This document shows, piece after piece, positions 1 through 64,000 of a stretch of DNA of 64,000 nt. Source of the stretch: an uncultured bacterium (GTDB taxonomy: Bacteria > Bacillota > Clostridia > Lachnospirales > Lachnospiraceae); NCBI GenBank assembly GCA_947647735.1, contig CANSLJ010000006.1, forward strand, positions 62,001 through 126,000, written 5' to 3'. Each line of letters starts with the position of its first letter. The first letter of the stretch is position 1. The notes under the pieces are model-generated. The model was given only the letters and a program-made list of their open reading frames with translations, did not search any database and was not told the DNA's origin. Position numbers and translations under genes: made by a program.

Positions 1-677
1 ATGCAGGCGGAAGGGTACATTTCCGCGTAGGTTTTAAATGCGGTATATTCATCCGGAAAACTCATGATCCAGCTGTGCGCATGAGTGCCTTTTACAGGGA
101 CATCGAAAAGCTGCCCGCAGAGCACGTTGGAAGTGCCGATACAGCCTCCGATGACAGCGGCTCTTGCGCCATAGGTGCCGGCATCCGGTCCCTGCGCTCT
201 GCGCAGTCCGAATTCCATAATGCCATCGCCCCTTGCCGCCCAGCACACACGGGATGCCTTTGTGGCGATCAGAGACTGATGGTTGATGATATTTAAAATG
301 GCAGTTTCCACAAGCTGTGCTTCCATGATCGGCGCGATAACTTTCACAAGAGGCTCTCTCGGGAAAATGACAGTTCCTTCGGGAATCGCATAGATGCTGC
401 CGGAAAAACGGAAATTTGCCAGATAATCCAGAAAATCTTTATCAAAAATATTCAGGCTTGAGAGATACTCAATATCCTGCGGCGCGAAATGCAGTTCCTT
501 AATATAACTGATGAGCTGTTCCAGCCCTGCCGAGATCGCATAGCCGCCGCCGTTTGGATTACTGCGGTAAAAAGCATCAAAAATAACTGTCTCATTTCTG
601 TCCATGTTGCGGAAATATCCCTGCATCATGGTGAGTTCATACAGATCTGTGAGCAGAGTTAAATTCTGTCTGTCCAT
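1..677 (-). CDS. pncB: Nicotinate phosphoribosyltransferase, N-terminal part (gene runs off the window)
   Basis: The reverse strand reads an open frame of about 225 codons from the ATG at 677 to the window edge, so the C-terminal half is missing. The protein begins MDRQNLTLLTDLYELTMMQG, the typical start of the Firmicutes nicotinate phosphoribosyltransferase family, which makes nicotinate mononucleotide from nicotinate and PRPP in NAD salvage. Further family-like stretches are a YAISAGLEQ segment and a GRDGIMEFGLRRAQGPDA-like segment near residues 150-165. An AAGGAGGG ribosome site lies 5 nt upstream. It is divergent from ileS, with one copy of the palindromic repeat in between. The identification is from family resemblance only. 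Confidence 0.88.
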   Translation of the reverse strand, partial: MDRQNLTLLTDLYELTMMQGYFRNMDRNETVIFDAFYRSNPNGGGYAISAGLEQLISYIKELHFAPQDIEYLSSLNIFDKDFLDYLANFRFSGSIYAIPEGTVIFPREPLVKVIAPIMEAQLVETAILNIINHQSLIATKASRVCWAARGDGIMEFGLRRAQGPDAGTYGARAAVIGGCIGTSNVLCGQLFDVPVKGTHAHSWIMSFPDEYTAFKTYAEMYPSAC

Positions 678-800
678 AATTACCCTCCTTCTGGGTGGAT
701 TGTCAATCCTAAATCGTTCTCATTTTACACCCGTACTATTAAAAAAACAAGAGAATATTATTTTCCGGAGGCAATCGCTATAGGTAAAGTCCAGCAGTCG

Positions 801-922
801 GGGGTAATATATCCTGTGAAGGATATAGAAAAACGCCGGCACTTAGTTAGGTAGTTCACGAGCATAGTGTCCGCTGCGTTTTTCTCTAAGCGGGAGCGTG
901 CCTGAACAGGATATATTACCCC
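801..922 (-). repeat. Palindromic covarying element R1, copy 1 (reverse orientation)
   Basis: The ends at 801-817 and 906-922 are perfect 17-bp inverted repeats. Inside, at 828-884, is the R1 core on the minus strand: AAAACGC, an AG bulge, CGG, an A bulge, CACT, a loop of about 20 nt, then AGTGCCGGCGTTTT. The same core recurs at 6922-6978 and in two more places. This copy lies between the divergent pncB and ileS starts, so it cannot be a simple end-of-operon terminator. No T-run follows either arm. No obvious target-site duplication is seen. Confidence 0.9.
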
Positions 923-948
923 GGCGGCGTCCGCTTATCAATAAATTC

Positions 949-977
949 TTGACATTTTTAACACATCCCTTTAAACT
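949..977 (+). promoter_or_regulatory. Probable sigma-A promoter for ileS
   Basis: A perfect TTGACA at 949-954 is followed after 17 bp by TAAACT at 972-977. The gene start is 108 bp downstream of the -10 box, leaving an untranslated leader that contains one small hairpin. I see no T-box signature (no GGGTGG-like antiterminator bulge sequence) in the leader. Confidence 0.65.
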
Positions 978-1026
978 GAAAATGTTAAATATTTATATAT
1001 AGTAATTAGGAAGCAATACAACTGAA

Positions 1027-1060
1027 AATCCTGTCAAAATAGAAGAGGCAGGATTCTTTT
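1027..1060 (+). terminator. Small hairpin with T-run in the ileS leader (possible attenuator)
   Basis: AATCCTG at 1027-1033 pairs with CAGGATT at 1049-1055 and is followed by CTTTT. It sits between the predicted promoter and the ileS ribosome site, so it could be a weak intrinsic terminator controlling read-through. The stem is only 7 bp and the T-run is short, so it may be inefficient or incidental. Confidence 0.4.
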
Positions 1061-1084
1061 GTGATGATAGGAAAGGGAGAAGCC

Positions 1085-4000
1085 ATGTACCAGAAAGTTG
1101 ATACGAATCTGAATTTTGTAGACAGAGAAAAAGAAGTTTGTCAGTTCTGGAAAGAGAATGATATTTTTCAGAAATCCATGGACAGCAGAAAAGAGTGCCC
1201 GACTTATACATTTTATGACGGACCGCCGACAGCAAACGGAAAGCCCCATATCGGCCACGTGCTGACCCGTGTTATCAAAGATATGATCCCGAGATACAGG
1301 ACCATGAAAGGCTATATGGTGCCGAGGAAAGCGGGCTGGGATACCCACGGCCTGCCGGTGGAACTGGAAGTGGAGAAAGAGCTGGGCCTGGACGGAAAAG
1401 AGCAGATCGAGCAGTACGGGCTTGCACCCTTTATTGAAAAGTGTAAAGAGTCTGTCTGGCAGTATAAAGGCATGTGGGAGGATTTCTCCGGCACAGTGGG
1501 TTTCTGGGCTGACATGGATGACCCTTACGTGACCTATCATGATGATTTTATCGAGTCCGAGTGGTGGGCATTAAAACAGATCTGGGATAAGAAGCTTCTC
1601 TATAAAGGCTTTAAGATCGTGCCCTACTGCCCGAGATGTGGTACGCCCCTGTCCTCCCATGAGGTGGCACAGGGCTATAAAGCGGTAAAAGAGCGTTCTG
1701 CGGTGGTGCGTTTTAAAACGGTCGGCGAGGAGAACACCTATTTTCTGGCATGGACAACCACGCCCTGGACACTGCCCTCCAACGTGGCGCTCTGCGTAAA
1801 CCCGGAGGATACCTATTGTAAGGTGAAGGCGGCGGACGGCCATATTTATTATATGGCGCAGGAACTGCTGGACAATGTGCTGGGCTCTCTCGGGGAAGAG
1901 GGGAAACCGGCATATGAAGTGCTGGAGACATACACAGGAAAAGATCTGGAATACAAGGAATATGAACCGCTCTTTGCCTGCGCGGGGGAAGCGGCTCAGA
2001 AGCAGCGCAAAAAAGGCCATTTCGTAACTTGTGACAGCTATGTCACAATGTCCGACGGTACAGGTATCGTGCATATCGCGCCGGCTTTCGGTGAGGATGA
2101 TGCGAATGTGGGACGCAAGTATGACCTGCCTTTCGTGCAGTTTGTGGACGGACAGGGAAATATGACCGGTGAGACACCCTATGCAGGAAAGTTTGTAAAA
2201 GATGCGGATAAGGACATTCTGGTGGATCTTGATAAGGAGGGAAAACTCTTCTCCGCACCGAAATTTGAGCATGATTATCCGTTCTGCTGGCGATGTGATA
2301 CACCGCTGATCTACTATGCAAGGGAATCCTGGTTTATCAAGATGACTGCGGTGCGGGATGATCTTGTGAGAAACAATAAGACAGTAAACTGGATTCCGGA
2401 GTCCATCGGTGAGGGACGGTTCGGAAACTGGCTGGAAAATATTCAGGACTGGGGCGTTTCCAGAAACCGTTACTGGGGCACGCCGCTCAATATCTGGGAG
2501 TGCGGAGGCTGCGGACATCAGGAATCCATCGGCTCCAGGGAAGAGCTGGAGAAGCTCTCCGGCAATCCGAAAGCGAGGGATGTGGAACTGCACAGGCCCT
2601 ATATCGATGAGATCACCTGTACCTGCCCTGAGTGCGGCGGCACGATGAAGCGTGTGCCGGAGGTGATCGACTGCTGGTTTGACTCCGGCGCGATGCCTTT
2701 TGCACAGCATCACTATCCGTTTGAAAACAAGGAACTGTTTGAGTCTCAGTTCCCGGCACAGTTTATCTCAGAGGCGGTGGATCAGACAAGAGGATGGTTC
2801 TATTCCCTGATGGCGGAGTCCACCCTGCTGTTTAATAAATCACCTTTTGAAAATGTGATCGTGCTGGGCCATGTGCAGGATGAGAACGGCCAGAAGATGA
2901 GCAAGAGCAAAGGAAATGCGGTGGATCCTTTTGAGGCGCTGGAAACCTACGGCGCAGACGCGATCCGCTGGTATTTCTATATCAATTCAGCACCCTGGCT
3001 GCCCAACCGCTTCCACGGCAAGGCGGTGCAGGAAGGACAGAGGAAATTCCTCGGCACGCTCTGGAATACTTATGCGTTCTTCGTGTTGTATGCAAATATT
3101 GACGGATTTGACGCTACAAAATATACGCTGGATTATGAGAAACTGTCGGTTATGGACAAGTGGCTCCTGTCCAAATTAAATACGGCGGTCGGACAGGTGG
3201 ACGAACACCTTGATAACTACAGGATCCCGGAAGCGGCGCGTGTGCTGGATAATTTTGTGGACGAGATGAGCAACTGGTATGTGCGCAGGAGCAGGGAACG
3301 TTTCTGGGCGAAAGGTATGGAGCAGGATAAGATCAATGCCTATATGACGCTTTACACGGCGCTTGTGGAGATCTGCAAATGCGCTGCGCCGATGGTGCCT
3401 TTCATGACAGAGGAAATTTATCAGAATCTGGTATGCAGTATCGATAAAGAGGCGCCGGAGAGTATCCACCTCTGTGATTTCCCGGCCGTAAAGAGTGAGT
3501 TTATCGACAAAGAACTGGAAGAATATATGGAGGAAGTGCTGCGTATCGTAGTGCTGGGCAGAGCGGCAAGGAATGAGGCAAATATCAAGAACCGTCAGCC
3601 CATCGGCGAGATGATCGTGAAGGCGGAGAGCGAACTGCCCGCGTTTTATCAGGATATTGTCAGGGATGAGCTGAACGTGAAGGAAGTTACCTTTACGGAT
3701 GATGTCTCCTCCTTTACAAGCTACAGCTTCAAACCGCAGCTTCGGACGCTGGGGCCGAAATACGGCAAACAACTTGGCGGCATCAGGACTTATCTGGCAA
3801 ATGTGGACGGGCTTTCCGCCATGGCGGCTGTGACTTCCTTCAAGGAAGGCGGCACGCTGGACTTTGAGGTGGACGGCGTACAGATCTCACTGGCAGAGGA
3901 AGATCTGTTGATCGAAATGTCCCAGAAAGAGGGATATGTGGCGCAGGCTGACAAGAACGTGACAGTGGTGCTGAATACGAACCTGACTCCGGAATTGCTG

Positions 4001-4252
4001 GAGGAAGGCTTCTCGGCGGAAGTGATCAGCAAGATTCAGACGATGCGTAAGGATGCCGGTTTTGAGGTGATGGATCATATCAGCGTTTCCGTAACCGGAA
4101 ATGAGAAGATCGCGGATATCGTGAAGAAGAATGCCGACGCGATCTCTGAAAAGGTGCTGGCGGATGAGATCCTTTACGGTGATGCCCTTGCAGGAGCAAA
4201 AACATGGAAAGTGAACGGCGAAGAAGTGCAGATCGGCGTTCAGAAACGATAA
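1085..4252 (+). CDS. ileS: Isoleucyl-tRNA synthetase, long (IleS2-like) type
   Basis: Charges tRNA-Ile with isoleucine in the cytoplasm. The 1055-residue class I synthetase has HIGH at residues 55-58 (context KPHIGHVL) and KMSKS at 604-608. The editing domain contains WTTTPWTLPSN and the adenylation domain GWDTHGLPVE. That last sequence and the length resemble the IleS2 type, often less sensitive to mupirocin, more than the roughly 920-residue IleS1 of Bacillus; this is judged by eye. The open frame extends upstream to a GTG at 1061, but the ATG at 1085 has a GGGAG site 5 nt upstream and starts the conserved protein, so I chose it. It stands alone between its own promoter and glgP. Confidence 0.96.
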   Translation: MYQKVDTNLNFVDREKEVCQFWKENDIFQKSMDSRKECPTYTFYDGPPTANGKPHIGHVLTRVIKDMIPRYRTMKGYMVPRKAGWDTHGLPVELEVEKELGLDGKEQIEQYGLAPFIEKCKESVWQYKGMWEDFSGTVGFWADMDDPYVTYHDDFIESEWWALKQIWDKKLLYKGFKIVPYCPRCGTPLSSHEVAQGYKAVKERSAVVRFKTVGEENTYFLAWTTTPWTLPSNVALCVNPEDTYCKVKAADGHIYYMAQELLDNVLGSLGEEGKPAYEVLETYTGKDLEYKEYEPLFACAGEAAQKQRKKGHFVTCDSYVTMSDGTGIVHIAPAFGEDDANVGRKYDLPFVQFVDGQGNMTGETPYAGKFVKDADKDILVDLDKEGKLFSAPKFEHDYPFCWRCDTPLIYYARESWFIKMTAVRDDLVRNNKTVNWIPESIGEGRFGNWLENIQDWGVSRNRYWGTPLNIWECGGCGHQESIGSREELEKLSGNPKARDVELHRPYIDEITCTCPECGGTMKRVPEVIDCWFDSGAMPFAQHHYPFENKELFESQFPAQFISEAVDQTRGWFYSLMAESTLLFNKSPFENVIVLGHVQDENGQKMSKSKGNAVDPFEALETYGADAIRWYFYINSAPWLPNRFHGKAVQEGQRKFLGTLWNTYAFFVLYANIDGFDATKYTLDYEKLSVMDKWLLSKLNTAVGQVDEHLDNYRIPEAARVLDNFVDEMSNWYVRRSRERFWAKGMEQDKINAYMTLYTALVEICKCAAPMVPFMTEEIYQNLVCSIDKEAPESIHLCDFPAVKSEFIDKELEEYMEEVLRIVVLGRAARNEANIKNRQPIGEMIVKAESELPAFYQDIVRDELNVKEVTFTDDVSSFTSYSFKPQLRTLGPKYGKQLGGIRTYLANVDGLSAMAAVTSFKEGGTLDFEVDGVQISLAEEDLLIEMSQKEGYVAQADKNVTVVLNTNLTPELLEEGFSAEVISKIQTMRKDAGFEVMDHISVSVTGNEKIADIVKKNADAISEKVLADEILYGDALAGAKTWKVNGEEVQIGVQKR

Positions 4253-4371
4253 AAGAAAGCCGGTTTCATGCGGGAAATTGTGTGTTTTGTCTATTTCCTT
4301 TTGATGGTAAAGAGGCTATACTAAAATAGAAAAATAAGAATAATGAAAAGCATTGAGGAAGGGAGAGTGTC

Positions 4372-6855
4372 ATGGTACTCAAATCACAGCAGAAAAAATT
4401 AAGCTTTGATAAGGAACTTTTTAAAAGAAGTGTGCTGTATAATGTAAAAACGTTATACAGAAAAACATTAGAAGAAGCAACACCCCAGCAGATTTTCCAG
4501 GCAGTGTCCTATGCGATCAAGGACGCAGTGGTGGATCACTGGATGGAGACGCAGAAACAGTATGAAAAGCAGGACCCCAAGATGGTGTACTATATGTCCA
4601 TGGAATTTTTGATGGGACGTGCGCTGGGTAACAATATCATCAATCTGCAGGCTTATTATACAGTGGAGGAAGCTCTGAAGGAACTGGGAGTGGACATCAA
4701 TGTGATAGAAGATCAGGAGCCGGATGCAGCACTCGGCAACGGCGGCCTCGGACGTCTGGCGGCATGTTTCCTGGATTCTTTATCTACATTGGGTTATGCG
4801 GCTTACGGCTGTGGTATCCGGTATCATTACGGCATGTTCAAACAGCAGATCAGGGACGGTTTCCAGATCGAAGTGCCTGACAACTGGCTGGAATACGGAA
4901 ATCCTTTTGAATTGAGAAGGCCGGAGTATGCAAAAGAAGTAAAATTCGGCGGTTATGTCAATGTATATGTGGATGAGAACGGCAGAAGCCATTTCCGTCA
5001 GGAAGGGTATCAGTCTGTAAAGGCGATTCCCTATGATATGCCGATCGTCGGCTATGGCAACGGCATTGTGAATACGCTTCGTATCTGGGATGCGGAGCCT
5101 GTTGAGTGCTTCCAGCTGGATTCCTTCGACAAGGGCGATTACCAGAAGGCAGTGGAGCAGCAGAACCTTGCCCGCAATATCGTGGAAGTGCTTTATCCGA
5201 ATGATAATCATTATGCAGGAAAAGAACTCCGCCTGAAACAGCAGTATTTCTTTATCTCCGCATCTGTGCAGGAAGCGGTGGCGAAGTATATGAGAAAGCA
5301 TGACGATATCAGGAAGTTCCATGAAAAGGCAACCTTCCAGCTTAACGATACGCATCCGACGGTGGCAGTTGCCGAGCTGATGCGTGTGCTGATGGATGAG
5401 CATTTCCTGACCTGGGATGAGGCATGGGAAGTGACAACGAAGACCTGTGCTTACACGAACCATACGATCATGTCGGAAGCGCTTGAGAAATGGCCGATCG
5501 AGCTGTTCTCCAGGCTCCTGCCCCGTATCTACCAGATCATTGAGGAGATCAACAGGCGGTTTGTGATGCGGATCGAGCAGATGTATCCGGGCAATCAGGA
5601 GAAGGTGCGCAAGATGGCGATCCTCTACGACGGTCAGGTGAAGATGGCGCATCTGGCGATCGCGGCGGGCTATTCTGTAAACGGTGTGGCAAGGCTGCAC
5701 ACAGAGATCCTGAAAAATCAGGAACTGAAAGATTTCTATGAGATGATGCCTGAGAAGTTCAATAATAAGACAAACGGTATCACACAGAGAAGGTTCCTGC
5801 TGCACGGCAATCCGCTTCTGGCGAAATGGGTGACAGACCATGTGGGAGCCGACTGGATCACTGACTTGCCGAAGATCGCGGGACTGAAAGTGTACGCTGA
5901 TGATAAGAAGTCCCAGCAGGAATTCATGAATATCAAGTATCAGAACAAGGTTCGTCTGGCGAACTATATTCTGGAGCACAATGGAATTGAAGTGGATCCC
6001 CGTTCCATTTTCGATGTGCAGGTAAAGAGGCTGCATGAATATAAGAGACAGCTCCTGAACATCCTGCATGTGATGTATTTATATAACGAACTCAAGGATC
6101 ATCCGGATATGGAATTCTATCCGAGAACGTTCATCTTTGGTGCGAAAGCGGCAGCAGGCTATAAGAATGCAAAACTGACTATCAAGCTGATCAATGCGGT
6201 TGGCGATGTGGTGAATAATGATCCCTCCATCAATGGTAAGATCAAAGTTGTGTTTATCGAAGATTACCGGGTTTCCAATGCGGAGATGATCTTTGCGGCT
6301 GCGGATGTTTCCGAGCAGATCTCCACGGCAAGCAAAGAGGCTTCCGGTACAGGTAATATGAAGTTTATGTTAAACGGCGCGCTGACGATCGGTACGATGG
6401 ATGGCGCTAATGTGGAGATCGTGGAGGAAGTAGGGGAAGAGAATGCGTTCATTTTCGGCCTCAGTTCCGAGGAAGTGATCCGTTTTGAAAACTTTGGCGG
6501 ATATGATCCGATGGAGATCTTCAACAACGATCAGGATGTCAGAAGAGTGCTGATGCAGCTGATCAATGGGACATATGCTCCTCATGATCCGGAATTGTTC
6601 CGTTCTCTGTATAACTCACTGCTGAATACACAGTCTACCAGTAAGGCGGATACTTACTTTATCCTGAAGGACTTTAAGGCTTATGCAGCAGCACAGAAGA
6701 GAGTGGAAGAAGCTTATCGGGATGAACAGGGCTGGGCGAAGAAGGCTATTTTGAATGTGGCATGCTCCGGCAAGTTTACGTCGGATCGGACGATCCAGCA
6801 GTATGTGGATGAGATCTGGCATCTGGATAAGGTTGTGCTGCCGGTGAAAAAATAA
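4372..6855 (+). CDS. glgP: Glycogen/maltodextrin phosphorylase
   Basis: An 827-residue GT35 phosphorylase that releases glucose-1-phosphate from alpha-1,4-glucan ends using pyridoxal phosphate. The PLP lysine is K664 in KEASGTGNMKFML, followed by the signature NGALTIGTMDGANVEI. The N-terminal half carries EPDAALGNGGLGRLAACF, and QLNDTHP and VKRLHEYKRQLLN are also typical. Length is normal for the bacterial family. A GGGAG site precedes the ATG, and a possible TATACT -10 box lies at 4317-4322 with a weak -35. No other glycogen gene is adjacent. R1 copy 2 begins 22 bp after the stop. Confidence 0.97.
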   Translation: MVLKSQQKKLSFDKELFKRSVLYNVKTLYRKTLEEATPQQIFQAVSYAIKDAVVDHWMETQKQYEKQDPKMVYYMSMEFLMGRALGNNIINLQAYYTVEEALKELGVDINVIEDQEPDAALGNGGLGRLAACFLDSLSTLGYAAYGCGIRYHYGMFKQQIRDGFQIEVPDNWLEYGNPFELRRPEYAKEVKFGGYVNVYVDENGRSHFRQEGYQSVKAIPYDMPIVGYGNGIVNTLRIWDAEPVECFQLDSFDKGDYQKAVEQQNLARNIVEVLYPNDNHYAGKELRLKQQYFFISASVQEAVAKYMRKHDDIRKFHEKATFQLNDTHPTVAVAELMRVLMDEHFLTWDEAWEVTTKTCAYTNHTIMSEALEKWPIELFSRLLPRIYQIIEEINRRFVMRIEQMYPGNQEKVRKMAILYDGQVKMAHLAIAAGYSVNGVARLHTEILKNQELKDFYEMMPEKFNNKTNGITQRRFLLHGNPLLAKWVTDHVGADWITDLPKIAGLKVYADDKKSQQEFMNIKYQNKVRLANYILEHNGIEVDPRSIFDVQVKRLHEYKRQLLNILHVMYLYNELKDHPDMEFYPRTFIFGAKAAAGYKNAKLTIKLINAVGDVVNNDPSINGKIKVVFIEDYRVSNAEMIFAAADVSEQISTASKEASGTGNMKFMLNGALTIGTMDGANVEIVEEVGEENAFIFGLSSEEVIRFENFGGYDPMEIFNNDQDVRRVLMQLINGTYAPHDPELFRSLYNSLLNTQSTSKADTYFILKDFKAYAAAQKRVEEAYRDEQGWAKKAILNVACSGKFTSDRTIQQYVDEIWHLDKVVLPVKK

Positions 6856-6877
6856 ATAAGGCGTGATAATAGAGTCC

Positions 6878-7011
6878 GCCCGGATAAAAAATATCCCTTC
6901 AGAGCCCCGCTCTCACTTCGAGGAAAACGCAGCGGACACTAGGCTCGTGAAATACCTCGCCAAGTGCCGGCGTTTTCCTAGAGGCTCTTCAGGGATATTT
7001 TTTATCCGGGC
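6878..7011 (+). repeat. Palindromic covarying element R1, copy 2
   Basis: Perfect 21-bp inverted arms at 6878-6898 and 6991-7011 enclose the R1 core at 6922-6978. After a 2-nt mismatch the outer stem continues with AGAG/CTCT. In this copy the core stem ends are GGAAAACGC and GCGTTTTCC where others have GAAAAACGC and GCGTTTTTC, a base-pair-preserving change. It fills the gap between glgP and the hydratase gene, where no ordinary terminator is visible. Confidence 0.92.
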
Positions 7012-7084
7012 TACGTTATTGCAAAAAGATTGTTTCGTTATTGTAATGTTTAACTTTATATGAAAGAAAGGGTAAGTATAGAAT

Positions 7085-9379
7085 ATGGTTGAATTATATA
7101 ACAGCGGCGCATGGCTGGTGAACGGGACGGAATTGATCCCGGACGGGGCTGAGGCTTGTGCGGAAGTGAAACAGAAGACGGGGTTGGAGGTTAAGAAGGA
7201 AGACGCGGCGAAGGAGACGATGGCTTATGGGATTTTGAAGGCTCATAATACGTCGGATTCCATGGACAAGCTGCGGATCCGGTTTGACAAGCTGACCAGC
7301 CATGATATCACCTTTGTGGGGATCATTCAGACGGCAAGGGCGTCAGGGCTTGAGAAGTTTCCGATGCCCTATGTATTGACGAACTGCCATAATTCGCTCT
7401 GCGCGGTGGGCGGTACGATCAATGAGGATGACCATATGTTCGGGTTGACCTGTGCGAAAAGGTACGGCGGTGTGTATGTGCCCCCTCATCAGGCGGTGAT
7501 CCATCAGTATGCAAGGGAGATGCTCGCGGGAGTCGGGAAGATGATCCTGGGATCGGATTCTCATACACGGTATGGCGCGCTCGGCACCATGGCGATGGGC
7601 GAGGGCGGTCCGGAGCTTGTAAAGCAGCTTTTGAACCAGACTTATGATATCAACAGGCCGGAGGTTGTGGCGGTATATCTGACAGGTGCGCCGGTGAAGG
7701 GCGTGGGACCGCAGGATGTGGCGCTTGCCATTATCGGGGCTGTATTTAAGAACGGTTATGTGAAGAATAAGGTGATGGAATTTGTGGGCCCCGGCGTGGC
7801 TTCCTTAAGTGCGGATTTCAGGATCGGCGTTGATGTGATGACAACAGAGACGACCTGCCTTTCCTCCATCTGGGAGACGGATGAGCAGGTGCAGGAGTGG
7901 TACGATATTCATGGCAGAAGCGAGGAGTATGCGGAGTTAAAGCCGGGCAGGGCGGCTTACTATGACGGGGCGATCGTGGTGGATCTCGGCAGTATCAGGC
8001 CGATGATCGCAATGCCGTTCCACCCCAGCAACACGTACACGATCGAAGAGCTCAATGCGAATCTGACGGATATTCTGGAGGATGTGGAGAAGCGTGCAGC
8101 GGTAAGTCTGGACGGTGCTGTGGACTTTACACTGAAGAATAAGGTGAAGAACGGAAAGCTGATGGTAGACCAGGGTATCATCGCGGGCTGTGCAGGCGGC
8201 GGTTTTGAGAATATCTGCGCGGCGGCGGATATTTTGAAAGGCAGCTATATCGGCGCGGAAGGTTTTACGCTCAGCGTATATCCGGCGTCCATGCCTGTCT
8301 ATATGGAATTGATCAGAAACGGAAAGGCGGCTGATATTCTGGAGACAGGTGCAGTCATGAAAACAGCGTTCTGCGGGCCCTGTTTCGGGGCAGGCGATAC
8401 GCCGGCGAACAATGCGTTCAGCATCCGCCATTCCACGAGAAACTTCCCGAACAGGGAGGGCTCCAAGCTGCAGAACGGCCAGATCGCGTCGGTGGCTCTG
8501 ATGGATGCCCGCTCTATTGCGGCTACGGCGGCGAATAAGGGCGTGCTGACCGCAGCAACGGACTTTGATGGGGAGTTCGGAAAATATAAATATCATTTTG
8601 ACAGCAATATTTACGCCAACAGGGTGTTTGATTCCAAGGGGGCTGCCGATGAGTCGGTGGAAATCCAGTTCGGTCCCAATATCAAGGACTGGCCGAAGAT
8701 GGGCGCGCTGCCGGAGAATCTGGTGCTGCGTGTGGCGGCGGAGATTCATGATCCTGTCACAACAACGGATGAGCTGATCCCTTCCGGAGAAACTTCGTCC
8801 TATCGCTCCAATCCGCTGGGACTTGCCGAGTTCACGCTGTCCAGAAAGGATCCGGAGTATGTGGGACGGGCAAAAGATATCCAGAAGGCGGAAACCGCAA
8901 GGATGGCGGGAGAGCATCCCTGCCAGGCGCATCCGGATGTGAAGCCTGTGATGAATGTGGTGAAGAAGTCATTTGCGGATGCAAGCCACGAGAATACCGG
9001 GTTCGGTTCTACGATCTTCGCGGTAAAACCGGGTGACGGTTCTGCCCGGGAGCAGGCGGCTTCCTGCCAGAAAGTGCTGGGCGGCTGGGCAAACATCGCG
9101 AATGAGTATGCGACAAAGAGATACCGTTCCAACCTGATCAACTGGGGTATGCTTCCGTTCCTGATAGGGGAGGGCGAACTGCCGTTTAAGAATCTGGATT
9201 ATCTCTTCATACCGGGGATTAAGAAGGCAGTGGAAGAAAAAGCGGAAGTGATCAAAGCCTATAAGGTGGATGTGGAAGCAGGAAGCCTGAAAGAGTTTGA
9301 ACTGACGCTGGGCGAACTGACGGATGAGGAGAGGCAGATCATTTTGAAGGGATGCCTGATCAACTATAACAGAGTTTAA
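7085..9379 (+). CDS. Aconitase-superfamily hydratase (YbhJ/AcnX-like, substrate unknown)
   Basis: A 764-residue member of the aconitase superfamily. The three cysteines expected to hold a [4Fe-4S] cluster are present: C369 in [10 protein letters not shown], and C430 and C433 in [15 protein letters not shown]. The N-terminal part has the histidine-rich stretches [12 protein letters not shown] and [10 protein letters not shown]. It lacks the usual AcnA signature GSCTNSS, so the substrate may not be citrate; members of this kind are usually annotated simply as hydratase. No citrate synthase or isocitrate dehydrogenase is nearby. A good terminator follows at 9452-9499, and R1 copy 2 lies upstream, so it looks monocistronic. 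Confidence 0.85.
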
Positions 9380-9451
9380 TATTTTTCCTGAACTTCACCC
9401 ATAAATTTTTCGGGAAAACTTCCGATATATTTAATACAGGATGAGTAAAAT

Positions 9452-9499
9452 GCCACGGAAGGTACACAACACATAATGTGCGCCTTTCGTGGCTTTTTT
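9452..9499 (+). terminator. Intrinsic terminator after the hydratase gene
   Basis: GCCACGGAAGG at 9452-9462 pairs with CCTTTCGTGGC at 9483-9493 (one G-U pair), followed by six T residues. Confidence 0.85.
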
Positions 9500-9595
9500 G
9501 GGCCCGCATCCGAAAGTAAAAAAGTGTTCTGAATCTTTGAGACAGGGAAAGGAATCCGGGACTCTGAGCGGAGCACGCTGTTATGAAGGAAGGGG

Positions 9596-10534
9596 ATGAA
9601 GTACCGGATGAAGATTGAAAACAGCCGTTATATGATGGCGTCACAGGTAAAGAAAAAGGAGACAGTGAAGATCAAGCAGAGCATGACCCGAACCACAGGC
9701 AGCTTTCGCGCCATGACGTTGAGAGGAAAGGGTGCGGAGCAGGAGGAGGATGTGTCAGGGAAGATGAGGCAGAGGAGTGTGATGTTCCTGCTGGATATGC
9801 TCTTTGGGGAGCATGCGAGAAGGCTGCCTTCTTTCGGAAGCAGCGATCTGTCCTCATCGTGGGGGATGGAGACGTTGCATTATGAGACGGAGACCTACTA
9901 TATGCAGGAGCAGAGCGCCTCGTTCCAGACGCAGGGACAGGTGGTGACAGCCGATGGCAGAACCATTGATTTTAATCTGAATGTACATATGAGCAGCCGT
10001 TTTGAGGCATATTATAAGGAAAGTTTTGATCTGCAGCGGGCGGTGAACCTCTGTGATCCGCTGGTCATCAATCTGGATTCGTCACCGGCGACGGTTTCGG
10101 ATCAGACGTTCTATTTTGATCTGGATGGCGACGGGATAGAGGAGAATATTCATAAACTGAACAGTGGGAGCGGTTATCTGGCGCTGGATAAAAATAATGA
10201 CGGTAAGATAAATGACGGGAGCGAGCTGTTTGGAACAGCTTCCGGTGACGGATTTGCGGACCTGGCGAAATATGACGAGGACGGTAACGGCTGGATCGAT
10301 GAAAATGACGCGATCTGGAATCACTTGAAAATATGGGTGCAGACGGACCGGGGACCGCAGCTGTATAGTCTGGCTGAGAAAGGCGTGGGGGCTATCTGCC
10401 TGAATAAGATGCCGACTTATTATACACAGTACGGCAAAAGCGGCGAGGTAAATGCGGTTGTGCGGAGCACAGGGATGTTCCTGTATGAAAACGGCAGAGC
10501 AGGCAGTATGCAACATCTGGATCTCGCAACCTGA
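9596..10534 (+). CDS. Hypothetical protein with EF-hand-like calcium-binding loops
   Basis: A 312-residue protein I cannot assign to a named family. Its C-terminal half carries acidic loops of the calcium-binding kind: DLDGDGIEENIHKL, DKNNDGKINDGSE and DEDGNGWIDENDAIW, about residues 178-240. The last two fit the DxDxDG-type loop. There is no signal peptide or membrane segment. A possible alternative start is the ATG at 9608: the AAGGAAGGGG ribosome site abuts the 9596 ATG directly but is 12 nt from 9608, so the start is uncertain. Similar proteins are common and unstudied in Lachnospiraceae, as far as I recall. The neighbours are also poorly understood envelope proteins. Confidence 0.7.
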   Translation: MKYRMKIENSRYMMASQVKKKETVKIKQSMTRTTGSFRAMTLRGKGAEQEEDVSGKMRQRSVMFLLDMLFGEHARRLPSFGSSDLSSSWGMETLHYETETYYMQEQSASFQTQGQVVTADGRTIDFNLNVHMSSRFEAYYKESFDLQRAVNLCDPLVINLDSSPATVSDQTFYFDLDGDGIEENIHKLNSGSGYLALDKNNDGKINDGSELFGTASGDGFADLAKYDEDGNGWIDENDAIWNHLKIWVQTDRGPQLYSLAEKGVGAICLNKMPTYYTQYGKSGEVNAVVRSTGMFLYENGRAGSMQHLDLAT

Positions 10535-10635
10535 ATAAATATTTTTTCTCCAAAACTGCATAAAACAGGCAGCTATGGAAAAACTAAGGGCATAGTATCA
10601 AATGCAGTTTATTATGTGGTTTGGAGGAAAATAGA

Positions 10636-11535
10636 ATGAAGAAGCGTAGTGGCAGAAATGGACAGAGAAAAGAAAGAGCGATCATGATCGCATCCTCAGT
10701 GCTGGTACTTTCAGCGCTGACGGTGACCGGAGTTTATGTGCGGAACGGAAAGGGTGAAGAACAGGACGGCGGTTATACGATCGATTTCAGCTCGCTGGAG
10801 GATGGAAAGTCTTCGGGCATCGTGGCGGAGGATATTCCGGTGACGGACAGTGACCTTGACTATGATCCGGCGTCCACGGAGGTGGATTCTTCCACGGTAA
10901 AAAATAATTATGGGAAGTCTTCAAAGAGCGGGGACAGCGGAGATCCTTTTGATGAAAAAGCGGAGGCGATCCGTCTGAAGGAAGCGACTTCCGATCTTGT
11001 GGTCGGAAGCGGACAGACAAAGGACGGGGAGGCTGATATCACGGAGGCGATGGCAGAGCTTCCGCTGGAGGACGAGATCGTGGAGGCGGATTCCGAGGCG
11101 GTGGCGGCACAGATACAGCCGGAACTTACATTCAGTGAGGCGGATTCGCTTATGATACCCTTTGCGGGAGATGTTCTGATCAACTACAGCGCGGATAAAT
11201 CGGTGTACTTTCCCACACTGCAGCAGTATAAATGCAATCCGGCCCTGGTGCTTGCCGCAACCTCGGGAGAATCCGTGAAAGCGGCGGCAGACGGTATGGT
11301 GAGCAGGATCTATGACGATCCGATGACGGGACAGACTGTCGTGATGAATCTGGGGAACGGATATGAGGTGACCTATGGACAGCTGCAGGAGGTGACGGTT
11401 TCCGAGGGAACGTATGTGGCGGAGGGCGAGATCTTTGCCCAGGTGGCGGAACCCACCCGGTATTATGCGGTAGAAGGCAGTAATCTGTATCTGAAACTGA
11501 CAAAGGACGGGGTGCCGGTCAATCCGGTGTCATAA
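10636..11535 (+). CDS. Membrane-anchored M23-like protein without zinc ligands (SpoIIQ-like)
   Basis: 299 residues with a basic N-terminus and one membrane segment (IMIASSVLVLSALTVTGVYV), then a long acidic linker, then an M23 (LytM) fold region from about residue 180 to the end. The usual zinc ligands (HxxxD and HxH) are absent: the first site reads CNPALVLAA and the second TYGQLQ. It is therefore probably a non-enzymatic scaffold, as for Bacillus SpoIIQ; a sporulation role is inference. The open frame reaches a TTG at 10621, but the ATG at 10636 sits 7 nt after GGAGGA and is the better start. A strong terminator follows. Confidence 0.75.
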   Translation: MKKRSGRNGQRKERAIMIASSVLVLSALTVTGVYVRNGKGEEQDGGYTIDFSSLEDGKSSGIVAEDIPVTDSDLDYDPASTEVDSSTVKNNYGKSSKSGDSGDPFDEKAEAIRLKEATSDLVVGSGQTKDGEADITEAMAELPLEDEIVEADSEAVAAQIQPELTFSEADSLMIPFAGDVLINYSADKSVYFPTLQQYKCNPALVLAATSGESVKAAADGMVSRIYDDPMTGQTVVMNLGNGYEVTYGQLQEVTVSEGTYVAEGEIFAQVAEPTRYYAVEGSNLYLKLTKDGVPVNPVS

Positions 11536-11570
11536 AAAACTGACAACACTTATTGCAAAGAACTGAAAAA

Positions 11571-11599
11571 GAATCTTGCCAAAGCAGGATTCTTTTTTT
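11571..11599 (+). terminator. Intrinsic terminator
   Basis: GAATCTTGC (11571-11579) pairs with GCAGGATTC (11584-11592) with one G-U pair, followed by seven T residues. It ends the M23-like gene. Confidence 0.88.
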
Positions 11600-11654
11600 A
11601 TTATTATAGTATGGTCGGATCAGATGTCATGTATCGGCATTCACAGGAGACAGA

Positions 11655-13190
11655 ATGGTGAAACAGTTTAAAATAAATAAGAAGAAATTTCCCCGCATTG
11701 CGCTGGCTGTGGCAATGAGCCTTTTTGTGTCAGGGTGTGCGGGAAATATTCCGTTTATGGGTGGAGAACAGAATAAGCAGGGAGAGATGGTTCTGATAGC
11801 GGAAACATTGGGACTGGAGCCGGATTTTTCCTATGAGAGAAAAGTCGAAAAACCGCATATTCAGACGGACCGCCTGGGGTATCTGCCTAAAAGTGCAAAA
11901 ACAGCGATCATACAGGGTGGGGAACTGCCCCAGCGGTTTCAGATCATGGAGAAGGATTCCGGCAAATGTGTGTATGAGGGGGAAGTGCGCCGGAATGAGG
12001 AGACTGCCAGCGGCATTTTCACAGGCTATTGCATTTTTACGGAGCTGGAGGAAGAGGGGAGCTATTATATAAAATGCGATAAGATAGGCTGCTCCTATTA
12101 TTTTGTTATCGGAAGAGATGCGTATCTGGAAAAAGAACTGGAACTCGGCAGTATGATAGAGGAAATGCGAAGTGAAGGAGCACAGAAGGCCCAGCAGGAC
12201 GGCGAGGCAGTGAGCAGGACAGAGGATATCTGCGGGACAGTCAGCTGTCTTCTGGCGGCCTATGAGATGTACCCAGGGCTGCTGCTGGAAATCTGGGGGG
12301 ATGGAAAACCGGAGAGTGACGCACCGGAGGCGGGCGGAGAAGATTTTTTCCGGATGCTGCGGAAGGAGACGGACTGGCTTTTGTCCTTGCAGGATGAGGT
12401 GACAGGCGGGATATATGAAAATGCCGATGCGGCTTTTGGGGAGGCGGACGGCGCACAGAAGGCGGAGCAGGAGATCAGTGAGGAGGCGACAGCCGCCTTT
12501 GCCGGGACGATGGCAAAATACAGTTATCTGTATCAGCAGTATGACCTGGATTACGCCAATACCTGTCTGAAGGCGGCGGCGAAGGCGTGGAGATATCTGA
12601 GCGGGACACAGGGGCCTGCGGGAGGAATTGAAGCGGGCAGAGAGAGGGATGAAGAAAAAGGATTCCATACGGGAACGCCGATGTCAGGAAGATTTTATGC
12701 GGTTTCAGAGTTGTACCGTGCATCAAATGAAAAGCTGTATCATAATTATATTTTACAGAATCAGGAGTTGCTGCTTGGGCAGAAGGAAGACTTTTACCTG
12801 TTGATGGGAAAGGTCACATATCTCTCCACGCGGCGGGATGTGGATCAGGAACTGTGCGGGCTGATCATGGACAGTCTGATGAAAGAAGCGGAGGACATCA
12901 CGGCAAGAACGAAAGCAGGGCTGTTTTTGACGGATGGAGAGAGTTCAGATGATGTTTTATGGAATATGACAGTTATGGCACTGGCAAATTACGCGATCAT
13001 GAACCATGAGTATGTGACAGTGATCGAAAATAATATGCATTATCTGCTGGGCAGGAATGCGGAGGCGGAATTTCTGCCGGGGAAGCCGGAGTGCCGGGAG
13101 GCTGCGGCGGAACTGCTGCTGTTTAGTGTGATAGAGGCGGAGAGGGAGATCATAGAGGCGTCGGAGGCGGAAGAGAGCGGGAAGGATTGA
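11655..13190 (+). CDS. Lipoprotein with GH9-type N-terminal Ig domain and degenerate alpha/alpha barrel
   Basis: A 511-residue predicted lipoprotein with lipobox LFVSGCAG (Cys about residue 28). Residues about 70-150 (IQTDRLGYLPKSAKTAII onward) resemble the cellulase-D N-terminal Ig-like domain found in glycoside hydrolase family 9. The remainder is helical, with WLLSLQDEVTGGIYEN resembling a GH9 barrel segment. The catalytic DAGDYGKY-type motif is not present and the region where it should lie is unrelated, so activity is doubtful. It stands directly upstream of ddl-murF, which suggests an envelope role, but this is inference. The ATG follows ACAGGAGACAGA. Confidence 0.68.
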   Translation: MVKQFKINKKKFPRIALAVAMSLFVSGCAGNIPFMGGEQNKQGEMVLIAETLGLEPDFSYERKVEKPHIQTDRLGYLPKSAKTAIIQGGELPQRFQIMEKDSGKCVYEGEVRRNEETASGIFTGYCIFTELEEEGSYYIKCDKIGCSYYFVIGRDAYLEKELELGSMIEEMRSEGAQKAQQDGEAVSRTEDICGTVSCLLAAYEMYPGLLLEIWGDGKPESDAPEAGGEDFFRMLRKETDWLLSLQDEVTGGIYENADAAFGEADGAQKAEQEISEEATAAFAGTMAKYSYLYQQYDLDYANTCLKAAAKAWRYLSGTQGPAGGIEAGRERDEEKGFHTGTPMSGRFYAVSELYRASNEKLYHNYILQNQELLLGQKEDFYLLMGKVTYLSTRRDVDQELCGLIMDSLMKEAEDITARTKAGLFLTDGESSDDVLWNMTVMALANYAIMNHEYVTVIENNMHYLLGRNAEAEFLPGKPECREAAAELLLFSVIEAEREIIEASEAEESGKD

Positions 13191-13312
13191 GGAATATGAT
13201 GGGATAGCGGGGAAGGCTGAGATATAGAGGTTGAAGAGAACAGATAAAGGGGAGAAACAAAAAGCCGAAATGCGCGGCAGGTTTGAAAAAGATAGAGAGG
13301 AAGAAAAAGATT

Positions 13313-14380
13313 ATGAAGATTGTAGTGTTGGCAGGCGGTATCAGTACGGAGAGAGACGTATCCTTGAGTTCGGGAAGCCTGATCTATAAAACATTGAAGG
13401 AGCGTGGGCATCAGGTCGTTCTGCTGGATGTTTTTCTCGGATATGAGGGGGAGGATGTAGAGGAGATTTTTGAGAAAAACCATGACTGGGCTGCCAAGAT
13501 CGGCCATATCGCGGAAGAAAGTCCGGATATTGAACAGATCAAGGCGCTGCGCCCGGACTGGAAGAAGAACTTTTTCGGACCGAATGTCATTTCCGTATGC
13601 CAGAAGGCAGATGTCGTATTTATGGGACTGCATGGAGAAAACGGGGAGAACGGCAGGATTCAGGCGTGTTTTGATCTGATGGGGATATGTTATACCGGAA
13701 CGGATTATGTCAGCTCGGCGCTCTGTATGGATAAGGGACTGGCAAAGGAATTGTTTGCGAACCATGGAGTTCCAACGCCCTATGGCATCAGGCTGAAGAA
13801 GAAGGATCTGGAAGCTTATCTGGAAAAAAGAAAAGAAGGACAGGAGGAAAAAGAGGTTCCCTTTCCGGTGGTGGTGAAAGCCTGCTGCGGTGGTTCCAGC
13901 GTGGGCGTTTATATGGTGAGCGGGGAAGAGGACTATGAGAAAGCGCTGCGGGAGGCATTCCGGTATGATGAGGAAGTGATCATTGAGCAGTACATAAAAG
14001 GAAGAGAATTTTCTGTCGGAGTGATGGAAGGCAGAGCGCTTCCGGTGATAGAGATCGCGCCATTGCAGGGATTTTACGATTATAAAAATAAATATCAGGC
14101 TGGGAGTACGGTGGAGACCTGTCCGGCGGATATCCCGGCGGAGAAGACGAAAGAAATGCAGAGGTGGGCGGAAAAGGCTTTTGAGGTACTGCGGCTGAAA
14201 AATTATGCCCGGATGGATTTTATGATGAATGAGGCGGGGGAGATGTTCTGTCTGGAAGCCAATACGCTGCCGGGGATGACGCCGACCTCTCTGCTGCCTC
14301 AGGAGGCAGCGGCGGAGGGAGTGTCTTTCGGGGAGCTGTGCGAGAAGATCATTGAGGCGGCAGTCAAAGGAAATAAATGA
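13313..14380 (+). CDS. ddl: D-alanine--D-alanine ligase
   Basis: 355 residues of ATP-grasp fold making the D-Ala-D-Ala dipeptide for peptidoglycan. Visible features are the N-terminal MKIVVLAGGISTERDVSLSSG, GLHGENGENGRIQ, the ATP-binding KACCGGSSVGVYMV and the C-terminal metal-binding LEANTLPGMTPTSLLP. The open frame extends ten residues upstream to 13283, but the conserved protein begins at the ATG at 13313, which follows GAGGAAG. It pairs functionally with murF downstream (121 bp gap). I see no sign of the altered D-Lac or D-Ser specificity enzymes but cannot exclude it without alignment. Confidence 0.94.
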   Translation: MKIVVLAGGISTERDVSLSSGSLIYKTLKERGHQVVLLDVFLGYEGEDVEEIFEKNHDWAAKIGHIAEESPDIEQIKALRPDWKKNFFGPNVISVCQKADVVFMGLHGENGENGRIQACFDLMGICYTGTDYVSSALCMDKGLAKELFANHGVPTPYGIRLKKKDLEAYLEKRKEGQEEKEVPFPVVVKACCGGSSVGVYMVSGEEDYEKALREAFRYDEEVIIEQYIKGREFSVGVMEGRALPVIEIAPLQGFYDYKNKYQAGSTVETCPADIPAEKTKEMQRWAEKAFEVLRLKNYARMDFMMNEAGEMFCLEANTLPGMTPTSLLPQEAAAEGVSFGELCEKIIEAAVKGNK

Positions 14381-14501
14381 TCTGATGAAATGGGGCGGGA
14401 TAGAGTAGAAAGGTAGATTAAGCCAGACGATGAAGTTTAAAGCCGGAATCATGTAAAGAAATTTAATTGATCGAGAAGACGTATGTAAAAGTGGAGAAGA
14501 T

Positions 14502-15872
14502 ATGAAAAATATGACGTTAAAGAATATTGCGGATGCCTGCGGCGGAACGCTTTACGGCGGGCAGGAGGAGCTGGAGATCACAGGGGCTGTGATGGATTCC
14601 AGATTGATAGAAAAAGATTTTCTGTTCTTTGCTATAAAGGGAGAGCGGGTGGACGGACATCAGTTTATTCCGCAGGTGATGGAAAAGGGAGCTGCCTGTG
14701 CAGTCTGTGAAGAAGCACCGGAAGGTTTAAAAGGCCCCTATATTCTGGTGGATGATGTGAAAAAGGCAATGCAGGATATTACGTCGTTTTACAGAGCGGG
14801 ACTTTCCATTCCGGTTGTGGGTATCACGGGGAGCGTGGGAAAGACAAGCACGAAGGAGTTTATTGCGTCGGTGCTGGAAGAGAAGTATAAGGTGCTGAAA
14901 ACGCAGGGGAATTATAATAATGAGCTGGGCGTGCCGCTGACGCTTTTGAGGATACGGGAAGAACATGAGGCGGCCGTCGTGGAAATGGGTATCAATCATT
15001 TCGGGGAGATGCACAGGTTAAGCCGTATGGCGGCGCCGGATCTTGTGGTGATGACAAACATCGGTGACTGTCATCTGGAGGCGCTGGGCTCCCGGGAAGG
15101 CATTTTGAAGGCAAAATCGGAAATCTTTGATTTTATGAGCACGGACGGGACGGTTATCATAAACGGTGATGATGATATGCTCTCCACCATAAAGGAAGTA
15201 CATGGAAAAGCGCCGGTTACTTTCGGAAAAAAGGAAGGCAGCTTATGTTATGCGACAGATATCCGGCAAAAGGGGTTGTTTGGAAGCAGTGCAGAGATTC
15301 ATATGCCATCCGGAAGCTTTCAGGCTGAGATCCCTCTGCCGGGGGAGCATATGGTGTACAATGCGTTGGCGGCAGCAGCGGTGGGAGAGGCGCTGGGATT
15401 GTCCTGCGAAGAAATCGCGGCGGGGATCGCGGCGGTAAAACCTACGGCGGGCAGGAGCAATCTGATCAGATGTGGCGATAAGGTGATCATCGACGACTGC
15501 TATAATGCCAATCCGGTTTCCATGTGTGCGGCGCTGGATCTGCTGGCACAGGCGGATACCAGAAAGGTGGCAATCCTTGGGGATATGTTTGAACTGGGGG
15601 AGAATGCGGAAAAACTTCACGGCGATGTGGGGCGGCATGCGGCAGAAATGTCAGTGGATGTGATCATCTGTGTCGGTGAGATGTCCGGGAGGATGACGAA
15701 AGAAGCGGAGGCGGGAAATGCCAGGGGAAGTGAGATTTACTATTTCCCGACGAAGGAAGAGTTGCTGGAGAAACTTCCGGAGATGATAAAGCCGGCGGAC
15801 ACGATACTGGTGAAGGCATCTCATGGGATGGGATTTGCGGAGGTCGTGGAGCGGCTGAAGAAAGTACAGTAA
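14502..15872 (+). CDS. murF: UDP-N-acetylmuramoyl-tripeptide--D-alanyl-D-alanine ligase
   Basis: 456 residues. Adds the D-Ala-D-Ala made by Ddl to the UDP-MurNAc-tripeptide in the cytoplasm. The Mur-ligase P-loop GITGSVGKTSTKE is at about residues 107-119, followed by TQGNYNNELGVPLTLL and EMGINHFGEM. DDCYNANPVSM is the MurF signature near residue 330, and AILGDMFELGE follows. Length is standard. It probably shares a transcript with ddl. A structured repeat region, not a clear terminator, follows. Confidence 0.95.
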   Translation: MKNMTLKNIADACGGTLYGGQEELEITGAVMDSRLIEKDFLFFAIKGERVDGHQFIPQVMEKGAACAVCEEAPEGLKGPYILVDDVKKAMQDITSFYRAGLSIPVVGITGSVGKTSTKEFIASVLEEKYKVLKTQGNYNNELGVPLTLLRIREEHEAAVVEMGINHFGEMHRLSRMAAPDLVVMTNIGDCHLEALGSREGILKAKSEIFDFMSTDGTVIINGDDDMLSTIKEVHGKAPVTFGKKEGSLCYATDIRQKGLFGSSAEIHMPSGSFQAEIPLPGEHMVYNALAAAAVGEALGLSCEEIAAGIAAVKPTAGRSNLIRCGDKVIIDDCYNANPVSMCAALDLLAQADTRKVAILGDMFELGENAEKLHGDVGRHAAEMSVDVIICVGEMSGRMTKEAEAGNARGSEIYYFPTKEELLEKLPEMIKPADTILVKASHGMGFAEVVERLKKVQ

Positions 15873-15882
15873 ACAGGAGGCG

Positions 15883-16016
15883 TGCGGGAAAGCATGCGGA
15901 ACTGGAAAACAGCATGCTTTCAGGAAGCGCACAAAACGATTTACAGACGCAGGGCGGCTGGAAATTGTTTTAGGCAAGGGTGTGCTGCGGGAAAGCATGC
16001 GGAACTGGAATGGAGA
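15883..16016 (+). repeat. Direct repeat with hairpin and Shine-Dalgarno-bearing right end (element E3, copy 1)
   Basis: A 25-nt sequence is repeated exactly at 15883-15907 and 15986-16010; its shared part includes GCATGCGGAACTGGAA. The first copy forms a perfect 10-bp hairpin, GAAAGCATGC (15888-15897) with GCATGCTTTC (15912-15921). The second copy runs into AACTGGAATGGAG (16003-16015), which supplies the ribosome site of the aldo/keto reductase 7 nt before its ATG. A nearly identical right end precedes the alcohol dehydrogenase at 49677-49690 and pduL at 52437-52450. Confidence 0.75.
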
Positions 16017-16023
16017 AAAGGGT

Positions 16024-16986
16024 ATGGAAAAAAGACAGATTCAGGACACGGAACTTTGGGTTTCCCCCTTCGGGCTGGGGACAGCGGATGCGGGAGTGGG
16101 CTGGAAAGAGGAGGAGACAGACCGTATTATCGGAAGCTATCTGGAACTGGGCGGAAATGTGGTTGATACGGCTCATGTTTATTCCGACTGGGTGCCGCCG
16201 GAGATATCCAGAAGTGAGAGGATCATCGGGGACTGGCTCGCAAAATCGAAAAAGAGAAATGAGATCGTGCTGGTGACAAAGGGCGGGCATCCCAGCATGC
16301 TGGGGGAGAATCCGGACATGCATCAGAGCCGCATGCGGAGAGAAGATATGATAAAAGATCTGGATGGTTCTCTGATAAAGCTGCGGACAGACCATATTGA
16401 CCTTTATTTTTACCACAGGGACGATCCGGGGATTCCCGTGGAGGAGACCATAGAGGTGATGGAGGAGTTTGTAAAGCAGGGGAAGATCCGTTATTACGGC
16501 TGCTCAAACTGGACACCGAGACGTATGGCGGAGGCGGACCGGTACTGTAAGGAGAAAGGCTGCCGGGGCTTTACAGCGGATCAGATGCTGTTCAATTATG
16601 GCACAGAGTATATGAATCCAATGGCGGATGATACGCTGTGCACGATGGATGATGAAATGTATGCTTATCATAAGGCAAACAGCAGAAATCTGGCGATGCC
16701 TTATATGGGGATTGCCAGCGGCTTCTTCCACAGCTATGAAAAGAAGGGGGCGGACGCCGTAAAGGAAAGCCCTTATTATACGGAAAAGAATATGCAGAGA
16801 ATAAAGCGGCTTGAGATGCTGAAAGAGAAATACAACGCAAATACAACACAGATCCTGCTCGGCTTTTTCACAGTGCAGGATTTCTACTGTCTGCCGTTGT
16901 ATGGTACGGGAAAGCCTGAGAGGATGAAGGAAGCGGCGGATGCATTTTCCATTGCATTTGAGAGGAAGGATTTTTTGGAACTGTAA
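16024..16986 (+). CDS. Aldo/keto reductase
   Basis: 320 residues, NADPH-dependent aldo/keto reductase fold. The catalytic tetrad appears as D and Y in VVDTAHVYSDW, K in LVTKGGH and H in DLYFYHRDD. The substrate cannot be told from sequence. The open frame runs upstream into the repeat (M at 15982), but the ATG at 16024 has a GGAGA site 7 nt upstream and begins the typical EKRQIQDTELWVSPFGLGT. It is followed by a terminator shared with plsC on the other strand. Confidence 0.88.
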   Translation: MEKRQIQDTELWVSPFGLGTADAGVGWKEEETDRIIGSYLELGGNVVDTAHVYSDWVPPEISRSERIIGDWLAKSKKRNEIVLVTKGGHPSMLGENPDMHQSRMRREDMIKDLDGSLIKLRTDHIDLYFYHRDDPGIPVEETIEVMEEFVKQGKIRYYGCSNWTPRRMAEADRYCKEKGCRGFTADQMLFNYGTEYMNPMADDTLCTMDDEMYAYHKANSRNLAMPYMGIASGFFHSYEKKGADAVKESPYYTEKNMQRIKRLEMLKEKYNANTTQILLGFFTVQDFYCLPLYGTGKPERMKEAADAFSIAFERKDFLEL

Positions 16987-16998
16987 TGATAAATCAAG

Positions 16999-17046
16999 AT
17001 CAGGGGCTTTGGAGCAGTTTAACCGCTCACAAGCCCCTGATTTTTA
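16999..17046 (+). terminator. Convergent terminator between the aldo/keto reductase and plsC
   Basis: ATCAGGGGCTT at 16999-17009 pairs perfectly with AAGCCCCTGAT at 17031-17041, followed by TTTTTAT. The right arm lies within the last codons of plsC on the minus strand, so the hairpin overlaps coding sequence. Confidence 0.8.
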
Positions 17047-17756
17047 TAGTAGGTTTCTTTGATCGTCTTTTCCACAATATCCGATATCTTCTTTCGTTCT
17101 TCTTTCGGAAGATCCTTCGGATAGACAGGTTTACAGTATTCCAGAACAACATGTGTCCTGCGGATCCAGGGCATATGTGCCTCAAAAATATCTTCCGTAT
17201 GGTTCAGCGCCATGGGAACGATGGCGCATCCGCCCTTTTCAGCGATCTTCAGGCTGCCTCCGTGGAAGGGCAGGAAATCTTCGGATGTATCATTCCGGGT
17301 GCCTTCCGGAAAGACACAGATGGAGATGCCGGCTTTGACCTTATTGATCGCGGCAAGGATCACGGCAAGACCTTCTTTGATATTATTTCTGTCAAGGAAC
17401 AGGCAGTGCAGATATCTCATCCAGACGTTGAGGAGCGGGATCCTTTCGATTTCCTTTTTGGAGATATAACCGCAGAGCCCGGGGGTTCTGGCGTAGGTGA
17501 TCACAACATCGAAATAGCTTCTGTGGTTCCCGATATAAAGAACGGGTTCTTCTTTTGGTACATTTTCCTCGCCGATCACGGTGATCTTCGTGCCGCTTAT
17601 AAAAAGAACACAGCGGAAAGCCCATTGTACAAGTCTTAGAGAACTGATGTCTTTTTTATTCTGGTTAAATTTCCCGATGATCCATTCCACAAGCATAACG
17701 GGGATGGAGAGTACAAGAAAAAGAAATACAAACAAAACAACAAAAAAGGTGCGCAT
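17019..17756 (-). CDS. plsC: 1-acyl-sn-glycerol-3-phosphate acyltransferase (PlsC family)
   Basis: 245 residues. Acylates lysophosphatidic acid in phospholipid synthesis at the inner face of the membrane. One N-terminal membrane segment (residues about 3-23) precedes the catalytic HX4D motif, NHRSYFD (H78, D83), and the glycerophosphate-binding VFPEGTR. It is transcribed away from the rhamnose mutarotase; the shared upstream region is AT-rich. The specific acyl donor is unknown. Confidence 0.9.
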   Translation of the reverse strand: MRTFFVVLFVFLFLVLSIPVMLVEWIIGKFNQNKKDISSLRLVQWAFRCVLFISGTKITVIGEENVPKEEPVLYIGNHRSYFDVVITYARTPGLCGYISKKEIERIPLLNVWMRYLHCLFLDRNNIKEGLAVILAAINKVKAGISICVFPEGTRNDTSEDFLPFHGGSLKIAEKGGCAIVPMALNHTEDIFEAHMPWIRRTHVVLEYCKPVYPKDLPKEERKKISDIVEKTIKETYYKNQGLVSG

Positions 17757-18037
17757 ATTGAAAATCCTCTTATCCGAAATTTATGATCAGGAAATGTACT
17801 GTATCACAGGAATTTACTTACCGCTGTCAGTCCATAGCCCTATTAGATAGTTTACTATAGAATACGTAGAAAGGACAAGTAAAACTTATCGTGAATAAGG
17901 TAAAGAGTTGCAAAATATTGAAAAAGAAAATAATATTACCCAAAATCTGAAAAAAATACGATAGTTTTCAAAAATTGATAGTGCTATACTGAATGCTATT
18001 CAAAATGTGAAAATCATATAGAATTATGGAGGGTGCT

Positions 18038-18349
18038 ATGATTAAAACATTCAAAATGAAATTGTATGAAGGAATGGAAAAGGAGTATGAAAAGAGGCAT
18101 AACCAACTCTGGCCGGAGATGATCGACATGATCCATGAGCACGGCGGAAAAAACTATACGATCGCACTGGATCCCGAAACGCTGGTGCTGTATGGCTATA
18201 TTGAAATTGAAGATGAGGAATTGTGGAGCAAAGGAGCAGATACGGCGATCAACCGTAAGTGGTGGGATTTTATGGCGGACATTATGGATACTAATCCGGA
18301 TAACAGTCCCGTATGTAAAGACTTAAATGTATTATTTCATCTGGACTGA
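18038..18349 (+). CDS. rhaM: L-rhamnose mutarotase
   Basis: 103 residues. Interconverts alpha and beta L-rhamnose. The start MIKTFKMKLYEGMEKEYEKR with RHNQLWPEM, the central YGYIEIEDEELW and the tail WWDFMADIMDTNPD match the RhaM (YiiL) family closely. The ATG at 18038 follows GGAGGG; an in-frame ATG at 18026 overlaps that site and is rejected. A TATACT -10 box at 17985-17990 has only a weak -35, which would suit an activator-dependent promoter. It stands apart from rhaB-rhaA by 42 kb and next to the AraC-controlled sugar genes. Confidence 0.93.
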   Translation: MIKTFKMKLYEGMEKEYEKRHNQLWPEMIDMIHEHGGKNYTIALDPETLVLYGYIEIEDEELWSKGADTAINRKWWDFMADIMDTNPDNSPVCKDLNVLFHLD

Positions 18350-18364
18350 AGATTTTGGAATCAA

Positions 18365-18397
18365 ACGCCCTGTCGGGAAACCGGCAGGGTGTTTTTT
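18365..18397 (+). terminator. Intrinsic terminator after rhaM
   Basis: ACGCCCTGTCGG pairs with CCGGCAGGGTGT around a GAAA loop, followed by TTTTTT. It separates rhaM from the sugar-binding lipoprotein. Confidence 0.85.
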
Positions 18398-18423
18398 ATG
18401 GGAAGAAACAGAAAAAAGAAAGC

Positions 18424-18441
18424 GCAATAAACTGTTATTTT
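18424..18441 (+). promoter_or_regulatory. Shared operator motif, copy A
   Basis: GCAATAA-A-CTGTTATTTT lies about 90 bp upstream of the sugar-binding lipoprotein gene. An 18-bp sequence differing at one central base lies at 20661-20678, between the AraC-type regulator and the isomerase. Two such matches flanking the same regulator suggest its binding site. A TAATATAGAA sequence at 18461-18470 could hold the -10 box. Confidence 0.6.
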
Positions 18442-18530
18442 GGGACAACTATCTTGGATGTAATATAGAAAAGCCGGGAGTATAATGTGGGTACCGAAAA
18501 ATAAAAGTATTTATCAAAAAGGAGGTTAAA

Positions 18531-19652
18531 ATGAAGAAAAAAGTTATGAGTGTGCTTCTGAGCACAGTAATGACAGCAGCTCTTCTGGCAGGATGCGGTG
18601 GCGCTGCAGAGGAGACAGCAGCTCCTGAAGCAACAGAGGAGGCGGCTCCGGCTGAGGAGGAAGCACCTGCGGCTGAAGCAGAGGAAGAAGCGCCTGCATC
18701 GGAAGGCGGAAACGGCGGGACATATGCTATTATCGTTAAGTCCGCAGGCAATCCCTATAATGAGAAAGAAGCGGAAGGCTTTGTACAGGCGATTGAGGAG
18801 ATCGGTGGAACTGCTATCGTTCAGCAGCCTGAAACAGCAACAGCCGATGCACAGATTTCAGTTATCCAGTCACTGATCTCTCAGGGCGTTGACAGTATTG
18901 CAATAGCAGGAAACGATATGAACGCATTACAGGCTGCGTTGGAAGAGGCAGCGGCAGCAGGTATTAAAGTCTGCTCCATCGATTCCAGCGTAAATCCGGA
19001 AAGCCGTCTGACACATGTAAATCAGGCAGGTACGATTGAAATCGGACAGTGTCTGATGGATGCGGTTTATGATATCACAGGCGGGGAAGGACAGTGGGCG
19101 ATCCTCTCTGCGACTTCTCAGGCAACAAACCAGAATTCCTGGATCGAAGCGATGAAGACGATCATGGACGGGGATGAGAAGTACTCTAAACTGGAACTTG
19201 TGGAAGTGGCATACGGCGATGATGAGCCTCAGAAATCCACAGACCAGACACAGGCACTGCTTGCAAACTATCCCGATCTGAAAGTGATCTGTGCTCCGAC
19301 TACAGTTGGTATTGCTGCTGCGGCGAAGGTATTACAGGATCAGGGCTCTTCCGTTAAACTGACAGGTTTGGGCCTTCCGTCCGAAATGGCTGAGTACATA
19401 GGGGATGACGATGCACATTCCTGTCCTTATATGTTCCTGTGGAATCCTATTGACATCGGACGTCTGGGCGCGTATACATCTGTGGCACTGGCAAACGGTG
19501 ATATCACAGGAGCAGCAGGAGATACCTATACTGCAGGCGATCTGGGAGATTATACGATCGTGGAAGCAGGCGATGGCGGTACGGAAGTGATCCTGGGACC
19601 TCCATACAGATTCGATCCTTCCAATATTGAAGAATGGAAGACCGTATATTAA
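18531..19652 (+). CDS. Sugar ABC-type substrate-binding lipoprotein (RhaS/AI-2-binding-like), without transporter partners
   Basis: 373 residues. Signal peptide with lipobox LLAGCGG (Cys22), a low-complexity Ala/Glu/Pro linker to about residue 60, then a periplasmic-binding-protein type 1 domain beginning TYAIIVKSAGNPYNEKEAEG. SQGVDSIAIAGND and CSIDSSVNPESR are typical of pentose, rhamnose and AI-2 binders. It should capture a sugar outside the membrane. No ATPase or permease gene lies nearby, so it either works with a transporter elsewhere or acts as a sensor. GGAGG precedes the ATG. The AraC regulator is convergent with it. Confidence 0.85.
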   Translation: MKKKVMSVLLSTVMTAALLAGCGGAAEETAAPEATEEAAPAEEEAPAAEAEEEAPASEGGNGGTYAIIVKSAGNPYNEKEAEGFVQAIEEIGGTAIVQQPETATADAQISVIQSLISQGVDSIAIAGNDMNALQAALEEAAAAGIKVCSIDSSVNPESRLTHVNQAGTIEIGQCLMDAVYDITGGEGQWAILSATSQATNQNSWIEAMKTIMDGDEKYSKLELVEVAYGDDEPQKSTDQTQALLANYPDLKVICAPTTVGIAAAAKVLQDQGSSVKLTGLGLPSEMAEYIGDDDAHSCPYMFLWNPIDIGRLGAYTSVALANGDITGAAGDTYTAGDLGDYTIVEAGDGGTEVILGPPYRFDPSNIEEWKTVY

Positions 19653-19734
19653 GAAAAATCCCTTAAATATTTGTTATAGTTTCGGAATGCCCGGCTTGTG
19701 CAGGAATGTACAAACCGGGTATTTCCAAAAGGGG

Positions 19735-20607
19735 TTACTGAACATGCCACTGCTTCCGCCATGCCAGAGGCGTCAGGTTCTCTCTGGTTTTGAAAAGATG
19801 GATAAAGTGGCTGACATTGGGTATCCCGCAGGAGAAAGCGATATCATTGACAGATGCGTTGGTATATTTGAGCTGCTCCTTCGCATAGGTGATGCGGGTG
19901 TTGATCAGATAATCCTGCAGAGTAATGCCGACATAGTGTTTGAATTCCCGGGAAAGGTAATATTTGCTGACATGCTGGGTGTCAGCCAGAAAGGAAAGGG
20001 AAAGTTCCTCCTGAAAATGCGTGTCAATATACTTCATACAGCCGCTTATGTAGTCCGGCAGTACGGAGTTGTCGTATAATCCGGTGGAGTGGAGCAGTAA
20101 GAGTTCCGTCAGCAGTCCGAGGATGAGATGGGAAGTCAGAAGCTCGCGTGAAACCAGTTTTTTCTGGTTGATACGGATGATCTGCCAGAGCATTTCTTCA
20201 AAAGGGGCTTTGTTCTGGATATCCAGAATGCCAAAACCGTTTCGTTCAAATTCCTGATAGTAGCCGATGGAGGAAGAACCGTAAAAATGCACCCAGAGAA
20301 ATTCCCAGCTTTCCGCAGGGGGCGTTGCGTAATCGTGATGGTTCATACAGTTGATAAAGAAGCACTGGCCTTCTGAGAGTGTATATTCGCTGCCGCCATA
20401 ATGAAGCAGTCCCTTTCCGGAAAGGGTGTAAACAATAAGAAAAGAAGGCAGGCCGGCACGCTCCGTAAAATAGGGCGGCCTGGTTTTGAACCAGCCGGCT
20501 TCCTGCATATAAAAAAAGGTGGATTTTGCCTTTGGACTGGGAGTATTGATAAAACGTATGGAATCCTCTGACCAGTCAAAAGATGCGCGTTCCAGAAATT
20601 TTGCCAT
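19735..20607 (-). CDS. AraC-family transcriptional regulator
   Basis: 290 residues: an N-terminal cupin-like ligand domain (about 30-150) and a C-terminal double helix-turn-helix (about 190-285). The latter includes ELSLSFLADTQHVSKYYLSR and the second helix region DIAFSCGIPNVSHFIHLFK. It is divergent from the isomerase and convergent with the binding lipoprotein, so it probably controls both in response to a deoxysugar. The shared motif GCAATAANCTGTTATTTT in front of both targets is the likely binding site. GGAGG lies 5 nt before the ATG. Confidence 0.87.
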   Translation of the reverse strand: MAKFLERASFDWSEDSIRFINTPSPKAKSTFFYMQEAGWFKTRPPYFTERAGLPSFLIVYTLSGKGLLHYGGSEYTLSEGQCFFINCMNHHDYATPPAESWEFLWVHFYGSSSIGYYQEFERNGFGILDIQNKAPFEEMLWQIIRINQKKLVSRELLTSHLILGLLTELLLLHSTGLYDNSVLPDYISGCMKYIDTHFQEELSLSFLADTQHVSKYYLSREFKHYVGITLQDYLINTRITYAKEQLKYTNASVNDIAFSCGIPNVSHFIHLFKTRENLTPLAWRKQWHVQ

Positions 20608-20660
20608 AACAGCCTCCGATCATGTATGAAATGTGCGTTTTGCGAAAGAAAATTACAGGT

Positions 20661-20678
20661 GCAATAATCTGTTATTTT
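20661..20678 (+). promoter_or_regulatory. Shared operator motif, copy B
   Basis: GCAATAA-T-CTGTTATTTT, 17 of 18 positions identical to 18424-18441. It lies in the divergent region between the AraC-type gene (start 20607) and the isomerase gene (start 20777), directly before a TATAAT at 20679-20684. Confidence 0.6.
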
Positions 20679-20776
20679 TATAATGATTATAGAAGATGCG
20701 TCAGGAGACAGTCAAGAATAAATATATGCGTTGAAAAAGATGAGAATAAGACAGTAAAAGAAGGGGTAAACCGGAA

Positions 20777-22276
20777 ATGAAATTAAAAGAGACAAAAAAA
20801 GCAAAAATAGGAATTTATACGATGGGTTTAAAAGCATATTGGTCACAGTTTGCAGGACTGCATGACAGAATGCTTGAATACGGTAAATTTATCGCAGACA
20901 GAATAGAGAAGATGGAAGTAGAAGTATTTTTCTATGGTCTTGTGGACTGTGAGGAAGAAGGAAGAAAATGCGGAGAATTTTTTAACAGTAAGGGAGTGGA
21001 TCTGATTTTTGCCCATGCAGGTACTTATGTGACGAGTGCCTCTGTCCTTCCAGTACATCAGATATGTAATGCTCCTGCTGTGATATTGAATCTGCAGCCC
21101 ACTGCACAGATCAATTATCTGAAAACATCCACAGGAGAATGGCTTGCTCATTGCGGCGCATGCCCTGTGCCGGAACTTTCCAATGCATTTAACAGAGCAG
21201 GGATCGCGTATCGTTGTATCAATGGCCTGCTGGGGCTTGACTATACACCGGAGATTTCCGTGACAGACGAAAATACGGCAGAGAGGCCGGAGGCGAAGAA
21301 AGCATGGAAGGAAATAGGAGAGTGGGTACAGGCGGCATCTGTAAAAGCGGCTCTTAAGTACTGCAGGTTCGGATTTCTGGGAAACAATTACAGTGGTATG
21401 CTGGATCTTTATTCTGATTATACCATGCTGCAGGCGCAGACAGGTGTTCATATAGAAGTGCTGGAAATGTGCGATCTGAACAGGATGCTGGAAACTGTGA
21501 CGGAAGAAGAAGCGGAAGAGAAAAAGAAGGAAATAGAAGAATTTTTTGTTATCAGTGATGATGTTTCCGCAGATCCACTGGCGAAAAAGCCTACGCCTGA
21601 ACAGCTTGACTGGTCAGCCAGAGTAGCAGCTGCACAGGAAAAGATGGTAAAGGAATTTGACCTGGATGCGCTGGCTTATTATTATCATGGCGCGCCGGAC
21701 GGGGCATATGAAAAACTGCAGTCCGGTTTTATCGTAGGACATTCTCTGTTGACAGCAAAAGGAATTCCCTGTGCGGGCGAAGGGGACCTGAAGACGGCGC
21801 TGGCAATGAAAATCTGTGATATTGTGGGGACCGGCGGTTCTTTCTGTGAGATCGTTGCAACGGACTATGTGGAGGGGACGATCCTGCTGGGACATGACGG
21901 ACCGTTCCATCTTGCCATCGCGCAGGGTAAACCGCTTCTCAGGGGACTGGGAGTATATCACGGAAAACAGGGAACAGGAGTTTCCGTGGAGGCAAAGGTG
22001 CGTACCGGAGCCATCACAAATCTGGCATGTACACAGACGATAGACGGAAAACTGAAATTTATCATTACCGAAGCGGAAGCGACGGATGCTCAGATCATGA
22101 CGATCGGCAATACGCAGACACACGTAAAATTCAAGAAAGATCCGGACTCCTACATGGACGAATGGTTTGCGGAAGCGCCGACACATCATTTCGCGATGAG
22201 TGTGGGACATAACGGAAAACTGTTTGAAAAGATATTTGATCTGCTGGATATTCCGTGTGTAAGTTTGAATAAATAG
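20777..22276 (+). CDS. L-fucose/L-arabinose isomerase-family protein
   Basis: 499 residues, related to the fucose/arabinose isomerase superfamily (COG2407 type). The N-terminal segment (KIGIYTMGLKAYWSQFAGL) and middle region with GVDLIFAHAGTYVTSAS and LNLQPTAQINYL fit the aldose isomerase fold. The C-terminal half has CAGEGDLKTALAMKICD and HHFAMSVGHNGKLFEKI. It should convert an aldose such as L-fucose, L-arabinose or a related sugar to the ketose; the exact substrate is not determinable here. Probably activated by the divergent AraC protein. A terminator follows. Confidence 0.82.
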   Translation: MKLKETKKAKIGIYTMGLKAYWSQFAGLHDRMLEYGKFIADRIEKMEVEVFFYGLVDCEEEGRKCGEFFNSKGVDLIFAHAGTYVTSASVLPVHQICNAPAVILNLQPTAQINYLKTSTGEWLAHCGACPVPELSNAFNRAGIAYRCINGLLGLDYTPEISVTDENTAERPEAKKAWKEIGEWVQAASVKAALKYCRFGFLGNNYSGMLDLYSDYTMLQAQTGVHIEVLEMCDLNRMLETVTEEEAEEKKKEIEEFFVISDDVSADPLAKKPTPEQLDWSARVAAAQEKMVKEFDLDALAYYYHGAPDGAYEKLQSGFIVGHSLLTAKGIPCAGEGDLKTALAMKICDIVGTGGSFCEIVATDYVEGTILLGHDGPFHLAIAQGKPLLRGLGVYHGKQGTGVSVEAKVRTGAITNLACTQTIDGKLKFIITEAEATDAQIMTIGNTQTHVKFKKDPDSYMDEWFAEAPTHHFAMSVGHNGKLFEKIFDLLDIPCVSLNK

Positions 22277-22303
22277 CAGGAAAATAAACGAAGTATATTT
22301 GAG

Positions 22304-22347
22304 GCTCTATGTGTTTGAGGAATCATTCACATAGAGCTTTGTTGTTT
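22304..22347 (+). terminator. Intrinsic terminator after the isomerase gene
   Basis: GCTCTATGTG at 22304-22313 pairs perfectly with CACATAGAGC at 22328-22337, followed by TTTGTTGTTTT. Confidence 0.83.
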
Positions 22348-22485
22348 TATCTCCCTGTCCTTTTTGGGCAGGGTAAAAGAACAATAAAACAATTTTTTGT
22401 TGAAACAATGTACTATATGATAGTAAACTATATCTATGGAATAATGTAACAAGGCAGAAATTTATCAGAAGGGACAGAAAAACCA

Positions 22486-23802
22486 ATGCTCTATATCAAA
22501 AACGGCTTATGTATCGATCCGAAAACAGGAATGCGGAAAATTTGTGATATTTTGACGGAGGGGGATCGGATTCTGAAAATGGGAGTAAATCTGGAAGAGA
22601 CGGAGGAGTTTGGAAAACTTCCGCGGCATGAGATCCAGACCATTGATGCGGAAGGCTATATTGTGGCGCCGGGGCTGGTGGATGTGCATGTGCATTTCAG
22701 AGATCCGGGATTTACAAAAAAGGAGGATATCCTGACGGGTGCGGCATCAGCAGCGGCAGGCGGTTTTACCAGCGTTGTGATGATGGCGAATACGAAGCCC
22801 GCGGCGGATAATGCGGATACGATACACTATATGCTGGAAAAAGGCAAGGATACGCTGATCCGCGTATATGCCTGCGGTGCGGTGACAAGGAATCTGGAAG
22901 GGAAAGAACTGACGGATATGGAAACCCTGAGAGAAGCGGGGGCGATAGGCTTTACGGATGACGGAAAACCGCTGATGGATGAGAGCCTTGTGATACAGGC
23001 GATGGAAAAGTGTAAGAAGCTGGGAGTGCCCGTCAGCTTTCACGAGGAAGATCCTGCCTTTATTCAGGAGAGCGGTGTAAATGCCGGAGAAACTGCAAAG
23101 GCAATGGGGCTTTCGGGGGCGGACCGTCAGGCGGAGATCAGCCTGATAGAGCGGGATATCAAACTGGCGCTTCAGACCGGGGCCTGCGTCAATATCCAGC
23201 ATATCAGCACAAAGGAAGGTGTGGAGCTGGTGCGCAGGGCGAAGGCGGAAGGGGCGGATATTCATGCGGAGGCAACGCCCCATCACTTTACGCTGACGGA
23301 AAAGGCGGTGGAAAAATACGGCACACTGGCAAAAATGAATCCGCCCTTGCGGACCGAGGAGGACAGGGCGGCGATCATAGAGGGGCTGCAGGATGGAACC
23401 ATCGATCTGATCGCAACAGATCATGCGCCCCATACGAAGGAGGAGAAGGCAAAGCCTTTTACTGAGGCACCCAGCGGCATTATCGGGCTGGAGACGGCGC
23501 TGGCGCTGGGGATAACGGAACTGGTGGAGAAGAAGAAGCTGACGATGGAGGAGCTGCTCTCAAAGATGGCATGGAATCCGGCAAGGCTTTACGGGATCGA
23601 TGCGGGATATCTGGCGGAGGGCGGACCGGCGGACATGGTGATCTTCGATGCGGATTGTAACCAGACGTTCTGGAAATTTTTGTCGAAGGCATCCAACACC
23701 CCCTTTGCGGGAAGGACCTGCAGATCGGAGATCGAGTATACGATATGTGCCGGAAGGGTTGCCTATATTAAAAATATGAGTATGTCGGCATTGGATGATT
23801 GA
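22486..23802 (+). CDS. pyrC: Dihydroorotase
   Basis: 438 residues, class I dihydroorotase closing carbamoyl aspartate to dihydroorotate in pyrimidine synthesis. Zinc ligands H68 and H70 lie in DVHVHFRDPGF. SFHEEDPAF, NIQHISTKEG and IATDHAPHTKEEK supply the remaining expected histidines and catalytic aspartate. It is first of a three-gene pyrimidine run, pyrC-pyrK-pyrD. The leader (22348-22485) has a possible TTGAAA/TAAACT promoter but no PyrR-type antiterminator that I can recognise. Confidence 0.95.
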   Translation: MLYIKNGLCIDPKTGMRKICDILTEGDRILKMGVNLEETEEFGKLPRHEIQTIDAEGYIVAPGLVDVHVHFRDPGFTKKEDILTGAASAAAGGFTSVVMMANTKPAADNADTIHYMLEKGKDTLIRVYACGAVTRNLEGKELTDMETLREAGAIGFTDDGKPLMDESLVIQAMEKCKKLGVPVSFHEEDPAFIQESGVNAGETAKAMGLSGADRQAEISLIERDIKLALQTGACVNIQHISTKEGVELVRRAKAEGADIHAEATPHHFTLTEKAVEKYGTLAKMNPPLRTEEDRAAIIEGLQDGTIDLIATDHAPHTKEEKAKPFTEAPSGIIGLETALALGITELVEKKKLTMEELLSKMAWNPARLYGIDAGYLAEGGPADMVIFDADCNQTFWKFLSKASNTPFAGRTCRSEIEYTICAGRVAYIKNMSMSALDD

Positions 23803-23839
23803 AAAGCGTGAAAATAAAACAATGAGGAGAAAATAACGA

Positions 23840-24625
23840 ATGTTGTCGAAAAAAAAGGAAAAAGTCCAGGTGTTATCGACCGGGAAACTGGCGGAAGGCA
23901 TTTATGAAATGTGGTTGAAGACTGATATGGCGAAGGAACCATGCGCCGGAAAATTTATTGCCGTTTATCCCAAAAACAGAGCGACCCTTCTGCCGAGGCC
24001 GATCAGCATCTGTGAAAGGGACAAAGAGAGAGAGGCACTGCGTATCGTATACCGTGTGGCGGGAGAGGGGACGAAGGAGTTCTCCTCCTATAAAGAAGGA
24101 GATACGGCAGAAATATTAGGTGTGCTCGGAAACGGCTATCCTGTGGAGGAAATGGCGGGAAAAAGGGTGCTGTTGATGGGCGGGGGAATTGGAATACCTC
24201 CGCTTCTGGAGCTGGCAAAGGAACTGCGGGAGAATCAGTGTAAAGTCCAGAGCGTTCTCGGCTATCGGGATGCACAGCTTTTTTTGAGGCAGGATCTGGA
24301 AAAATACGGGGAGGTCTATATTGCCACGGAAGACGGCAGTGCGGGAACGAAAGGAAATGTACTGGATGCGGTACGGGCAAATCGATTGAGGGCTGATGCA
24401 GTCTGTGCCTGCGGGCCTATGCCGATGCTCCGTGCGATCAAGGGATATGCCGATGAGGAGAAGATTCCGGCATGGATCTCTCTGGAGGAAAGAATGGCAT
24501 GCGGCGTTGGGGCGTGCCTCGGGTGTGTCTGTAAGACAGTAAAGGAAGACGCTCATTCCCACGTGCATAATGCGAGGATCTGCACGGACGGTCCTGTATT
24601 TTCGGCGGGGGATGTGGACATCTGA
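23840..24625 (+). CDS. pyrK: Dihydroorotate dehydrogenase B, electron-transfer subunit
   Basis: 261 residues. FAD- and [2Fe-2S]-containing subunit passing electrons between the PyrD catalytic subunit and NAD. The FAD region RPISICERD, the nucleotide-binding LLMGGGIGIPPLLELA and the C-terminal cysteine cluster in ACGVGACLGCVCKT are all visible, with a last cysteine in NARICTDGPVF. Its start is 37 bp after pyrC, and pyrD follows after 53 bp, so the three form one operon. Confidence 0.94.
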   Translation: MLSKKKEKVQVLSTGKLAEGIYEMWLKTDMAKEPCAGKFIAVYPKNRATLLPRPISICERDKEREALRIVYRVAGEGTKEFSSYKEGDTAEILGVLGNGYPVEEMAGKRVLLMGGGIGIPPLLELAKELRENQCKVQSVLGYRDAQLFLRQDLEKYGEVYIATEDGSAGTKGNVLDAVRANRLRADAVCACGPMPMLRAIKGYADEEKIPAWISLEERMACGVGACLGCVCKTVKEDAHSHVHNARICTDGPVFSAGDVDI

Positions 24626-24678
24626 TCAAATAAAGGGTACTTTGAAGATATGAGAGAAGAGTAAAAAAAGGAGAAAAA

Positions 24679-25587
24679 ATGAATACGGAAGTTAAAATAG
24701 CAGGTGTTACCTTTAAAAATCCCGTCATGACAGCATCCGGCACGTTTGGCTCGGGAATGGAATACAGCGAGTTTGTGGATTTGAATAAGCTGGGCGCGGT
24801 GGTCACAAAAGGGGTGGCAAACATCCCCTGGCCCGGAAATCCTACACCCAGAGTGGCGGAAACCTACGGAGGCATGCTGAACGCTATCGGGCTGCAGAAT
24901 CCGGGCATTGATGTATTTTTGGAACGGGATATTCCTTTTTTACAGCAGTTTGATACAAAGATCATCGTCAATGTCTGTGGAAAGACGGTGGAAGATTATC
25001 TGGAAGTGGTGGAACGGTGCGCTGATGAAAAGATAGATATGCTGGAGATCAATGTATCCTGCCCGAATGTAAAAGAGGGGGCGATCGCCTTCGGACAGAG
25101 GGCGGAGGCGCTCTGCCAGATCACGGAGGCGGTAAAAAGGAAGGCAAAACAGCCGGTGATCATGAAGCTGAGTCCCAATGTGACGGACATTGCGGAGATG
25201 GCAAAGGCGGCGGAGGCGGGGGGAGCCGATTGTATTTCTCTGATCAATACGCTGACCGGTATGAAGATCGATGTGGAGAAAAGGCGGTTTGTGCTTGCCA
25301 ATAAGACCGGCGGTCTTTCCGGGCCGGCGATAAAACCGGTGGCAGTGCGGATGGTCTATCAGGCGGCACATGCGGTGAAGATTCCGGTGATTGGCATGGG
25401 CGGCATTATGACAGCGGCGGATGCGCTGGAGTTTATCCTCGCCGGGGCGTCTGCCGTGGCGGTTGGCGCGGCAAATTTTATCAATCCTTATACCACGGTG
25501 GAGGTTGTTCAGGGGATCGAGGAATATATGCGGCGGCATCAGATAAAGGATATAACAGAACTGATCGGCGCAGTGGAGGATATCTGA
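24679..25587 (+). CDS. pyrD: Dihydroorotate dehydrogenase B (NAD), catalytic subunit
   Basis: 302 residues, FMN-binding TIM barrel oxidising dihydroorotate to orotate. MTASGTFGSGMEYSEF, NAIGLQNPGID, the active-site NVSCPNVKEG with its catalytic cysteine and the FMN phosphate-binding GMGGIMTAADALEF are characteristic of class 1B. It partners PyrK upstream. A hairpin without a T-run (GACGCAGG/CCTGCGTC, 25681-25701) follows in the gap before the next gene. Confidence 0.95.
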   Translation: MNTEVKIAGVTFKNPVMTASGTFGSGMEYSEFVDLNKLGAVVTKGVANIPWPGNPTPRVAETYGGMLNAIGLQNPGIDVFLERDIPFLQQFDTKIIVNVCGKTVEDYLEVVERCADEKIDMLEINVSCPNVKEGAIAFGQRAEALCQITEAVKRKAKQPVIMKLSPNVTDIAEMAKAAEAGGADCISLINTLTGMKIDVEKRRFVLANKTGGLSGPAIKPVAVRMVYQAAHAVKIPVIGMGGIMTAADALEFILAGASAVAVGAANFINPYTTVEVVQGIEEYMRRHQIKDITELIGAVEDI

Positions 25588-25760
25588 ACCGGCTGAAGGA
25601 CGCGTAGGGCCAGGCCGGCGGGAAACAGCGGAAGAGAGGAATAAATAGCGCTCCGGTTTCATAGTTATATAGAAAGACAGGACGCAGGGGCATCCTGCGT
25701 CTCTCAGCAAGGACATATTGTGTCAAAAAAGGCAGATATGCGAAGGGATGGGAGGTTTTT

Positions 25761-27317
25761 GTGGGAACTATGGAGCTGGAGAAAAGAAAAATTTATATGG
25801 ACCGCATGAAATTCAAGGCGGGGACACAGATCGCACTGGAGGATGACAGGAATCTGCAGGATAATAAGCCGGATATTGCCCGTATTCTGGGACAGAAAGG
25901 ATATATCCGGCTGGAGGAATTAAAACCGGCGGCAGATCATGTGACAATGCGCGGCAAATTGTATTATAAGGTGCTCTATCAGTCGGATGAGGAGCAGGAT
26001 ATCTGTTCCGTGGAGGGAAGCATTCCCTTTGAGGAGCAGGTACATATGGATGGTATCGGCACGGAGGAACTGGTGCAGGCGAAGTGGGAGTTGGATGACA
26101 TGACCATCGGTATGATCAATTCCCGCAAACTCAGCATTCAGGCGGTCGCCTGCTTCGAACTTTTTGTGGAGGAGCTTTATGAGGAACAGGTGCCTGTGGG
26201 GCTGCCGGAGCTTCCTGTGGAAACAGGGATCGAATGTCGGAAAAAGACGCTGGATATGTCGGGGATCACAGTGCTGAAAAAGGATATTTTCCGGATACGG
26301 GAGGAGATGGAACTGCCTCAGAGCTGTCCGAATATCGGGAGCCTGATCTGGGAGGATATTGAACTGTCGGCGCTGGAATTTAAAGCGGTGGAGGAAAAGA
26401 TCTTTGTCAAAGGGGAAGTCAGGGCGTTTTTCCTTTACGAGCCTCAGAGCGGAGAGGGCGGCGTTCAGATATTCAGCACAGGGGTACCGGTATCCGGTTC
26501 CGTGGAATGTCAGGGATGTATGGAGGACCTGATCACGGATATCCGTTATCAGATCAGTCAGCAGGATATCGAGATCCAGGAGGATTTCGACGGCGAGAGA
26601 CGGGTCATTTCGCTGGAGATGGTGCTGGATCTGTATATCAAATTATATAAGGAAGAAAAGACGGAGATCCTGGCGGATTGCTACGGCCTGCAGAAAGAGG
26701 TGAGACCGGAACGGCAGGAGATGGAATACAGGACAAAGATGGTGCGGTGCGGAGGAAAATACAGGCTTTCGGAGGAAGTATCCGCAGACGGTGTGCCGGC
26801 GGGCGCAAAGCTTTTGCATTATCAGGCATCCGTTCAGAAGGAAGGGCAGCAGCAGACAGAGGAAGGGATCGAGATCCTGGGGGCTGTGGAAGCGGACTTT
26901 TTACTGCGGGATGAGGGGGACGGAAAGTTTTACCGGCTTCATGCGGGAATTCCGTTTAAGTATCTGCTGGAGACGTCGGGCATCACAGCTGCTGATCTGT
27001 GCAGCCTGAAGATTTCTCTGGAGAATCTGGCTGTGACAGGTGCAGGAGATACCTGGGAGGTCAAGGGCATTCTGAGTTTTGAGATGGCGGGATTCCAGCG
27101 GGCGAAGGAGGAGATGATCAGGGAGATCGAGCTGTGCGAGCCGGATGCGGAGAAATATAAGAAAACGCCGGGGATGGTGGGATATGTGGTGAAATCCGGG
27201 GACAGTCTCTGGGATATCGGGAAGCGTTATATGGTTTCGCTGGAGAGCCTGAAGGAGATGAACCATCTTTCCAGGGATGAGGTGCATGCGGGAGATAAAA
27301 TGTTGATCATACGTTGA
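25761..27317 (+). CDS. SPOCS (DUF3794) and LysM domain protein
   Basis: 518 residues. A repeated N-terminal region of SPOCS/DUF3794 character (begins MDRMKFKAGTQIALEDDR; a second repeat around residues 170-300) is followed by a C-terminal LysM domain (YVVKSGDSLWDIGKRYMVS, about 470-518). This architecture resembles SpoVID/SafA-type spore morphogenesis proteins that bind peptidoglycan, so a spore envelope role is likely but inferred. I chose the GTG at 25761 because GGAGG lies 5 nt upstream; the in-frame ATG at 25770 would be 14 nt away. It is separate from the pyr operon by about 170 bp. Confidence 0.85.
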   Translation: MGTMELEKRKIYMDRMKFKAGTQIALEDDRNLQDNKPDIARILGQKGYIRLEELKPAADHVTMRGKLYYKVLYQSDEEQDICSVEGSIPFEEQVHMDGIGTEELVQAKWELDDMTIGMINSRKLSIQAVACFELFVEELYEEQVPVGLPELPVETGIECRKKTLDMSGITVLKKDIFRIREEMELPQSCPNIGSLIWEDIELSALEFKAVEEKIFVKGEVRAFFLYEPQSGEGGVQIFSTGVPVSGSVECQGCMEDLITDIRYQISQQDIEIQEDFDGERRVISLEMVLDLYIKLYKEEKTEILADCYGLQKEVRPERQEMEYRTKMVRCGGKYRLSEEVSADGVPAGAKLLHYQASVQKEGQQQTEEGIEILGAVEADFLLRDEGDGKFYRLHAGIPFKYLLETSGITAADLCSLKISLENLAVTGAGDTWEVKGILSFEMAGFQRAKEEMIREIELCEPDAEKYKKTPGMVGYVVKSGDSLWDIGKRYMVSLESLKEMNHLSRDEVHAGDKMLIIR

Positions 27318-27422
27318 CTGTAAGGGCGATATTGTATATAATTAAATACAATCTTTGTGGATAATGCGGGGAACGAAAGAGAGAGAAAAATATTTTTTAT
27401 ATATTTTCTGGGGACGAAGGAT

Positions 27423-28292
27423 ATGGAGCATAAGCTGGTTCTTAAAGCGTATGGGAAAATTAATCTGGGGCTGGATGTGGTGAGAAGACTGGAAAATGGT
27501 TATCATGAGGTACGGATGATCATGCAGTCTGTCGGACTGGCGGATGTTTTGACCATGAGGAGGCTTTCGGAAGATAAGATCATCGTGAAGACGGATAAAG
27601 AAGGGCTGCCCTGTGACGAGAGGAATCTTGCCTACAGGGCGGCAAAGCTGATGAAGGAGAGATACGGCATCCGGGACGGGGTGGAAGTATTTCTGGAGAA
27701 GCATATTCCGATGGCTGCAGGGATGGCTGGCGGTTCGGCTGATTGCGCGGCAGTTTTGAAGGGGATGAACGAACTGTTCGGTTTGGGGCTGACCCTGGAA
27801 AAGCTGCAGGAAGCGGGGGTTAAGCTGGGGGCGGATGTGCCTTTCTGCCTGATGGGAGGGTGTGCGCTGTCCGAGGGGATCGGTGAGGTGCTGACGGCAT
27901 TAAAACAGCCGCCGGAGTGTGTACTTTTGCTGGCAAAACCGGATATTGATGTTTCCACCAAATATGTATATGAAAATTTAAGGCTGGATGCGCTTGAGGG
28001 GCACCCGGATATAGACGGGATGCTGAGGGATATAGAGGAAGGAAACCTTAAAGCACTCTGCGGGAAGATGGAGAATGTACTGGAGTGCGTAACCGGAGAA
28101 GAGTATCCTGTGATCGGAAAGATTGAGAGGATCATGAAGGAAGCCGGAGCATATCAGGCGATCATGAGCGGCAGCGGGCCTACCGTATTCGGGGTGTTCG
28201 GAGAAAAAGAAGACGCCGGCAGGGCGATGGCTGCGATCAGAGAGCAGAATCTGGCAAATGAAGTGTTTCTTTCAAATTTTCAGGCGGTCTGA
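27423..28292 (+). CDS. ispE: 4-diphosphocytidyl-2-C-methyl-D-erythritol kinase
   Basis: 289 residues, GHMP kinase of the non-mevalonate isoprenoid pathway. The N-terminal AYGKINLGLDVV, the ATP-binding PMAAGMAGGSADCAA and the C-terminal MSGSGPTVFGVF are the three GHMP motifs. The open frame extends 22 residues upstream to 27357, but that segment is unlike the family and a GAAGGA site precedes the ATG at 27423. It is likely co-transcribed with the GntR gene 54 bp downstream. Confidence 0.94.
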   Translation: MEHKLVLKAYGKINLGLDVVRRLENGYHEVRMIMQSVGLADVLTMRRLSEDKIIVKTDKEGLPCDERNLAYRAAKLMKERYGIRDGVEVFLEKHIPMAAGMAGGSADCAAVLKGMNELFGLGLTLEKLQEAGVKLGADVPFCLMGGCALSEGIGEVLTALKQPPECVLLLAKPDIDVSTKYVYENLRLDALEGHPDIDGMLRDIEEGNLKALCGKMENVLECVTGEEYPVIGKIERIMKEAGAYQAIMSGSGPTVFGVFGEKEDAGRAMAAIREQNLANEVFLSNFQAV

Positions 28293-28346
28293 CAGAGCGC
28301 CCAAATAGTCCGCACAGGCGGTGGACAGGTAAAGAGAGGGTACAGT

Positions 28347-29030
28347 ATGACATATCATGATTTTGACGCAAGGGTTGACGAACTTTTGCCCCTGAGGGAC
28401 GTGGTATATAAAAAACTGCGAAGAGCGATCCTGCTGGAAGAATTGAAAGCGGGGGAAAGGCTGACGGAGATTCATCTTGCGGACAAGCTCGGGGTAAGCC
28501 GTACGCCGATCAGGGAGGCAATCCGCAAGCTGGAGCAGGAAGGGCTTGTGATCATGATACCCAGACGGGGAACCATAGTTGCTGAAATTACGGAAAAGAG
28601 CCTGAAGGATGTGCTGGAAGTGCGGCGGGTACTGGACATGCTCAGTGCGGAGCTTGCCTGTGAACGGATCGATGATGCGGGGAAAAAGGTGCTTGAACAG
28701 GCATGCAGAGAATTCGAGGAGGCGGTAAAAAGTGGAGATCTGCGTGAAATCGCACAGAAGGATGTGGCGCTGCATAATATTATTGTAGAGATTACCGGAA
28801 ACGGGGTGCTGCGGCAGATGATCAATAATCTGTCTGAGCAGATGTACCGTTATCGCGTGAAATATCTGAAGGATGACAGCAGGTATGAGACGCTGTTAAA
28901 GGAACACCAGGGGATTTATGAGAGCATTGTAAGGCGTGACAGGAAGATGGCGGCACGCCTCGCCAAGGAGCATATCGACAATCAGGAGACGGCGATCATG
29001 AACCAGCTGCATGCGTGGAAATCTGTTTAA
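28347..29030 (+). CDS. GntR-family (FadR/FCD subgroup) transcriptional regulator
   Basis: 227 residues. N-terminal winged helix (residues about 15-80, with GERLTEIHLADKLGVSRTPI and the REAIRKLEQEGLV wing). A C-terminal all-helical FCD ligand domain carries the likely metal-binding histidines in DVALHNIIVE and KEHQGIYESI. The effector and targets are unknown. Position after ispE does not suggest a substrate. Confidence 0.88.
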   Translation: MTYHDFDARVDELLPLRDVVYKKLRRAILLEELKAGERLTEIHLADKLGVSRTPIREAIRKLEQEGLVIMIPRRGTIVAEITEKSLKDVLEVRRVLDMLSAELACERIDDAGKKVLEQACREFEEAVKSGDLREIAQKDVALHNIIVEITGNGVLRQMINNLSEQMYRYRVKYLKDDSRYETLLKEHQGIYESIVRRDRKMAARLAKEHIDNQETAIMNQLHAWKSV

Positions 29031-29082
29031 ACGGTAGAAAAAGAGTCCATACTTCTTATAAATAGCAGAAGGAGTATGGAAT

Positions 29083-29340
29083 ATGACAAAAAAATATAAA
29101 GAGAAATTTACTTTGCAGACGGCGGCCATGTTCGGAAGTATATTGCTCACTCTTGGCTTTTGGGGTATTGCATTTCCGCAATACCTTTTTACGGGGGATT
29201 GTGTCAGGATACTTGATGAGGACGGACAGGATATTACGAAAGAGGCAGAGGAAGAAAAAAATCTCTACTGTGAGATCAGTAATGCGAAGCCGGAACAGAT
29301 TGAGGTAAAGATCAGTATTCTGGAATGGGCAAAAAGATAA
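29083..29340 (+). CDS. Small membrane protein, unknown
   Basis: 85 residues with one hydrophobic segment (about residues 14-36, AAMFGSILLTLGFWGIAFPQ) and an acidic, soluble C-terminal half. No family recognised. A GAAGGAG site precedes the ATG by 9 nt, and the frame and codon use match the neighbours, so I consider it a real gene. It sits between the GntR gene and murI. Confidence 0.6.
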   Translation: MTKKYKEKFTLQTAAMFGSILLTLGFWGIAFPQYLFTGDCVRILDEDGQDITKEAEEEKNLYCEISNAKPEQIEVKISILEWAKR

Positions 29341-29397
29341 AGCGTTTAGAATATCCGCAGAGATACCTGCCGGATAAGGAAAGGATATAGAACAGAA

Positions 29398-30222
29398 ATG
29401 GACAATAGGAAAGAGGCGCCGATCGGGGTGTTTGACTCCGGGGTAGGCGGGCTGACGGTGGTAAAGGAGATCATGTATCAGATACCGAATGAAAAAGTGA
29501 TCTATTTCGGGGATACGGCGAGAGTGCCTTATGGTAATAAAACAAAAGAAACCGTCACGAAATATGCGCTTCAGATCGTCCGTTTTTTAAAGACGCAGAA
29601 TGTAAAGGCAATCGTGGTGGCGTGTAATACGGCAAGCGCCTACGCATTGGAAGAGATTGAGCAGGAAATAGATGTGCCGGTCATCGGTGTCGTAAAGCCC
29701 GGCGCTAAAATGGCGGTGGAATCCACGAAAAACGGAAAAATAGGTGTGATCGGAACCCGGGGGACGATTGGCAGTGAAACCTATACTACATATATCAGAC
29801 AGTTGAATCCCAATGTGGAGGTGATCGGAAAGGAGTGCCCGCTGTTTGTGCATCTTGTGGAGGAAGGCCTCTGGGAAGATCCGGTGACAGAGGAGATCGC
29901 GAAGCGTTATCTGATGGATCTGATCGATGTGGGGATCGATACGCTGATCCTGGGATGCACTCACTATCCGATGATCAGGAAGACCGTGCAGCGTATCATG
30001 GGGGACGGCGTGCGGCTGGTCAACCCTGCTTATGAGACTGCGAGGGAACTGAAAGAACTGTTGAAAGGCCATGATATATTGAATGAACAGACGCCGGGGC
30101 TCGGGACAAATATGCACCGGTTCTTTGTCAGCGATGCGGCGGAACGTTTTCAGATTTTTGCAAATTCCATCTTAAAGTATGGTATCCTGTCGGCAAAGGT
30201 TATCCATGTTGAGGAATATTGA
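29398..30222 (+). CDS. murI: Glutamate racemase
   Basis: 274 residues. Makes D-glutamate for peptidoglycan. GVFDSGVGGLTVVKEI is the family start, and the two catalytic cysteines are C76 (VACNTASAYA) and C187 (LGCTHYPM). It ends 6 nt before the DUF1934 gene, a common arrangement suggesting a shared transcript. Confidence 0.95.
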   Translation: MDNRKEAPIGVFDSGVGGLTVVKEIMYQIPNEKVIYFGDTARVPYGNKTKETVTKYALQIVRFLKTQNVKAIVVACNTASAYALEEIEQEIDVPVIGVVKPGAKMAVESTKNGKIGVIGTRGTIGSETYTTYIRQLNPNVEVIGKECPLFVHLVEEGLWEDPVTEEIAKRYLMDLIDVGIDTLILGCTHYPMIRKTVQRIMGDGVRLVNPAYETARELKELLKGHDILNEQTPGLGTNMHRFFVSDAAERFQIFANSILKYGILSAKVIHVEEY

Positions 30223-30228
30223 GAAGAT

Positions 30229-30660
30229 ATGATCAGAGAAAAAAGCAGAGAATGCAAAGTTCTTGTTACTTCCTGCCAGATCAACAGGGAGGGGGAGGAA
30301 CAGGTCATAAAAGCAGAAAGTAAAGGGCAGCTATCCGAAAGGGAGGGCGTCCTTTATGTGCTTTATGAGGAAAATACGGAGGAAGGGCAGATCGTAAAAA
30401 ATCTGTTGAGGATTGAGGCGGATGGTCTTCGCGTCAGCCTGAAAAAATCCGGCGCGGTTTCCTGGAAAATTATTTTTGAACGGGGAAAAAGGGACAGATC
30501 GGAGTATGAAACGCCCTATGGCGCACTGGAGATCAGCGTGGATACGAAAGTGGTAAAACTGCAGAGAGCGGAAGAAAAAATCAGCCTGCAGCTCGCCTAT
30601 GCCCTTTTTATACAGGGGGAAAAACAGGCGGACTGCAGGCTGGAAACAGAAATTCGGTAA
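30229..30660 (+). CDS. DUF1934 domain protein
   Basis: 143 residues resembling the small lipocalin-like beta-barrel DUF1934 family found in Firmicutes, from the pattern YVLYEENTEEGQIVKNLLRIE, FERGKRDRSEYETPYG and LQLAYALFIQGE. Function unknown. It begins 6 nt after murI, so translation may be coupled. It is convergent with the next gene. Confidence 0.78.
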   Translation: MIREKSRECKVLVTSCQINREGEEQVIKAESKGQLSEREGVLYVLYEENTEEGQIVKNLLRIEADGLRVSLKKSGAVSWKIIFERGKRDRSEYETPYGALEISVDTKVVKLQRAEEKISLQLAYALFIQGEKQADCRLETEIR

Positions 30661-30674
30661 AGGCCGGGAAGTAT

Positions 30675-31154
30675 TTATTTCACCTGGCCGACACCGGCTT
30701 TTTCCTGTGCTTTTTCCAGAAGCTGCTTGAATTTGCTTTTCTTTTTGGTGTTCTGAGGTGTGTTGTTTTTACCGTGCATTCCTTTTACGGAAGTGATATA
30801 AATGCCGCTGACAACAGCTTTTACCTCTTTCTTCACCGGAATATCGTCAAAAATCTTTTCGTCTGCCACAAGTGAAACGATCTGAGGACCGACTTTAGCT
30901 TTTACGATAGGAAGCTTGGAACGGCGCATCAGTTTCGGCGTCTGGTCGATGACCGCCTGCGGCAGTCCGGATTCCGTCAGTTTCATTCGTTTTTTATCTA
31001 TGATCAGCATACTTACATTCTGTTTGTAGGCATCGATCTGCGCCTGCTGTTCAGCCTGTTTTTTCTGGGCTTTTTTTCCAAGAAAATAAAGAACGACGAT
31101 GGCTGCGACTAAGATGACGAGTATGACGATCAGTACAATGGTTCCTGTGCTCAT
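30675..31154 (-). CDS. Membrane-anchored protein of unknown function
   Basis: 159 residues with an N-terminal membrane segment (IVLIVILVILVAAIVVLYFL), then a short coiled-coil-like KKAQKKQAEQQAQ region and a soluble beta-rich middle ending in a basic Lys-rich tail. The true start is the ATG at 31154, which has AAGGAGGAG 6 nt upstream, rather than the longer open frame reaching 31343. No family recognised; I believe similar proteins occur across Lachnospiraceae. Confidence 0.72.
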   Translation of the reverse strand: MSTGTIVLIVILVILVAAIVVLYFLGKKAQKKQAEQQAQIDAYKQNVSMLIIDKKRMKLTESGLPQAVIDQTPKLMRRSKLPIVKAKVGPQIVSLVADEKIFDDIPVKKEVKAVVSGIYITSVKGMHGKNNTPQNTKKKSKFKQLLEKAQEKAGVGQVK

Positions 31155-31341
31155 GAAATCTCCTCCTTGGGTGTATCTGGATGTACACAATAAAAGTATT
31201 TTAGCATTTATTTTGGGCTGTGGCAAGACGAGAAAATGGATTTTAGCTGAAGAATTTCGGGAAATACTTTGTAAGAAGAGACAAGTTGTGGTAGAATAAA
31301 AAAATATTGAGGTTTTATATTGAGGAAAGGAAAAATTTATC

Positions 31342-32358
31342 ATGAGGAGAAAATGGATAGCGGCGCTGCTGCTGGTCAGTGTGGTTTGTATGGCGACGGG
31401 CTGCGGGAAGAAGAATATTACGATAGCGGATCTGAAGGATGTGGAAGTGGAAAAATATGTGACGCTTCCGGATTATAAGAATCTGGCGGTGATGCAGCCT
31501 GAAAAGGTGGAGATAACAGACGCCTATGTGAGCAGCTATATCAACAGCCGTATTGACGCTGTGAGCGATCTGCATGAACTGACAGGGACAATAGAGAACG
31601 GGGATGTGGTGAATATCGATTATGCGGGGACGATCGACGGGACGGCGTTTCAGGGCGGTACGGCTCAGGCGCAGCTTCTGGAGATCGGTTCCGGCAGTTT
31701 TATAGAGGGATTTGAGGAAGGGCTGATCGGTGCGAGTGTGGGGGAGACGAAGGAGCTTTCCCTGAAGTTTCCGGATAATTACCGCAGTGCCGATGTGGCG
31801 GGAAAGGATTGTGTTTTTGCCGTAAAGATCAACTATATTTTATCGGAGCTTACGGATGAGAATGTGAATCTGGTGGATTCCGGTTATCAGAGTGCGGATG
31901 CCTACCGGGAGGATGCGAGGAACATGCTGATAGAATATACGGAATATCAGTATGAGAGGGAGCTGGAGAGCAGCATTGCAACAAGCCTGATCTCGGGCGG
32001 CACTTATGAGGAGATACCGGAGTCCCTGATCGAAGATTATGAGGACAGCCTGCGGACGGATTTTGAGAATGCGGCAACACAGGCCGGGGTGAGCCTGGAG
32101 GACTATATGGCGAGTATGTATGGCGTTTCCGCGGATTCTCTGGATACCGAACTGGCAACTATTGCGGAGCGTTGTGCCAGAGAAGGGCTTGCATTGCAGG
32201 CGATCGCAAATCAGGAGGGAATTACCGTTTCAGACGAGGAACTGGATGCCGCGATTTCCGGCTATGAGGATACTGAGGGGCTGGATAAGGAAAATGTAAG
32301 GGTGAACCTTCTGTATGATAAGGTGTATGATTTTCTGATGGATATCTATGGGGCATGA
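31342..32358 (+). CDS. Trigger-factor-like FKBP-type lipoprotein
   Basis: 338 residues. Signal peptide with lipobox CMATGCGK (Cys21), then an FKBP-type peptidyl-prolyl isomerase domain (about 85-175; GDVVNIDYAGTIDGTAFQGG and GSGSFIEGFEEGLIGA), then a helical C-terminal region like that of trigger factor. It lacks the ribosome-binding N-terminal domain of true trigger factor. It is therefore a surface foldase candidate rather than the cytosolic chaperone. The next gene, asnS, is 41 bp downstream. Confidence 0.85.
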   Translation: MRRKWIAALLLVSVVCMATGCGKKNITIADLKDVEVEKYVTLPDYKNLAVMQPEKVEITDAYVSSYINSRIDAVSDLHELTGTIENGDVVNIDYAGTIDGTAFQGGTAQAQLLEIGSGSFIEGFEEGLIGASVGETKELSLKFPDNYRSADVAGKDCVFAVKINYILSELTDENVNLVDSGYQSADAYREDARNMLIEYTEYQYERELESSIATSLISGGTYEEIPESLIEDYEDSLRTDFENAATQAGVSLEDYMASMYGVSADSLDTELATIAERCAREGLALQAIANQEGITVSDEELDAAISGYEDTEGLDKENVRVNLLYDKVYDFLMDIYGA

Positions 32359-32399
32359 TAAGACCGGAAAGGGAATGAAGAAAAGAGAGGAGAGGGAAG

Positions 32400-33791
32400 A
32401 TGGATTTAACAGAAATTCGCGAATTGTATAGAAATAAGGAAGAATATATCGGAAAGCAGATAACGGTGGGCGGCTGGATCAGGAGCATCAGGGATTCCAA
32501 GACGTTTGGGTTTATTGTGGTGAACGACGGAACCTTTTTTGAGCCGCTACAGATCGTTTACAGCGACAAGCTGGACAATTTTGAGGAGATCAGCAGGCTG
32601 AATGTGGGTGCGGCGATCGTTGTCAAAGGAACACTGGTGGCAACGCCGCAGGCGAAACAGCCTTTTGAGATCCAGGCGGAGGAGGTAATGGTGGAGGGCG
32701 CTTCCGTGCCGGAGTATCCGCTCCAGAAAAAACGTCACAGCTTTGAGTATCTGAGGACGATCCCCCATCTTAGGGCAAGGACCAACACGTTTCAGGCTGT
32801 GTTCAGGGTACGTTCCCTGATCGCCTATGCCATCCATACGTTCTTTATGGAGAGGGGCTTTGTCTATGTGCATACACCGATCATCACAGGTTCTGACTGT
32901 GAGGGAGCAGGTGAGATGTTCCAGGTGACAACGCTGGATATGGAAAATCCGCCGAAGAGGGATGACGGAAGTATAGATTATGACAGCGACTTTTTCGGAA
33001 AACAGGCAAACCTTACGGTTTCCGGCCAGCTCAATGTGGAGACCTATGCTTTTGCTTTTAAGAATGTTTATACGTTCGGCCCCACCTTCCGGGCGGAAAA
33101 CTCCAATACGACGCGCCATGCGGCGGAGTTCTGGATGATCGAGCCGGAGATCGCCTTCGCGGACCTGAAGGATGATATGATCCTGGCAGAATCCATGATC
33201 AAATATGTGATCCGTTATGTGCTGGAGCATGCGCCGGAGGAGATGAAGTTCTTTAACAGCTTTGTGGACAAGGGACTGATCGAGCGGCTTGAGCATGTGG
33301 CGAATTCTGATTTTGCCCATGTGACCTACACGGAAGCAATTGACATTTTAGAGAAGCATAATGATGAGTTTGATTACAAGGTTTCCTGGGGCTGTGATCT
33401 GCAGACGGAGCATGAGCGCTACCTGACAGAAAAGGAATTTAAGCGTCCTGTTTTCGTGACAGATTATCCGAAGGAGATCAAAGCGTTCTATATGAAGCTG
33501 AACGAGGACGGGAAGACAGTAGCGGCTATGGACTGCCTTGTGCCGGGGATCGGTGAGATCATCGGCGGTTCCCAGAGGGAAGACGACCTTGAGACGCTGG
33601 AGAGAAGAATGGAAGAGATGGGGCTGAAAAAGGAAGATTACGATTTTTATCTGGATCTTCGCCGTTACGGTTCCGTGCGCCATGCGGGCTTCGGACTCGG
33701 GTTTGAGCGCTGCGTGATGTATCTGACAGGTATGTCGAATATTCGTGATGTGCTGCCGTTCCCGAGGACTGTGAAGAACTGTGAGTTGTAA
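32400..33791 (+). CDS. asnS: Asparaginyl-tRNA synthetase
   Basis: 463 residues, class II synthetase. OB-fold anticodon domain at the N-terminus ([20 protein letters not shown]), motif 2 in [20 protein letters not shown] and motif 3 in [15 protein letters not shown]. The asparagine-specific character is supported by overall resemblance; AspS has a large insert not seen here. GGAGAGGGAAG precedes the ATG. There is no T-box leader in the 41-bp upstream gap. R1 copy 3 starts 16 bp after the stop codon. Confidence 0.95.
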
Positions 33792-33806
33792 ATTGTGAGA
33801 ACGGAC

Positions 33807-33945
33807 GCTATGTCAGGAATTATATTCCCTCGTCGCCACGCTCTCGCTCTGTAAAAAACGCAGCGGACACTAAACTCGTGAAATACCTCGTTAAGTGCCG
33901 GCGTTTTTTGAAGGGCTCCTTAGGGAATATAATTCCTGACATAGC
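33807..33945 (+). repeat. Palindromic covarying element R1, copy 3
   Basis: Perfect 24-bp inverted arms at 33807-33830 and 33922-33945 enclose the R1 core: AAAACGC, AG bulge, CGG, A bulge, CACT, loop, AGTG, CCG, GCGTTTT. Outer arm sequence differs from the other copies while remaining fully self-complementary. It lies between asnS and the NlpC/P60 gene with no T-run after it. Confidence 0.92.
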
Positions 33946-33991
33946 TGACTATGGCTTTATTTACAGATGGTACCTTAAAAGATATTACGGA

Positions 33992-34000
33992 TGGTATAAT
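33992..34000 (+). promoter_or_regulatory. Extended -10 promoter for the NlpC/P60 gene
   Basis: TGGTATAAT matches an extended -10 box (TGN-TATAAT) 25 bp upstream of the gene start, with no clear -35. It is just outside R1 copy 3. Confidence 0.5.
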
Positions 34001-34025
34001 GGACATCGGTTGATTTTGAGAAAAG

Positions 34026-35276
34026 ATGAGAAGTTGCATGAGAAAGAGAGTAAGAAATACAATATGTCTGCTTATATGTCTGTTGCTTTTTTTGGAGAGC
34101 TCCGGCAGCGTTCAGGCGGTTACGATCGAGGAGCTGCGGCAGCAGATCGAGGAGAGCCAGAGTCAGCTCAACAGTGAAAATGAAGTGATCTCCGGGCTGC
34201 AGGATGAGCAGGATCTGATCGAGGAGGAGATCAATGATCTGGATGCGGAGCTGGTGAATCTGTATACGGAGATCAGTGTGCTGGAAGATCAGATTCTGGA
34301 GCAGGAAGGCAAGATCGCGGAGAAGGAAGCCGAGATCGAGGTGGCGCAGGAAGAGTTTGAGGCTGCGGAAGCGGAGGAGCGGCGCCAGTATGAGGCGATG
34401 AAGGAGCGGATCCGTTTCACCTACGAGCAGGGCGAGAGCACTTATATAAAACTGCTCCTCTCCAGCGGAAGCTTCAGCGAGTTACTGAACCGGGCGGAAT
34501 TTATAGAGGAAGTTTCGGCATATGATGACCGTATGCTGGCAGAGTATCAGGCGATCAAGCAGAAGGTTGCGGATATGAAGGCGAAGCTGGAGGCGGATCG
34601 GGCGGCACTGGTGGAAGAGAAGGAGGCGCTGGAGGCGGACAAGGCTTCTCTTGCCCAGCAGCAGAGTTACCTGAACGGTATTCTGGCTCAGAAAAAAGCG
34701 ATCAGCGCCAACTATGATGCGGAAATTGCGGCGGCCAAAAACCGGGCGGCACAGTTTAAGCAACAGATCGCGGCAGATACAAAGAAGATCCAGCAGATTC
34801 AGGAGGAAGAGCGCAAAAGGCTGGAGGCACAGAACAACAGCAGTAGCAGCAGTGGAAAAACCACGGCTTCGAATCCCAATGCGGCAAAGACCATAGGGGC
34901 GGCGCAGGCTGTTGTGGCACAGTCATCCGGCAGTTCATCCGGAAAATCCATTGCGAATTATGCCTGTCAGTTTATCGGAAATCCCTATGTGTCCGGCGGC
35001 ACAAGCCTGACAAACGGAGCGGACTGTTCCGGCTTCATTTACAGATTGTATGCGGATTACGGCTACCGGGTTCCCCGAACTTCCTCACAGCTTCGGAGCG
35101 TGGGCACTGAAGTTTCTTATTCCGAGGCACAGCCTGGCGATATTATCTGTTATGAGGGACATGTGGGTATGTATATCGGCGGGGGGATGATCGTTCATGC
35201 GAGTACCCAGAGGACCGGTATCAAGGTCAGCAATGCGCAGTATCGTCCGATCCTGACAGTGAGACGGGTAATGTAA
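34026..35276 (+). CDS. Secreted NlpC/P60 peptidoglycan endopeptidase with coiled coil
   Basis: 416 residues. Signal peptide (hydrophobic NTICLLICLLLFLESSGSVQA, cleavage likely after VQA), a long coiled coil (residues about 30-260), a Ser/Thr/Gln-rich linker, then a C-terminal NlpC/P60 domain (about 305-416). The catalytic cysteine is in NGADCSGFIYRLYADYG and the histidine in GHVGMYIGGG. It should cut cell-wall peptides during growth or separation, with the coiled coil likely regulating it as in PcsB or CwlO-type proteins. An in-frame ATG at 34038 is an alternative start. Confidence 0.9.
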   Translation: MRSCMRKRVRNTICLLICLLLFLESSGSVQAVTIEELRQQIEESQSQLNSENEVISGLQDEQDLIEEEINDLDAELVNLYTEISVLEDQILEQEGKIAEKEAEIEVAQEEFEAAEAEERRQYEAMKERIRFTYEQGESTYIKLLLSSGSFSELLNRAEFIEEVSAYDDRMLAEYQAIKQKVADMKAKLEADRAALVEEKEALEADKASLAQQQSYLNGILAQKKAISANYDAEIAAAKNRAAQFKQQIAADTKKIQQIQEEERKRLEAQNNSSSSSGKTTASNPNAAKTIGAAQAVVAQSSGSSSGKSIANYACQFIGNPYVSGGTSLTNGADCSGFIYRLYADYGYRVPRTSSQLRSVGTEVSYSEAQPGDIICYEGHVGMYIGGGMIVHASTQRTGIKVSNAQYRPILTVRRVM

Positions 35277-35349
35277 GAAAGAGAAAAAGAGAGCCAGGAG
35301 GCCAATGGCATTGTAAAAGCTTATTATAGAGATTTTTGCATAAAATCAA

Positions 35350-35386
35350 TGGGAAGCCAGTAAAAATCAAGGCTTCCCATATTTTG
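35350..35386 (+). terminator. Convergent terminator
   Basis: TGGGAAGCC pairs perfectly with GGCTTCCCA, followed by TATTTTG on the plus strand and ATTGATTTT on the minus strand. It separates the NlpC/P60 gene from the AAA-ATPase gene. Confidence 0.8.
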
Positions 35387-35410
35387 TCTGTATGTGGTAT
35401 ATTACATATT

Positions 35411-37174
35411 CTAGACTTCATACGTTCTGTTTATGTCATCTATAGAACCGATCAACACGGTTTTTCCCTCGAAGGCAAAGCCGTAACTGCAGATGCGTTC
35501 TGCAGGAATACCCCGGGAGATAAGCTCCGCCGCATACTGTTTTTCCTCGATCTGACGAAGGGCAGAATTTAAGGTATCTTCCAGAGTTTTTTCGCGCCGG
35601 ACATTTCTCACTTTAAATTCAAGGATAATCGCATTATCCTTGATAATTGCATTGTCTTTGGTGATCGCATCACCTTCATTTATTTTTTTAGGTTCAAGCA
35701 CCACATCATATCTGCCAAAGCCGCTTTCCCGGTTCGATGTGATCAGATAGCGGTCCTGCAGATCTACGATTAATCCAAGCACAAATCCGTGATAGAAACG
35801 TTCTGGTTCCAAGCCGGAGGGCTTCATACCTGTATCGAAGTAACTGAAAGTACTGAGCGCCACACGGTTCATGTATTCGTTCATGGCATCCAAATCACCA
35901 AGCAGAAGGGCTTTCACGAAATCATTATAATCCTCCTTGCTGCCTCCAAACCATCCCCGTACCATGTTCTGGAACATGCGTTTTACTTCATGGTTGGTGA
36001 GAGCCAACTCATACATGATCTCTTCGTTTTCTCCAATCTCTCCTGCGTCATCGTAGCTTAAAACTTTCAGATAACCGCTGGCGAGCAGCAGGCTCCAGAT
36101 GGCGGATTCACTCTGGTCCAACTGGTCATAGACGATCTGCTCATCGATGGGGACGCGGATCGTGCCGCCCTGAAGGAGTATCTCAAACTGCTCCTTTATC
36201 CTGCGGGATCCCTGACGCAACAATTTCCCTGCCAGAGAGTTGGAACTGGTATTTGCCCAGTAGGTGGAAAGTTTTCCGGTATCCAAAAAATTTAAAATGG
36301 ACCATGGATTATAGATATCTCTGTGCTGTCCGAAAACAAAGCCGTCATACCACCATTTTACCTGTTCCTTTTCTTCGTAAAGTCCGCATTCTTCCATTGT
36401 CGTGAATACTTCGGCTTCTGTAAAACCGAAAGAATCCGCATATTCGTCCGAAGTCGTAGTAACTACTTTCAGGTTATTCAGATCGGAGAAGATAGATTCC
36501 TTGCTTACTCTGGTAATTCCCGTCATGATTCCCCGCTCCAACCATGGATTTGTCTTAAATGTGGAGTTAAATAAATTTCTGGTGAAGGCAACAAGCTCTT
36601 TCCAATAGCCGCTTACATAAGCTTCCTGAAGAGGTGTATCATATTCGTCCAGAAGAATTATTGCTTTTTTTCCGTGACAACGATACAAGTATTCGGAAAG
36701 ACGTCTCAATGTATCGGAAGCCATATAGTCCTCCATTGTGGCGGACACTTTTTGATATTCTGTTTTCTCATTTTCATTTAGAAAAGAACCTTTCAGCAAA
36801 AAGTCGGATCGGTTATACAAATCCGCTATGATCTGACAGATTTTTTTTCGTGTTTCCGCAAAAGAAGTCTCCTTTACGCCGGCAAAGCTTAAAAAAATGA
36901 CAGGATATGTCCCCTGCAGGTTCCGGTATTTTTCGTCCGTCCATATCTCCAGTCCCTCAAACAGATCGCTGCGCTCCGCATATTTCACGGAGAAGAACTG
37001 CTCCACCATACTCATGTTCAGGGTTTTCCCGAACCGGCGGGGACGGGTGATCAATGTGACTTTATCTCCGCTTTCCCACCACTCCTTAATAAAGGGAGTT
37101 TTATCAATATAGAAATATTCGTTTGTAATGATCTCTTCAAAATCCTGTAATCCGATCGCAACTGTCCTTGCCAT
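35411..37174 (-). CDS. AAA-ATPase-like protein with C-terminal PD-(D/E)XK nuclease-like domain
   Basis: 587 residues. Starts MARTVAIGLQDFEEIITNEY, with a P-loop-like RPRRFGKTLNMSMVEQFF near residue 45 and Walker-B-like AIILLDEYDTPLQEA. The C-terminal end has a PD-(D/E)XK-like YDVVLEPKK...IILEFKV motif. This matches the large DUF1703-type family common in gut Bacteroides and Clostridia. Its function is unknown and it may be part of a mobile or defence-related group. The open frame extends upstream to 37309, but GAGGAG lies 6 nt before the ATG at 37174. The region is more AT-rich than the core genes. Confidence 0.85.
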   Translation of the reverse strand: MARTVAIGLQDFEEIITNEYFYIDKTPFIKEWWESGDKVTLITRPRRFGKTLNMSMVEQFFSVKYAERSDLFEGLEIWTDEKYRNLQGTYPVIFLSFAGVKETSFAETRKKICQIIADLYNRSDFLLKGSFLNENEKTEYQKVSATMEDYMASDTLRRLSEYLYRCHGKKAIILLDEYDTPLQEAYVSGYWKELVAFTRNLFNSTFKTNPWLERGIMTGITRVSKESIFSDLNNLKVVTTTSDEYADSFGFTEAEVFTTMEECGLYEEKEQVKWWYDGFVFGQHRDIYNPWSILNFLDTGKLSTYWANTSSNSLAGKLLRQGSRRIKEQFEILLQGGTIRVPIDEQIVYDQLDQSESAIWSLLLASGYLKVLSYDDAGEIGENEEIMYELALTNHEVKRMFQNMVRGWFGGSKEDYNDFVKALLLGDLDAMNEYMNRVALSTFSYFDTGMKPSGLEPERFYHGFVLGLIVDLQDRYLITSNRESGFGRYDVVLEPKKINEGDAITKDNAIIKDNAIILEFKVRNVRREKTLEDTLNSALRQIEEKQYAAELISRGIPAERICSYGFAFEGKTVLIGSIDDINRTYEV

Positions 37175-37311
37175 AAGCATCTCCTCGATAGATGATGTAT
37201 TGCCTCCTGCCGATGCATTTAGTATATATGATTCATCGTTAAAATACAATTGGCTTAAATATCTTTTCGCAAAGAAAAGGGGATGGAAGAAAATGATTTT
37301 ACTTAGCATTT

Positions 37312-38181
37312 TTAAGTTTTCAATTGTTGAAGAAATGCACTGGAGGCTCTTGAAAGAATCTGATACTTTTTCCAGACAATGTAAAGTTCGGCTTCTAATG
37401 CAGGAAAAAACGGCTTAAAGCATAAATTGCTGTCCCCGGTGGTGTTGATCAGCCTGTCCAATGCGATCACGTATCCAAAGCCTTTTTTGACAAATTGTGC
37501 TGCGTTATAAATTAAATCATAGGTCGCTACAATATTGAGCTTGGAAATATCTGCTTTCAGCCAATGGAACATTTCTGCATTGATTGAGGCCTGATGGGAT
37601 ACAATTAAAGGCTTATCCCACAGATCTTCCGCACGGATCGTTTCCTTTCCTGCTAATGGACTGTCTTTACGCATCAGGACACCCCATATATCTTTTTGCG
37701 GAAGTTTGAAGTAATCATATCTGCTGAGGTCAGCTTCTCCAACCAACAATCCAAAGTCAATTAAGCCTTTATCCAGTTTTTCCATAACACGTTCGGCGTC
37801 GCCGCTGTAAATGTGGTAATGAATGAGAGGATGTTTTTTCTGTAAATCCTGTGCAGCCTGTGCCAGAAAGGAAATGCTTTCGGTTTCTCCACAGCCGATA
37901 TAAATATCGCCGCCTATATTTTCGCTTGAGGATGTCAGTTCCGCCTTTGTCTTTTCCATTAAATCGATCAATTCCTCCGCTCGCTTACGCAGCAACATTC
38001 CGTCCTCGGTCAGTGTGACTTTTTTACTTCCGCGAATGAATAGCTGTTTCCCTAATTCTTCTTCCAAATCTTTTATTTGTCTGGAAAGCGGCGGCTGTGT
38101 CATACGCAGAGTTTCCGCTGCCTTTGTTATGCTTTCCTCCCTTGCAACCGCAAGAAAATACTGTAATACTCGAATATCCAA
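37312..38181 (-). CDS. LysR-family transcriptional regulator
   Basis: 289 residues. N-terminal winged helix (MDIRVLQYFLAVAREESITK, with AAETLRMTQPPLSRQIKDLE) and a C-terminal effector domain (about 90-289). Divergent from the aldo/keto reductase operon, which it probably controls. Two ATAC-N6/7-GTAT palindromes in the shared gap are the likely binding sites. Confidence 0.9.
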   Translation of the reverse strand: MDIRVLQYFLAVAREESITKAAETLRMTQPPLSRQIKDLEEELGKQLFIRGSKKVTLTEDGMLLRKRAEELIDLMEKTKAELTSSSENIGGDIYIGCGETESISFLAQAAQDLQKKHPLIHYHIYSGDAERVMEKLDKGLIDFGLLVGEADLSRYDYFKLPQKDIWGVLMRKDSPLAGKETIRAEDLWDKPLIVSHQASINAEMFHWLKADISKLNIVATYDLIYNAAQFVKKGFGYVIALDRLINTTGDSNLCFKPFFPALEAELYIVWKKYQILSRASSAFLQQLKT

Positions 38182-38232
38182 GTGAAAAACCTCCCTGAGA
38201 TCGTCTTTGTCGTAATGCTAACAGAAAATGCT

Positions 38233-38264
38233 ATACCTTTCAAGTATGAAATACTATTCTGTAT
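38233..38264. promoter_or_regulatory. Probable LysR operator pair
   Basis: ATAC-N7-GTAT (38233-38247, fitting the T-N11-A LysR rule) and ATAC-N6-GTAT (38251-38264) lie side by side in the divergent region between the LysR gene and the reductase cluster. Confidence 0.55.
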
Positions 38265-38359
38265 ATGTATTTGATATTTGACGTAAAGACCATTATGATA
38301 ACAGCAGGATAGGAATGATTGTAATTAATGTGGAAATTGAAGACAGGAGGTTTGAAAAT

Positions 38360-39304
38360 ATGAGTAAAACACTACCGAAAATAGCATTAGGAGCCTGGTC
38401 CTGGGGCGCAGGAGCAGCCGGAGGGGATCAGGTATTTGGAAATCATCTGTTTGAAGCAGATTTGAAACCAGTGTTTGAGAAGGCAATGGAGTGTGGACTG
38501 AACCTGTGGGATACGGCGGCGGTTTACGGCGAGGGAACTTCTGAACGTATTCTGGGCAGTTTTGTAAAAGATGTGAACAGGGAAAGCATTATCCTTTCCA
38601 CAAAATTTACTCCGCAGATAGCCAGCGACTTGCTGAGTGCCATGCAGGAAATGATTGACGGCAGTAAAAAGCGGCTGCATACCGATGTAATTGATGTTTA
38701 CTGGATACACAATCCGATGGATGTTGAAAAATGGACACCAGATTTAATCCCGTTGGTAAAAAGCGGACAGATTAAGACAATCGGCGTTTCCAATCATAAT
38801 CTCGCAGAAATAAAATGGGCAAATGAAATTCTTGCGGCGGAGGGTTTGAAAGTTTCTGCGGTGCAGAACCATTATAGTCTGTTACACCGTTCTTCGGAGC
38901 GTGCGGGTATTCTTGATTATTGTAAGGAAAGCGACATTACGTTCTATTCTTACATGGTGTTGGAACAGGGGGCGCTTACCGGACGTTACAGTGAGGAAAA
39001 TCCATTTCCGGAGGGAACCGGGAGGGGAGAGGCTTATAATCCACATCTGAAGGGGCTGACGGCATTGATTGATGAGTTGAAAACGATAGGGAGGCGTTTT
39101 GATGCCACTCCTGCGCAGATTGCAACGGCATGGGCAATTGCAAAAGGCACACTCCCGATTATCGGAGTAACCAAAGTACATCAGGTTGAGGAGGCAGCAA
39201 AGGCAGCAAAAATTGAATTGACTGCTGATGAAATAAGCCGTCTGGAAATGCTTGGCGATGAAACAGGTGTCCATACACTGCGGGAGTGGGAAAAGGAGAT
39301 GTAG
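38360..39304 (+). CDS. Aldo/keto reductase
   Basis: 314 residues. Catalytic residues appear in LWDTAAVYGEG, LSTKFT and DVYWIHNPMD. NAD(P)-binding C-terminal features include GVTKVHQVEEAAKA. First gene of a four-gene run (reductase, acetyltransferase, lipoprotein reductase, flavoprotein) with gaps or overlaps of 3, -17 and 34 nt. The open frame begins at 38315, but AGGAGG sits 9 nt before the ATG at 38360. Substrate unknown. Confidence 0.88.
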   Translation: MSKTLPKIALGAWSWGAGAAGGDQVFGNHLFEADLKPVFEKAMECGLNLWDTAAVYGEGTSERILGSFVKDVNRESIILSTKFTPQIASDLLSAMQEMIDGSKKRLHTDVIDVYWIHNPMDVEKWTPDLIPLVKSGQIKTIGVSNHNLAEIKWANEILAAEGLKVSAVQNHYSLLHRSSERAGILDYCKESDITFYSYMVLEQGALTGRYSEENPFPEGTGRGEAYNPHLKGLTALIDELKTIGRRFDATPAQIATAWAIAKGTLPIIGVTKVHQVEEAAKAAKIELTADEISRLEMLGDETGVHTLREWEKEM

Positions 39305-39307
39305 ATT

Positions 39308-39925
39308 ATGACAGTAAAAGAAGTGATAGACGGATTTCAGGAAGGAGCAGAAGAAAATGCTGAACGTGATGCGTATGCAAATGAACTTTTTCAGGAAGCT
39401 GTACGTATTGGAATGGAGCTTAATACGAAGTATCATACGCCGGAGGAAACTCGGGAGATCATGGGCAGACTGATCGGGAAAAAGGTAGACCGTTCTTTTC
39501 GGATGTTTCCCCCGTTTTATACGGATTTTGGAAAAAATATCACAATTGGGAAAGATGTCTTTATCAATTCAGGATGCCACTTTCAGGATCAGGGCGGAAT
39601 TGAAATTGGGGACGGTGCATTGATCGGTCATAATGTCGTGCTGGCAACGATCAATCATGATCTGAATCCAGAGGAAAATCGGAAAAACCATTATGCACCG
39701 ATCAAAATTGGCGCCCATGTATGGGTTGGTTCTAACGCAGCCATACTGCCGGGGGTGACGATTGGCGATTATGCGGTGGTTGCGGCGGGAGCCGTAGTGA
39801 CACGGGATGTTCCTGCCATGACGGTAGTGGGAGGTGTTCCTGCGAAAGTACTGAAAGTGATTAAGGAATTGCCCGGGGCAATTCCAGCGGAAGAAAAGGA
39901 GGAGCGATATGAAGCGGCTGTATAA
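39308..39925 (+). CDS. Hexapeptide-repeat sugar O-acetyltransferase (Maa/LacA-like)
   Basis: 205 residues. Left-handed beta-helix acetyltransferase resembling maltose or galactoside O-acetyltransferases: FGKNITIGKDVFINSG, the active-site histidine in ATINHDLNP and the C-terminal VVGGVPAKVLKVI. It starts 3 nt after the aldo/keto reductase and overlaps the next gene by 17 nt. The role within a redox cluster is unclear. Confidence 0.85.
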   Translation: MTVKEVIDGFQEGAEENAERDAYANELFQEAVRIGMELNTKYHTPEETREIMGRLIGKKVDRSFRMFPPFYTDFGKNITIGKDVFINSGCHFQDQGGIEIGDGALIGHNVVLATINHDLNPEENRKNHYAPIKIGAHVWVGSNAAILPGVTIGDYAVVAAGAVVTRDVPAMTVVGGVPAKVLKVIKELPGAIPAEEKEERYEAAV

Positions 39926-40919
39926 TCTTATATTGGTTTGTCTGCTTATCATTACGTTATCAGCCTGCGGAAAGCAGACGAGAACAGATTACCTTGCGGA
40001 TAAAGTGTCGGAACAGCATATTCAGACAGAAAGTGCAGAAGTAACAGAGCAGGCAGAACAGGAACAGCAGCCACAGGGAGGTGACAACACAATGATGGGA
40101 GCTATTTCCTTTAACTTTGAAACAAAGTCGGTTTTATTGAACAGTGGATATGAAATGCCCATATACGGGATCGGCACATACAGTCTGACCGGGGATACCT
40201 GCGTGGAATCCGTTACGGCGGCATTAAGCAGCGGAGTCCGTCTGATTGATACTGCCTATATGTACCATAATGAGGAAAGTGTGGGGGAGGCTGTTAGAAA
40301 TTCCGGCGTACCGAGGGAGGAAATCTTTGTCATCACAAAGCTGTACCCCAGTCAATTTACCGATCCGGAAACTGCGATCGAGGAGGCACTTGAAAAATTG
40401 GATATAGAATACATTGACATGATGCTGCTCCACCACCCCGGAAGCGGTGATGTGGAAGCTTATCTTGCAATGGAGAAGGCGGTGGAAGACGGTAAAATCC
40501 GTTCACTTGGTTTATCTAACTGGTATGTGGAAGAACTGGAGGAATTTTTACCACAGATAAACATTACTCCCGCTCTGGTTCAGAATGAAATACACCCATA
40601 TTATCAGGAAAATGATGTGATCCCATACATTCAAAGTCTTGGGATCGTGGTGCAGGGGTGGTATCCGCTTGGCGGCAGGGGGTATACGGCACAATTGCTT
40701 GGAAATGAAGTTATTTCGGAAATTGCACAGGCACATGGAAAATCATCGGCACAGGTTATTCTTCGGTGGAATCTGCAAAAGGGTGTCGTAGTCATTCCCG
40801 GTTCCAGCAATCCCGATCATATTCAGGAAAACACGGAATTGTTTGATTTTGAATTGACGGAAGAGGAAATGGAGCGTATCAATGCCCTTGACAGGAATGA
40901 AAAACATGATTGGTATTAA
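39909..40919 (+). CDS. Aldo/keto reductase with predicted lipoprotein signal peptide
   Basis: 336 residues. Residues 1-20 form a lipoprotein signal (ILVCLLIITLSACGK, Cys20), followed by a polar Gln/Glu-rich linker to about residue 57, then a full aldo/keto reductase domain. Catalytic residues lie in LIDTAYMYHNEES, VITKLYP and MLLHHPGSGD. Such enzymes are normally cytosolic because they need NADPH, so an exported form is unusual. A second in-frame start at MMGAISFNFE (40091) could make a cytosolic form; a GGAGG-like AGGGAGG sits about 10 nt before it. Confidence 0.82.
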   Translation: MKRLYNLILVCLLIITLSACGKQTRTDYLADKVSEQHIQTESAEVTEQAEQEQQPQGGDNTMMGAISFNFETKSVLLNSGYEMPIYGIGTYSLTGDTCVESVTAALSSGVRLIDTAYMYHNEESVGEAVRNSGVPREEIFVITKLYPSQFTDPETAIEEALEKLDIEYIDMMLLHHPGSGDVEAYLAMEKAVEDGKIRSLGLSNWYVEELEEFLPQINITPALVQNEIHPYYQENDVIPYIQSLGIVVQGWYPLGGRGYTAQLLGNEVISEIAQAHGKSSAQVILRWNLQKGVVVIPGSSNPDHIQENTELFDFELTEEEMERINALDRNEKHDWY

Positions 40920-40953
40920 GAAGGTTCTGGTATTTATAAAGTGGAGGTAGAAT

Positions 40954-41553
40954 ATGAAAGTTTTAGCGATTAACGGAAGCGCAAGAAAGGACGGAAATAC
41001 AGCAATCCTTATCAATACAGTATTTAAGGAGCTGCACAAGGCAGGAATTGAAACGGAAATGGTACAGCTTTCCGGCAAAATTATCGAACCGTGTAAGGCT
41101 TGCTGGGCTTGTGGTGGAAGAAAAAACTGTGTGCATAAAAAAGATATGTTTCAGGAAATTTTTGAAAAGATGGTACAGGCAGACGGGATTATTCTTGGCT
41201 CACCGGTTTATACGGCAAATGTTTCTGCAAATATGCAGGCATTCTTGGAACGGGCATCAGTGGTAGCAGATATGAATAAAAGTGATAAACTGCTTAGGTA
41301 CAAAGTTGGGGTGGCTGTCACGGCGGCACGAAGGGGCGGCGCGCTTACCACGCTTGATGCAATGAATCATTTTTTTATGCTGCAAAATATGTTTGTAGTG
41401 GGTTCCTCTTATTGGGCAATGGCGTATGGGCAAATGCCAGAAGATGTCCGGAAAGACGAAGAAGGACTTGATACAATGAAAAATCTTGGTCAGAATATGG
41501 CATATTTACTGAAAGCACTGAAAGAAAGGCGGGAGAAATTGGGATTGAGTTAA
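40954..41553 (+). CDS. Iron-sulfur flavoprotein / NADPH-dependent FMN reductase family
   Basis: 199 residues. Flavodoxin-like fold with FMN-binding LAINGSARKDGNTAIL at the N-terminus. Cysteines C47, C50, C53 and C59 form CX2CX2CX5C, the spacing of the [4Fe-4S] site in iron-sulfur flavoproteins of anaerobes. GSPVYTANVSANMQAFLER is also typical. Likely handles electrons for detoxification of oxidants in this cluster. GGAGG precedes the ATG. Confidence 0.86.
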   Translation: MKVLAINGSARKDGNTAILINTVFKELHKAGIETEMVQLSGKIIEPCKACWACGGRKNCVHKKDMFQEIFEKMVQADGIILGSPVYTANVSANMQAFLERASVVADMNKSDKLLRYKVGVAVTAARRGGALTTLDAMNHFFMLQNMFVVGSSYWAMAYGQMPEDVRKDEEGLDTMKNLGQNMAYLLKALKERREKLGLS

Positions 41554-41575
41554 AGAAAAAAGGATAGCAATAGAT

Positions 41576-42301
41576 TTATTTTTTGGCAATATATTCTAAA
41601 AATCTCTCCATATCGTAACTCATCACCAGCCAGTCGGGAAAATCGAGCACTTCCCGGCAGGCGTCAAGCAGCGCTTCAGAACCCTTCACTTTCCCCACAT
41701 TTTCCGGACCGTGGCTGTCGCTGGAGAGCAGTACGGGCACCTCGTAACGCATACACTGAACAAGCATCTGAATATTATTCTCGATCGTATTGCCCCGATA
41801 GCCGCCAGGCATAATGGAGGCGTTATTAATCTCCATCATCACATGATGCGCAGCGGCAGCTTCCGCCAGCGCTTTATAATCCACAGGGAACTTTACATCA
41901 TCGCAGTGTCCTACGATGCGCACCATGGGCTGATCCATGGCGCCGATATAGGCATTGGTATTTTCCAGCATATTGCCGGGTTTTATATTTTTCGAGTGCA
42001 TACTGATCACAGCATAGTCCATACCGCTTAAAATACCCTGCTCCAGATCGACTCTGCCGGAATAATCAAGAATATTCAGTTCCACACCATAAAGCATCCT
42101 GATCCCGCAGCGCATCTTCGGCGCCATCTGCAGATTTTTAAAATAAGAAGGCGTTCCTGCACAAAGCGTGGCGGGACCATGATCTGAGATCCCGAGCAGG
42201 GAAAGCCCCTGCCTTTTTGCCGCCTTCGCCATATCCGCGATCGTACAGGCGGTTCCATGGCCGCTGGAGATCGAGTGCGTATGTACATCGAGTTTGATCA
42301 T
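41576..42301 (-). CDS. PHP-domain phosphoesterase (YcdX-like)
   Basis: 241 residues. Metal-dependent PHP phosphatase fold with the N-terminal DVHTHSISSGHG histidines, ISDHGPA, ISMHSKN and the C-terminal SSDSHGPENVG. Substrate unknown. Start at 42301 because the protein family begins here; the preceding SD is weak (GGGGAAA). The upstream 33 residues of open frame are hydrophobic junk read from A/T-rich regulatory DNA. Divergent from the microcompartment operon. Confidence 0.84.
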   Translation of the reverse strand: MIKLDVHTHSISSGHGTACTIADMAKAAKRQGLSLLGISDHGPATLCAGTPSYFKNLQMAPKMRCGIRMLYGVELNILDYSGRVDLEQGILSGMDYAVISMHSKNIKPGNMLENTNAYIGAMDQPMVRIVGHCDDVKFPVDYKALAEAAAAHHVMMEINNASIMPGGYRGNTIENNIQMLVQCMRYEVPVLLSSDSHGPENVGKVKGSEALLDACREVLDFPDWLVMSYDMERFLEYIAKK

Positions 42302-42360
42302 AATAATTTCCCCTATGATATCAGTATGCGCCCGAACCTGTGGTTTGTCAATGAAAAAAA

Positions 42361-42451
42361 CAAAAAACCACAAAAAATAATATAAAAACCAAAAAAACAT
42401 TCAAAAAAAGGTGATGATTTTGTTGACTTCATATAGCATGGAGCGTATAAT
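42361..42451 (+). promoter_or_regulatory. Promoter and A-tract operator upstream of the glycyl radical dehydratase
   Basis: TTGACT (42423-42428), 17 bp, TATAAT (42446-42451) is a near-consensus promoter. Upstream, A-tract units AAAACCAC (42364), AAAACCA (42385) and AAAACAT (42394) fall at roughly helical spacing. The second microcompartment promoter at 46753-46810 has a similar set of AAAACA units, which suggests a shared repressor, most likely the DeoR protein at 55561. Confidence 0.62.
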
Positions 42452-42521
42452 GAGAACAAGCATGAGGTTTTATACTTAAATTTGTTTTTTATAAAAATAC
42501 AGGAGAAGGAGGAAGCAAAAA

Positions 42522-45044
42522 ATGAAGTATTATTCGAAGGCAATTCCGAAGAGCGAGAGAATTACCAGATTAGTGGAACATCTTTACGCTAAAATGCCGG
42601 AAATTGAAGCTTCGAGAGCTGTTCTGATCACAGAGTCTTATCAGCAGACGGAAAATGAACCGATGATCATCAGGCGTGCCAAAGCGTTTGAGCATATTCT
42701 GGACAATATCCCGATCATCATCCGGGATGAAGAGCTGATCGTAGGTTCCACAACGATCGCGCCCAGAGGCTGCCAGACCTACCCGGAATTTTCATGGGAA
42801 TGGCTGGAAGCGGAATTTGAAACGGTGGAGACAAGGGCGGCGGATCCGTTTTATATTTCCGATGAAACGAAGAAAAAGCTGCATGAGGCGAACCAGTATT
42901 GGAAGGGGAAAACGACCAGTGAACTTGCGACTGCCTACATGGCGCCGGAAACTTTGACGGCGATGGAGCACAATGTGTTTACGCCAGGCAACTATTTCTA
43001 TAACGGCGTGGGGCATATCACCGTGAAATATGAACAGGTGCTGGCGATCGGTTTTGAGGGTATCATCAGGATCGCAGAGGAACACCTTGCGAACTGTAAG
43101 GTGGGTGACGGCGATTATGCGAAACGTTCCCGTTTTCTGCAGGCGGTGATCATAAGCTGTAAGGCAGTGATCCGGTACGCGGAGCGCTATGCGCGCCTGG
43201 CTGCCGAGATGGCGGACAGATGCGGCGATCCGGCGAGAAAGGCGGAACTTTTAAAGATTTCCGCAAACTGTGCGAGAGTACCGGCAAAGGGAGCGGAGAA
43301 TTTCCACGAGGCATGTCAGAGCTTCTGGTTTGTACAGCAGCTTTTGCAGCTGGAGTCCAGCGGGCATTCCATCTCGCCGGGACGGTTTGACCAGTATATG
43401 TATCCTTATTTTAAGAAGGACCTGGACAAGGGTGCGATCACAAGAGAATTTGCGCAGGAACTGATGGACTGCATCTGGGTTAAATTAAATGACCTGAACA
43501 AGTGCCGTGATGCGGCAAGCGCGGAGGGCTTTGCAGGCTACAGCCTGTTCCAGAACCTGATCGTAGGCGGACAGGATGAAAACGGTATGGACGTGACGAA
43601 CGATCTGTCCTTTATGTGCATCACCTGTTCCATGCATGTCTTTTTACCGCAGCCGTCCTTATCCATCAGAGTGTGGAACGGTTCTCCCCAGGATCTGCTG
43701 ATCCATGCGGCGGAACTGACCAGAACGGGTATCGGCCTGCCGGCTTATTATAATGATGAAGTGGTCATTCCGGCGCTGATGAGCAGGGGACTGACTCTGG
43801 AGGATGCAAGAACCTACAATATCATCGGCTGTGTGGAACCGCAGAAGGCGGGAAAGACGGAAGGCTGGCATGATGCCGCATTCTTCAACATGTGCCGTCC
43901 GCTGGAATTTGTATTTACCAACGGTTATGACAAAGGCGAACTGGCAAGCATTCAGACAGGGGACGTAGAGAGCTTTCAGACATTTGATGAATTCTATGAT
44001 GCATATAAGAAACAGATGGAATATCAGATTTCCCTGCTGGTCAATGCGGATAACGCGATAGATCAGGCGCATATGGAGAGATGTCCGCTGCCCTTTGAAT
44101 CCTGTATGGTGGATGACTGTATGGCAAGGGGAATGGCGCTGCAGGAAGGCGGAGCGATCTATAACTTCACGGGCCCGCAGGGCTTTGGTATCGCCAATGT
44201 GGCGGATTCCCTGTATGCGATAAAGAAACTGGTGTTTGATGAGCACAAGGCGACGCTGGGCGATTTCAAGCGGGCGCTGGCGCTGAACTACGGCAAGGGC
44301 TTTGATGAGATCACCATAGCGGAGATGACGGCTCAGATCGTAAAAGAATTGAAACAGGCGGGAAGGGACGTTTCCGATGAGGATATCGCGACCATTGCGA
44401 AGACCATCATGGATACAAAGCTTTCCGATGCAGATCAGGCGATGTGCGACAACCTGTATGATATGATCGACGCGCTGCCCAAGTTCGGCAATGACATCGA
44501 GGATGTGGATGCGCTGGCAAGGGATGCGGCTTATACATATACAAGGCCGGTGGAGAAATATAAAAATCCCAGAGGCGGCATATTCCAGGCAGGTGTATAT
44601 CCGGTATCCGCCAATGTACCTTTGGGCGGGCAGACCGGCGCTACGCCGGATGGACGTCTGGCACACAGACCGGTGGCGGACGGGGTTTCCCCTTCCTCCG
44701 GCAAGGATGTGCACGGGCCTACGGCGGCGGCAAACTCTGTGGCGAAGCTGGATCACGGAATCGCCAGCAACGGTACGCTTTTTAACCAGAAATTCCATCC
44801 TTCCGCATTAAGCGGCGAGGAAGGGCTGAACAACTTTGTGAGCCTGATCCGCTCCTACTTTGACCAGAAGGGTATGCATATGCAGTTTAACGTGGTGTCC
44901 AGAGAGACGCTGCTGGACGCGCAGCAGCATCCCGAGAATTATAAACATCTGGTAGTCAGGGTGGCAGGTTACAGCGCACTGTTTACAACACTGTCAAGAT
45001 CTCTGCAGGATGATATTATCGCCAGAACGGAGCAGGGATTCTAA
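42522..45044 (+). CDS. Glycyl radical 1,2-propanediol dehydratase (B12-independent)
   Basis: 840 residues. Removes water from 1,2-propanediol to give propionaldehyde. The active-site cysteine is C437 in IIGCVEPQ, with E439 as likely base, and the radical glycine is G816 in RVAGYSALF. GCVEPQ is the diol/glycerol dehydratase form. It heads the microcompartment operon with its activase 37 bp downstream. No separate N-terminal encapsulation extension is visible, so how it enters the shell is open. Glycerol as substrate is an alternative, but the rhamnose genes nearby favour propanediol. Confidence 0.9.
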   Translation: MKYYSKAIPKSERITRLVEHLYAKMPEIEASRAVLITESYQQTENEPMIIRRAKAFEHILDNIPIIIRDEELIVGSTTIAPRGCQTYPEFSWEWLEAEFETVETRAADPFYISDETKKKLHEANQYWKGKTTSELATAYMAPETLTAMEHNVFTPGNYFYNGVGHITVKYEQVLAIGFEGIIRIAEEHLANCKVGDGDYAKRSRFLQAVIISCKAVIRYAERYARLAAEMADRCGDPARKAELLKISANCARVPAKGAENFHEACQSFWFVQQLLQLESSGHSISPGRFDQYMYPYFKKDLDKGAITREFAQELMDCIWVKLNDLNKCRDAASAEGFAGYSLFQNLIVGGQDENGMDVTNDLSFMCITCSMHVFLPQPSLSIRVWNGSPQDLLIHAAELTRTGIGLPAYYNDEVVIPALMSRGLTLEDARTYNIIGCVEPQKAGKTEGWHDAAFFNMCRPLEFVFTNGYDKGELASIQTGDVESFQTFDEFYDAYKKQMEYQISLLVNADNAIDQAHMERCPLPFESCMVDDCMARGMALQEGGAIYNFTGPQGFGIANVADSLYAIKKLVFDEHKATLGDFKRALALNYGKGFDEITIAEMTAQIVKELKQAGRDVSDEDIATIAKTIMDTKLSDADQAMCDNLYDMIDALPKFGNDIEDVDALARDAAYTYTRPVEKYKNPRGGIFQAGVYPVSANVPLGGQTGATPDGRLAHRPVADGVSPSSGKDVHGPTAAANSVAKLDHGIASNGTLFNQKFHPSALSGEEGLNNFVSLIRSYFDQKGMHMQFNVVSRETLLDAQQHPENYKHLVVRVAGYSALFTTLSRSLQDDIIARTEQGF

Positions 45045-45081
45045 GCGGGAGTAAATCAGAACAGATAAACGGAGATGACAT

Positions 45082-45924
45082 ATGGAAAATGCCATAAATA
45101 CCAGGGCCATGCAGGACCCGAACATATATGGCCGGGAATATCTTCAGACAAAAGGAAGGATATTTGATATTCAGCGCTATTCCATTCATGACGGAAAAGG
45201 CATCCGCACCATTGTATTTTTAAAGGGCTGTGTGCTCCGGTGCAAATGGTGCTGCAACCCGGAATCCCAGGAGTACCAGATCCAGACTATGATGGTGCAG
45301 GGAAAGCCGAAGGTGATCGGCAGGGATGTGACGGTGGAAGAGGTGATGGAAACCGTTGTAAAAGACGAACCCTACTATCGGCGTTCCGGCGGCGGGCTTA
45401 CGCTTTCCGGCGGCGAGAGCCTCTGTCAGGCGGAATTCGCCAGAGACCTGCTCCATGCGGCGAAAGCAAGGGGCATGAATACGGCGATGGAGAGCATGGC
45501 GGGACTGCCTTATGAGAAAATCGAAATGCTTCTGCCCTATCTGGATAATTACCTGATGGATATCAAGCATATCGATCCGGAAAAACATAAACAGTTTACC
45601 GGAAGAAGCAATGAGCTGATGCTGGAAAATGCCAGAAAAGTCGCACAGTCCGGCATGACAAAGCTGGACATCCGGGTACCTGTGATACCGACTTTTAACG
45701 ATAAGCCGGAGGAGATCAGGGCGATCGCGCAGTTTGCGGATAAACTGCCCGGGGTGACGAAGATACATCTGCTTCCCTATCACAGGCTGGGACAGGATAA
45801 GTATGACGGACTTGGCAGGAAATATGAAATGGACGGCATACTGCCGCCGGACAATGCGTATATGGAGATGCTGAAACAGGTGGTACAGCAGAATTCTTCA
45901 CTGTATTGTCAGATTGGAGGTTAG
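45082..45924 (+). CDS. Glycyl radical enzyme activase (radical SAM)
   Basis: 280 residues. Radical SAM enzyme that installs the glycyl radical on the dehydratase upstream. CX3CX2C is present as C50, C54 and C57 in KGCVLRCKWCCNP, with YRRSGGGLTLSGGESLCQ as the SAM-binding region. It goes straight from CNPESQ to the barrel without the cysteine-rich ferredoxin insert of about 50 residues found in many glycyl radical activases, so it likely has a single [4Fe-4S] cluster. The stop overlaps the ribosome site of the shell gene. Confidence 0.9.
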   Translation: MENAINTRAMQDPNIYGREYLQTKGRIFDIQRYSIHDGKGIRTIVFLKGCVLRCKWCCNPESQEYQIQTMMVQGKPKVIGRDVTVEEVMETVVKDEPYYRRSGGGLTLSGGESLCQAEFARDLLHAAKARGMNTAMESMAGLPYEKIEMLLPYLDNYLMDIKHIDPEKHKQFTGRSNELMLENARKVAQSGMTKLDIRVPVIPTFNDKPEEIRAIAQFADKLPGVTKIHLLPYHRLGQDKYDGLGRKYEMDGILPPDNAYMEMLKQVVQQNSSLYCQIGG

Positions 45925-45925
45925 T

Positions 45926-46303
45926 GTGGGCTATACAGATAATTTGAGCCAGGAGGCAAAGCAGCGCATTGTGCAGGAGCTGGTGCCCGGCAAGCAGATC
46001 ACACTGGCGCACATCATAGCGAATCCGGACAGGATCTTATATGAAAAACTGGGGCTTGACCCGGCGGTGAACTATGCGAAATCCGCCATCGGCGTGCTGA
46101 CCGTATCGCCGGCGGAGACCGCCATCATCATTGCGGATATCGCGATGAAGGCATCCGGCATCGAACTGGGATTTGTGGACCGCTTCAGCGGCTCCCTCAT
46201 CATCACAGGCACGGTGTCCGAGGTGGAGGCGTCGGTACAGGCTATTCTGGAATATGCGGATGAAACACTGCACTATACGATCTGTGAGATCACAAGGACA
46301 TGA
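45926..46303 (+). CDS. Microcompartment shell protein, EutS/PduU type (permuted BMC-H)
   Basis: 125 residues. A circularly permuted BMC domain: the N-terminal GKQITLAHIIANPDRILYEK strand and the core AIGVLTVSPAETAIIIADIAMKASG match PduU/EutS, which form hexamers with a capped pore. I chose the GTG at 45926 because GGAGG (45916-45920) lies 5 nt upstream; a TTG at 45914 would be in the SD itself. It overlaps the GTPase gene by 4 nt (ATGA). Confidence 0.9.
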   Translation: MGYTDNLSQEAKQRIVQELVPGKQITLAHIIANPDRILYEKLGLDPAVNYAKSAIGVLTVSPAETAIIIADIAMKASGIELGFVDRFSGSLIITGTVSEVEASVQAILEYADETLHYTICEITRT

Positions 46304-46764
46304 AAAAGATCATTTTAATCGGAAGAAGCGAAGCGGGCAAGACCACGCTGACACAGGCGCTGAAAGGTGAAAAGATTCAGTATCATAAAACGCAGTATGT
46401 CAATCATTTTGATGTGATCATTGATACCCCGGGTGAATATGCCCAGACAGCACACCTTGGCAGGGCGCTGGCACTCTATACCTATGAAGCGCAGGTGGTG
46501 GGACTGCTTCTTGCGGCAACCGAACCCTATTCTCTCTATCCGCCCTGTATCACCAGCATGACAAACCGGGATACGGTGGGCATCGTCACAAAGATCAATG
46601 ATGCGAAGGCGAATGTGGAGAGGGCGGATAGGTGGCTTCGGCTGACCGGCTGTAAAAAGATTTTTTATGTGGATTCCAAAACGGGGGAAGGCATTCCGGA
46701 GATTCTGGAGTATCTGGCGGAGGAAGGGGATGTACTTCCCTGGTTGGAATCAAAAACAACATAA
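46300..46764 (+). CDS. PduV/EutP-like small GTPase
   Basis: 154 residues. P-loop GRSEAGKTTLTQALKG at residues about 6-21, G3-like DTPGEY and NKxD-like TKINDAKA. Matches the EutP/PduV family of microcompartment-linked Ras-like GTPases, whose role is thought to be in positioning or assembly. Last gene of the first transcription unit; a separate promoter follows. Confidence 0.88.
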   Translation: MKKIILIGRSEAGKTTLTQALKGEKIQYHKTQYVNHFDVIIDTPGEYAQTAHLGRALALYTYEAQVVGLLLAATEPYSLYPPCITSMTNRDTVGIVTKINDAKANVERADRWLRLTGCKKIFYVDSKTGEGIPEILEYLAEEGDVLPWLESKTT

Positions 46765-46858
46765 AACAACACGAAAACATGTTGACTTTGTTGTGCGATA
46801 CCCTTATACTTAGGGTATAAATCGACAAAATCGACCAAAATCAAGGAGGAAAGATTTT
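46753..46858 (+). promoter_or_regulatory. Promoter and phased AAAACAAC operator upstream of the aldolase
   Basis: TTGACT (46782-46787), 17 bp, TATACT (46805-46810). Upstream lie AAAACAAC at 46753-46760 and 46763-46770 and AAAACAT at 46774-46780, at 10-11 bp spacing. Downstream of the -10 box, TCGACAAAA and TCGACCAAAA repeat with a 10-bp period before the AAGGAGG ribosome site. Helically phased repeats around a promoter fit a DeoR-type repressor. Confidence 0.65.
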
Positions 46859-46859
46859 T

Positions 46860-47681
46860 ATGCAGAACGAATTTGAAATCAAAAAACAGATCTGTGACAT
46901 CGGAAAAAGGATCTACAACAGAAACATGGTTGCGGCAAACGACGGCAATATCTCCGTAAAACTGAATGACCATGAATTTTTGTGCACACCTACCGGTGTC
47001 TCCAAAGGTTTCATGACACCTGAGTATATCTGCAAAGTGGACGAGAACGGTAACGTGATCCAGGCGAACAAAGGATTCAAGCCCTCTTCTGAGATCAAGA
47101 TGCATATGAGAGTCTATGCAAAGAGACCGGACGTAGGCGCAGTGGTACATGCACATCCTACTTTCGCTACATCCTTTGCAATCGCAGGTATTCCGCTGAC
47201 ACAGCCGATCATGCCGGAAGCGGTTATCGCTCTTGGCTGCGTACCGATCGCTGAGTATGGTACTCCTTCTACCATGGAGATTCCTGATAACGTAGAAAAG
47301 TATCTTCCTTATTATGATGCAGTTCTGCTTGAGAGCCACGGCGCGCTGACATGGAGCACCGACCTTCTTGCCGCTTATCATAAGATGGAATCCGTTGAAT
47401 TTTATGCTGAGCTTCTGTACAAGTCCAAAATGCTGGGCGGTCCGAAGGAGTTCGATAAGAACACGATCGAAAAACTGTATGAGATCAGAAGACAGATGGG
47501 CCTTCCCGGAAAGCATCCGGCAAATCTCTGCATGAACAAGGATACCAAGAACTGCCATAACTGCGGCTGTCATTCTCACAGCGACAACGGCACAGGCTCC
47601 GTATCTTCCATTGCGAAGTCCGCAAGCCCTGAAGTAGTAGCTGAGATCACAAAGAAAGTGATGCAGCAGCTCGGTTTATAG
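46860..47681 (+). CDS. Class II rhamnulose/fuculose-1-phosphate aldolase with encapsulation peptide
   Basis: 273 residues. Splits rhamnulose-1-phosphate or fuculose-1-phosphate to DHAP and L-lactaldehyde. VAANDGNISVKL and the zinc-binding VHAHPTFATSFA and ESHGALTWS are class II aldolase motifs. After the catalytic domain (to about residue 217) comes a linker with C224, C232, H233, C235, C237, H238 and H240, then a C-terminal amphipathic helix SPEVVAEITKKVMQQLGL. That helix resembles microcompartment encapsulation peptides. Its gene ends 3 nt before the GlcG-like gene. Confidence 0.9.
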   Translation: MQNEFEIKKQICDIGKRIYNRNMVAANDGNISVKLNDHEFLCTPTGVSKGFMTPEYICKVDENGNVIQANKGFKPSSEIKMHMRVYAKRPDVGAVVHAHPTFATSFAIAGIPLTQPIMPEAVIALGCVPIAEYGTPSTMEIPDNVEKYLPYYDAVLLESHGALTWSTDLLAAYHKMESVEFYAELLYKSKMLGGPKEFDKNTIEKLYEIRRQMGLPGKHPANLCMNKDTKNCHNCGCHSHSDNGTGSVSSIAKSASPEVVAEITKKVMQQLGL

Positions 47682-47684
47682 TCT

Positions 47685-48167
47685 ATGAACCAGGAAGAAA
47701 TCATTAAACAGACGATAGAGTCCGTTTTAAATGGCGGGGCGGCTCTGCAGGATATGAACCTGAAAACGGCGAATGCCCTGATCGGCAGAGTGCAGGAGAA
47801 AGCAAAAGAGATGGGAATTCCTGTGGTGGTCGCAGTGTCCGACAAGGCGGGACGGCCGGTGGCGGTACAGTGCATGGACGGCGCATATATCGGGAGCTTC
47901 GATGTGGCGCTGAACAAGACCTACACCTGTGCGGCATTTAAAATGTCCACGGAAACCCTCGGAAAGCTGGCACAGCCGGGTGAATCCCTCTACGGGATAC
48001 AGTTCACGAACGAAGGAAAGATCGTGATCTTCGGCGGCGGCGAACCGCTCTATCTGGGCGGCCGGTTGATCGGAGCCCTCGGGGTGAGCGGCGGATCTGC
48101 CGAGCAGGATACAGCCCTCGCAGCATTTGGAAAGGACATCTTAAAGGAGGTAGTAACGTGCCTATAA
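47685..48167 (+). CDS. GlcG/HbpS-type protein with N-terminal encapsulation-like helix
   Basis: 160 residues. GlcG/HbpS fold, related to the C-terminal half of PduO: IPVVVAVSDKAGRPVAVQCM, AALNKTYTCAAF and GGRLIGALGVSGGSAEQD. The first 17 residues (MNQEEIIKQTIESVLNG) form an amphipathic helix like the tags of other cargo enzymes here. A haem or flavin cofactor is possible; its job inside the compartment is unknown. Its 3' end overlaps the pduP-like gene by 10 nt. Confidence 0.85.
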   Translation: MNQEEIIKQTIESVLNGGAALQDMNLKTANALIGRVQEKAKEMGIPVVVAVSDKAGRPVAVQCMDGAYIGSFDVALNKTYTCAAFKMSTETLGKLAQPGESLYGIQFTNEGKIVIFGGGEPLYLGGRLIGALGVSGGSAEQDTALAAFGKDILKEVVTCL

Positions 48168-49549
48168 GTGAAAGCATGGTACAGGATATTGTATCAGAAG
48201 TTATGGCAAAGATGCAGATCGCTGACACTCCTTCCGGCAAGCATGGCATATTCAAGGATATGAATGAAGCTATTGCAGCGGCGCAGAAGGCACAGAAGAT
48301 TGTCAGAAATCTGTCCATGGATCAGAGAGAGAAGATCATCTCCAATATCCGTAAAAAGACACATGAAAATGCCGAGATCTTCGCAAGGATGGGCGTGGAT
48401 GAGACCGGAATGGGCAATGTGCCCCATAAGATCTTAAAACACCATCTGGTAGCAGACAAGGTACCCGGCACAGAAGATATTACAACAGAGGCATATTCGG
48501 GAGACAGGGGACTTACCCTTGTGGAAATGGGACCTTTCGGCGTGATCGGCGCGATCACTCCCTGCACTAACCCTTCAGAGACAGTGCTCTGTAACGCAAT
48601 GGGAATGATCGCAGGCGGAAATACGGTGGTATTCAACCCGCATCCCCAGGCGATCAAAACATCGATCTATGCTATCAATCTGGTGAACGAAGCTTCTCTG
48701 GAGGCAGGCGGTCCGGACAATGTGGCATGTACGGTAGAAAAACCTACGCTGGCAACCAGTGATATCATGATGCACCATCCGGCGATCCAGCTCATTGCGG
48801 CAACCGGCGGTCCGGGTGTTGTGACGGCGGTTCTTTCTTCCGGAAGAAGAGGCATCGGCGCAGGGGCAGGCAATCCGCCCGCACTGATCGATGAAACGGC
48901 AGATATCAGAAAAGCAGCGGCGGATGTGGTAAACGGCTGTACATTTGATAATAATCTGCCCTGTATCGCAGAAAAAGAGATCGTGGCAGTGGAGAGCATC
49001 ATCGACGAACTGCTGCATTATATGGTAAATGAGCAGGGTTGCTATCTGGCTTCCAAAGAAGAGCAGGATAAGCTGGCAGCTACTGTACTTACACCAAAGG
49101 GAACACTCAACAGAAAATGCGTGGGACGTTCCGCGAAGGTACTGCTCTCCATGATCGGAGTGGAAGTACCGGATAATATCCGCTGCATCACTTTCGTTGG
49201 AGAGAAAGAACATCCGCTGATCACAGAGGAACTGATGATGCCGATCCTTGGCATTGTTCCCGCCAAGGATTTTGAGGATGGTGTGGAAAAAGCTGTATGG
49301 CTTGAGCATGGCAACCGCCACTCCGCACATATTCATTCCAAGAACGTAGACAGGATCACACAGTATGCAAAAGCACTGGATACGGCGATTCTTGTAAAGA
49401 ACGGTCCCTCATATGCGGCGCTGGGATTCGGCGGCGAGAGTATCTGTACCTTCACGATCGCCAGCAGAACAGGCGAAGGATTGACCAGCGCAAAGAGCTT
49501 TACGAAGAAACGGCGTTGTGTGATGACGGATAATTTGTGCATAAGATGA
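48158..49549 (+). CDS. pduP: CoA-acylating propionaldehyde dehydrogenase
   Basis: 463 residues. Oxidises propionaldehyde with NAD and CoA to propionyl-CoA inside the shell. The catalytic cysteine is C269 in NNLPCIAEKEIV; EMGPFGVIGAITPCTNPSET is a family-typical segment. The N-terminal SMVQDIVSEVMAKM is a classic PduP encapsulation helix. The gene overlaps the end of the GlcG-like gene, so translation may be coupled. A structured spacer separates it from the alcohol dehydrogenase. Confidence 0.93.
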   Translation: MPISESMVQDIVSEVMAKMQIADTPSGKHGIFKDMNEAIAAAQKAQKIVRNLSMDQREKIISNIRKKTHENAEIFARMGVDETGMGNVPHKILKHHLVADKVPGTEDITTEAYSGDRGLTLVEMGPFGVIGAITPCTNPSETVLCNAMGMIAGGNTVVFNPHPQAIKTSIYAINLVNEASLEAGGPDNVACTVEKPTLATSDIMMHHPAIQLIAATGGPGVVTAVLSSGRRGIGAGAGNPPALIDETADIRKAAADVVNGCTFDNNLPCIAEKEIVAVESIIDELLHYMVNEQGCYLASKEEQDKLAATVLTPKGTLNRKCVGRSAKVLLSMIGVEVPDNIRCITFVGEKEHPLITEELMMPILGIVPAKDFEDGVEKAVWLEHGNRHSAHIHSKNVDRITQYAKALDTAILVKNGPSYAALGFGGESICTFTIASRTGEGLTSAKSFTKKRRCVMTDNLCIR

Positions 49550-49585
49550 AAAAATTTTCTGGGTTTCATCTGATAAAATAAAACA

Positions 49586-49690
49586 GCATCTGCTCGAACG
49601 GTGTCCAGAGAATTTACAGATGCGTAAGCAACTGGAAATTTCTCTGCTGTCTATGATACCGGCAGAGCTGATGCGGAACTGGAATGGAGG
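49586..49690 (+). repeat. Structured spacer with Shine-Dalgarno-bearing right end (element E3, copy 2)
   Basis: GCATCTGCTC (49586-49595) pairs with GAGCTGATGC (49665-49674) with one mismatch. Nested inside, CAGAGAATTT (49606-49615) pairs with AAATTTCTCTG (49636-49646) with a one-base bulge. The right end GCGGAACTGGAATGGAGG matches the sequence in front of the reductase at 16024 and carries the ribosome site of the alcohol dehydrogenase 7 nt before its ATG. Confidence 0.7.
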
Positions 49691-49697
49691 TATAATA

Positions 49698-50918
49698 ATG
49701 GCAGTAAATTCAAATGACGTTGAGCAGATCGTCAGACAGGTACTTGCCAGCATGACTGACGGCAGTGTGAGAAGCGCTGCGCCGGCGGCAGCTCCCGCGG
49801 CGGGGAATATTCCCAAGACGGGAAAGGTGGCGGTGCTGACACAGTTAAAGCACTTTGATATCAGAGAATATCCGATCCCTGAAGTGGGCGATGACGATAT
49901 GCTGGTGAAAGTGGAAGGCTGCGGCGTATGCGGTACGGATGCTCACGAGTATAAAAACGATCCTTTCGGGTTGATCCCCGTGGCACTGGGACATGAAGGT
50001 ACCGGTGAGATCGTGAAGATGGGTAAGAATGTGAAGAAAGACAGTGCGGGAAAAGACGTAAAAGTCGGCGACAAGATCGTAACCTGCATGATCTTCAAAG
50101 ACAACCCGGATATCACAATGTATGATTTAAATAAACAGAATGTCGGCGGCGCCGATGTATACGGCCTGCTGGCAGAAGATGCATCTAACTTTAACGGCTG
50201 GTTTGCGGAATATATTCTGATCAGAGGCGCTCTTGGTTCCACATTCTTTAATGTGAGCGATCTGGATCTGGATTCCCGTATCCTGATCGAGCCCTGCGCG
50301 GTGCTGATCCACGCAGTAGAGCGGGCAAAAACAACAGGAATTCTCCGGTTTAACAGCCGTGTGGTAGTACAGGGCTGCGGTCCTATCGGCCTGATTTGTA
50401 TCGCAATCTTAAAGACGATGGGCATGGTGAACATCATCGCTGTGGACGGCAATGAACAGAGGCTGGAATTTGCAAAACGCCTCGGTGCGGCGGGCAGCGT
50501 AAACTTTATGAACTATAAAGGCATCGAGAATCTGGCAAAGGGCGTGGAGGATGCGTTCGGCGGACATCCCGCGGATTTCGCTTTCCAGTGTACCGGCTCA
50601 CCGGTGGCTCATGCCAACATTTATAAGTTCATCAGAAACGGCGGCGGTCTTTGCGAGCTGGGCTTCTTCATCAACGGTGGAGATGCAACCATCAATCCGC
50701 ACTTTGACCTTTGCTCCAAGGAGATCACGCTGGTAGGCTCCTGGGTATACACACTGAGAGATTATGTGACTACCTTTGATTTCTTAAAGAGCGCAAAGGC
50801 GATCGGGCTTCCGCTGTCAGAACTGATCACAGACAGATATCCGTTAGAGCAGATCAATGAGGCACTGGAGAAGAATCTGGCAATGACGGGACTGAAGATC
50901 GCAATCGTAAACAAATAA
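49698..50918 (+). CDS. Zinc-dependent medium-chain alcohol dehydrogenase with encapsulation peptide
   Basis: 406 residues. Reduces propionaldehyde to propanol, regenerating NAD for the aldehyde dehydrogenase. GCGVCGTDAHEYKND and ALGHEGTGEIV supply catalytic zinc ligands; VQGCGPIGLICIAILKTMG is the Rossmann motif. The usual four-cysteine structural zinc lobe is not obvious. An N-terminal amphipathic helix (NDVEQIVRQVLASMTDG) and an Ala/Pro linker precede the enzyme, marking it as cargo. Many Pdu systems use an iron-dependent PduQ instead. It could also reduce lactaldehyde; that is untested. Open frame upstream to 49620 is rejected because GGAGG sits 7 nt before 49698. Confidence 0.88.
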   Translation: MAVNSNDVEQIVRQVLASMTDGSVRSAAPAAAPAAGNIPKTGKVAVLTQLKHFDIREYPIPEVGDDDMLVKVEGCGVCGTDAHEYKNDPFGLIPVALGHEGTGEIVKMGKNVKKDSAGKDVKVGDKIVTCMIFKDNPDITMYDLNKQNVGGADVYGLLAEDASNFNGWFAEYILIRGALGSTFFNVSDLDLDSRILIEPCAVLIHAVERAKTTGILRFNSRVVVQGCGPIGLICIAILKTMGMVNIIAVDGNEQRLEFAKRLGAAGSVNFMNYKGIENLAKGVEDAFGGHPADFAFQCTGSPVAHANIYKFIRNGGGLCELGFFINGGDATINPHFDLCSKEITLVGSWVYTLRDYVTTFDFLKSAKAIGLPLSELITDRYPLEQINEALEKNLAMTGLKIAIVNK

Positions 50919-50968
50919 GCACAGGTGCTTATCTGCTTACGATGTACTAAGCTGAAGGAGTATAAGCG

Positions 50969-51313
50969 ATGGAAGAAAAAATGTTAGAGGAAGTGAAAGA
51001 CGAAAGAGCCGTTGGCATTCTGGAAGTATTCGGGCTTACAACAGCTTTTCTGGCAGCAGATGCGGGCTGTAAAGCGGGTGATGTGACGCTTGAAAACTTC
51101 GATAAGAATAAACCGGCAAATGCGGATGCACTTCCGGTTCCACTGCTGGTAACAATCAAATTTCGCGGATCAGTGGCAGATGTGGAAGCGGCTATGGAGG
51201 CGGCAAAACAGGTGGCTGCAAGCGGAGCAGGGATCGTACAGAGTTATATTATCCCGAGGCCGACGCCGGATTGCTGCAAAATGTTGAAACTGAACGCATT
51301 CGATAAACGATGA
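50969..51313 (+). CDS. Microcompartment shell protein, divergent BMC-H
   Basis: 114 residues. One BMC domain: AVGILEVFGLTTAFLAADAGCKA and VADVEAAMEAAKQVAASG. It has a 12-residue charged N-terminal extension and a longer loop (FDKNKPANADALPVP) in place of the usual short turn, which would lie near the hexamer face. The pore loop KFRGSVADV differs from the RGDVGAV of the standard shell genes. Its position starts the shell gene cluster. Confidence 0.87.
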   Translation: MEEKMLEEVKDERAVGILEVFGLTTAFLAADAGCKAGDVTLENFDKNKPANADALPVPLLVTIKFRGSVADVEAAMEAAKQVAASGAGIVQSYIIPRPTPDCCKMLKLNAFDKR

Positions 51314-51334
51314 AAAATTAGGAGGAATATTTAA

Positions 51335-51610
51335 ATGGCACAGGAAGCTTTAGGAATGATTGAAACAAGAGGACTTACCGCTGCGATCGAGGCAGCAGAT
51401 GCAATGACCAAGGCAGCAGAGGTAGCACTGGTTGGTACAGAGAAGATCGGAAGCGGACTGGTAACAGTTATGGTTCGCGGTGATGTAGGCGCTGTAAAAG
51501 CAGCAGTGGAATCCGGCGCATCCGCAGCAAGCAGACTGGGTGAACTGGTAGCACAGCACGTAATTCCCCGTCCTCACAACGATGTGGAAAAGATCTTACC
51601 GACTATTTAA
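51335..51610 (+). CDS. Microcompartment shell protein, BMC-H (PduA/J type)
   Basis: 91 residues. Canonical hexamer: [40 protein letters not shown] and [15 protein letters not shown]. The pore segment KIGSGLVT matches PduA-like proteins that pass propanediol. Very similar to the gene at 51979, including a 44-bp identical stretch. AGGAGG precedes the ATG. Confidence 0.95.
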
Positions 51611-51620
51611 GGAGTAACTG

Positions 51621-51929
51621 ATGGGAAACGCATACGGCTTTATTGAAATACAGGGTGTCGTACCGGCAATGACCGCACTGGACATCATGTGCAAAACGGC
51701 AAATGTAGAACTGGCTACCTGGGAGCGTAAACTCGGTGGACGACTGGTGACACTGATCGTGCAGGGAGATGTGTCCGCTGTGACACAGGCAGTTGAGACA
51801 GCCGCAAAAAACGGTATAGGAAAGCCGGCGGTACAGGGCGTTATTGCAAATCCCCATCCGGAGATCGTGAGGCTGGTAAGAAAATCCGCCAGCAGGTTTA
51901 AGGATGCGGAGGCATTGGAAAAGATGTAA
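51621..51929 (+). CDS. Microcompartment shell protein, BMC-H
   Basis: 102 residues. Single BMC domain with GFIEIQGVVPAMTALDIMCK, LGGRLVTLIVQGDVSAVTQA and GVIANPHPEIVRLV. The pore loop ERKLGGRLV is more basic than in its neighbours, and a 13-residue C-terminal tail extends past the domain. Different gating from the PduA-like paralogs is likely (inference). Confidence 0.92.
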   Translation: MGNAYGFIEIQGVVPAMTALDIMCKTANVELATWERKLGGRLVTLIVQGDVSAVTQAVETAAKNGIGKPAVQGVIANPHPEIVRLVRKSASRFKDAEALEKM

Positions 51930-51978
51930 AAACAGGGTAAAGCACCCGATCCAAACAAAATGAAGGAGGAAATTCATT

Positions 51979-52257
51979 ATGGCACAGGAAGCATTAGGAA
52001 TGGTTGAAACAAGAGGTCTGGTAGCATCTATCGAAGCAGCAGATGCTATGTGTAAAGCAGCTAACGTTACACTGATCGGCACAGAGAAGATCGGAAGCGG
52101 ACTGGTAACAGTTATGGTTCGCGGCGATGTAGGCGCTGTGAAATCTTCTGTGGAAGCAGGCGCAAACAGCGCTGCAAAACTGGGCGAGCTGATCGCTACC
52201 CATGTAATTCCTCGTCCTCACAATGATGTTGAGATGATCTTACCGAAGGTAAAATAA
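51979..52257 (+). CDS. Microcompartment shell protein, BMC-H (PduA/J type)
   Basis: 92 residues, paralog of the gene at 51335. The pore region [18 protein letters not shown] is the same, and the C-terminus ends [25 protein letters not shown] precedes the ATG by 10 nt. Followed by the structured element E2. Confidence 0.95.
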
Positions 52258-52265
52258 GGTAACCA

Positions 52266-52450
52266 GCTCAGCCGGACTGAGTGCACTGTGAAAAATCGTG
52301 CTTGCACGAATTTTGAGCAGTGCATTCGGTCCGAGGGAGCGCCGTTTTATGAGCAAAAGGAGCTGCGAAGCGGCGGAGAGCACCGAAGGTGCGTTTTTGC
52401 GAATGGCGCGGGCTGAGCGTCAGGAAGACAACGAAGGACTGGAATAGAGG
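52266..52450 (+). other. Multibranched structured RNA-like element E2 between shell and pduL genes
   Basis: GCTCAGCC (52266-52273) pairs with GGCTGAGC (52411-52418) as a closing stem. Arm A (52274-52333) is a long hairpin: GACTGAGTGCACTG with CAGTGCATTCGGTC, and inside it AAAATCGTGC with GCACGAATTTT. Arm B (52339-52409) has GCGCC with GGCGC, then GCAAAA with TTTTGC, enclosing two hairpins with GAA loops, GCTGC-GAA-GCGGC and GCACC-GAA-GGTGC. The right end GACTGGAATAGAGG (52437-52450) provides the pduL ribosome site. No riboswitch class known to me matches it. Confidence 0.72.
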
Positions 52451-52457
52451 TGTCAAA

Positions 52458-53108
52458 TTGGATACAAATAATGTAGAACTGATTACAAAATTAGTGATTG
52501 AAGCCTTAAATAAGCAGGAAGCAGAGAAGAACGAAAAAGGCTATCTTGTTCCTGTAGGGGTATCCAACCGTCATGTTCACTTAACACAGGAGCATGTGGA
52601 GACATTATTCGGAGAAGGCTACCATTTAACAAAGAAAAAAGACCTGATGGGCGGGCAGTTTGCATCGAACGAGCTGGTAACGATTGTTGGCTTGAAGCTG
52701 CGTGCTATTGAAAATGTCAGGATCTTAGGCCCCTGTCGCAGTAAGAGCCAGGTGGAGATTTCCGCAACGGATGCAAGGACGCTGGGGATCAAAGCTCCTG
52801 TCAGGGAGTCCGGTAATGTGGCAGGAAGCGCGCCGATCGCGCTGGTAGGCCCGAAAGGAGTTTTATATCTGAATGAGGGTTGTATCGTAGCACAGCGCCA
52901 TATACATATGTCCCCGGCGGATGCGGCGGCATCAGGCTGTAAGGACGGCGATATTGTATCGGTGGTGGCGGATAACGAAAGAGGAACGGTATTCAATCAT
53001 GTGAAGATCCGTGTGCATGAAAGCTTTACGCTGGAGATGCATATTGATACGGATGAGGCAAATGCAAGTAGGATTGCACAGGGTGATACGGTTAGGATTA
53101 TGAAATGA
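52458..53108 (+). CDS. pduL: PduL-type phosphate propanoyltransferase
   Basis: 216 residues. Converts propionyl-CoA to propionyl phosphate and recycles CoA inside the shell. Zinc ligands H39 and H41 lie in SNRHVHLT, and H148 and H150 in QRHIHMSP. The N-terminal NNVELITKLVIEALNKQ is the PduL encapsulation helix. The start is a TTG at 52458 with GAGG 7 nt upstream; no in-frame ATG or GTG fits. The open frame extends back into E2 but that part is not protein-like. The stop overlaps an apparent start for the next frame; a CCCGGA hairpin separates the genes. Confidence 0.93.
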   Translation: MDTNNVELITKLVIEALNKQEAEKNEKGYLVPVGVSNRHVHLTQEHVETLFGEGYHLTKKKDLMGGQFASNELVTIVGLKLRAIENVRILGPCRSKSQVEISATDARTLGIKAPVRESGNVAGSAPIALVGPKGVLYLNEGCIVAQRHIHMSPADAAASGCKDGDIVSVVADNERGTVFNHVKIRVHESFTLEMHIDTDEANASRIAQGDTVRIMK

Positions 53109-53188
53109 TCATAAGCCAGATGCCCGGATGGGATATTCCTGTCCGGGCTGGTAATGGCTTATACAGAATTGATAATAGGAGCAGGATT

Positions 53189-53455
53189 ATGATAGCTGCG
53201 AAAGTAGTGGGAAGTATTGTTTCTACGAGGAAGAGTGAGAATTTAATCGGGAATAAATTTATGATCGTTGAGCCTGTGGGATGTATGAAGGGGCATGGGG
53301 ATCAGTTTGTTGCCATTGATAATATAGGTGCCGGTATCGGAGAGTATGTGCTAGTTGCGCAGGGGAGTGCGGCGAGGATCGGATGCGGTCTGGATACTGC
53401 GCCGGTGGATGCGGCGATCGTTGGTATCATTGATGATGCCAGCGGACTGGAGTAG
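53189..53455 (+). CDS. Microcompartment vertex protein, EutN/CcmL/PduN type (BMC-P)
   Basis: 88 residues. Pentamer that caps icosahedral vertices. MIAAKVVGSIVSTRKSENL and VAIDNIGAGIGEYVLVAQGS are the family signatures. The ATG at 53189 follows AGGAGCAGG; the longer open frame from 53105 is rejected. It ends 4 nt before the PduS gene. Confidence 0.93.
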   Translation: MIAAKVVGSIVSTRKSENLIGNKFMIVEPVGCMKGHGDQFVAIDNIGAGIGEYVLVAQGSAARIGCGLDTAPVDAAIVGIIDDASGLE

Positions 53456-53459
53456 GATT

Positions 53460-54797
53460 ATGGAATTACAGGAATTGAAAGATCTGCTGCAAAAGAGCGG
53501 GATCGTGGGTGCCGGCGGTGCCGGATTTCCCACTTATGCAAAACTGGATGAACGTGCGGAGACGATTCTTTTAAACTGTGCGGAGTGTGAGCCTTTGTTA
53601 AAGCTGCACAGACAGCTCCTGAAGGAATATGCCTATGAGATACTGAAGATGTTCAGCATGGTTGCGGACACGGTTCAGGCGGGCAGCGGCATTATTGGCA
53701 TTAAAGGTGAATATAAGGAGACGATACAGGCTTTAAAACAGTATATCGGGGAGTTCCCGAAGCTTTCGATCAAGCTTCTGGACAGCGCCTACCCGATGGG
53801 TGATGAAGTTGTATTGGTTTATGAGGCAACCGGCAAGGTGATCAGGCCGGGCGGGCTGCCGATAGAGGCGGGTGTGGCGGTATTTAACGTGGAAACGATG
53901 TATAATATATATCGTGCGGTAGAGTTCGGCGCACCGGTGACAGATAAAGTGGTATCCGTTGTGGGAGAGGTGGAACATCCGGTTTCCGTCAGAGTTCCCA
54001 TCGGATGTAAAATAGAAGATGTTGTGGCACTGGCAGGAGAGGTTACGACAAAAGAGCCTGTATATTTTATTGGCGGACCGATGATGGGATTTATCGGGGA
54101 AAAGGATATGCCGGTGACGAAGACCACCAATGCGGTGATCGTACTGCCGAAGGATCATCAGATCGTTCAGCGGAAAAAGAGCAAGGCTTCTCTGGAATTA
54201 AAGAGGGCGGCGTCCTCCTGTTGTCAGTGTGAGACCTGCACAAGCCTTTGTCCGAGACACGCGCTGGGGCATCCCATCGAGCCGCATCTGTTTATGCGTT
54301 CGGCGGCAAATCAGGATTTTCAGCATATTGAAGCATTTTTAAACACTTCTTTCTGCAGTTCCTGCGGTGTGTGCGAGATGTATGCCTGTCCTCAGGGGCT
54401 GGCGCCGAGAAGCCTGATCGCGGAGTGTAAGGACGGGCTGAAGAAGGCAGGTGTGAGGCCGCCGGCGGACGTCAAGGCGGCGCCGGTCAAAAAGTCAAGA
54501 GAGTACCGGAAAGTACCGGAGATGAGGCTGGAGGCAAGGCTGGGACTTTCCAAATATAATGTGCCTGCGCCGTTGCAGGATGAGACGGTTCAGATGCCTT
54601 ATGTGACAGTGAAGATGAGCCAGCATATCGGGGCGCCGGCATCTCCCGCCGTGAAGGCCGGGGATATGGTAAAAGCCGGAGATGTGATAGGAAATCCGGG
54701 AAACGGTTTGAGCGTGGCGATACATGCGTCAATAGACGGCAAAGTAGTGGCGGCAGATAAAAATGCAGTGACGATCCAGGGGAGGGTTAAAAGATGA
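53460..54797 (+). CDS. pduS: PduS-type ferredoxin/flavin electron-transfer protein (RnfC-like)
   Basis: 445 residues. N-terminal flavin/NADH-binding region (GIVGAGGAGFPTYAKL, LNCAECEPLLKLHR), a SLBB-like middle, and two [4Fe-4S] motifs: C254, C255, C257, C260 and C264 in CCQCETCTSLC, and CSSCGVCEMYACPQG. In B12-dependent systems it reduces cobalamin. This locus has a glycyl radical dehydratase and no B12 genes, so it probably carries electrons across the shell with the next gene, PduT. Ends overlapping PduT by 4 nt. Confidence 0.92.
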   Translation: MELQELKDLLQKSGIVGAGGAGFPTYAKLDERAETILLNCAECEPLLKLHRQLLKEYAYEILKMFSMVADTVQAGSGIIGIKGEYKETIQALKQYIGEFPKLSIKLLDSAYPMGDEVVLVYEATGKVIRPGGLPIEAGVAVFNVETMYNIYRAVEFGAPVTDKVVSVVGEVEHPVSVRVPIGCKIEDVVALAGEVTTKEPVYFIGGPMMGFIGEKDMPVTKTTNAVIVLPKDHQIVQRKKSKASLELKRAASSCCQCETCTSLCPRHALGHPIEPHLFMRSAANQDFQHIEAFLNTSFCSSCGVCEMYACPQGLAPRSLIAECKDGLKKAGVRPPADVKAAPVKKSREYRKVPEMRLEARLGLSKYNVPAPLQDETVQMPYVTVKMSQHIGAPASPAVKAGDMVKAGDVIGNPGNGLSVAIHASIDGKVVAADKNAVTIQGRVKR

Positions 54798-55342
54798 GCA
54801 GAGCGATTGGAATGATTGAATTTAAGACGGTTTCTTCCGGTGTGGTTGCTGCGGATAATATGGTAAAGACCTCCGATGTGGAGCTGATCGAAGCGGAAAC
54901 AGTCTGTCCCGGTAAGTATATAGCGATCATTGCGGGGGATCTGAGCGCTGTGGATGCGGCGGTGAAAAATGCGATCACCCAGAGCGGTGAGAATCTGATC
55001 GACAGTTTTGTGCTGGGAAACCCGCATGAATCCATTTTTCCTGCCATTTACGGCACAACGCATCTGGAGAAGGTGCGCGCACTCGGGATTCTGGAAACCT
55101 TTGATGCGGCGGCGATCATCCAGGCGGCGGATGTGGCTGCAAAGACGGCTATCGTGGATTTGATCGAACTGCGTATCGCGAAGGGGATGTGCGGAAAATC
55201 CTATATGTTTTTGACCGGTGAGGTGGCAGCGGTACAGGCGGCGATAGACAGAGCGATCGAGGAGGTCGGGCCGAAGGGGATGTATCTGGATTCTTCGGTT
55301 ATTGCGCAGCCGGATGAGCAGGTTTGCAAGTCGGTGCTGTAG
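54794..55342 (+). CDS. pduT: PduT-type tandem BMC shell protein with candidate iron-sulfur site
   Basis: 182 residues, two BMC domains (about 1-90 and 91-182) forming a trimer. C38 in AETVCPGK lies at the position where PduT of Salmonella binds a [4Fe-4S] cluster in its central pore. Overlapping the PduS gene by 4 nt (ATGA), it is well placed to relay electrons from PduS through the shell. Last gene of the operon; R1 copy 4 follows. Confidence 0.93.
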   Translation: MSRAIGMIEFKTVSSGVVAADNMVKTSDVELIEAETVCPGKYIAIIAGDLSAVDAAVKNAITQSGENLIDSFVLGNPHESIFPAIYGTTHLEKVRALGILETFDAAAIIQAADVAAKTAIVDLIELRIAKGMCGKSYMFLTGEVAAVQAAIDRAIEEVGPKGMYLDSSVIAQPDEQVCKSVL

Positions 55343-55357
55343 TATGATAAGCTGTGA

Positions 55358-55504
55358 GGGATGCCGACGGATAAATATATTCCTTCTGTGTCACGCTCTC
55401 GCTTCGTGAAAAACGCAGCGGATGCTAAGCTCGTGAGATACCTCGCTAAGCACCGGCGTTTTTCAAGAGGCACTGTCAGGAATATATTTATCCGTCGGCA
55501 TCCC
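55358..55504 (+). repeat. Palindromic covarying element R1, copy 4
   Basis: Perfect 27-bp inverted arms at 55358-55384 and 55478-55504. The core has GGATGCT paired with AGCACC where the other three copies have GGACACT paired with AGTGCC: two compensatory base-pair changes. The AG and A bulges are kept. It lies between the pduT and DeoR genes, with no T-run. Confidence 0.93.
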
Positions 55505-55560
55505 GCAAAGGGTATAGGTACGGAGCACCGATATTTTATATAAAAAGAGGGAGAGCCCAT

Positions 55561-56328
55561 ATGCTGGCACTGGAGAGACGGAATTTAATATTGGAGAAGC
55601 TGCAGGAAGAGAAGCGGGTGGTAGTTAGCGAGCTGAGCCAGTTGTATGGGGTTTCGGAGGAGACGATCCGGAGGGATCTGGATAAGCTGGATAAGGACGG
55701 GCTGGCGGTTAAAAGTTATGGCGGCGCGGTGATCAATGAGAATACGAGCATCGATATGCCGTTTAATGTCCGGAAGAAAAAGAATGTGGCAGGGAAGCAG
55801 AAGATTGCGGAGCTGATCGCGGAGATGATACAGGATGGCGATCACATTGCCATAGATGCCTCAACAACCAGTGTTTTTATTGCGAAGGCGATCAAGCAGA
55901 AGGAGCGGATCACGCTTGTGACGAATTCGATCGAGATCGTGATCGAGCTTGCGGATGTCAGCGACTGGGATATCATTTCTTCCGGCGGAAGATTGAAGGA
56001 GGGGTATCTTGCGCTGGTGGGACCGAAGGCGATAGAAGCGCTGGATACCTATAATGTGGAGATCGCGATCGTTTCTGGGAAGGGATTTGATCTGGAGCGG
56101 GGACTGACCGACAGCAATGAAGAGTTTGCCCAGCCGAAACGTATCATGATGAAGTCGGCAAAGCACAGGATCATTGCGGTGGATAAGACGAAGTTCGGAA
56201 AGATCGCATTTGCGCAGATCGCAGGCTTATCGGAGATGGATATCGTGGTGACAGATGAGAAGCCGGCGGACGAATGGCTGGAGAGATTTAAACAGATGGG
56301 AGTCCGGTGTTATTATCCGGGGAGGTAG
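55561..56328 (+). CDS. DeoR-family transcriptional regulator
   Basis: 255 residues. N-terminal winged helix (LEKLQEEKRVVVSELSQLYG, SEETIRRDLDKL) and a C-terminal sugar-phosphate sensor domain with AIDASTTSVFIAKAI and LVTNSIEIVIELA. Probably represses the microcompartment operons until rhamnulose-1-phosphate or a similar ester appears; the phased A-tract sites at both operon promoters are candidate targets. Convergent with the histidine kinase gene. Confidence 0.9.
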   Translation: MLALERRNLILEKLQEEKRVVVSELSQLYGVSEETIRRDLDKLDKDGLAVKSYGGAVINENTSIDMPFNVRKKKNVAGKQKIAELIAEMIQDGDHIAIDASTTSVFIAKAIKQKERITLVTNSIEIVIELADVSDWDIISSGGRLKEGYLALVGPKAIEALDTYNVEIAIVSGKGFDLERGLTDSNEEFAQPKRIMMKSAKHRIIAVDKTKFGKIAFAQIAGLSEMDIVVTDEKPADEWLERFKQMGVRCYYPGR

Positions 56329-56375
56329 ACCGGTATCTGTCGTATAAAAATTATATTAGAATGTTTATGAAAAGA

Positions 56376-56411
56376 GAGGCCCTGATATTTTCAGGACCTC
56401 CGTTTTATTTT
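56376..56411 (+). terminator. Terminator between the DeoR and histidine kinase genes
   Basis: GAGGCCCTGA pairs with TCAGGACCTC with one mismatch, loop TATTT, then CGTTTTATTTT. It overlaps the last codon of the histidine kinase gene on the opposite strand. Confidence 0.72.
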
Positions 56412-58114
56412 GTGATCTTTTTTATCGTTTCCAGCAGAAGGCTGAAATCCATCGGTTTCGGGAGATGGACGTCTATGCCGCTCTCCAGGGATCTGCGGCG
56501 GTCTTCAAACTGGATATTGGCAGACAGAGCGATGATGGGAATATGCGCCAGTGCGGGATCCGGAAGGCGGCGGATCGCAGAAGCAACCTCCCAGCCGTTC
56601 ATTCCCGGCATTTGAAGATCCATAAGGATCAGAGCGTAGTCATCGGGAGAAGCGGATTGTATTTTGTCAAAAGCAACCCTGCCTTCTTCCACGGCATCGA
56701 CAATAAATCCCTGTCGTTCCAGAAGTTCTGTCTCGATTTCCCTGTTAAGCTCATTGTCTTCCACCAACAGGATATGCAGAGGGGGAACAGCCGTTTCCTG
56801 CGCAGCCATATCCGGCAGAATCTGGAACGGAAGGGTTACGGTAAAGGTACTGCCCTCATTCACGGCAGACTTTACGGAGATCGATCCTCCCAGCAGATCG
56901 ACAATGCTCTTGACGATCGTCAGACCAAGCCCGAAACCCTGGACACCGCTGAAAGTAGATGTGTTTTCCCGGCTGAAAGGTTCAAAGATGCGGTATAAGA
57001 AGGACTTCTCTATTCCGATGCCGGTATCCCGTACCTCCAGACGATAGACAGAAAGGTTGTCCGGCAGAGCTCTTTCTTCTATCAAAGTGATCTCCACTGC
57101 GCCGCCGGGCCTTGTGTAGGTGAGGGCATTGTTGACAAGGTTGAGGATCATCTGTCTGAGCCTGTCCGGAACGGTATAGACATTTGGATGGATGATCTTT
57201 TCGAATGTCAGGGAAAATGAAAGTCCCTTTTCCTGAGCCTGCGGCCTCAGGAAATCGTAGATATCCTGAAGTGTTTCACACAGGTCGCATTCGTTTTCGG
57301 TGGAACTGACGGCACCGGACAGAGCAGAAATATCAAGAGCCTGAGTGATCATATTAAAAAGCTGATGGCTGGCGGCTTCGATCTGATTCAGATAGTCTGA
57401 AATGACATCCGGCTCATGAAGGCTCAGCTGTGCCAGTGTGGTGAAACCAAAGATCGCATTAAGAGGAGTACGCATTTCGTGGGATATCTGGGAAAGAAAA
57501 GCGTTTTTCGCTTTTACTGCCAGATCCGCTTTCTCAAGAGCATCCGTCAGTGCCTGCATCTGCTGCACCTGCTGCATTTGCAGTTCCAGCCTCTTATCGG
57601 AGGGATCGCCAAGAAAAACATAGAAGACATCTCCGGCAGAACCGCAATGGATGAGCTGGCCATAGTCATCCACCCAGTGGATCGATCCGTCCTTACGACG
57701 GATGCGGTATTCCACATAGTCAAAATTGTCCTGGTTTAAAAGAATCTGTCTGCGAATGGATTCCTCTACCATTTCCAGATCTTCGGGATAGACAATACCT
57801 TTAAAAGAGTTTCCGGTCAGTTCCCGAAATTCTCTCATGGTATCACACAGAAACATGCGCAGAGCCCAACGATTGGCATAGATAAGCTGTTCACTTTCGT
57901 CGGCATAATAGATAAAGAAACCGCCCGGGATCTTATCCGTGAAAGTAATAAATTCCATAGCGATCTGAAGTTCTCTTTTTTCCTCAGCAGAGAATTGTTC
58001 GGACGGCAGATTACCTTCAAAAAACTGATCTATATCCAAATGCTTTTTCTCGAGCATACGGGACAGATGCAGGATACGTTCCACAAAGCGTAATGTACCA
58101 TTTTGATTTTCCAT
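56405..58114 (-). CDS. Soluble hybrid histidine kinase (PAS-HisKA-HATPase-REC)
   Basis: 569 residues with no membrane segment. PAS-like domain (about 60-175, ending YVFLGDPSDKR), short coiled coil, phosphoacceptor H212 in QISHEMRTPLNA, HATPase with NLVNNALTYTRPGG and VQGFGLGLTIV, then a C-terminal receiver with D499 in LILMDLQMPGMNG. A cytoplasmic sensor of unknown signal. It is third of a reverse-strand run (AraC, HAD phosphatase, this gene; gap 34 bp) and has no separate response regulator here. Start at 58114 because AAGGA lies 6 nt upstream. Confidence 0.9.
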   Translation of the reverse strand: MENQNGTLRFVERILHLSRMLEKKHLDIDQFFEGNLPSEQFSAEEKRELQIAMEFITFTDKIPGGFFIYYADESEQLIYANRWALRMFLCDTMREFRELTGNSFKGIVYPEDLEMVEESIRRQILLNQDNFDYVEYRIRRKDGSIHWVDDYGQLIHCGSAGDVFYVFLGDPSDKRLELQMQQVQQMQALTDALEKADLAVKAKNAFLSQISHEMRTPLNAIFGFTTLAQLSLHEPDVISDYLNQIEAASHQLFNMITQALDISALSGAVSSTENECDLCETLQDIYDFLRPQAQEKGLSFSLTFEKIIHPNVYTVPDRLRQMILNLVNNALTYTRPGGAVEITLIEERALPDNLSVYRLEVRDTGIGIEKSFLYRIFEPFSRENTSTFSGVQGFGLGLTIVKSIVDLLGGSISVKSAVNEGSTFTVTLPFQILPDMAAQETAVPPLHILLVEDNELNREIETELLERQGFIVDAVEEGRVAFDKIQSASPDDYALILMDLQMPGMNGWEVASAIRRLPDPALAHIPIIALSANIQFEDRRRSLESGIDVHLPKPMDFSLLLETIKKITK

Positions 58115-58148
58115 AATATTTCCTTCTTTCATCTGCTCCTATTTTATG

Positions 58149-58937
58149 CTATATTGTACCTGAAATCAACATATTCTCAATAAATTCCATAACAGAAGGA
58201 GTAGTATGGCTGCATAATTCCCGGATGCCGGGGCGGGCGTTTTCCACAGCTACGCTGATGCCGCTGGCTTTAAACATCTCTATATCATTATAGTTGTCTC
58301 CGAAGGAAAGGATCTCTTCCCGGCGGATGCCGAGGTGTTCTGAAAGGGCCCTCATACCTACGCCCTTATGGGCATCAGGGAACAGAAAATCGAGCCACAA
58401 AGAGCCGGAGGTAACGACTTTTACAGTGGGCGGAAACTGGCTCTGCCAGTATGTCTGCCGGTCCCTGTCCTCTGTGCCTTCTTTTTCGAAAAGAGCCAGC
58501 TTGATGATCGGCTCTCCGATGTCTGTCAGGTCGGGAACGATCTTATATTGATTTTTCATCCCTTTGATATATTTTTCAAAAAGCGGCTCCTTAGGACGGA
58601 TATAACTGTGAAAGGCGCCGGAAACGAGAACTTCCGTGCCGGGCTCCTCCTCCAGCCGACGGATAATGGGAACCGCTGTTTCCAGAGGAATTTCCACTTT
58701 ATGCAAAATCTCTCCCTGATAGATGGTCAGAGCGCCGTTTTCGCAGATGTAGGCAATGTCGTCCTTTACCGGCTCAAAAAGCTGCCGGAGGTTGTGATAC
58801 TGTCTGCCGCTGGCGGCAGCGAAGATGATGCCTCGTTCTTTTAATTCTTTCACAATTTTCGGGAAGCCCTCCGGCAGGGCGGCCATATTGCCGGATACCA
58901 GAGTGCCGTCCAGATCACTGGCTATCAGTTTAATCAT
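58149..58937 (-). CDS. Cof-type HAD-family phosphatase
   Basis: 262 residues. Haloacid dehalogenase phosphatase: motif 1 ASDLDGTLVSGN, motif 3-4 region with SFGDNYNDIEMF. Likely hydrolyses sugar phosphates; substrate unknown. It overlaps the end of the AraC gene by 8 nt, so the two are co-expressed. Confidence 0.9.
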   Translation of the reverse strand: MIKLIASDLDGTLVSGNMAALPEGFPKIVKELKERGIIFAAASGRQYHNLRQLFEPVKDDIAYICENGALTIYQGEILHKVEIPLETAVPIIRRLEEEPGTEVLVSGAFHSYIRPKEPLFEKYIKGMKNQYKIVPDLTDIGEPIIKLALFEKEGTEDRDRQTYWQSQFPPTVKVVTSGSLWLDFLFPDAHKGVGMRALSEHLGIRREEILSFGDNYNDIEMFKASGISVAVENARPGIRELCSHTTPSVMEFIENMLISGTI

Positions 58938-59910
58938 ATTTTTTCTCCTTTTCCGCCAGGCGGTACATTCTCGGGGTCATATGGAAATGTTCCTTAAATA
59001 TCCGGTGAAAATAGCTGGTATTGTCATAGCCCGCCAGCAGAATGATCTTTTCCACCGGAAGTCTTGTTGTGGTGAGCAGAAAGGCGGCCTGATTTAAGCG
59101 CTTGATCTGCAGCAGATTCTTGAAAGTATGTCCGGCATGCTTTTTGATCAGTTTGCTGATATAGTAATCGGGCTGCCCTGTGAGGGCGGAAAGCTCCTCT
59201 AACGTGCCGGTTCTGTAGTTGTCTTCGATATATTTCAGTGCTGTAAAGATCAGATTCTGTTCATATTGAGCGGGATCATTTTTATTGATCTTGTCACTCT
59301 GGTTCTGAAGCAGGATAAATAGAAGGCCCATAGTCGTCTGGTTGATGTTTCGGGAATTTTTCTGCTTTGTGACAAGAGAATAGATCATATTTTCAATGAG
59401 ATTCTGGATCGGCAGCTCGTCCCGTACCTGAAAATGCAGATAATCCACCAGCCCGCTTTCCTCTTTCAGGGAACCGACAAGGAAATCATGGAGTATGCTT
59501 TCCTCCTCCATCATCAGAAAGGCCCTGTCGAAAAACTCCGGCAGGATCATAAAGTTGACAGCAATGTCATTTTTTCCCGCAGGAAGGATCTCCTGCGTTG
59601 CATTCTGGTTTAGAAAGAGCAGTTCGCCGGTCTCCAGCTTTACGGTATTATGTCCGTTGATGATATGGGTGGTGGAGCCGCTGCACATATAAATGATCTC
59701 CACGTAATTATGCCGGTGCATCGGAAAATGAATGAACCGGGTATGGGGGCGGATGTCGATCAGCTTTCCCTTCTCCAGCATCTTGCCGCTGTCTACAACA
59801 AAATCACGCTCAGAAGTATAGAGTTCCTTCTGAACGTCTTTGCTGCCGTCTAAGATTGCCTGTTCCTCCCTGGATACGGGTTTCAGTTTTTCCAACAAAT
59901 CAGCATTCAT
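58930..59910 (-). CDS. AraC-family regulator, probable rhamnose activator
   Basis: 326 residues. N-terminal cupin domain with HFPMHRHNYVEIIYMCSGST-like sensing segment and a C-terminal AraC helix-turn-helix pair (TLEELSALTGQPDYYISKLI; KIILLAGYDNTSYFHRIFKE). Divergent from rhaB-rhaA across a region with a 22-bp-spaced direct repeat, so it is probably the rhamnose-responsive activator of those genes. The start is uncertain; in-frame ATGs at 59922 and 59946 also lack a good ribosome site. Confidence 0.85.
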   Translation of the reverse strand: MNADLLEKLKPVSREEQAILDGSKDVQKELYTSERDFVVDSGKMLEKGKLIDIRPHTRFIHFPMHRHNYVEIIYMCSGSTTHIINGHNTVKLETGELLFLNQNATQEILPAGKNDIAVNFMILPEFFDRAFLMMEEESILHDFLVGSLKEESGLVDYLHFQVRDELPIQNLIENMIYSLVTKQKNSRNINQTTMGLLFILLQNQSDKINKNDPAQYEQNLIFTALKYIEDNYRTGTLEELSALTGQPDYYISKLIKKHAGHTFKNLLQIKRLNQAAFLLTTTRLPVEKIILLAGYDNTSYFHRIFKEHFHMTPRMYRLAEKEKKYD

Positions 59911-59941
59911 AAAAGGTATCATAGCATAAAACGGAGATGTA

Positions 59942-60006
59942 TGCAAATAAGGACGGTAAATTTTGCAAATAAAGTCCTGTTATAAAATTGCAGGATAAGC
60001 TATACT
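59942..60006 (+). promoter_or_regulatory. AraC-type operator and rhaB promoter
   Basis: TGCAAATAA occurs at 59942-59950 and 59964-59972, a direct repeat 22 bp apart, about two helix turns, as for AraC-family half-sites. TATACT at 60001-60006 with a poor -35 follows, so the promoter probably needs the activator. A smaller inverted pair TCCTG/CAGGA lies between. Confidence 0.6.
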
Positions 60007-60084
60007 GTAACATACAGGGGATCTGGAAGCGGCAGACAATTCAGGTCCGGGGTTACAGAAAAAAGAGAAGAAAGGGAAGAAACT

Positions 60085-61488
60085 ATGGGAAATTACTATC
60101 TTGCGGTGGATATCGGCGCATCCAGCGGACGGCATATATTAGGCTCCGTGGAAGATGGAAAGATCGTGCTGGAAGAGATTCACCGTTTTGAGAATGGTAT
60201 GGTAAAAAAGGACGGTCACAGATGCTGGGATACGGAGCATCTGTTCCGGGAGATCAAAGCCGGCATTAAGAAATGCAAAGAGATCGGAAAGATTCCGGTG
60301 AGCATGGGAATCGATACCTGGGCGGTGGATTATGTTCTGCTGGATGAAAATGATAAGGTACTCGGCAATACATACGGCTACCGTGATTCCCGCATGGACG
60401 GTATGGACGAGGAAGTATATAAGATCATTCCTGAAAAAGATTTATATGCGAGAACCGGCATTCAGAAGCAGATGTTTAATACGATCTATCAGTTGATGGC
60501 ACACAAAGTGCAGGAGCCGGAACTGCTCGCAAAGGCGAAAACGTTTCTGATGCTGCCGGATTATTTCCAGTTTTTACTGACGGGCAGTAAAGTTTCTGAA
60601 TATACAAACGCAACATCCGGACAGCTCGTAAGCCCGGAGACAAAGCAGTGGGATATGGAACTGATCGGGATGCTGGGATACCCGAAGGAGATGTTCCTGC
60701 CGTTGTCCATGCCGGGCACGGTGGTCGGAAAGTTCTCTGAGGAGGTGAAAAAGGAAGTGGGCTTCGGCTGTGAGGTAGTGCTTCCTGCAACCCATGATAC
60801 GGCTTCCGCGGTGATGGCAGTGCCGACACAGTCCGATGAGTGTCTGTATATCAGCTCCGGCACCTGGTCTTTGATGGGTGTGGAAAATAAGGAAGCTATC
60901 TGCAGCATGGAAAGTATGGAGAAGAACTTCACCAACGAGGGCGGGTATGAGTACCGTTTCCGCTATCTGAAAAATATCATGGGGCTCTGGATGATCCAGT
61001 CTGTGCGCCATGAGCTGGACGACAAATATTCCTTTGCGGAGCTCTGCGATATGGCGAAGGAGGTGAAGGATTTCCCCTCCAGAGTGGATGTGAACGACGA
61101 CTGCTTTATGGCGCCGGAGAGCATGATCGATGCGATCAAAGAATACTGCAGAAATACGAAGCAGCAGGTGCCTGAGAGCGTAGGAGAACTTTCGGCTGTG
61201 ATCTATCAGTCACTGGCGGAAAGCTATGCGGAGACTGTAAAAGAGATCGAAGCCCTGACAGGCGCGCATTATCCGGCGATCAATATCGTGGGCGGCGGTT
61301 CCAACGCAGTGTACTTGAATAATCTGACAGCGGAAAAATCCGGCAGAACGGTTTATGCAGGGCCTGGCGAGGGAACAGCGATCGGCAACCTGATGGCGCA
61401 GATGATCAAGGCCGGTGAGTTTGCCGGACTGAAAGAGGCAAGAGCGAGCGTATTTGAATCGTTCGGTGTGAAGACATATGAAGCTTAA
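60085..61488 (+). CDS. rhaB: Rhamnulokinase
   Basis: 467 residues, FGGY carbohydrate kinase phosphorylating L-rhamnulose to rhamnulose-1-phosphate. ATP-binding DIGASSGRHILG at the N-terminus, GIDTWAVDYVLLD, PATHDTASAVMAVP, SSGTWSLMGVE and NIVGGGSNAVYLNNLTA are RhaB-like. The substrate assignment rests on these and on rhaA directly downstream. AAGGGAAG precedes the ATG. Confidence 0.95.
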   Translation: MGNYYLAVDIGASSGRHILGSVEDGKIVLEEIHRFENGMVKKDGHRCWDTEHLFREIKAGIKKCKEIGKIPVSMGIDTWAVDYVLLDENDKVLGNTYGYRDSRMDGMDEEVYKIIPEKDLYARTGIQKQMFNTIYQLMAHKVQEPELLAKAKTFLMLPDYFQFLLTGSKVSEYTNATSGQLVSPETKQWDMELIGMLGYPKEMFLPLSMPGTVVGKFSEEVKKEVGFGCEVVLPATHDTASAVMAVPTQSDECLYISSGTWSLMGVENKEAICSMESMEKNFTNEGGYEYRFRYLKNIMGLWMIQSVRHELDDKYSFAELCDMAKEVKDFPSRVDVNDDCFMAPESMIDAIKEYCRNTKQQVPESVGELSAVIYQSLAESYAETVKEIEALTGAHYPAINIVGGGSNAVYLNNLTAEKSGRTVYAGPGEGTAIGNLMAQMIKAGEFAGLKEARASVFESFGVKTYEA

Positions 61489-61614
61489 AGCGGGGCATGA
61501 AGGCAGGAATGTCTCCTGCTGATATAATGCGCATTTATAAAGTAAAAGTACAATATCTGGCGTACTGCCAGTAAAAATAGTAAGTAAAATAATCCAAACA
61601 GGAGGAAACAACAA

Positions 61615-62871
61615 ATGGCAAAAAACTATGGAGCAGCCAAAGCCGCTTATGCGGCTTACGGCGTCGACACAGACAAGGCGATCGAAACATTAAAGAAGGT
61701 TCCGGTATCTCTGCACTGCTGGCAGGGGGATGATGTGATCGGATTCGACCACGACGGCCCGCTGACCGGCGGTATCCAGACAACAGGCAACTATCCCGGA
61801 AAAGCAAAAACACCGGAAGAGTTATTTGCAGATATGGATAAGGTACTTTCTCTCTGCCCCGGCGCAAAGAAGATCAATGTGCATGCCTGCTATGCGATCT
61901 TTGAGGAGGACGGTTTCGTGGACCGCGATAAGATTGAGCCGAGACATTTCAAGAAATGGGTAGAGTTCGCAAAAGAGAGAAATATGGGACTTGATTTCAA
62001 TCCGACATTCTTCTCCCATCCGAAGGTAAAAGACGGCCTGACACTCTCAAGCCCTGACGAAGAGACCAGAAATTTCTGGATCGAGCACGGCAAGGCATGT
62101 ATCCGTATTTCCCAGTATTTTGCGGAGGAGACGGGTATCCCCTGTGTTATGAACATCTGGACAGGCGATGGATTCAAGGATGTGCCGGCTGACAGAATGG
62201 GACCGAGAATGCGTTATAAAGAGTCCATCGAAGCGATCCTTTCCGAGCCCTACGATTTCAACAAGGTAAAACCCTGCGTGGAATCCAAGGTATTCGGTAT
62301 CGGCGTGGAGGCTTATACGGCAGGTTCCGCTGAGTTTGCGCTGAGCTTTGCTGCTGCACATAAAGAAAAATGTCTTCCTCTGATGGACAACGGCCATTAT
62401 CATCCGACGGAAGTGGTATCCGACAAGATTCCCGCACTGCTTTGCTTCTTCCCGGAGCTTGCGCTTCATGTGACAAGAGGCATCCGCTGGGACAGCGACC
62501 ATGTGGTTGTGCTGGATGACGAGACAAAGGAGATCGCAAAGGAGATCGTAAGAAACGATGCACTGGATCGTGTTTACATCGCGCTGGATTACTTTGATGC
62601 GGCGATCAACCGTGTCTCCGCATGGACAACCGGTTTCAGGAGCATGCAGAAGGCACTTCTGATCGCGCTGCTGACACCCAATGCTATGTTGAAAGAACTG
62701 CAGGATAAATCCCAGTTTACAAAGCTGATGGCTATGCATGAAGCAGTAAAATGTCTGCCTTTCGGAGAGGTATGGGAGCAGTACTGTGAGGAGTGCGGCG
62801 TAAAGGGCGAGAACGAATGGTTCGAGGAGATTGAGAAGTACGAGGCGGAAGTGCAGAGTAAGAGAGCATAA
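61615..62871 (+). CDS. rhaA: L-rhamnose isomerase
   Basis: 418 residues. Converts L-rhamnose to L-rhamnulose. LHCWQGDDVIGFDHDGPLTG, metal-binding NVHACYAIFEE, DFNPTFFSHP, LPLMDNGHYHPTEVV and WDSDHVVVL follow the RhaA family over its whole length. 126 bp after rhaB, with GGAGG before the ATG. A hairpin GCAGGA/TCCTGC lies in the gap. The ketose feeds RhaB, then the aldolase at 46860. Confidence 0.96.
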   Translation: MAKNYGAAKAAYAAYGVDTDKAIETLKKVPVSLHCWQGDDVIGFDHDGPLTGGIQTTGNYPGKAKTPEELFADMDKVLSLCPGAKKINVHACYAIFEEDGFVDRDKIEPRHFKKWVEFAKERNMGLDFNPTFFSHPKVKDGLTLSSPDEETRNFWIEHGKACIRISQYFAEETGIPCVMNIWTGDGFKDVPADRMGPRMRYKESIEAILSEPYDFNKVKPCVESKVFGIGVEAYTAGSAEFALSFAAAHKEKCLPLMDNGHYHPTEVVSDKIPALLCFFPELALHVTRGIRWDSDHVVVLDDETKEIAKEIVRNDALDRVYIALDYFDAAINRVSAWTTGFRSMQKALLIALLTPNAMLKELQDKSQFTKLMAMHEAVKCLPFGEVWEQYCEECGVKGENEWFEEIEKYEAEVQSKRA

Positions 62872-62895
62872 GAGAAGCTGAAGATAACGAAAAAA

Positions 62896-62922
62896 GGCCG
62901 CGGCAGAAGCTGCGGTCTTTTT
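62896..62922 (+). terminator. Intrinsic terminator after rhaA
   Basis: GGCCGCGGC pairs with GCTGCGGTC (two G-U pairs) around AGAA, followed by TTTTT. Confidence 0.85.
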
Positions 62923-62986
62923 CCTGTTATAAGCTGCCGGATAAACCGGTAGGCATGATCTGTGGCAATGTTTTATTTTTGGTGGA

Positions 62987-63733
62987 TCATTTTGCCAGAT
63001 ACCCGCCGTCCACCGGAAGGGTAGTACCGGTTGTCCAGCAGGCTCTCTCACCGAGGAAGTAGACAACGGCATCCGCGATATAGGCGGGATCGCCGTACTG
63101 ACGCATGGGCATGCGGCTGCAGAGTTCCTGTTTGGAGGAGTCCTGTGCAAGATAAGCGCTGTTGTGCTTCGTGGGGATAGGGCCGGGCATCACGGCGTTT
63201 ACGGTAATGCCGTACTGTCCAAGGGCTTCCGCCGCCATATGGGTAAAGGCACTGATGGCGCCCTTTGCCGCACCGTAATGCACCTGAGTCGCGGAGCCGG
63301 AGACAGCAGTGATGGAGGAGAAATTGACAACTCTGCCTTTGATCCCTTTTTTCACCATCTGCTCTGTGATCTTCTGGGTGAGCAGGAAGGGGGCTTTCAT
63401 ATTGACATTAAAAGTTTTGTCGTAGGATTCCGGTGTGATCGTGAAGAAGTCTTCAAAAAAGCATACCCCGGCATTATTGACAAGGCCGTAGATGTCGCCG
63501 CAGGCATTGATCCTGTCAGCCAGCGCAAGAATTTCCTCTTCATTGGAAAGATCGGCCTGAAAAGCGGTGAAAGTGCCGCCTGCCTGTTCTATGATCTCCT
63601 TTGCCTCCGTGATATCGCCGCTGTTATAGTGGGCGATGACGTTTGCGCCTTCCTCCGCAAGGCGCTTTACGATACCGAGCCCCAGTCCTTTCGAGGCGCC
63701 GGTCACAACGATCGTTTTTCCTTTTAAGCTCAT
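62987..63733 (-). CDS. Short-chain dehydrogenase/reductase
   Basis: 248 residues. NAD(P)-binding TGASKGLGLGI, NNAG motif, catalytic S in NFSSITAVSG and Y/K in YGAAKGA. Similar to FabG or sugar alcohol dehydrogenases; substrate not determinable. A role in the rhamnose region, for example oxidising a deoxysugar or reducing lactaldehyde, is possible but not shown. Start at 63733 follows AAAGGA; open frame upstream is rejected. Confidence 0.88.
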   Translation of the reverse strand: MSLKGKTIVVTGASKGLGLGIVKRLAEEGANVIAHYNSGDITEAKEIIEQAGGTFTAFQADLSNEEEILALADRINACGDIYGLVNNAGVCFFEDFFTITPESYDKTFNVNMKAPFLLTQKITEQMVKKGIKGRVVNFSSITAVSGSATQVHYGAAKGAISAFTHMAAEALGQYGITVNAVMPGPIPTKHNSAYLAQDSSKQELCSRMPMRQYGDPAYIADAVVYFLGERACWTTGTTLPVDGGYLAK

Positions 63734-63901
63734 ATCATGATTCCTTTCCAGCCATCTATGGCATTTCGATTCTTTAAGATACCATAATTTTATCATGAAT
63801 TAAAAGAAAAGAGTATGATTTTGATTGAAAAAATCCTGCTTTTTATATAAAATGGAAAAAGATGTGTACAGAACAGAATCATTGCAGAAGAGGGGAACAG
63901 A

Positions 63902-64000
63902 ATGAAAATCGGGTTTGATCATGAAAAGTATGTAAAGATACAGTCCCAGCATATCAGGGACAGGATAGCGCAGTTCGGGGACAAGCTGTATCTGGAGTTC
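63902..64000 (+). CDS. DUF1846 family protein, N-terminal fragment
   Basis: 33 codons to the window end. [20 protein letters not shown] then FGDKLYLEF match the start of the DUF1846 family of about 500 residues, whose function is unclear. AGAGGGG precedes the ATG. The rest lies outside the window. Confidence 0.72.

Follow-up and report, generated by a model that had tools for sequence, protein, structure and literature searches.

Introduction

What kind of element leaves four long hairpins in one stretch of a Lachnospiraceae genome, each with the same core and each with arms of its own? The window, a stretch of 64,000 nucleotides from one contig of an uncultured bacterium, carries four such hairpins (Table 1). 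The initial annotation read them as a structure that is generated or selected instead of a fixed sequence, compared them with ERIC-type repeats, and proposed a non-autonomous mobile element, a structured RNA or a protein-binding DNA hairpin. We think that several processes probably act together, in that a MITE would be moved by an IS66-family transposase, lose its terminal repeats by decay, have its arms re-matched by template switching and keep its core by selection.

Results

The window hairpins belong to a family of 77 elements

All four copies were recovered where they had first been reported, with perfect outer arms of the lengths then given, and the AG and A bulges stand on one constant side in all four aligned rows. 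The shared core, described as AAAACGC, AG, CGG, A and CACT answered by AGTG, CCG and GCGTTTT, holds for copies 1–3, but copy 4 has TGCT/AGCA replacing CACT/AGTG. The arms are indeed locus-specific, except that their inner part is usually AT-rich (...TATATCC/GGATATA...).

Table 1. Coordinates of the four hairpin elements and their parts within the window.
Feature	Position	Strand	Remarks
Copy 1, hairpin element	801..922	-	Arm edge to edge; separates two divergently read ORFs
Copy 1 outer arms	801..817 + 906..922	.	Mutual partners, 17 bp, perfect
Copy 1 core	829..883	-	A-tract/T-tract stem, AG and A bulges, mini-hairpin
Copy 2, hairpin element	6878..7011	+	Starts 22 nt past stop codon of ORF 4372-6855
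Copy 2 5' edge motif GTCC	6874..6877	+	Alternative type is GGAC
Copy 2 outer arms	6878..6898 + 6991..7011	.	Mutual partners, 21 bp, perfect
Copy 2 core stem	6924..6976	+	With AG and A bulges
Copy 2 mini-hairpin CTAGGCTCG..ACCTCGCCAAG	6939..6964	+	AGC/GCT stem changed to GGC/GCC; module present in other Lachnospiraceae too
Copy 2 3' edge motif TACGTTATTG	7012..7021	+	
Copy 3, hairpin element	33807..33945	+	Starts 15 nt past stop codon of ORF 32400-33791
Copy 3 5' edge motif GGAC	33803..33806	+	
Copy 3 outer arms	33807..33830 + 33922..33945	.	Mutual partners, 24 bp, perfect
Copy 3 core stem	33855..33907	+	With AG and A bulges
Copy 3 mini-hairpin CTAAACTCG..ACCTCGTTAAG	33870..33895	+	
Copy 4, hairpin element	55358..55504	+	Starts 15 nt past stop codon of ORF 54794-55342
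Copy 4 outer arms	55358..55384 + 55478..55504	.	Mutual partners, 27 bp, perfect
Copy 4 core stem	55410..55463	+	With AG and A bulges
Copy 4 mini-hairpin CTAAGCTCG..ACCTCGCTAAG	55425..55450	+	

With no more than 3 mismatches tolerated, the core pattern occurs 27 times in the genome of the window (G000), against 0 for a reversed control pattern. Of these 27, 24 served to train a covariance model, which at E <= 0.001 returned 77 matches (150 of 965 candidates scored), one of them, G000:C6:62790-62933, being copy 1; the further genome copies that such a search had been suggested to look for thus exist. Outer arms of 16–35 bp, perfect or near-perfect and with locus-specific letters, are present in 76 of the 77, and the arm-to-arm length is 112–252 bp in 76 copies and 58 bp in the remaining one. 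A single copy overlaps an ORF of at least 90 aa. Short, non-coding and dispersed in many copies, the family has these features of a MITE.

Conservation continues beyond the arms, with GGAC or GTCC on the 5' side and TG(G/C)... on the 3' side; the tetranucleotide sits exactly at the arm edge in 44/77 copies, window copies 1 and 4 not being among them. Past the GGAC edge, additional outer arms reaching a stem score of 9 occur in 10/77 copies against 8/376 shuffled partners and, in the same-genus genome G003, in 5/34 elements against 7/165, so any further outer arms are at most partial. A conserved spacer between convergent pairs was considered and rejected: the flank matches proved to be a second element nearby, and the spacers are unlike each other.

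The covarying stems noted from the four copies hold across the family. The alignment comprises 81 rows, of which 4 are duplicates and 77 distinct rows were scored; both sides change in 27 of 36 pairs, and 98.1% of cells pair. By pair counting, covariation lies far above both controls, with a score, in this alignment fitted to the structure, of 0.474 against 0.148 for shuffled and 0.065–0.098 for slid rows.

Arm pairing looks like a DNA-level effect

Covariation of this kind could come from a structured RNA, that is, a 3' UTR hairpin selected at the RNA level (for mRNA stability, as an RNase III site or for protein binding) whose arms covary since the RNA must pair. The types of mispair bear on this reading. 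Among 44 elements of this genome anchored on GGAC/GTCC, 781 of 792 arm pairs are Watson-Crick, 5 are G.T and 6 are mismatched, and 17 of the 18 columns hold 3–4 Watson-Crick pair types. The G.T share of 0.6% compares with 7.8% in the acceptor stems of 22 tRNAs (12 of 154 pairs), which argues against selection on RNA. Whole stems from this genome (77 elements), G003 (33) and named contigs (43) hold 3479 Watson-Crick pairs of 3537, with 19 G.T, 19 A.C and 20 other, all mispair rates being lowered by the choice of stems on Watson-Crick score. The equal totals of G.T and A.C also speak against the RNA reading, whereas this genome alone has G.T in excess of A.C by 12:3, as RNA selection predicts; the other two sets account for the parity.

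Two-sided changes at the same site are seen, for example, between G003 and G001 at copy 2 and between the elements L216 and L314. The copy 2 arms of G000, G001 and G003 are just 1–2 pairs apart, a slower change than at fourfold sites, which suggests that the arms at this locus are also under constraint. On these sequence comparisons the arms look matched at the DNA level, and the proposal of a hairpin that is generated or selected, rather than a fixed sequence, agrees with arms that vary yet pair and with statistics that mostly favour a DNA-level cause. Template switching is the likeliest cause of this matching; a published study (PMC8794818) describes it as making and keeping hairpins. Against template switching acting alone, the AG and A bulges, which it would be expected to erase, persist.

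Many elements lie close to gene ends

Of 43 copies in this genome with an inward-reading upstream gene, 39 begin no more than 41 nt from where that gene stops, by crude ORF boundaries, and two of these slightly overlap the stop codon. This placement favours an RNA role, as do the conserved bulges and loop of the core and the conservation of the copy 2 core described below; stem-loop repeats near 3' ends are also reported to be possible enhancers of the stability or turnover of mRNA (PMC1590033). Orientation argues the other way, since in tandem contexts sense and antisense copies number 33:20 (p = 0.10) and 10/77 copies lie between divergent genes. Together with the low G.T share, this leaves the structured RNA unlikely on balance. 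A search of the full window against Rfam returned no match above the gathering scores, and at copy 3 there was none even up to E = 1; such a match would have contradicted the first description.

An intrinsic terminator, possibly two-way, is suggested by the A5 ahead of the inner stem and the T5 run behind it, AAAAACGC...GCGTTTTT being found in many copies, often right after stop codons. We regard this as quite improbable: one subgroup has GCTAAACGC/GCGTTTAGC and no T5 run, the long outer arms would be superfluous for termination, and a terminator scan of copies 2–4 came back empty, although its limit to loops of 3–8 nt would miss this hairpin.

Terminal repeats in a relative point to an IS66-family transposase

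Some copies in G003 extend 44 bp more each way and end in inverted repeats GTAACAGTTC/GAACTGTTAC; of the 34 elements, 4 have the left repeat at -44 and 5 have the right one at +44/45. Anywhere within 90 nt, 6 left and 6 right repeats were found, against 0 and 1 in the opposite-orientation control. The repeat location set in advance the position, (44,44), at which target duplications were to be expected. Exactly there, two G003 elements, L309 (CAACGGTT) and L318 (AGATTTTA), match at 8/8, the latter without a recognisable left repeat, and L320 matches at 6/8; a target duplication is absent from L325, one of three copies with both repeats. A match of at least 7/8 occurs on average in 0.026 copies of 27 over 4,900 offset pairs, though a count of 2 copies is attained by at least 5 further offset pairs. 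In the 77 copies of the window's genome, terminal repeats show no clear excess (left repeats at 2 copies versus 1 in the control, right repeats at 5 versus 3), nor do they in the 43 elements taken from named contigs (left 2 versus 1, right 3 versus 2). No offset stands out for target duplications among 44 copies of the window's genome.

The last 19 bp of L309 are identical (19/19 bp) to the end of L389, an IS66-transposase remnant in the genome of the window. Within ~1.7 Mb of sequence, overlaps included, TTGAAGGCTGAACTGTTAC occurs without mismatch only at L309 (the same locus as L029) and at L389, where it lies 24 nt past the stop codon of the remnant. The remnant matches Pfam PF03050 (E 3.8e-7) and the NCBIfam IS66 transposase model (E 2.3e-17, with 63 bits against a model cut-off of 180). 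Because of this end identity in one G003 copy, we consider that an IS66-family transposase may act in trans. The shared ends connect two genomes of one genus, and no IS66-type ends were seen in the 77 copies of the window's genome, whose IS66 mobility is therefore inferred. The IS66 genes found in this genome are broken or partial, and a search of G003, home of the repeat-bearing copies, detected no IS66 DDE gene, an absence that weighs little because G003 is a draft MAG.

The published IS66-family element ISDge4 is bounded by GTGACTACTCAGCA/GTAACTGCTCAGCA and duplicates 8 bp of its target (PMC12898284). A few G003 copies of the hairpin element are like this ISBst12 group in having GTRAC..YTCAGC-type ends and an 8-bp target duplication; the element differs in carrying no transposase, with the ends alone in common. 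Bacterial MITEs such as MITEAba12 (PMC6382973) are likewise short, non-coding and dispersed, and some G003 copies share with them terminal inverted repeats, target duplications and an end sequence common to an insertion sequence. MITEAba12 is described there as strongly conserved between copies, with a length of 113 bp in 90% of 90, whereas the hairpin element has a very long hairpin for its interior, and the arms of this differ from locus to locus. Our best reading, made from sequence, is that the family would be a MITE moved by an IS66-family transposase.

Relatives carry filled and empty sites

The number of copies ranges from 0 to at least 51 among 8 same-genus genomes. A long element stands at the copy 2 site also in G001, G003, G005 and G008, while G006 and G007 have a short hairpin there. 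At the copy 3 site, G003 has an element with different arms, G001, G005 and G007 have none, G006 has a possible decayed remnant, and the G008 contig stops before the site. The copy 4 site is similar, with different arms in G003 and no element in G001, G005, G006 and G008; in G007 it is too diverged to compare. Comparison of orthologous loci with and without the element, as first recommended, therefore shows that several relatives lack copies 3 and 4 at the corresponding sites. These empty sites, the range in copy number and the terminal inverted repeats and 8-bp duplications of G003 all favour the proposed non-autonomous mobile element. Among the loci of this genome examined, none was an empty site matching a G003 insertion.

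Core conservation and the mini-hairpin

At copy 2, core identity over 51–52 aligned positions is 0.75–0.96 for 9 of 10 species pairs, in which fourfold sites reach 0.51–0.63; in the close pair G005/G008 the core does not exceed the fourfold sites (0.901 against 0.918). This excess at one shared locus suggests that the core may have a function. G005 and G008 retain the copy 2 hairpin but lack the ACCTC loop, so the loop is not essential at copy 2 there. Against our best explanation, one core pair is U.G in 18/75 cells.

The mini-hairpin, whose stem contains a mismatch, is also present in other Lachnospiraceae, singly or as tandem units. Its module was seen 84–86 bases ahead of a 16S gene in four loci, all chosen for carrying it.

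A kinship with REP/BIME/REPIN repeats, in which the mini-hairpin would be the recognition site of a mobilising single-strand Y1 (RAYT) transposase, would account for a small mismatched hairpin unit in many intergenic copies, alone or in tandem, and for the REP-like size of the mini-hairpin. The hairpin element is not tied to Y1 transposases in the loci examined, however. Y1_Tnp counts do not track element counts; this genome has one truncated Y1 remnant with a stop codon, G001 has none with 26 elements, and the hairpin is absent from this remnant and from 10 Y1 loci of relatives (of more than 100 matches), so that no Y1 transposase flanked by the repeats was found among these. We rejected Y1/RAYT as the mobiliser on the counts and the 10 loci. 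The inverted-repeat ends and 8-bp duplications of some G003 copies also disagree with a REP-like origin, as does the lack of any match to copy 4 in E. coli genomes, and we hold it very improbable.

E. coli carries ERIC. Blastn with 11-base words found no match to copy 4 in 5,426 E. coli genomes, through which ERIC was judged; the ERIC-type resemblance first drawn stands for size and placement but not for sequence, and membership in ERIC or REP is not supported. ERIC and other 3'-end stem-loop repeats (PMC1590033) are alike in size, intergenic site, hairpin potential and a tendency to stand 3' of genes, and differ from the hairpin element, whose arms vary freely among copies.

We give very little credence to a folded single-strand recombination site like integron attC, in which variable arms and conserved bulges would form a hairpin DNA seen by a recombinase. 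The likeness to attC is in conserved structure with free arm sequence, one-sided bulges, position after stop codons and no overall G.T preference. Against it, the attC end boxes, compared by eye, do not fit the GGAC/GTCC and TG(G/C) edges, and the copies are dispersed instead of standing in cassette arrays.

A viral, plasmid or phage origin was rejected because no viral contig contains the exact core and because blastn with a segment of copy 4 found nothing in plasmids or phages. The open-licence literature yielded no description of this hairpin repeat family, and nothing decisive on RAYT in Firmicutes, nemis-type repeats or ERIC.

Discussion

We propose that the full element, about 225 bp long and bounded by the inverted repeats found in G003, would be moved in trans by an IS66-family transposase with 8-bp target duplications; these ends and duplications are observed in a few G003 copies and would apply to the window's genome by extension. 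The element stands mostly in intergenic positions, often just past a stop codon. After insertion the terminal repeats would decay and the inner hairpin remain. A change in one arm would then be copied to the other at replication, by template switching on the hairpin; the pattern is observed and this mechanism is presumed. The arms would thus diverge between loci and yet pair within each. The core, its two bulges and the mini-hairpin would be kept by selection, for protein binding or for an effect of the hairpin in the transcript 3' end.

A more speculative and decidedly doubtful conjecture is that the 34-nt mini-hairpin might be a Lachnospiraceae-wide recognition module for some factor, employed at a constant spacing in the leaders of 16S rRNA, ahead of tRNAs and in the leaders of mRNAs. 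In this genus it might have been captured by an IS66-type MITE, and continual re-matching of the long arms by template switching would make a palindrome that repairs itself and carries the module to gene 3' ends.

More than 100 hairpins in related genomes, in which both stem sides change and pairing is kept, form a natural data set on a debated question, and the types of mismatch help tell DNA-level copying from RNA-level selection. A repeat family is added for Lachnospiraceae, in which the ends of a few copies point to an IS66 transposase, together with a hairpin module that also stands ahead of the 16S gene in four of the loci chosen for carrying it.

Results

Hairpin copies and the extent of the family

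All four hairpin elements proposed in the initial annotation were found at their positions (table), with perfect outer arms measuring 17, 21, 24, and 27 bp and a shared core whose AG and A bulges lie on the same side in every copy. No Rfam family matched at gathering scores anywhere in the window, and none matched near copy 3 up to E = 1. Further copies, for which the annotation had proposed a search, are abundant: a core pattern with up to three mismatches matched 27 times in the genome, against 0 for a reversed control pattern, and a long covariance model of the whole element, built on 24 of these 27 (L009, L010, and L023 were omitted), matched 77 times at E ≤ 0.001, in principle a lower bound because scoring covered only 150 of the 965 initial candidates. 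Arms span 16–35 bp in 76 of the 77; the last copy, L242, has 11-bp arms and has lost the core. A mini-hairpin model yielded 68 genome matches, every one within the 77 long elements.

Coordinates and loci of the hairpin copies and related features
Feature	Position or locus	Strand
Copy 1	801-922	-
Copy 2	6878-7011	
Copy 3	33807-33945	
Copy 4	55358-55504	
Coupled edges, GTCC type (example)	6874-6877 with 7012-7016	
Tiny element	L136:85-116	
Mini-hairpin ~10 bases before a tRNA gene	L130:5394-5419	
Facing pairs of long elements	L155, L163, L034, L061, L089, L099, L109, L121, L125, L133	

By crude ORF calls (at least 90 aa), 33 of the 77 copies are flanked by genes running the same way as the element, 20 by genes running opposite to it, and 10 each by divergent and convergent pairs; placement was not assigned in four, and one copy overlaps an ORF. 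Of the 43 copies into which an upstream gene reads, 39 have an arm starting at most 41 nt past its stop codon. In ten selected pairs of long elements, spaced 14–584 nt apart, the two members always point towards each other.

Distribution among genomes

The long model matched 19 of 61 genomes, the own genome included: 8 of 9 in the genus, 11 of 28 in the rest of the family, and 0 of 24 in other families of the order. Counts within the genus were at least 51 in the own genome, then 26, 0, at least 51, 11, 8, 4, 3, and 4. Across the phylum the mini-hairpin model matched 2 of 149 genomes, both from the family of the own genome. Named genomes contain the exact mini-hairpin pattern in at least 113 stretches, whose titles give Lachnospiraceae, genera of that family, or just a broader group (such as Clostridia or bacterium). 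Contigs of [Clostridium] symbiosum ATCC 14940 (L114, L133, L138) carry a version clearly unlike that of MAG S32_Bin7.

Outside the long element, a mini-hairpin lies 84–86 nt upstream of the 16S rRNA gene 5′ end at four loci titled as four different groups (L031, L072, L093, L140), two of which (L031, L093) have a second one farther upstream; these are all the fetched loci with a located 16S start and were fetched for carrying the hairpin, so they are uninformative on 16S leaders in general. Mini-hairpins also precede a tRNA gene (table; L132 likewise by eye) or directly follow one (L069). Tandem mini-hairpins flanked by TATACCA motifs, whose reverse complement resembles a -10 box, occur at L044, L053, L063, L086, and L129 and are a second, distinct repeat using the same module.

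Occupancy of shared sites in relatives

Comparison of orthologous loci with and without the element, which the annotation had proposed for locating insertion boundaries, found copies 3 and 4 missing at the same site in several relatives. With six genomes searched for each, copy 3 is present in the sister genome G003, absent from G001, G005, and G007, and possibly a decayed remnant in G006, the G008 contig stopping short of the site; copy 4 is present in G003 and absent from G001, G005, G006, and G008, G007 being too divergent to judge. At copy 2, G001, G003, G005, and G008 share the long element. A short hairpin, GCCCGGATATTTTATATCCGGGC, stands there in G006 and G007; its edges are similar, and deletion between GGATAT repeats could have produced it. 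In G002 and G004 no such element follows the gene preceding copy 2. A pattern located 34 elements in 43 G003 loci. Of the 32 from score-picked loci, three share flanks with one of the 77 own copies; the other two, at copies 2 and 4, were in loci chosen because the site is shared, and copy 3 is one more shared site, missed by the pattern. In L010, L290 (G003), L253 (G005), and L254 (G008), an extra AT-rich hairpin replaces the terminal loop and the ACCTC loop motif is lost.

Element ends and similarity to IS66

Several G003 copies extend 44 bp past each arm, up to GTAACAGTTC and GAACTGTTAC. Perfect 8-bp duplications stand exactly at these ends in L309 and L318, although the left terminal repeat of L318 is unrecognisable; the match is 6/8 in L320, and L325 has no duplication. 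Among 4,900 offset pairs tested, at least five others also had two copies matching at 7/8, so what carries weight is that the repeats had fixed the place and that the matches are perfect. These ends and duplications agree with those published for ISDge4, as given in excerpts of PMC12898284. The final 19 bp of L309, TTGAAGGCTGAACTGTTAC, recurs without mismatch at a single place in 1.7 Mb of fetched sequence: in the own genome, downstream of a partial IS66 transposase and 24 nt from its stop codon. Terminal ends of the G003 type were found on none of the own copies, whose IS66 origin would thus be by homology only. Both genomes are drafts; IS66 matches were lacking in G003, and all those in the own genome were broken or partial.

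The tiny element in L136 is nearly just both terminal repeats (GTAACAGTGCAGCC, four bases, GGCTGAACTGTTAC). Two G003 loci combine the GTAACAGTTC end with a GCGGAC edge, the inner hairpin being absent in L391 and replaced by another hairpin in L394.

Covariation and arm pairing

That the stems covary as sequence changes, as first proposed, was borne out: 27 of 36 pairs in the aligned set are altered on both sides, and all covariation measures exceeded 500 of 500 shuffles and every slid version, in a set whose fitting to the structure biases it in the structure's favour. In a second alignment of 42 mini-hairpins, some of them selected with a pattern that fixed the stem letters, two-sided change was seen in 6 of 8 pairs and pairing in 93.8% of cells, but two of five measures were not above their shuffles.

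Arms are matched almost perfectly. In 44 edge-anchored own copies, 792 arm pairs comprise 781 Watson-Crick, 5 G.T, and 6 mismatched, with three or four Watson-Crick types in 17 of 18 columns; 26 anchored G003 elements give 459, 2, and 7 of 468. For comparison, the fetched loci include 22 tRNAs, and G.T accounts for 12 of the 154 pairs in their acceptor stems, with the register picked to favour Watson-Crick pairs. If pairing were maintained at the RNA level, G.T should be tolerated. Whole-stem mispairs (G.T, A.C, other) number 12, 3, and 11 of 1864 in the own genome; 2, 5, and 3 of 747 in 33 G003 elements (L309, with a mis-assigned stem, omitted); and 5, 11, and 6 of 926 in 43 elements on named contigs. 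The 43 were drawn from 118 rows after excluding partial matches, 17 S32_Bin7 rows (probable G003 duplicates), two contig-end cuts, one element with N letters, and the weak L101; they retain L127, which is S32_Bin7 after all, L103 and L136, possibly G006 and G001, L059 and L139, with identical arms, and two elements scoring below 10 with hardly any arms. Selecting stems by Watson-Crick score lowers all mispair rates, G.T and A.C equally. The overall G.T:A.C ratio of 19:19 argues against RNA-level tolerance of G.T, an argument that the own set alone does not provide.

Two-sided changes are visible at shared sites: one pair at copy 2 between G003 and G001, and, by visual count, six between L216 and L314. 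Template switching, a route to such changes described in part of PMC8794818, probably keeps the arms matched. The two edge motifs are coupled: among 29 own copies with GGAC, position three on the right is G in 19 and C in none, and among 15 with GTCC it is C in 12.

Template switching leaves the persistence of both bulges unexplained, making selection on the core likely. Of ten species pairs compared at copy 2, nine show core identity (51–52 aligned positions) of 0.75–0.96 versus 0.51–0.63 for fourfold sites in the adjacent gene; for the tenth, the close pair G005/G008, the values are 0.901 and 0.918.

Discussion

The mobile nature of the element is well supported. We somewhat favour, as its best account, an IS66-type MITE (miniature inverted-repeat transposable element) with an unusual hairpin interior. 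The IS66 link comes from the sequences of a few G003 copies, from which we infer that it may also apply to the own genome.
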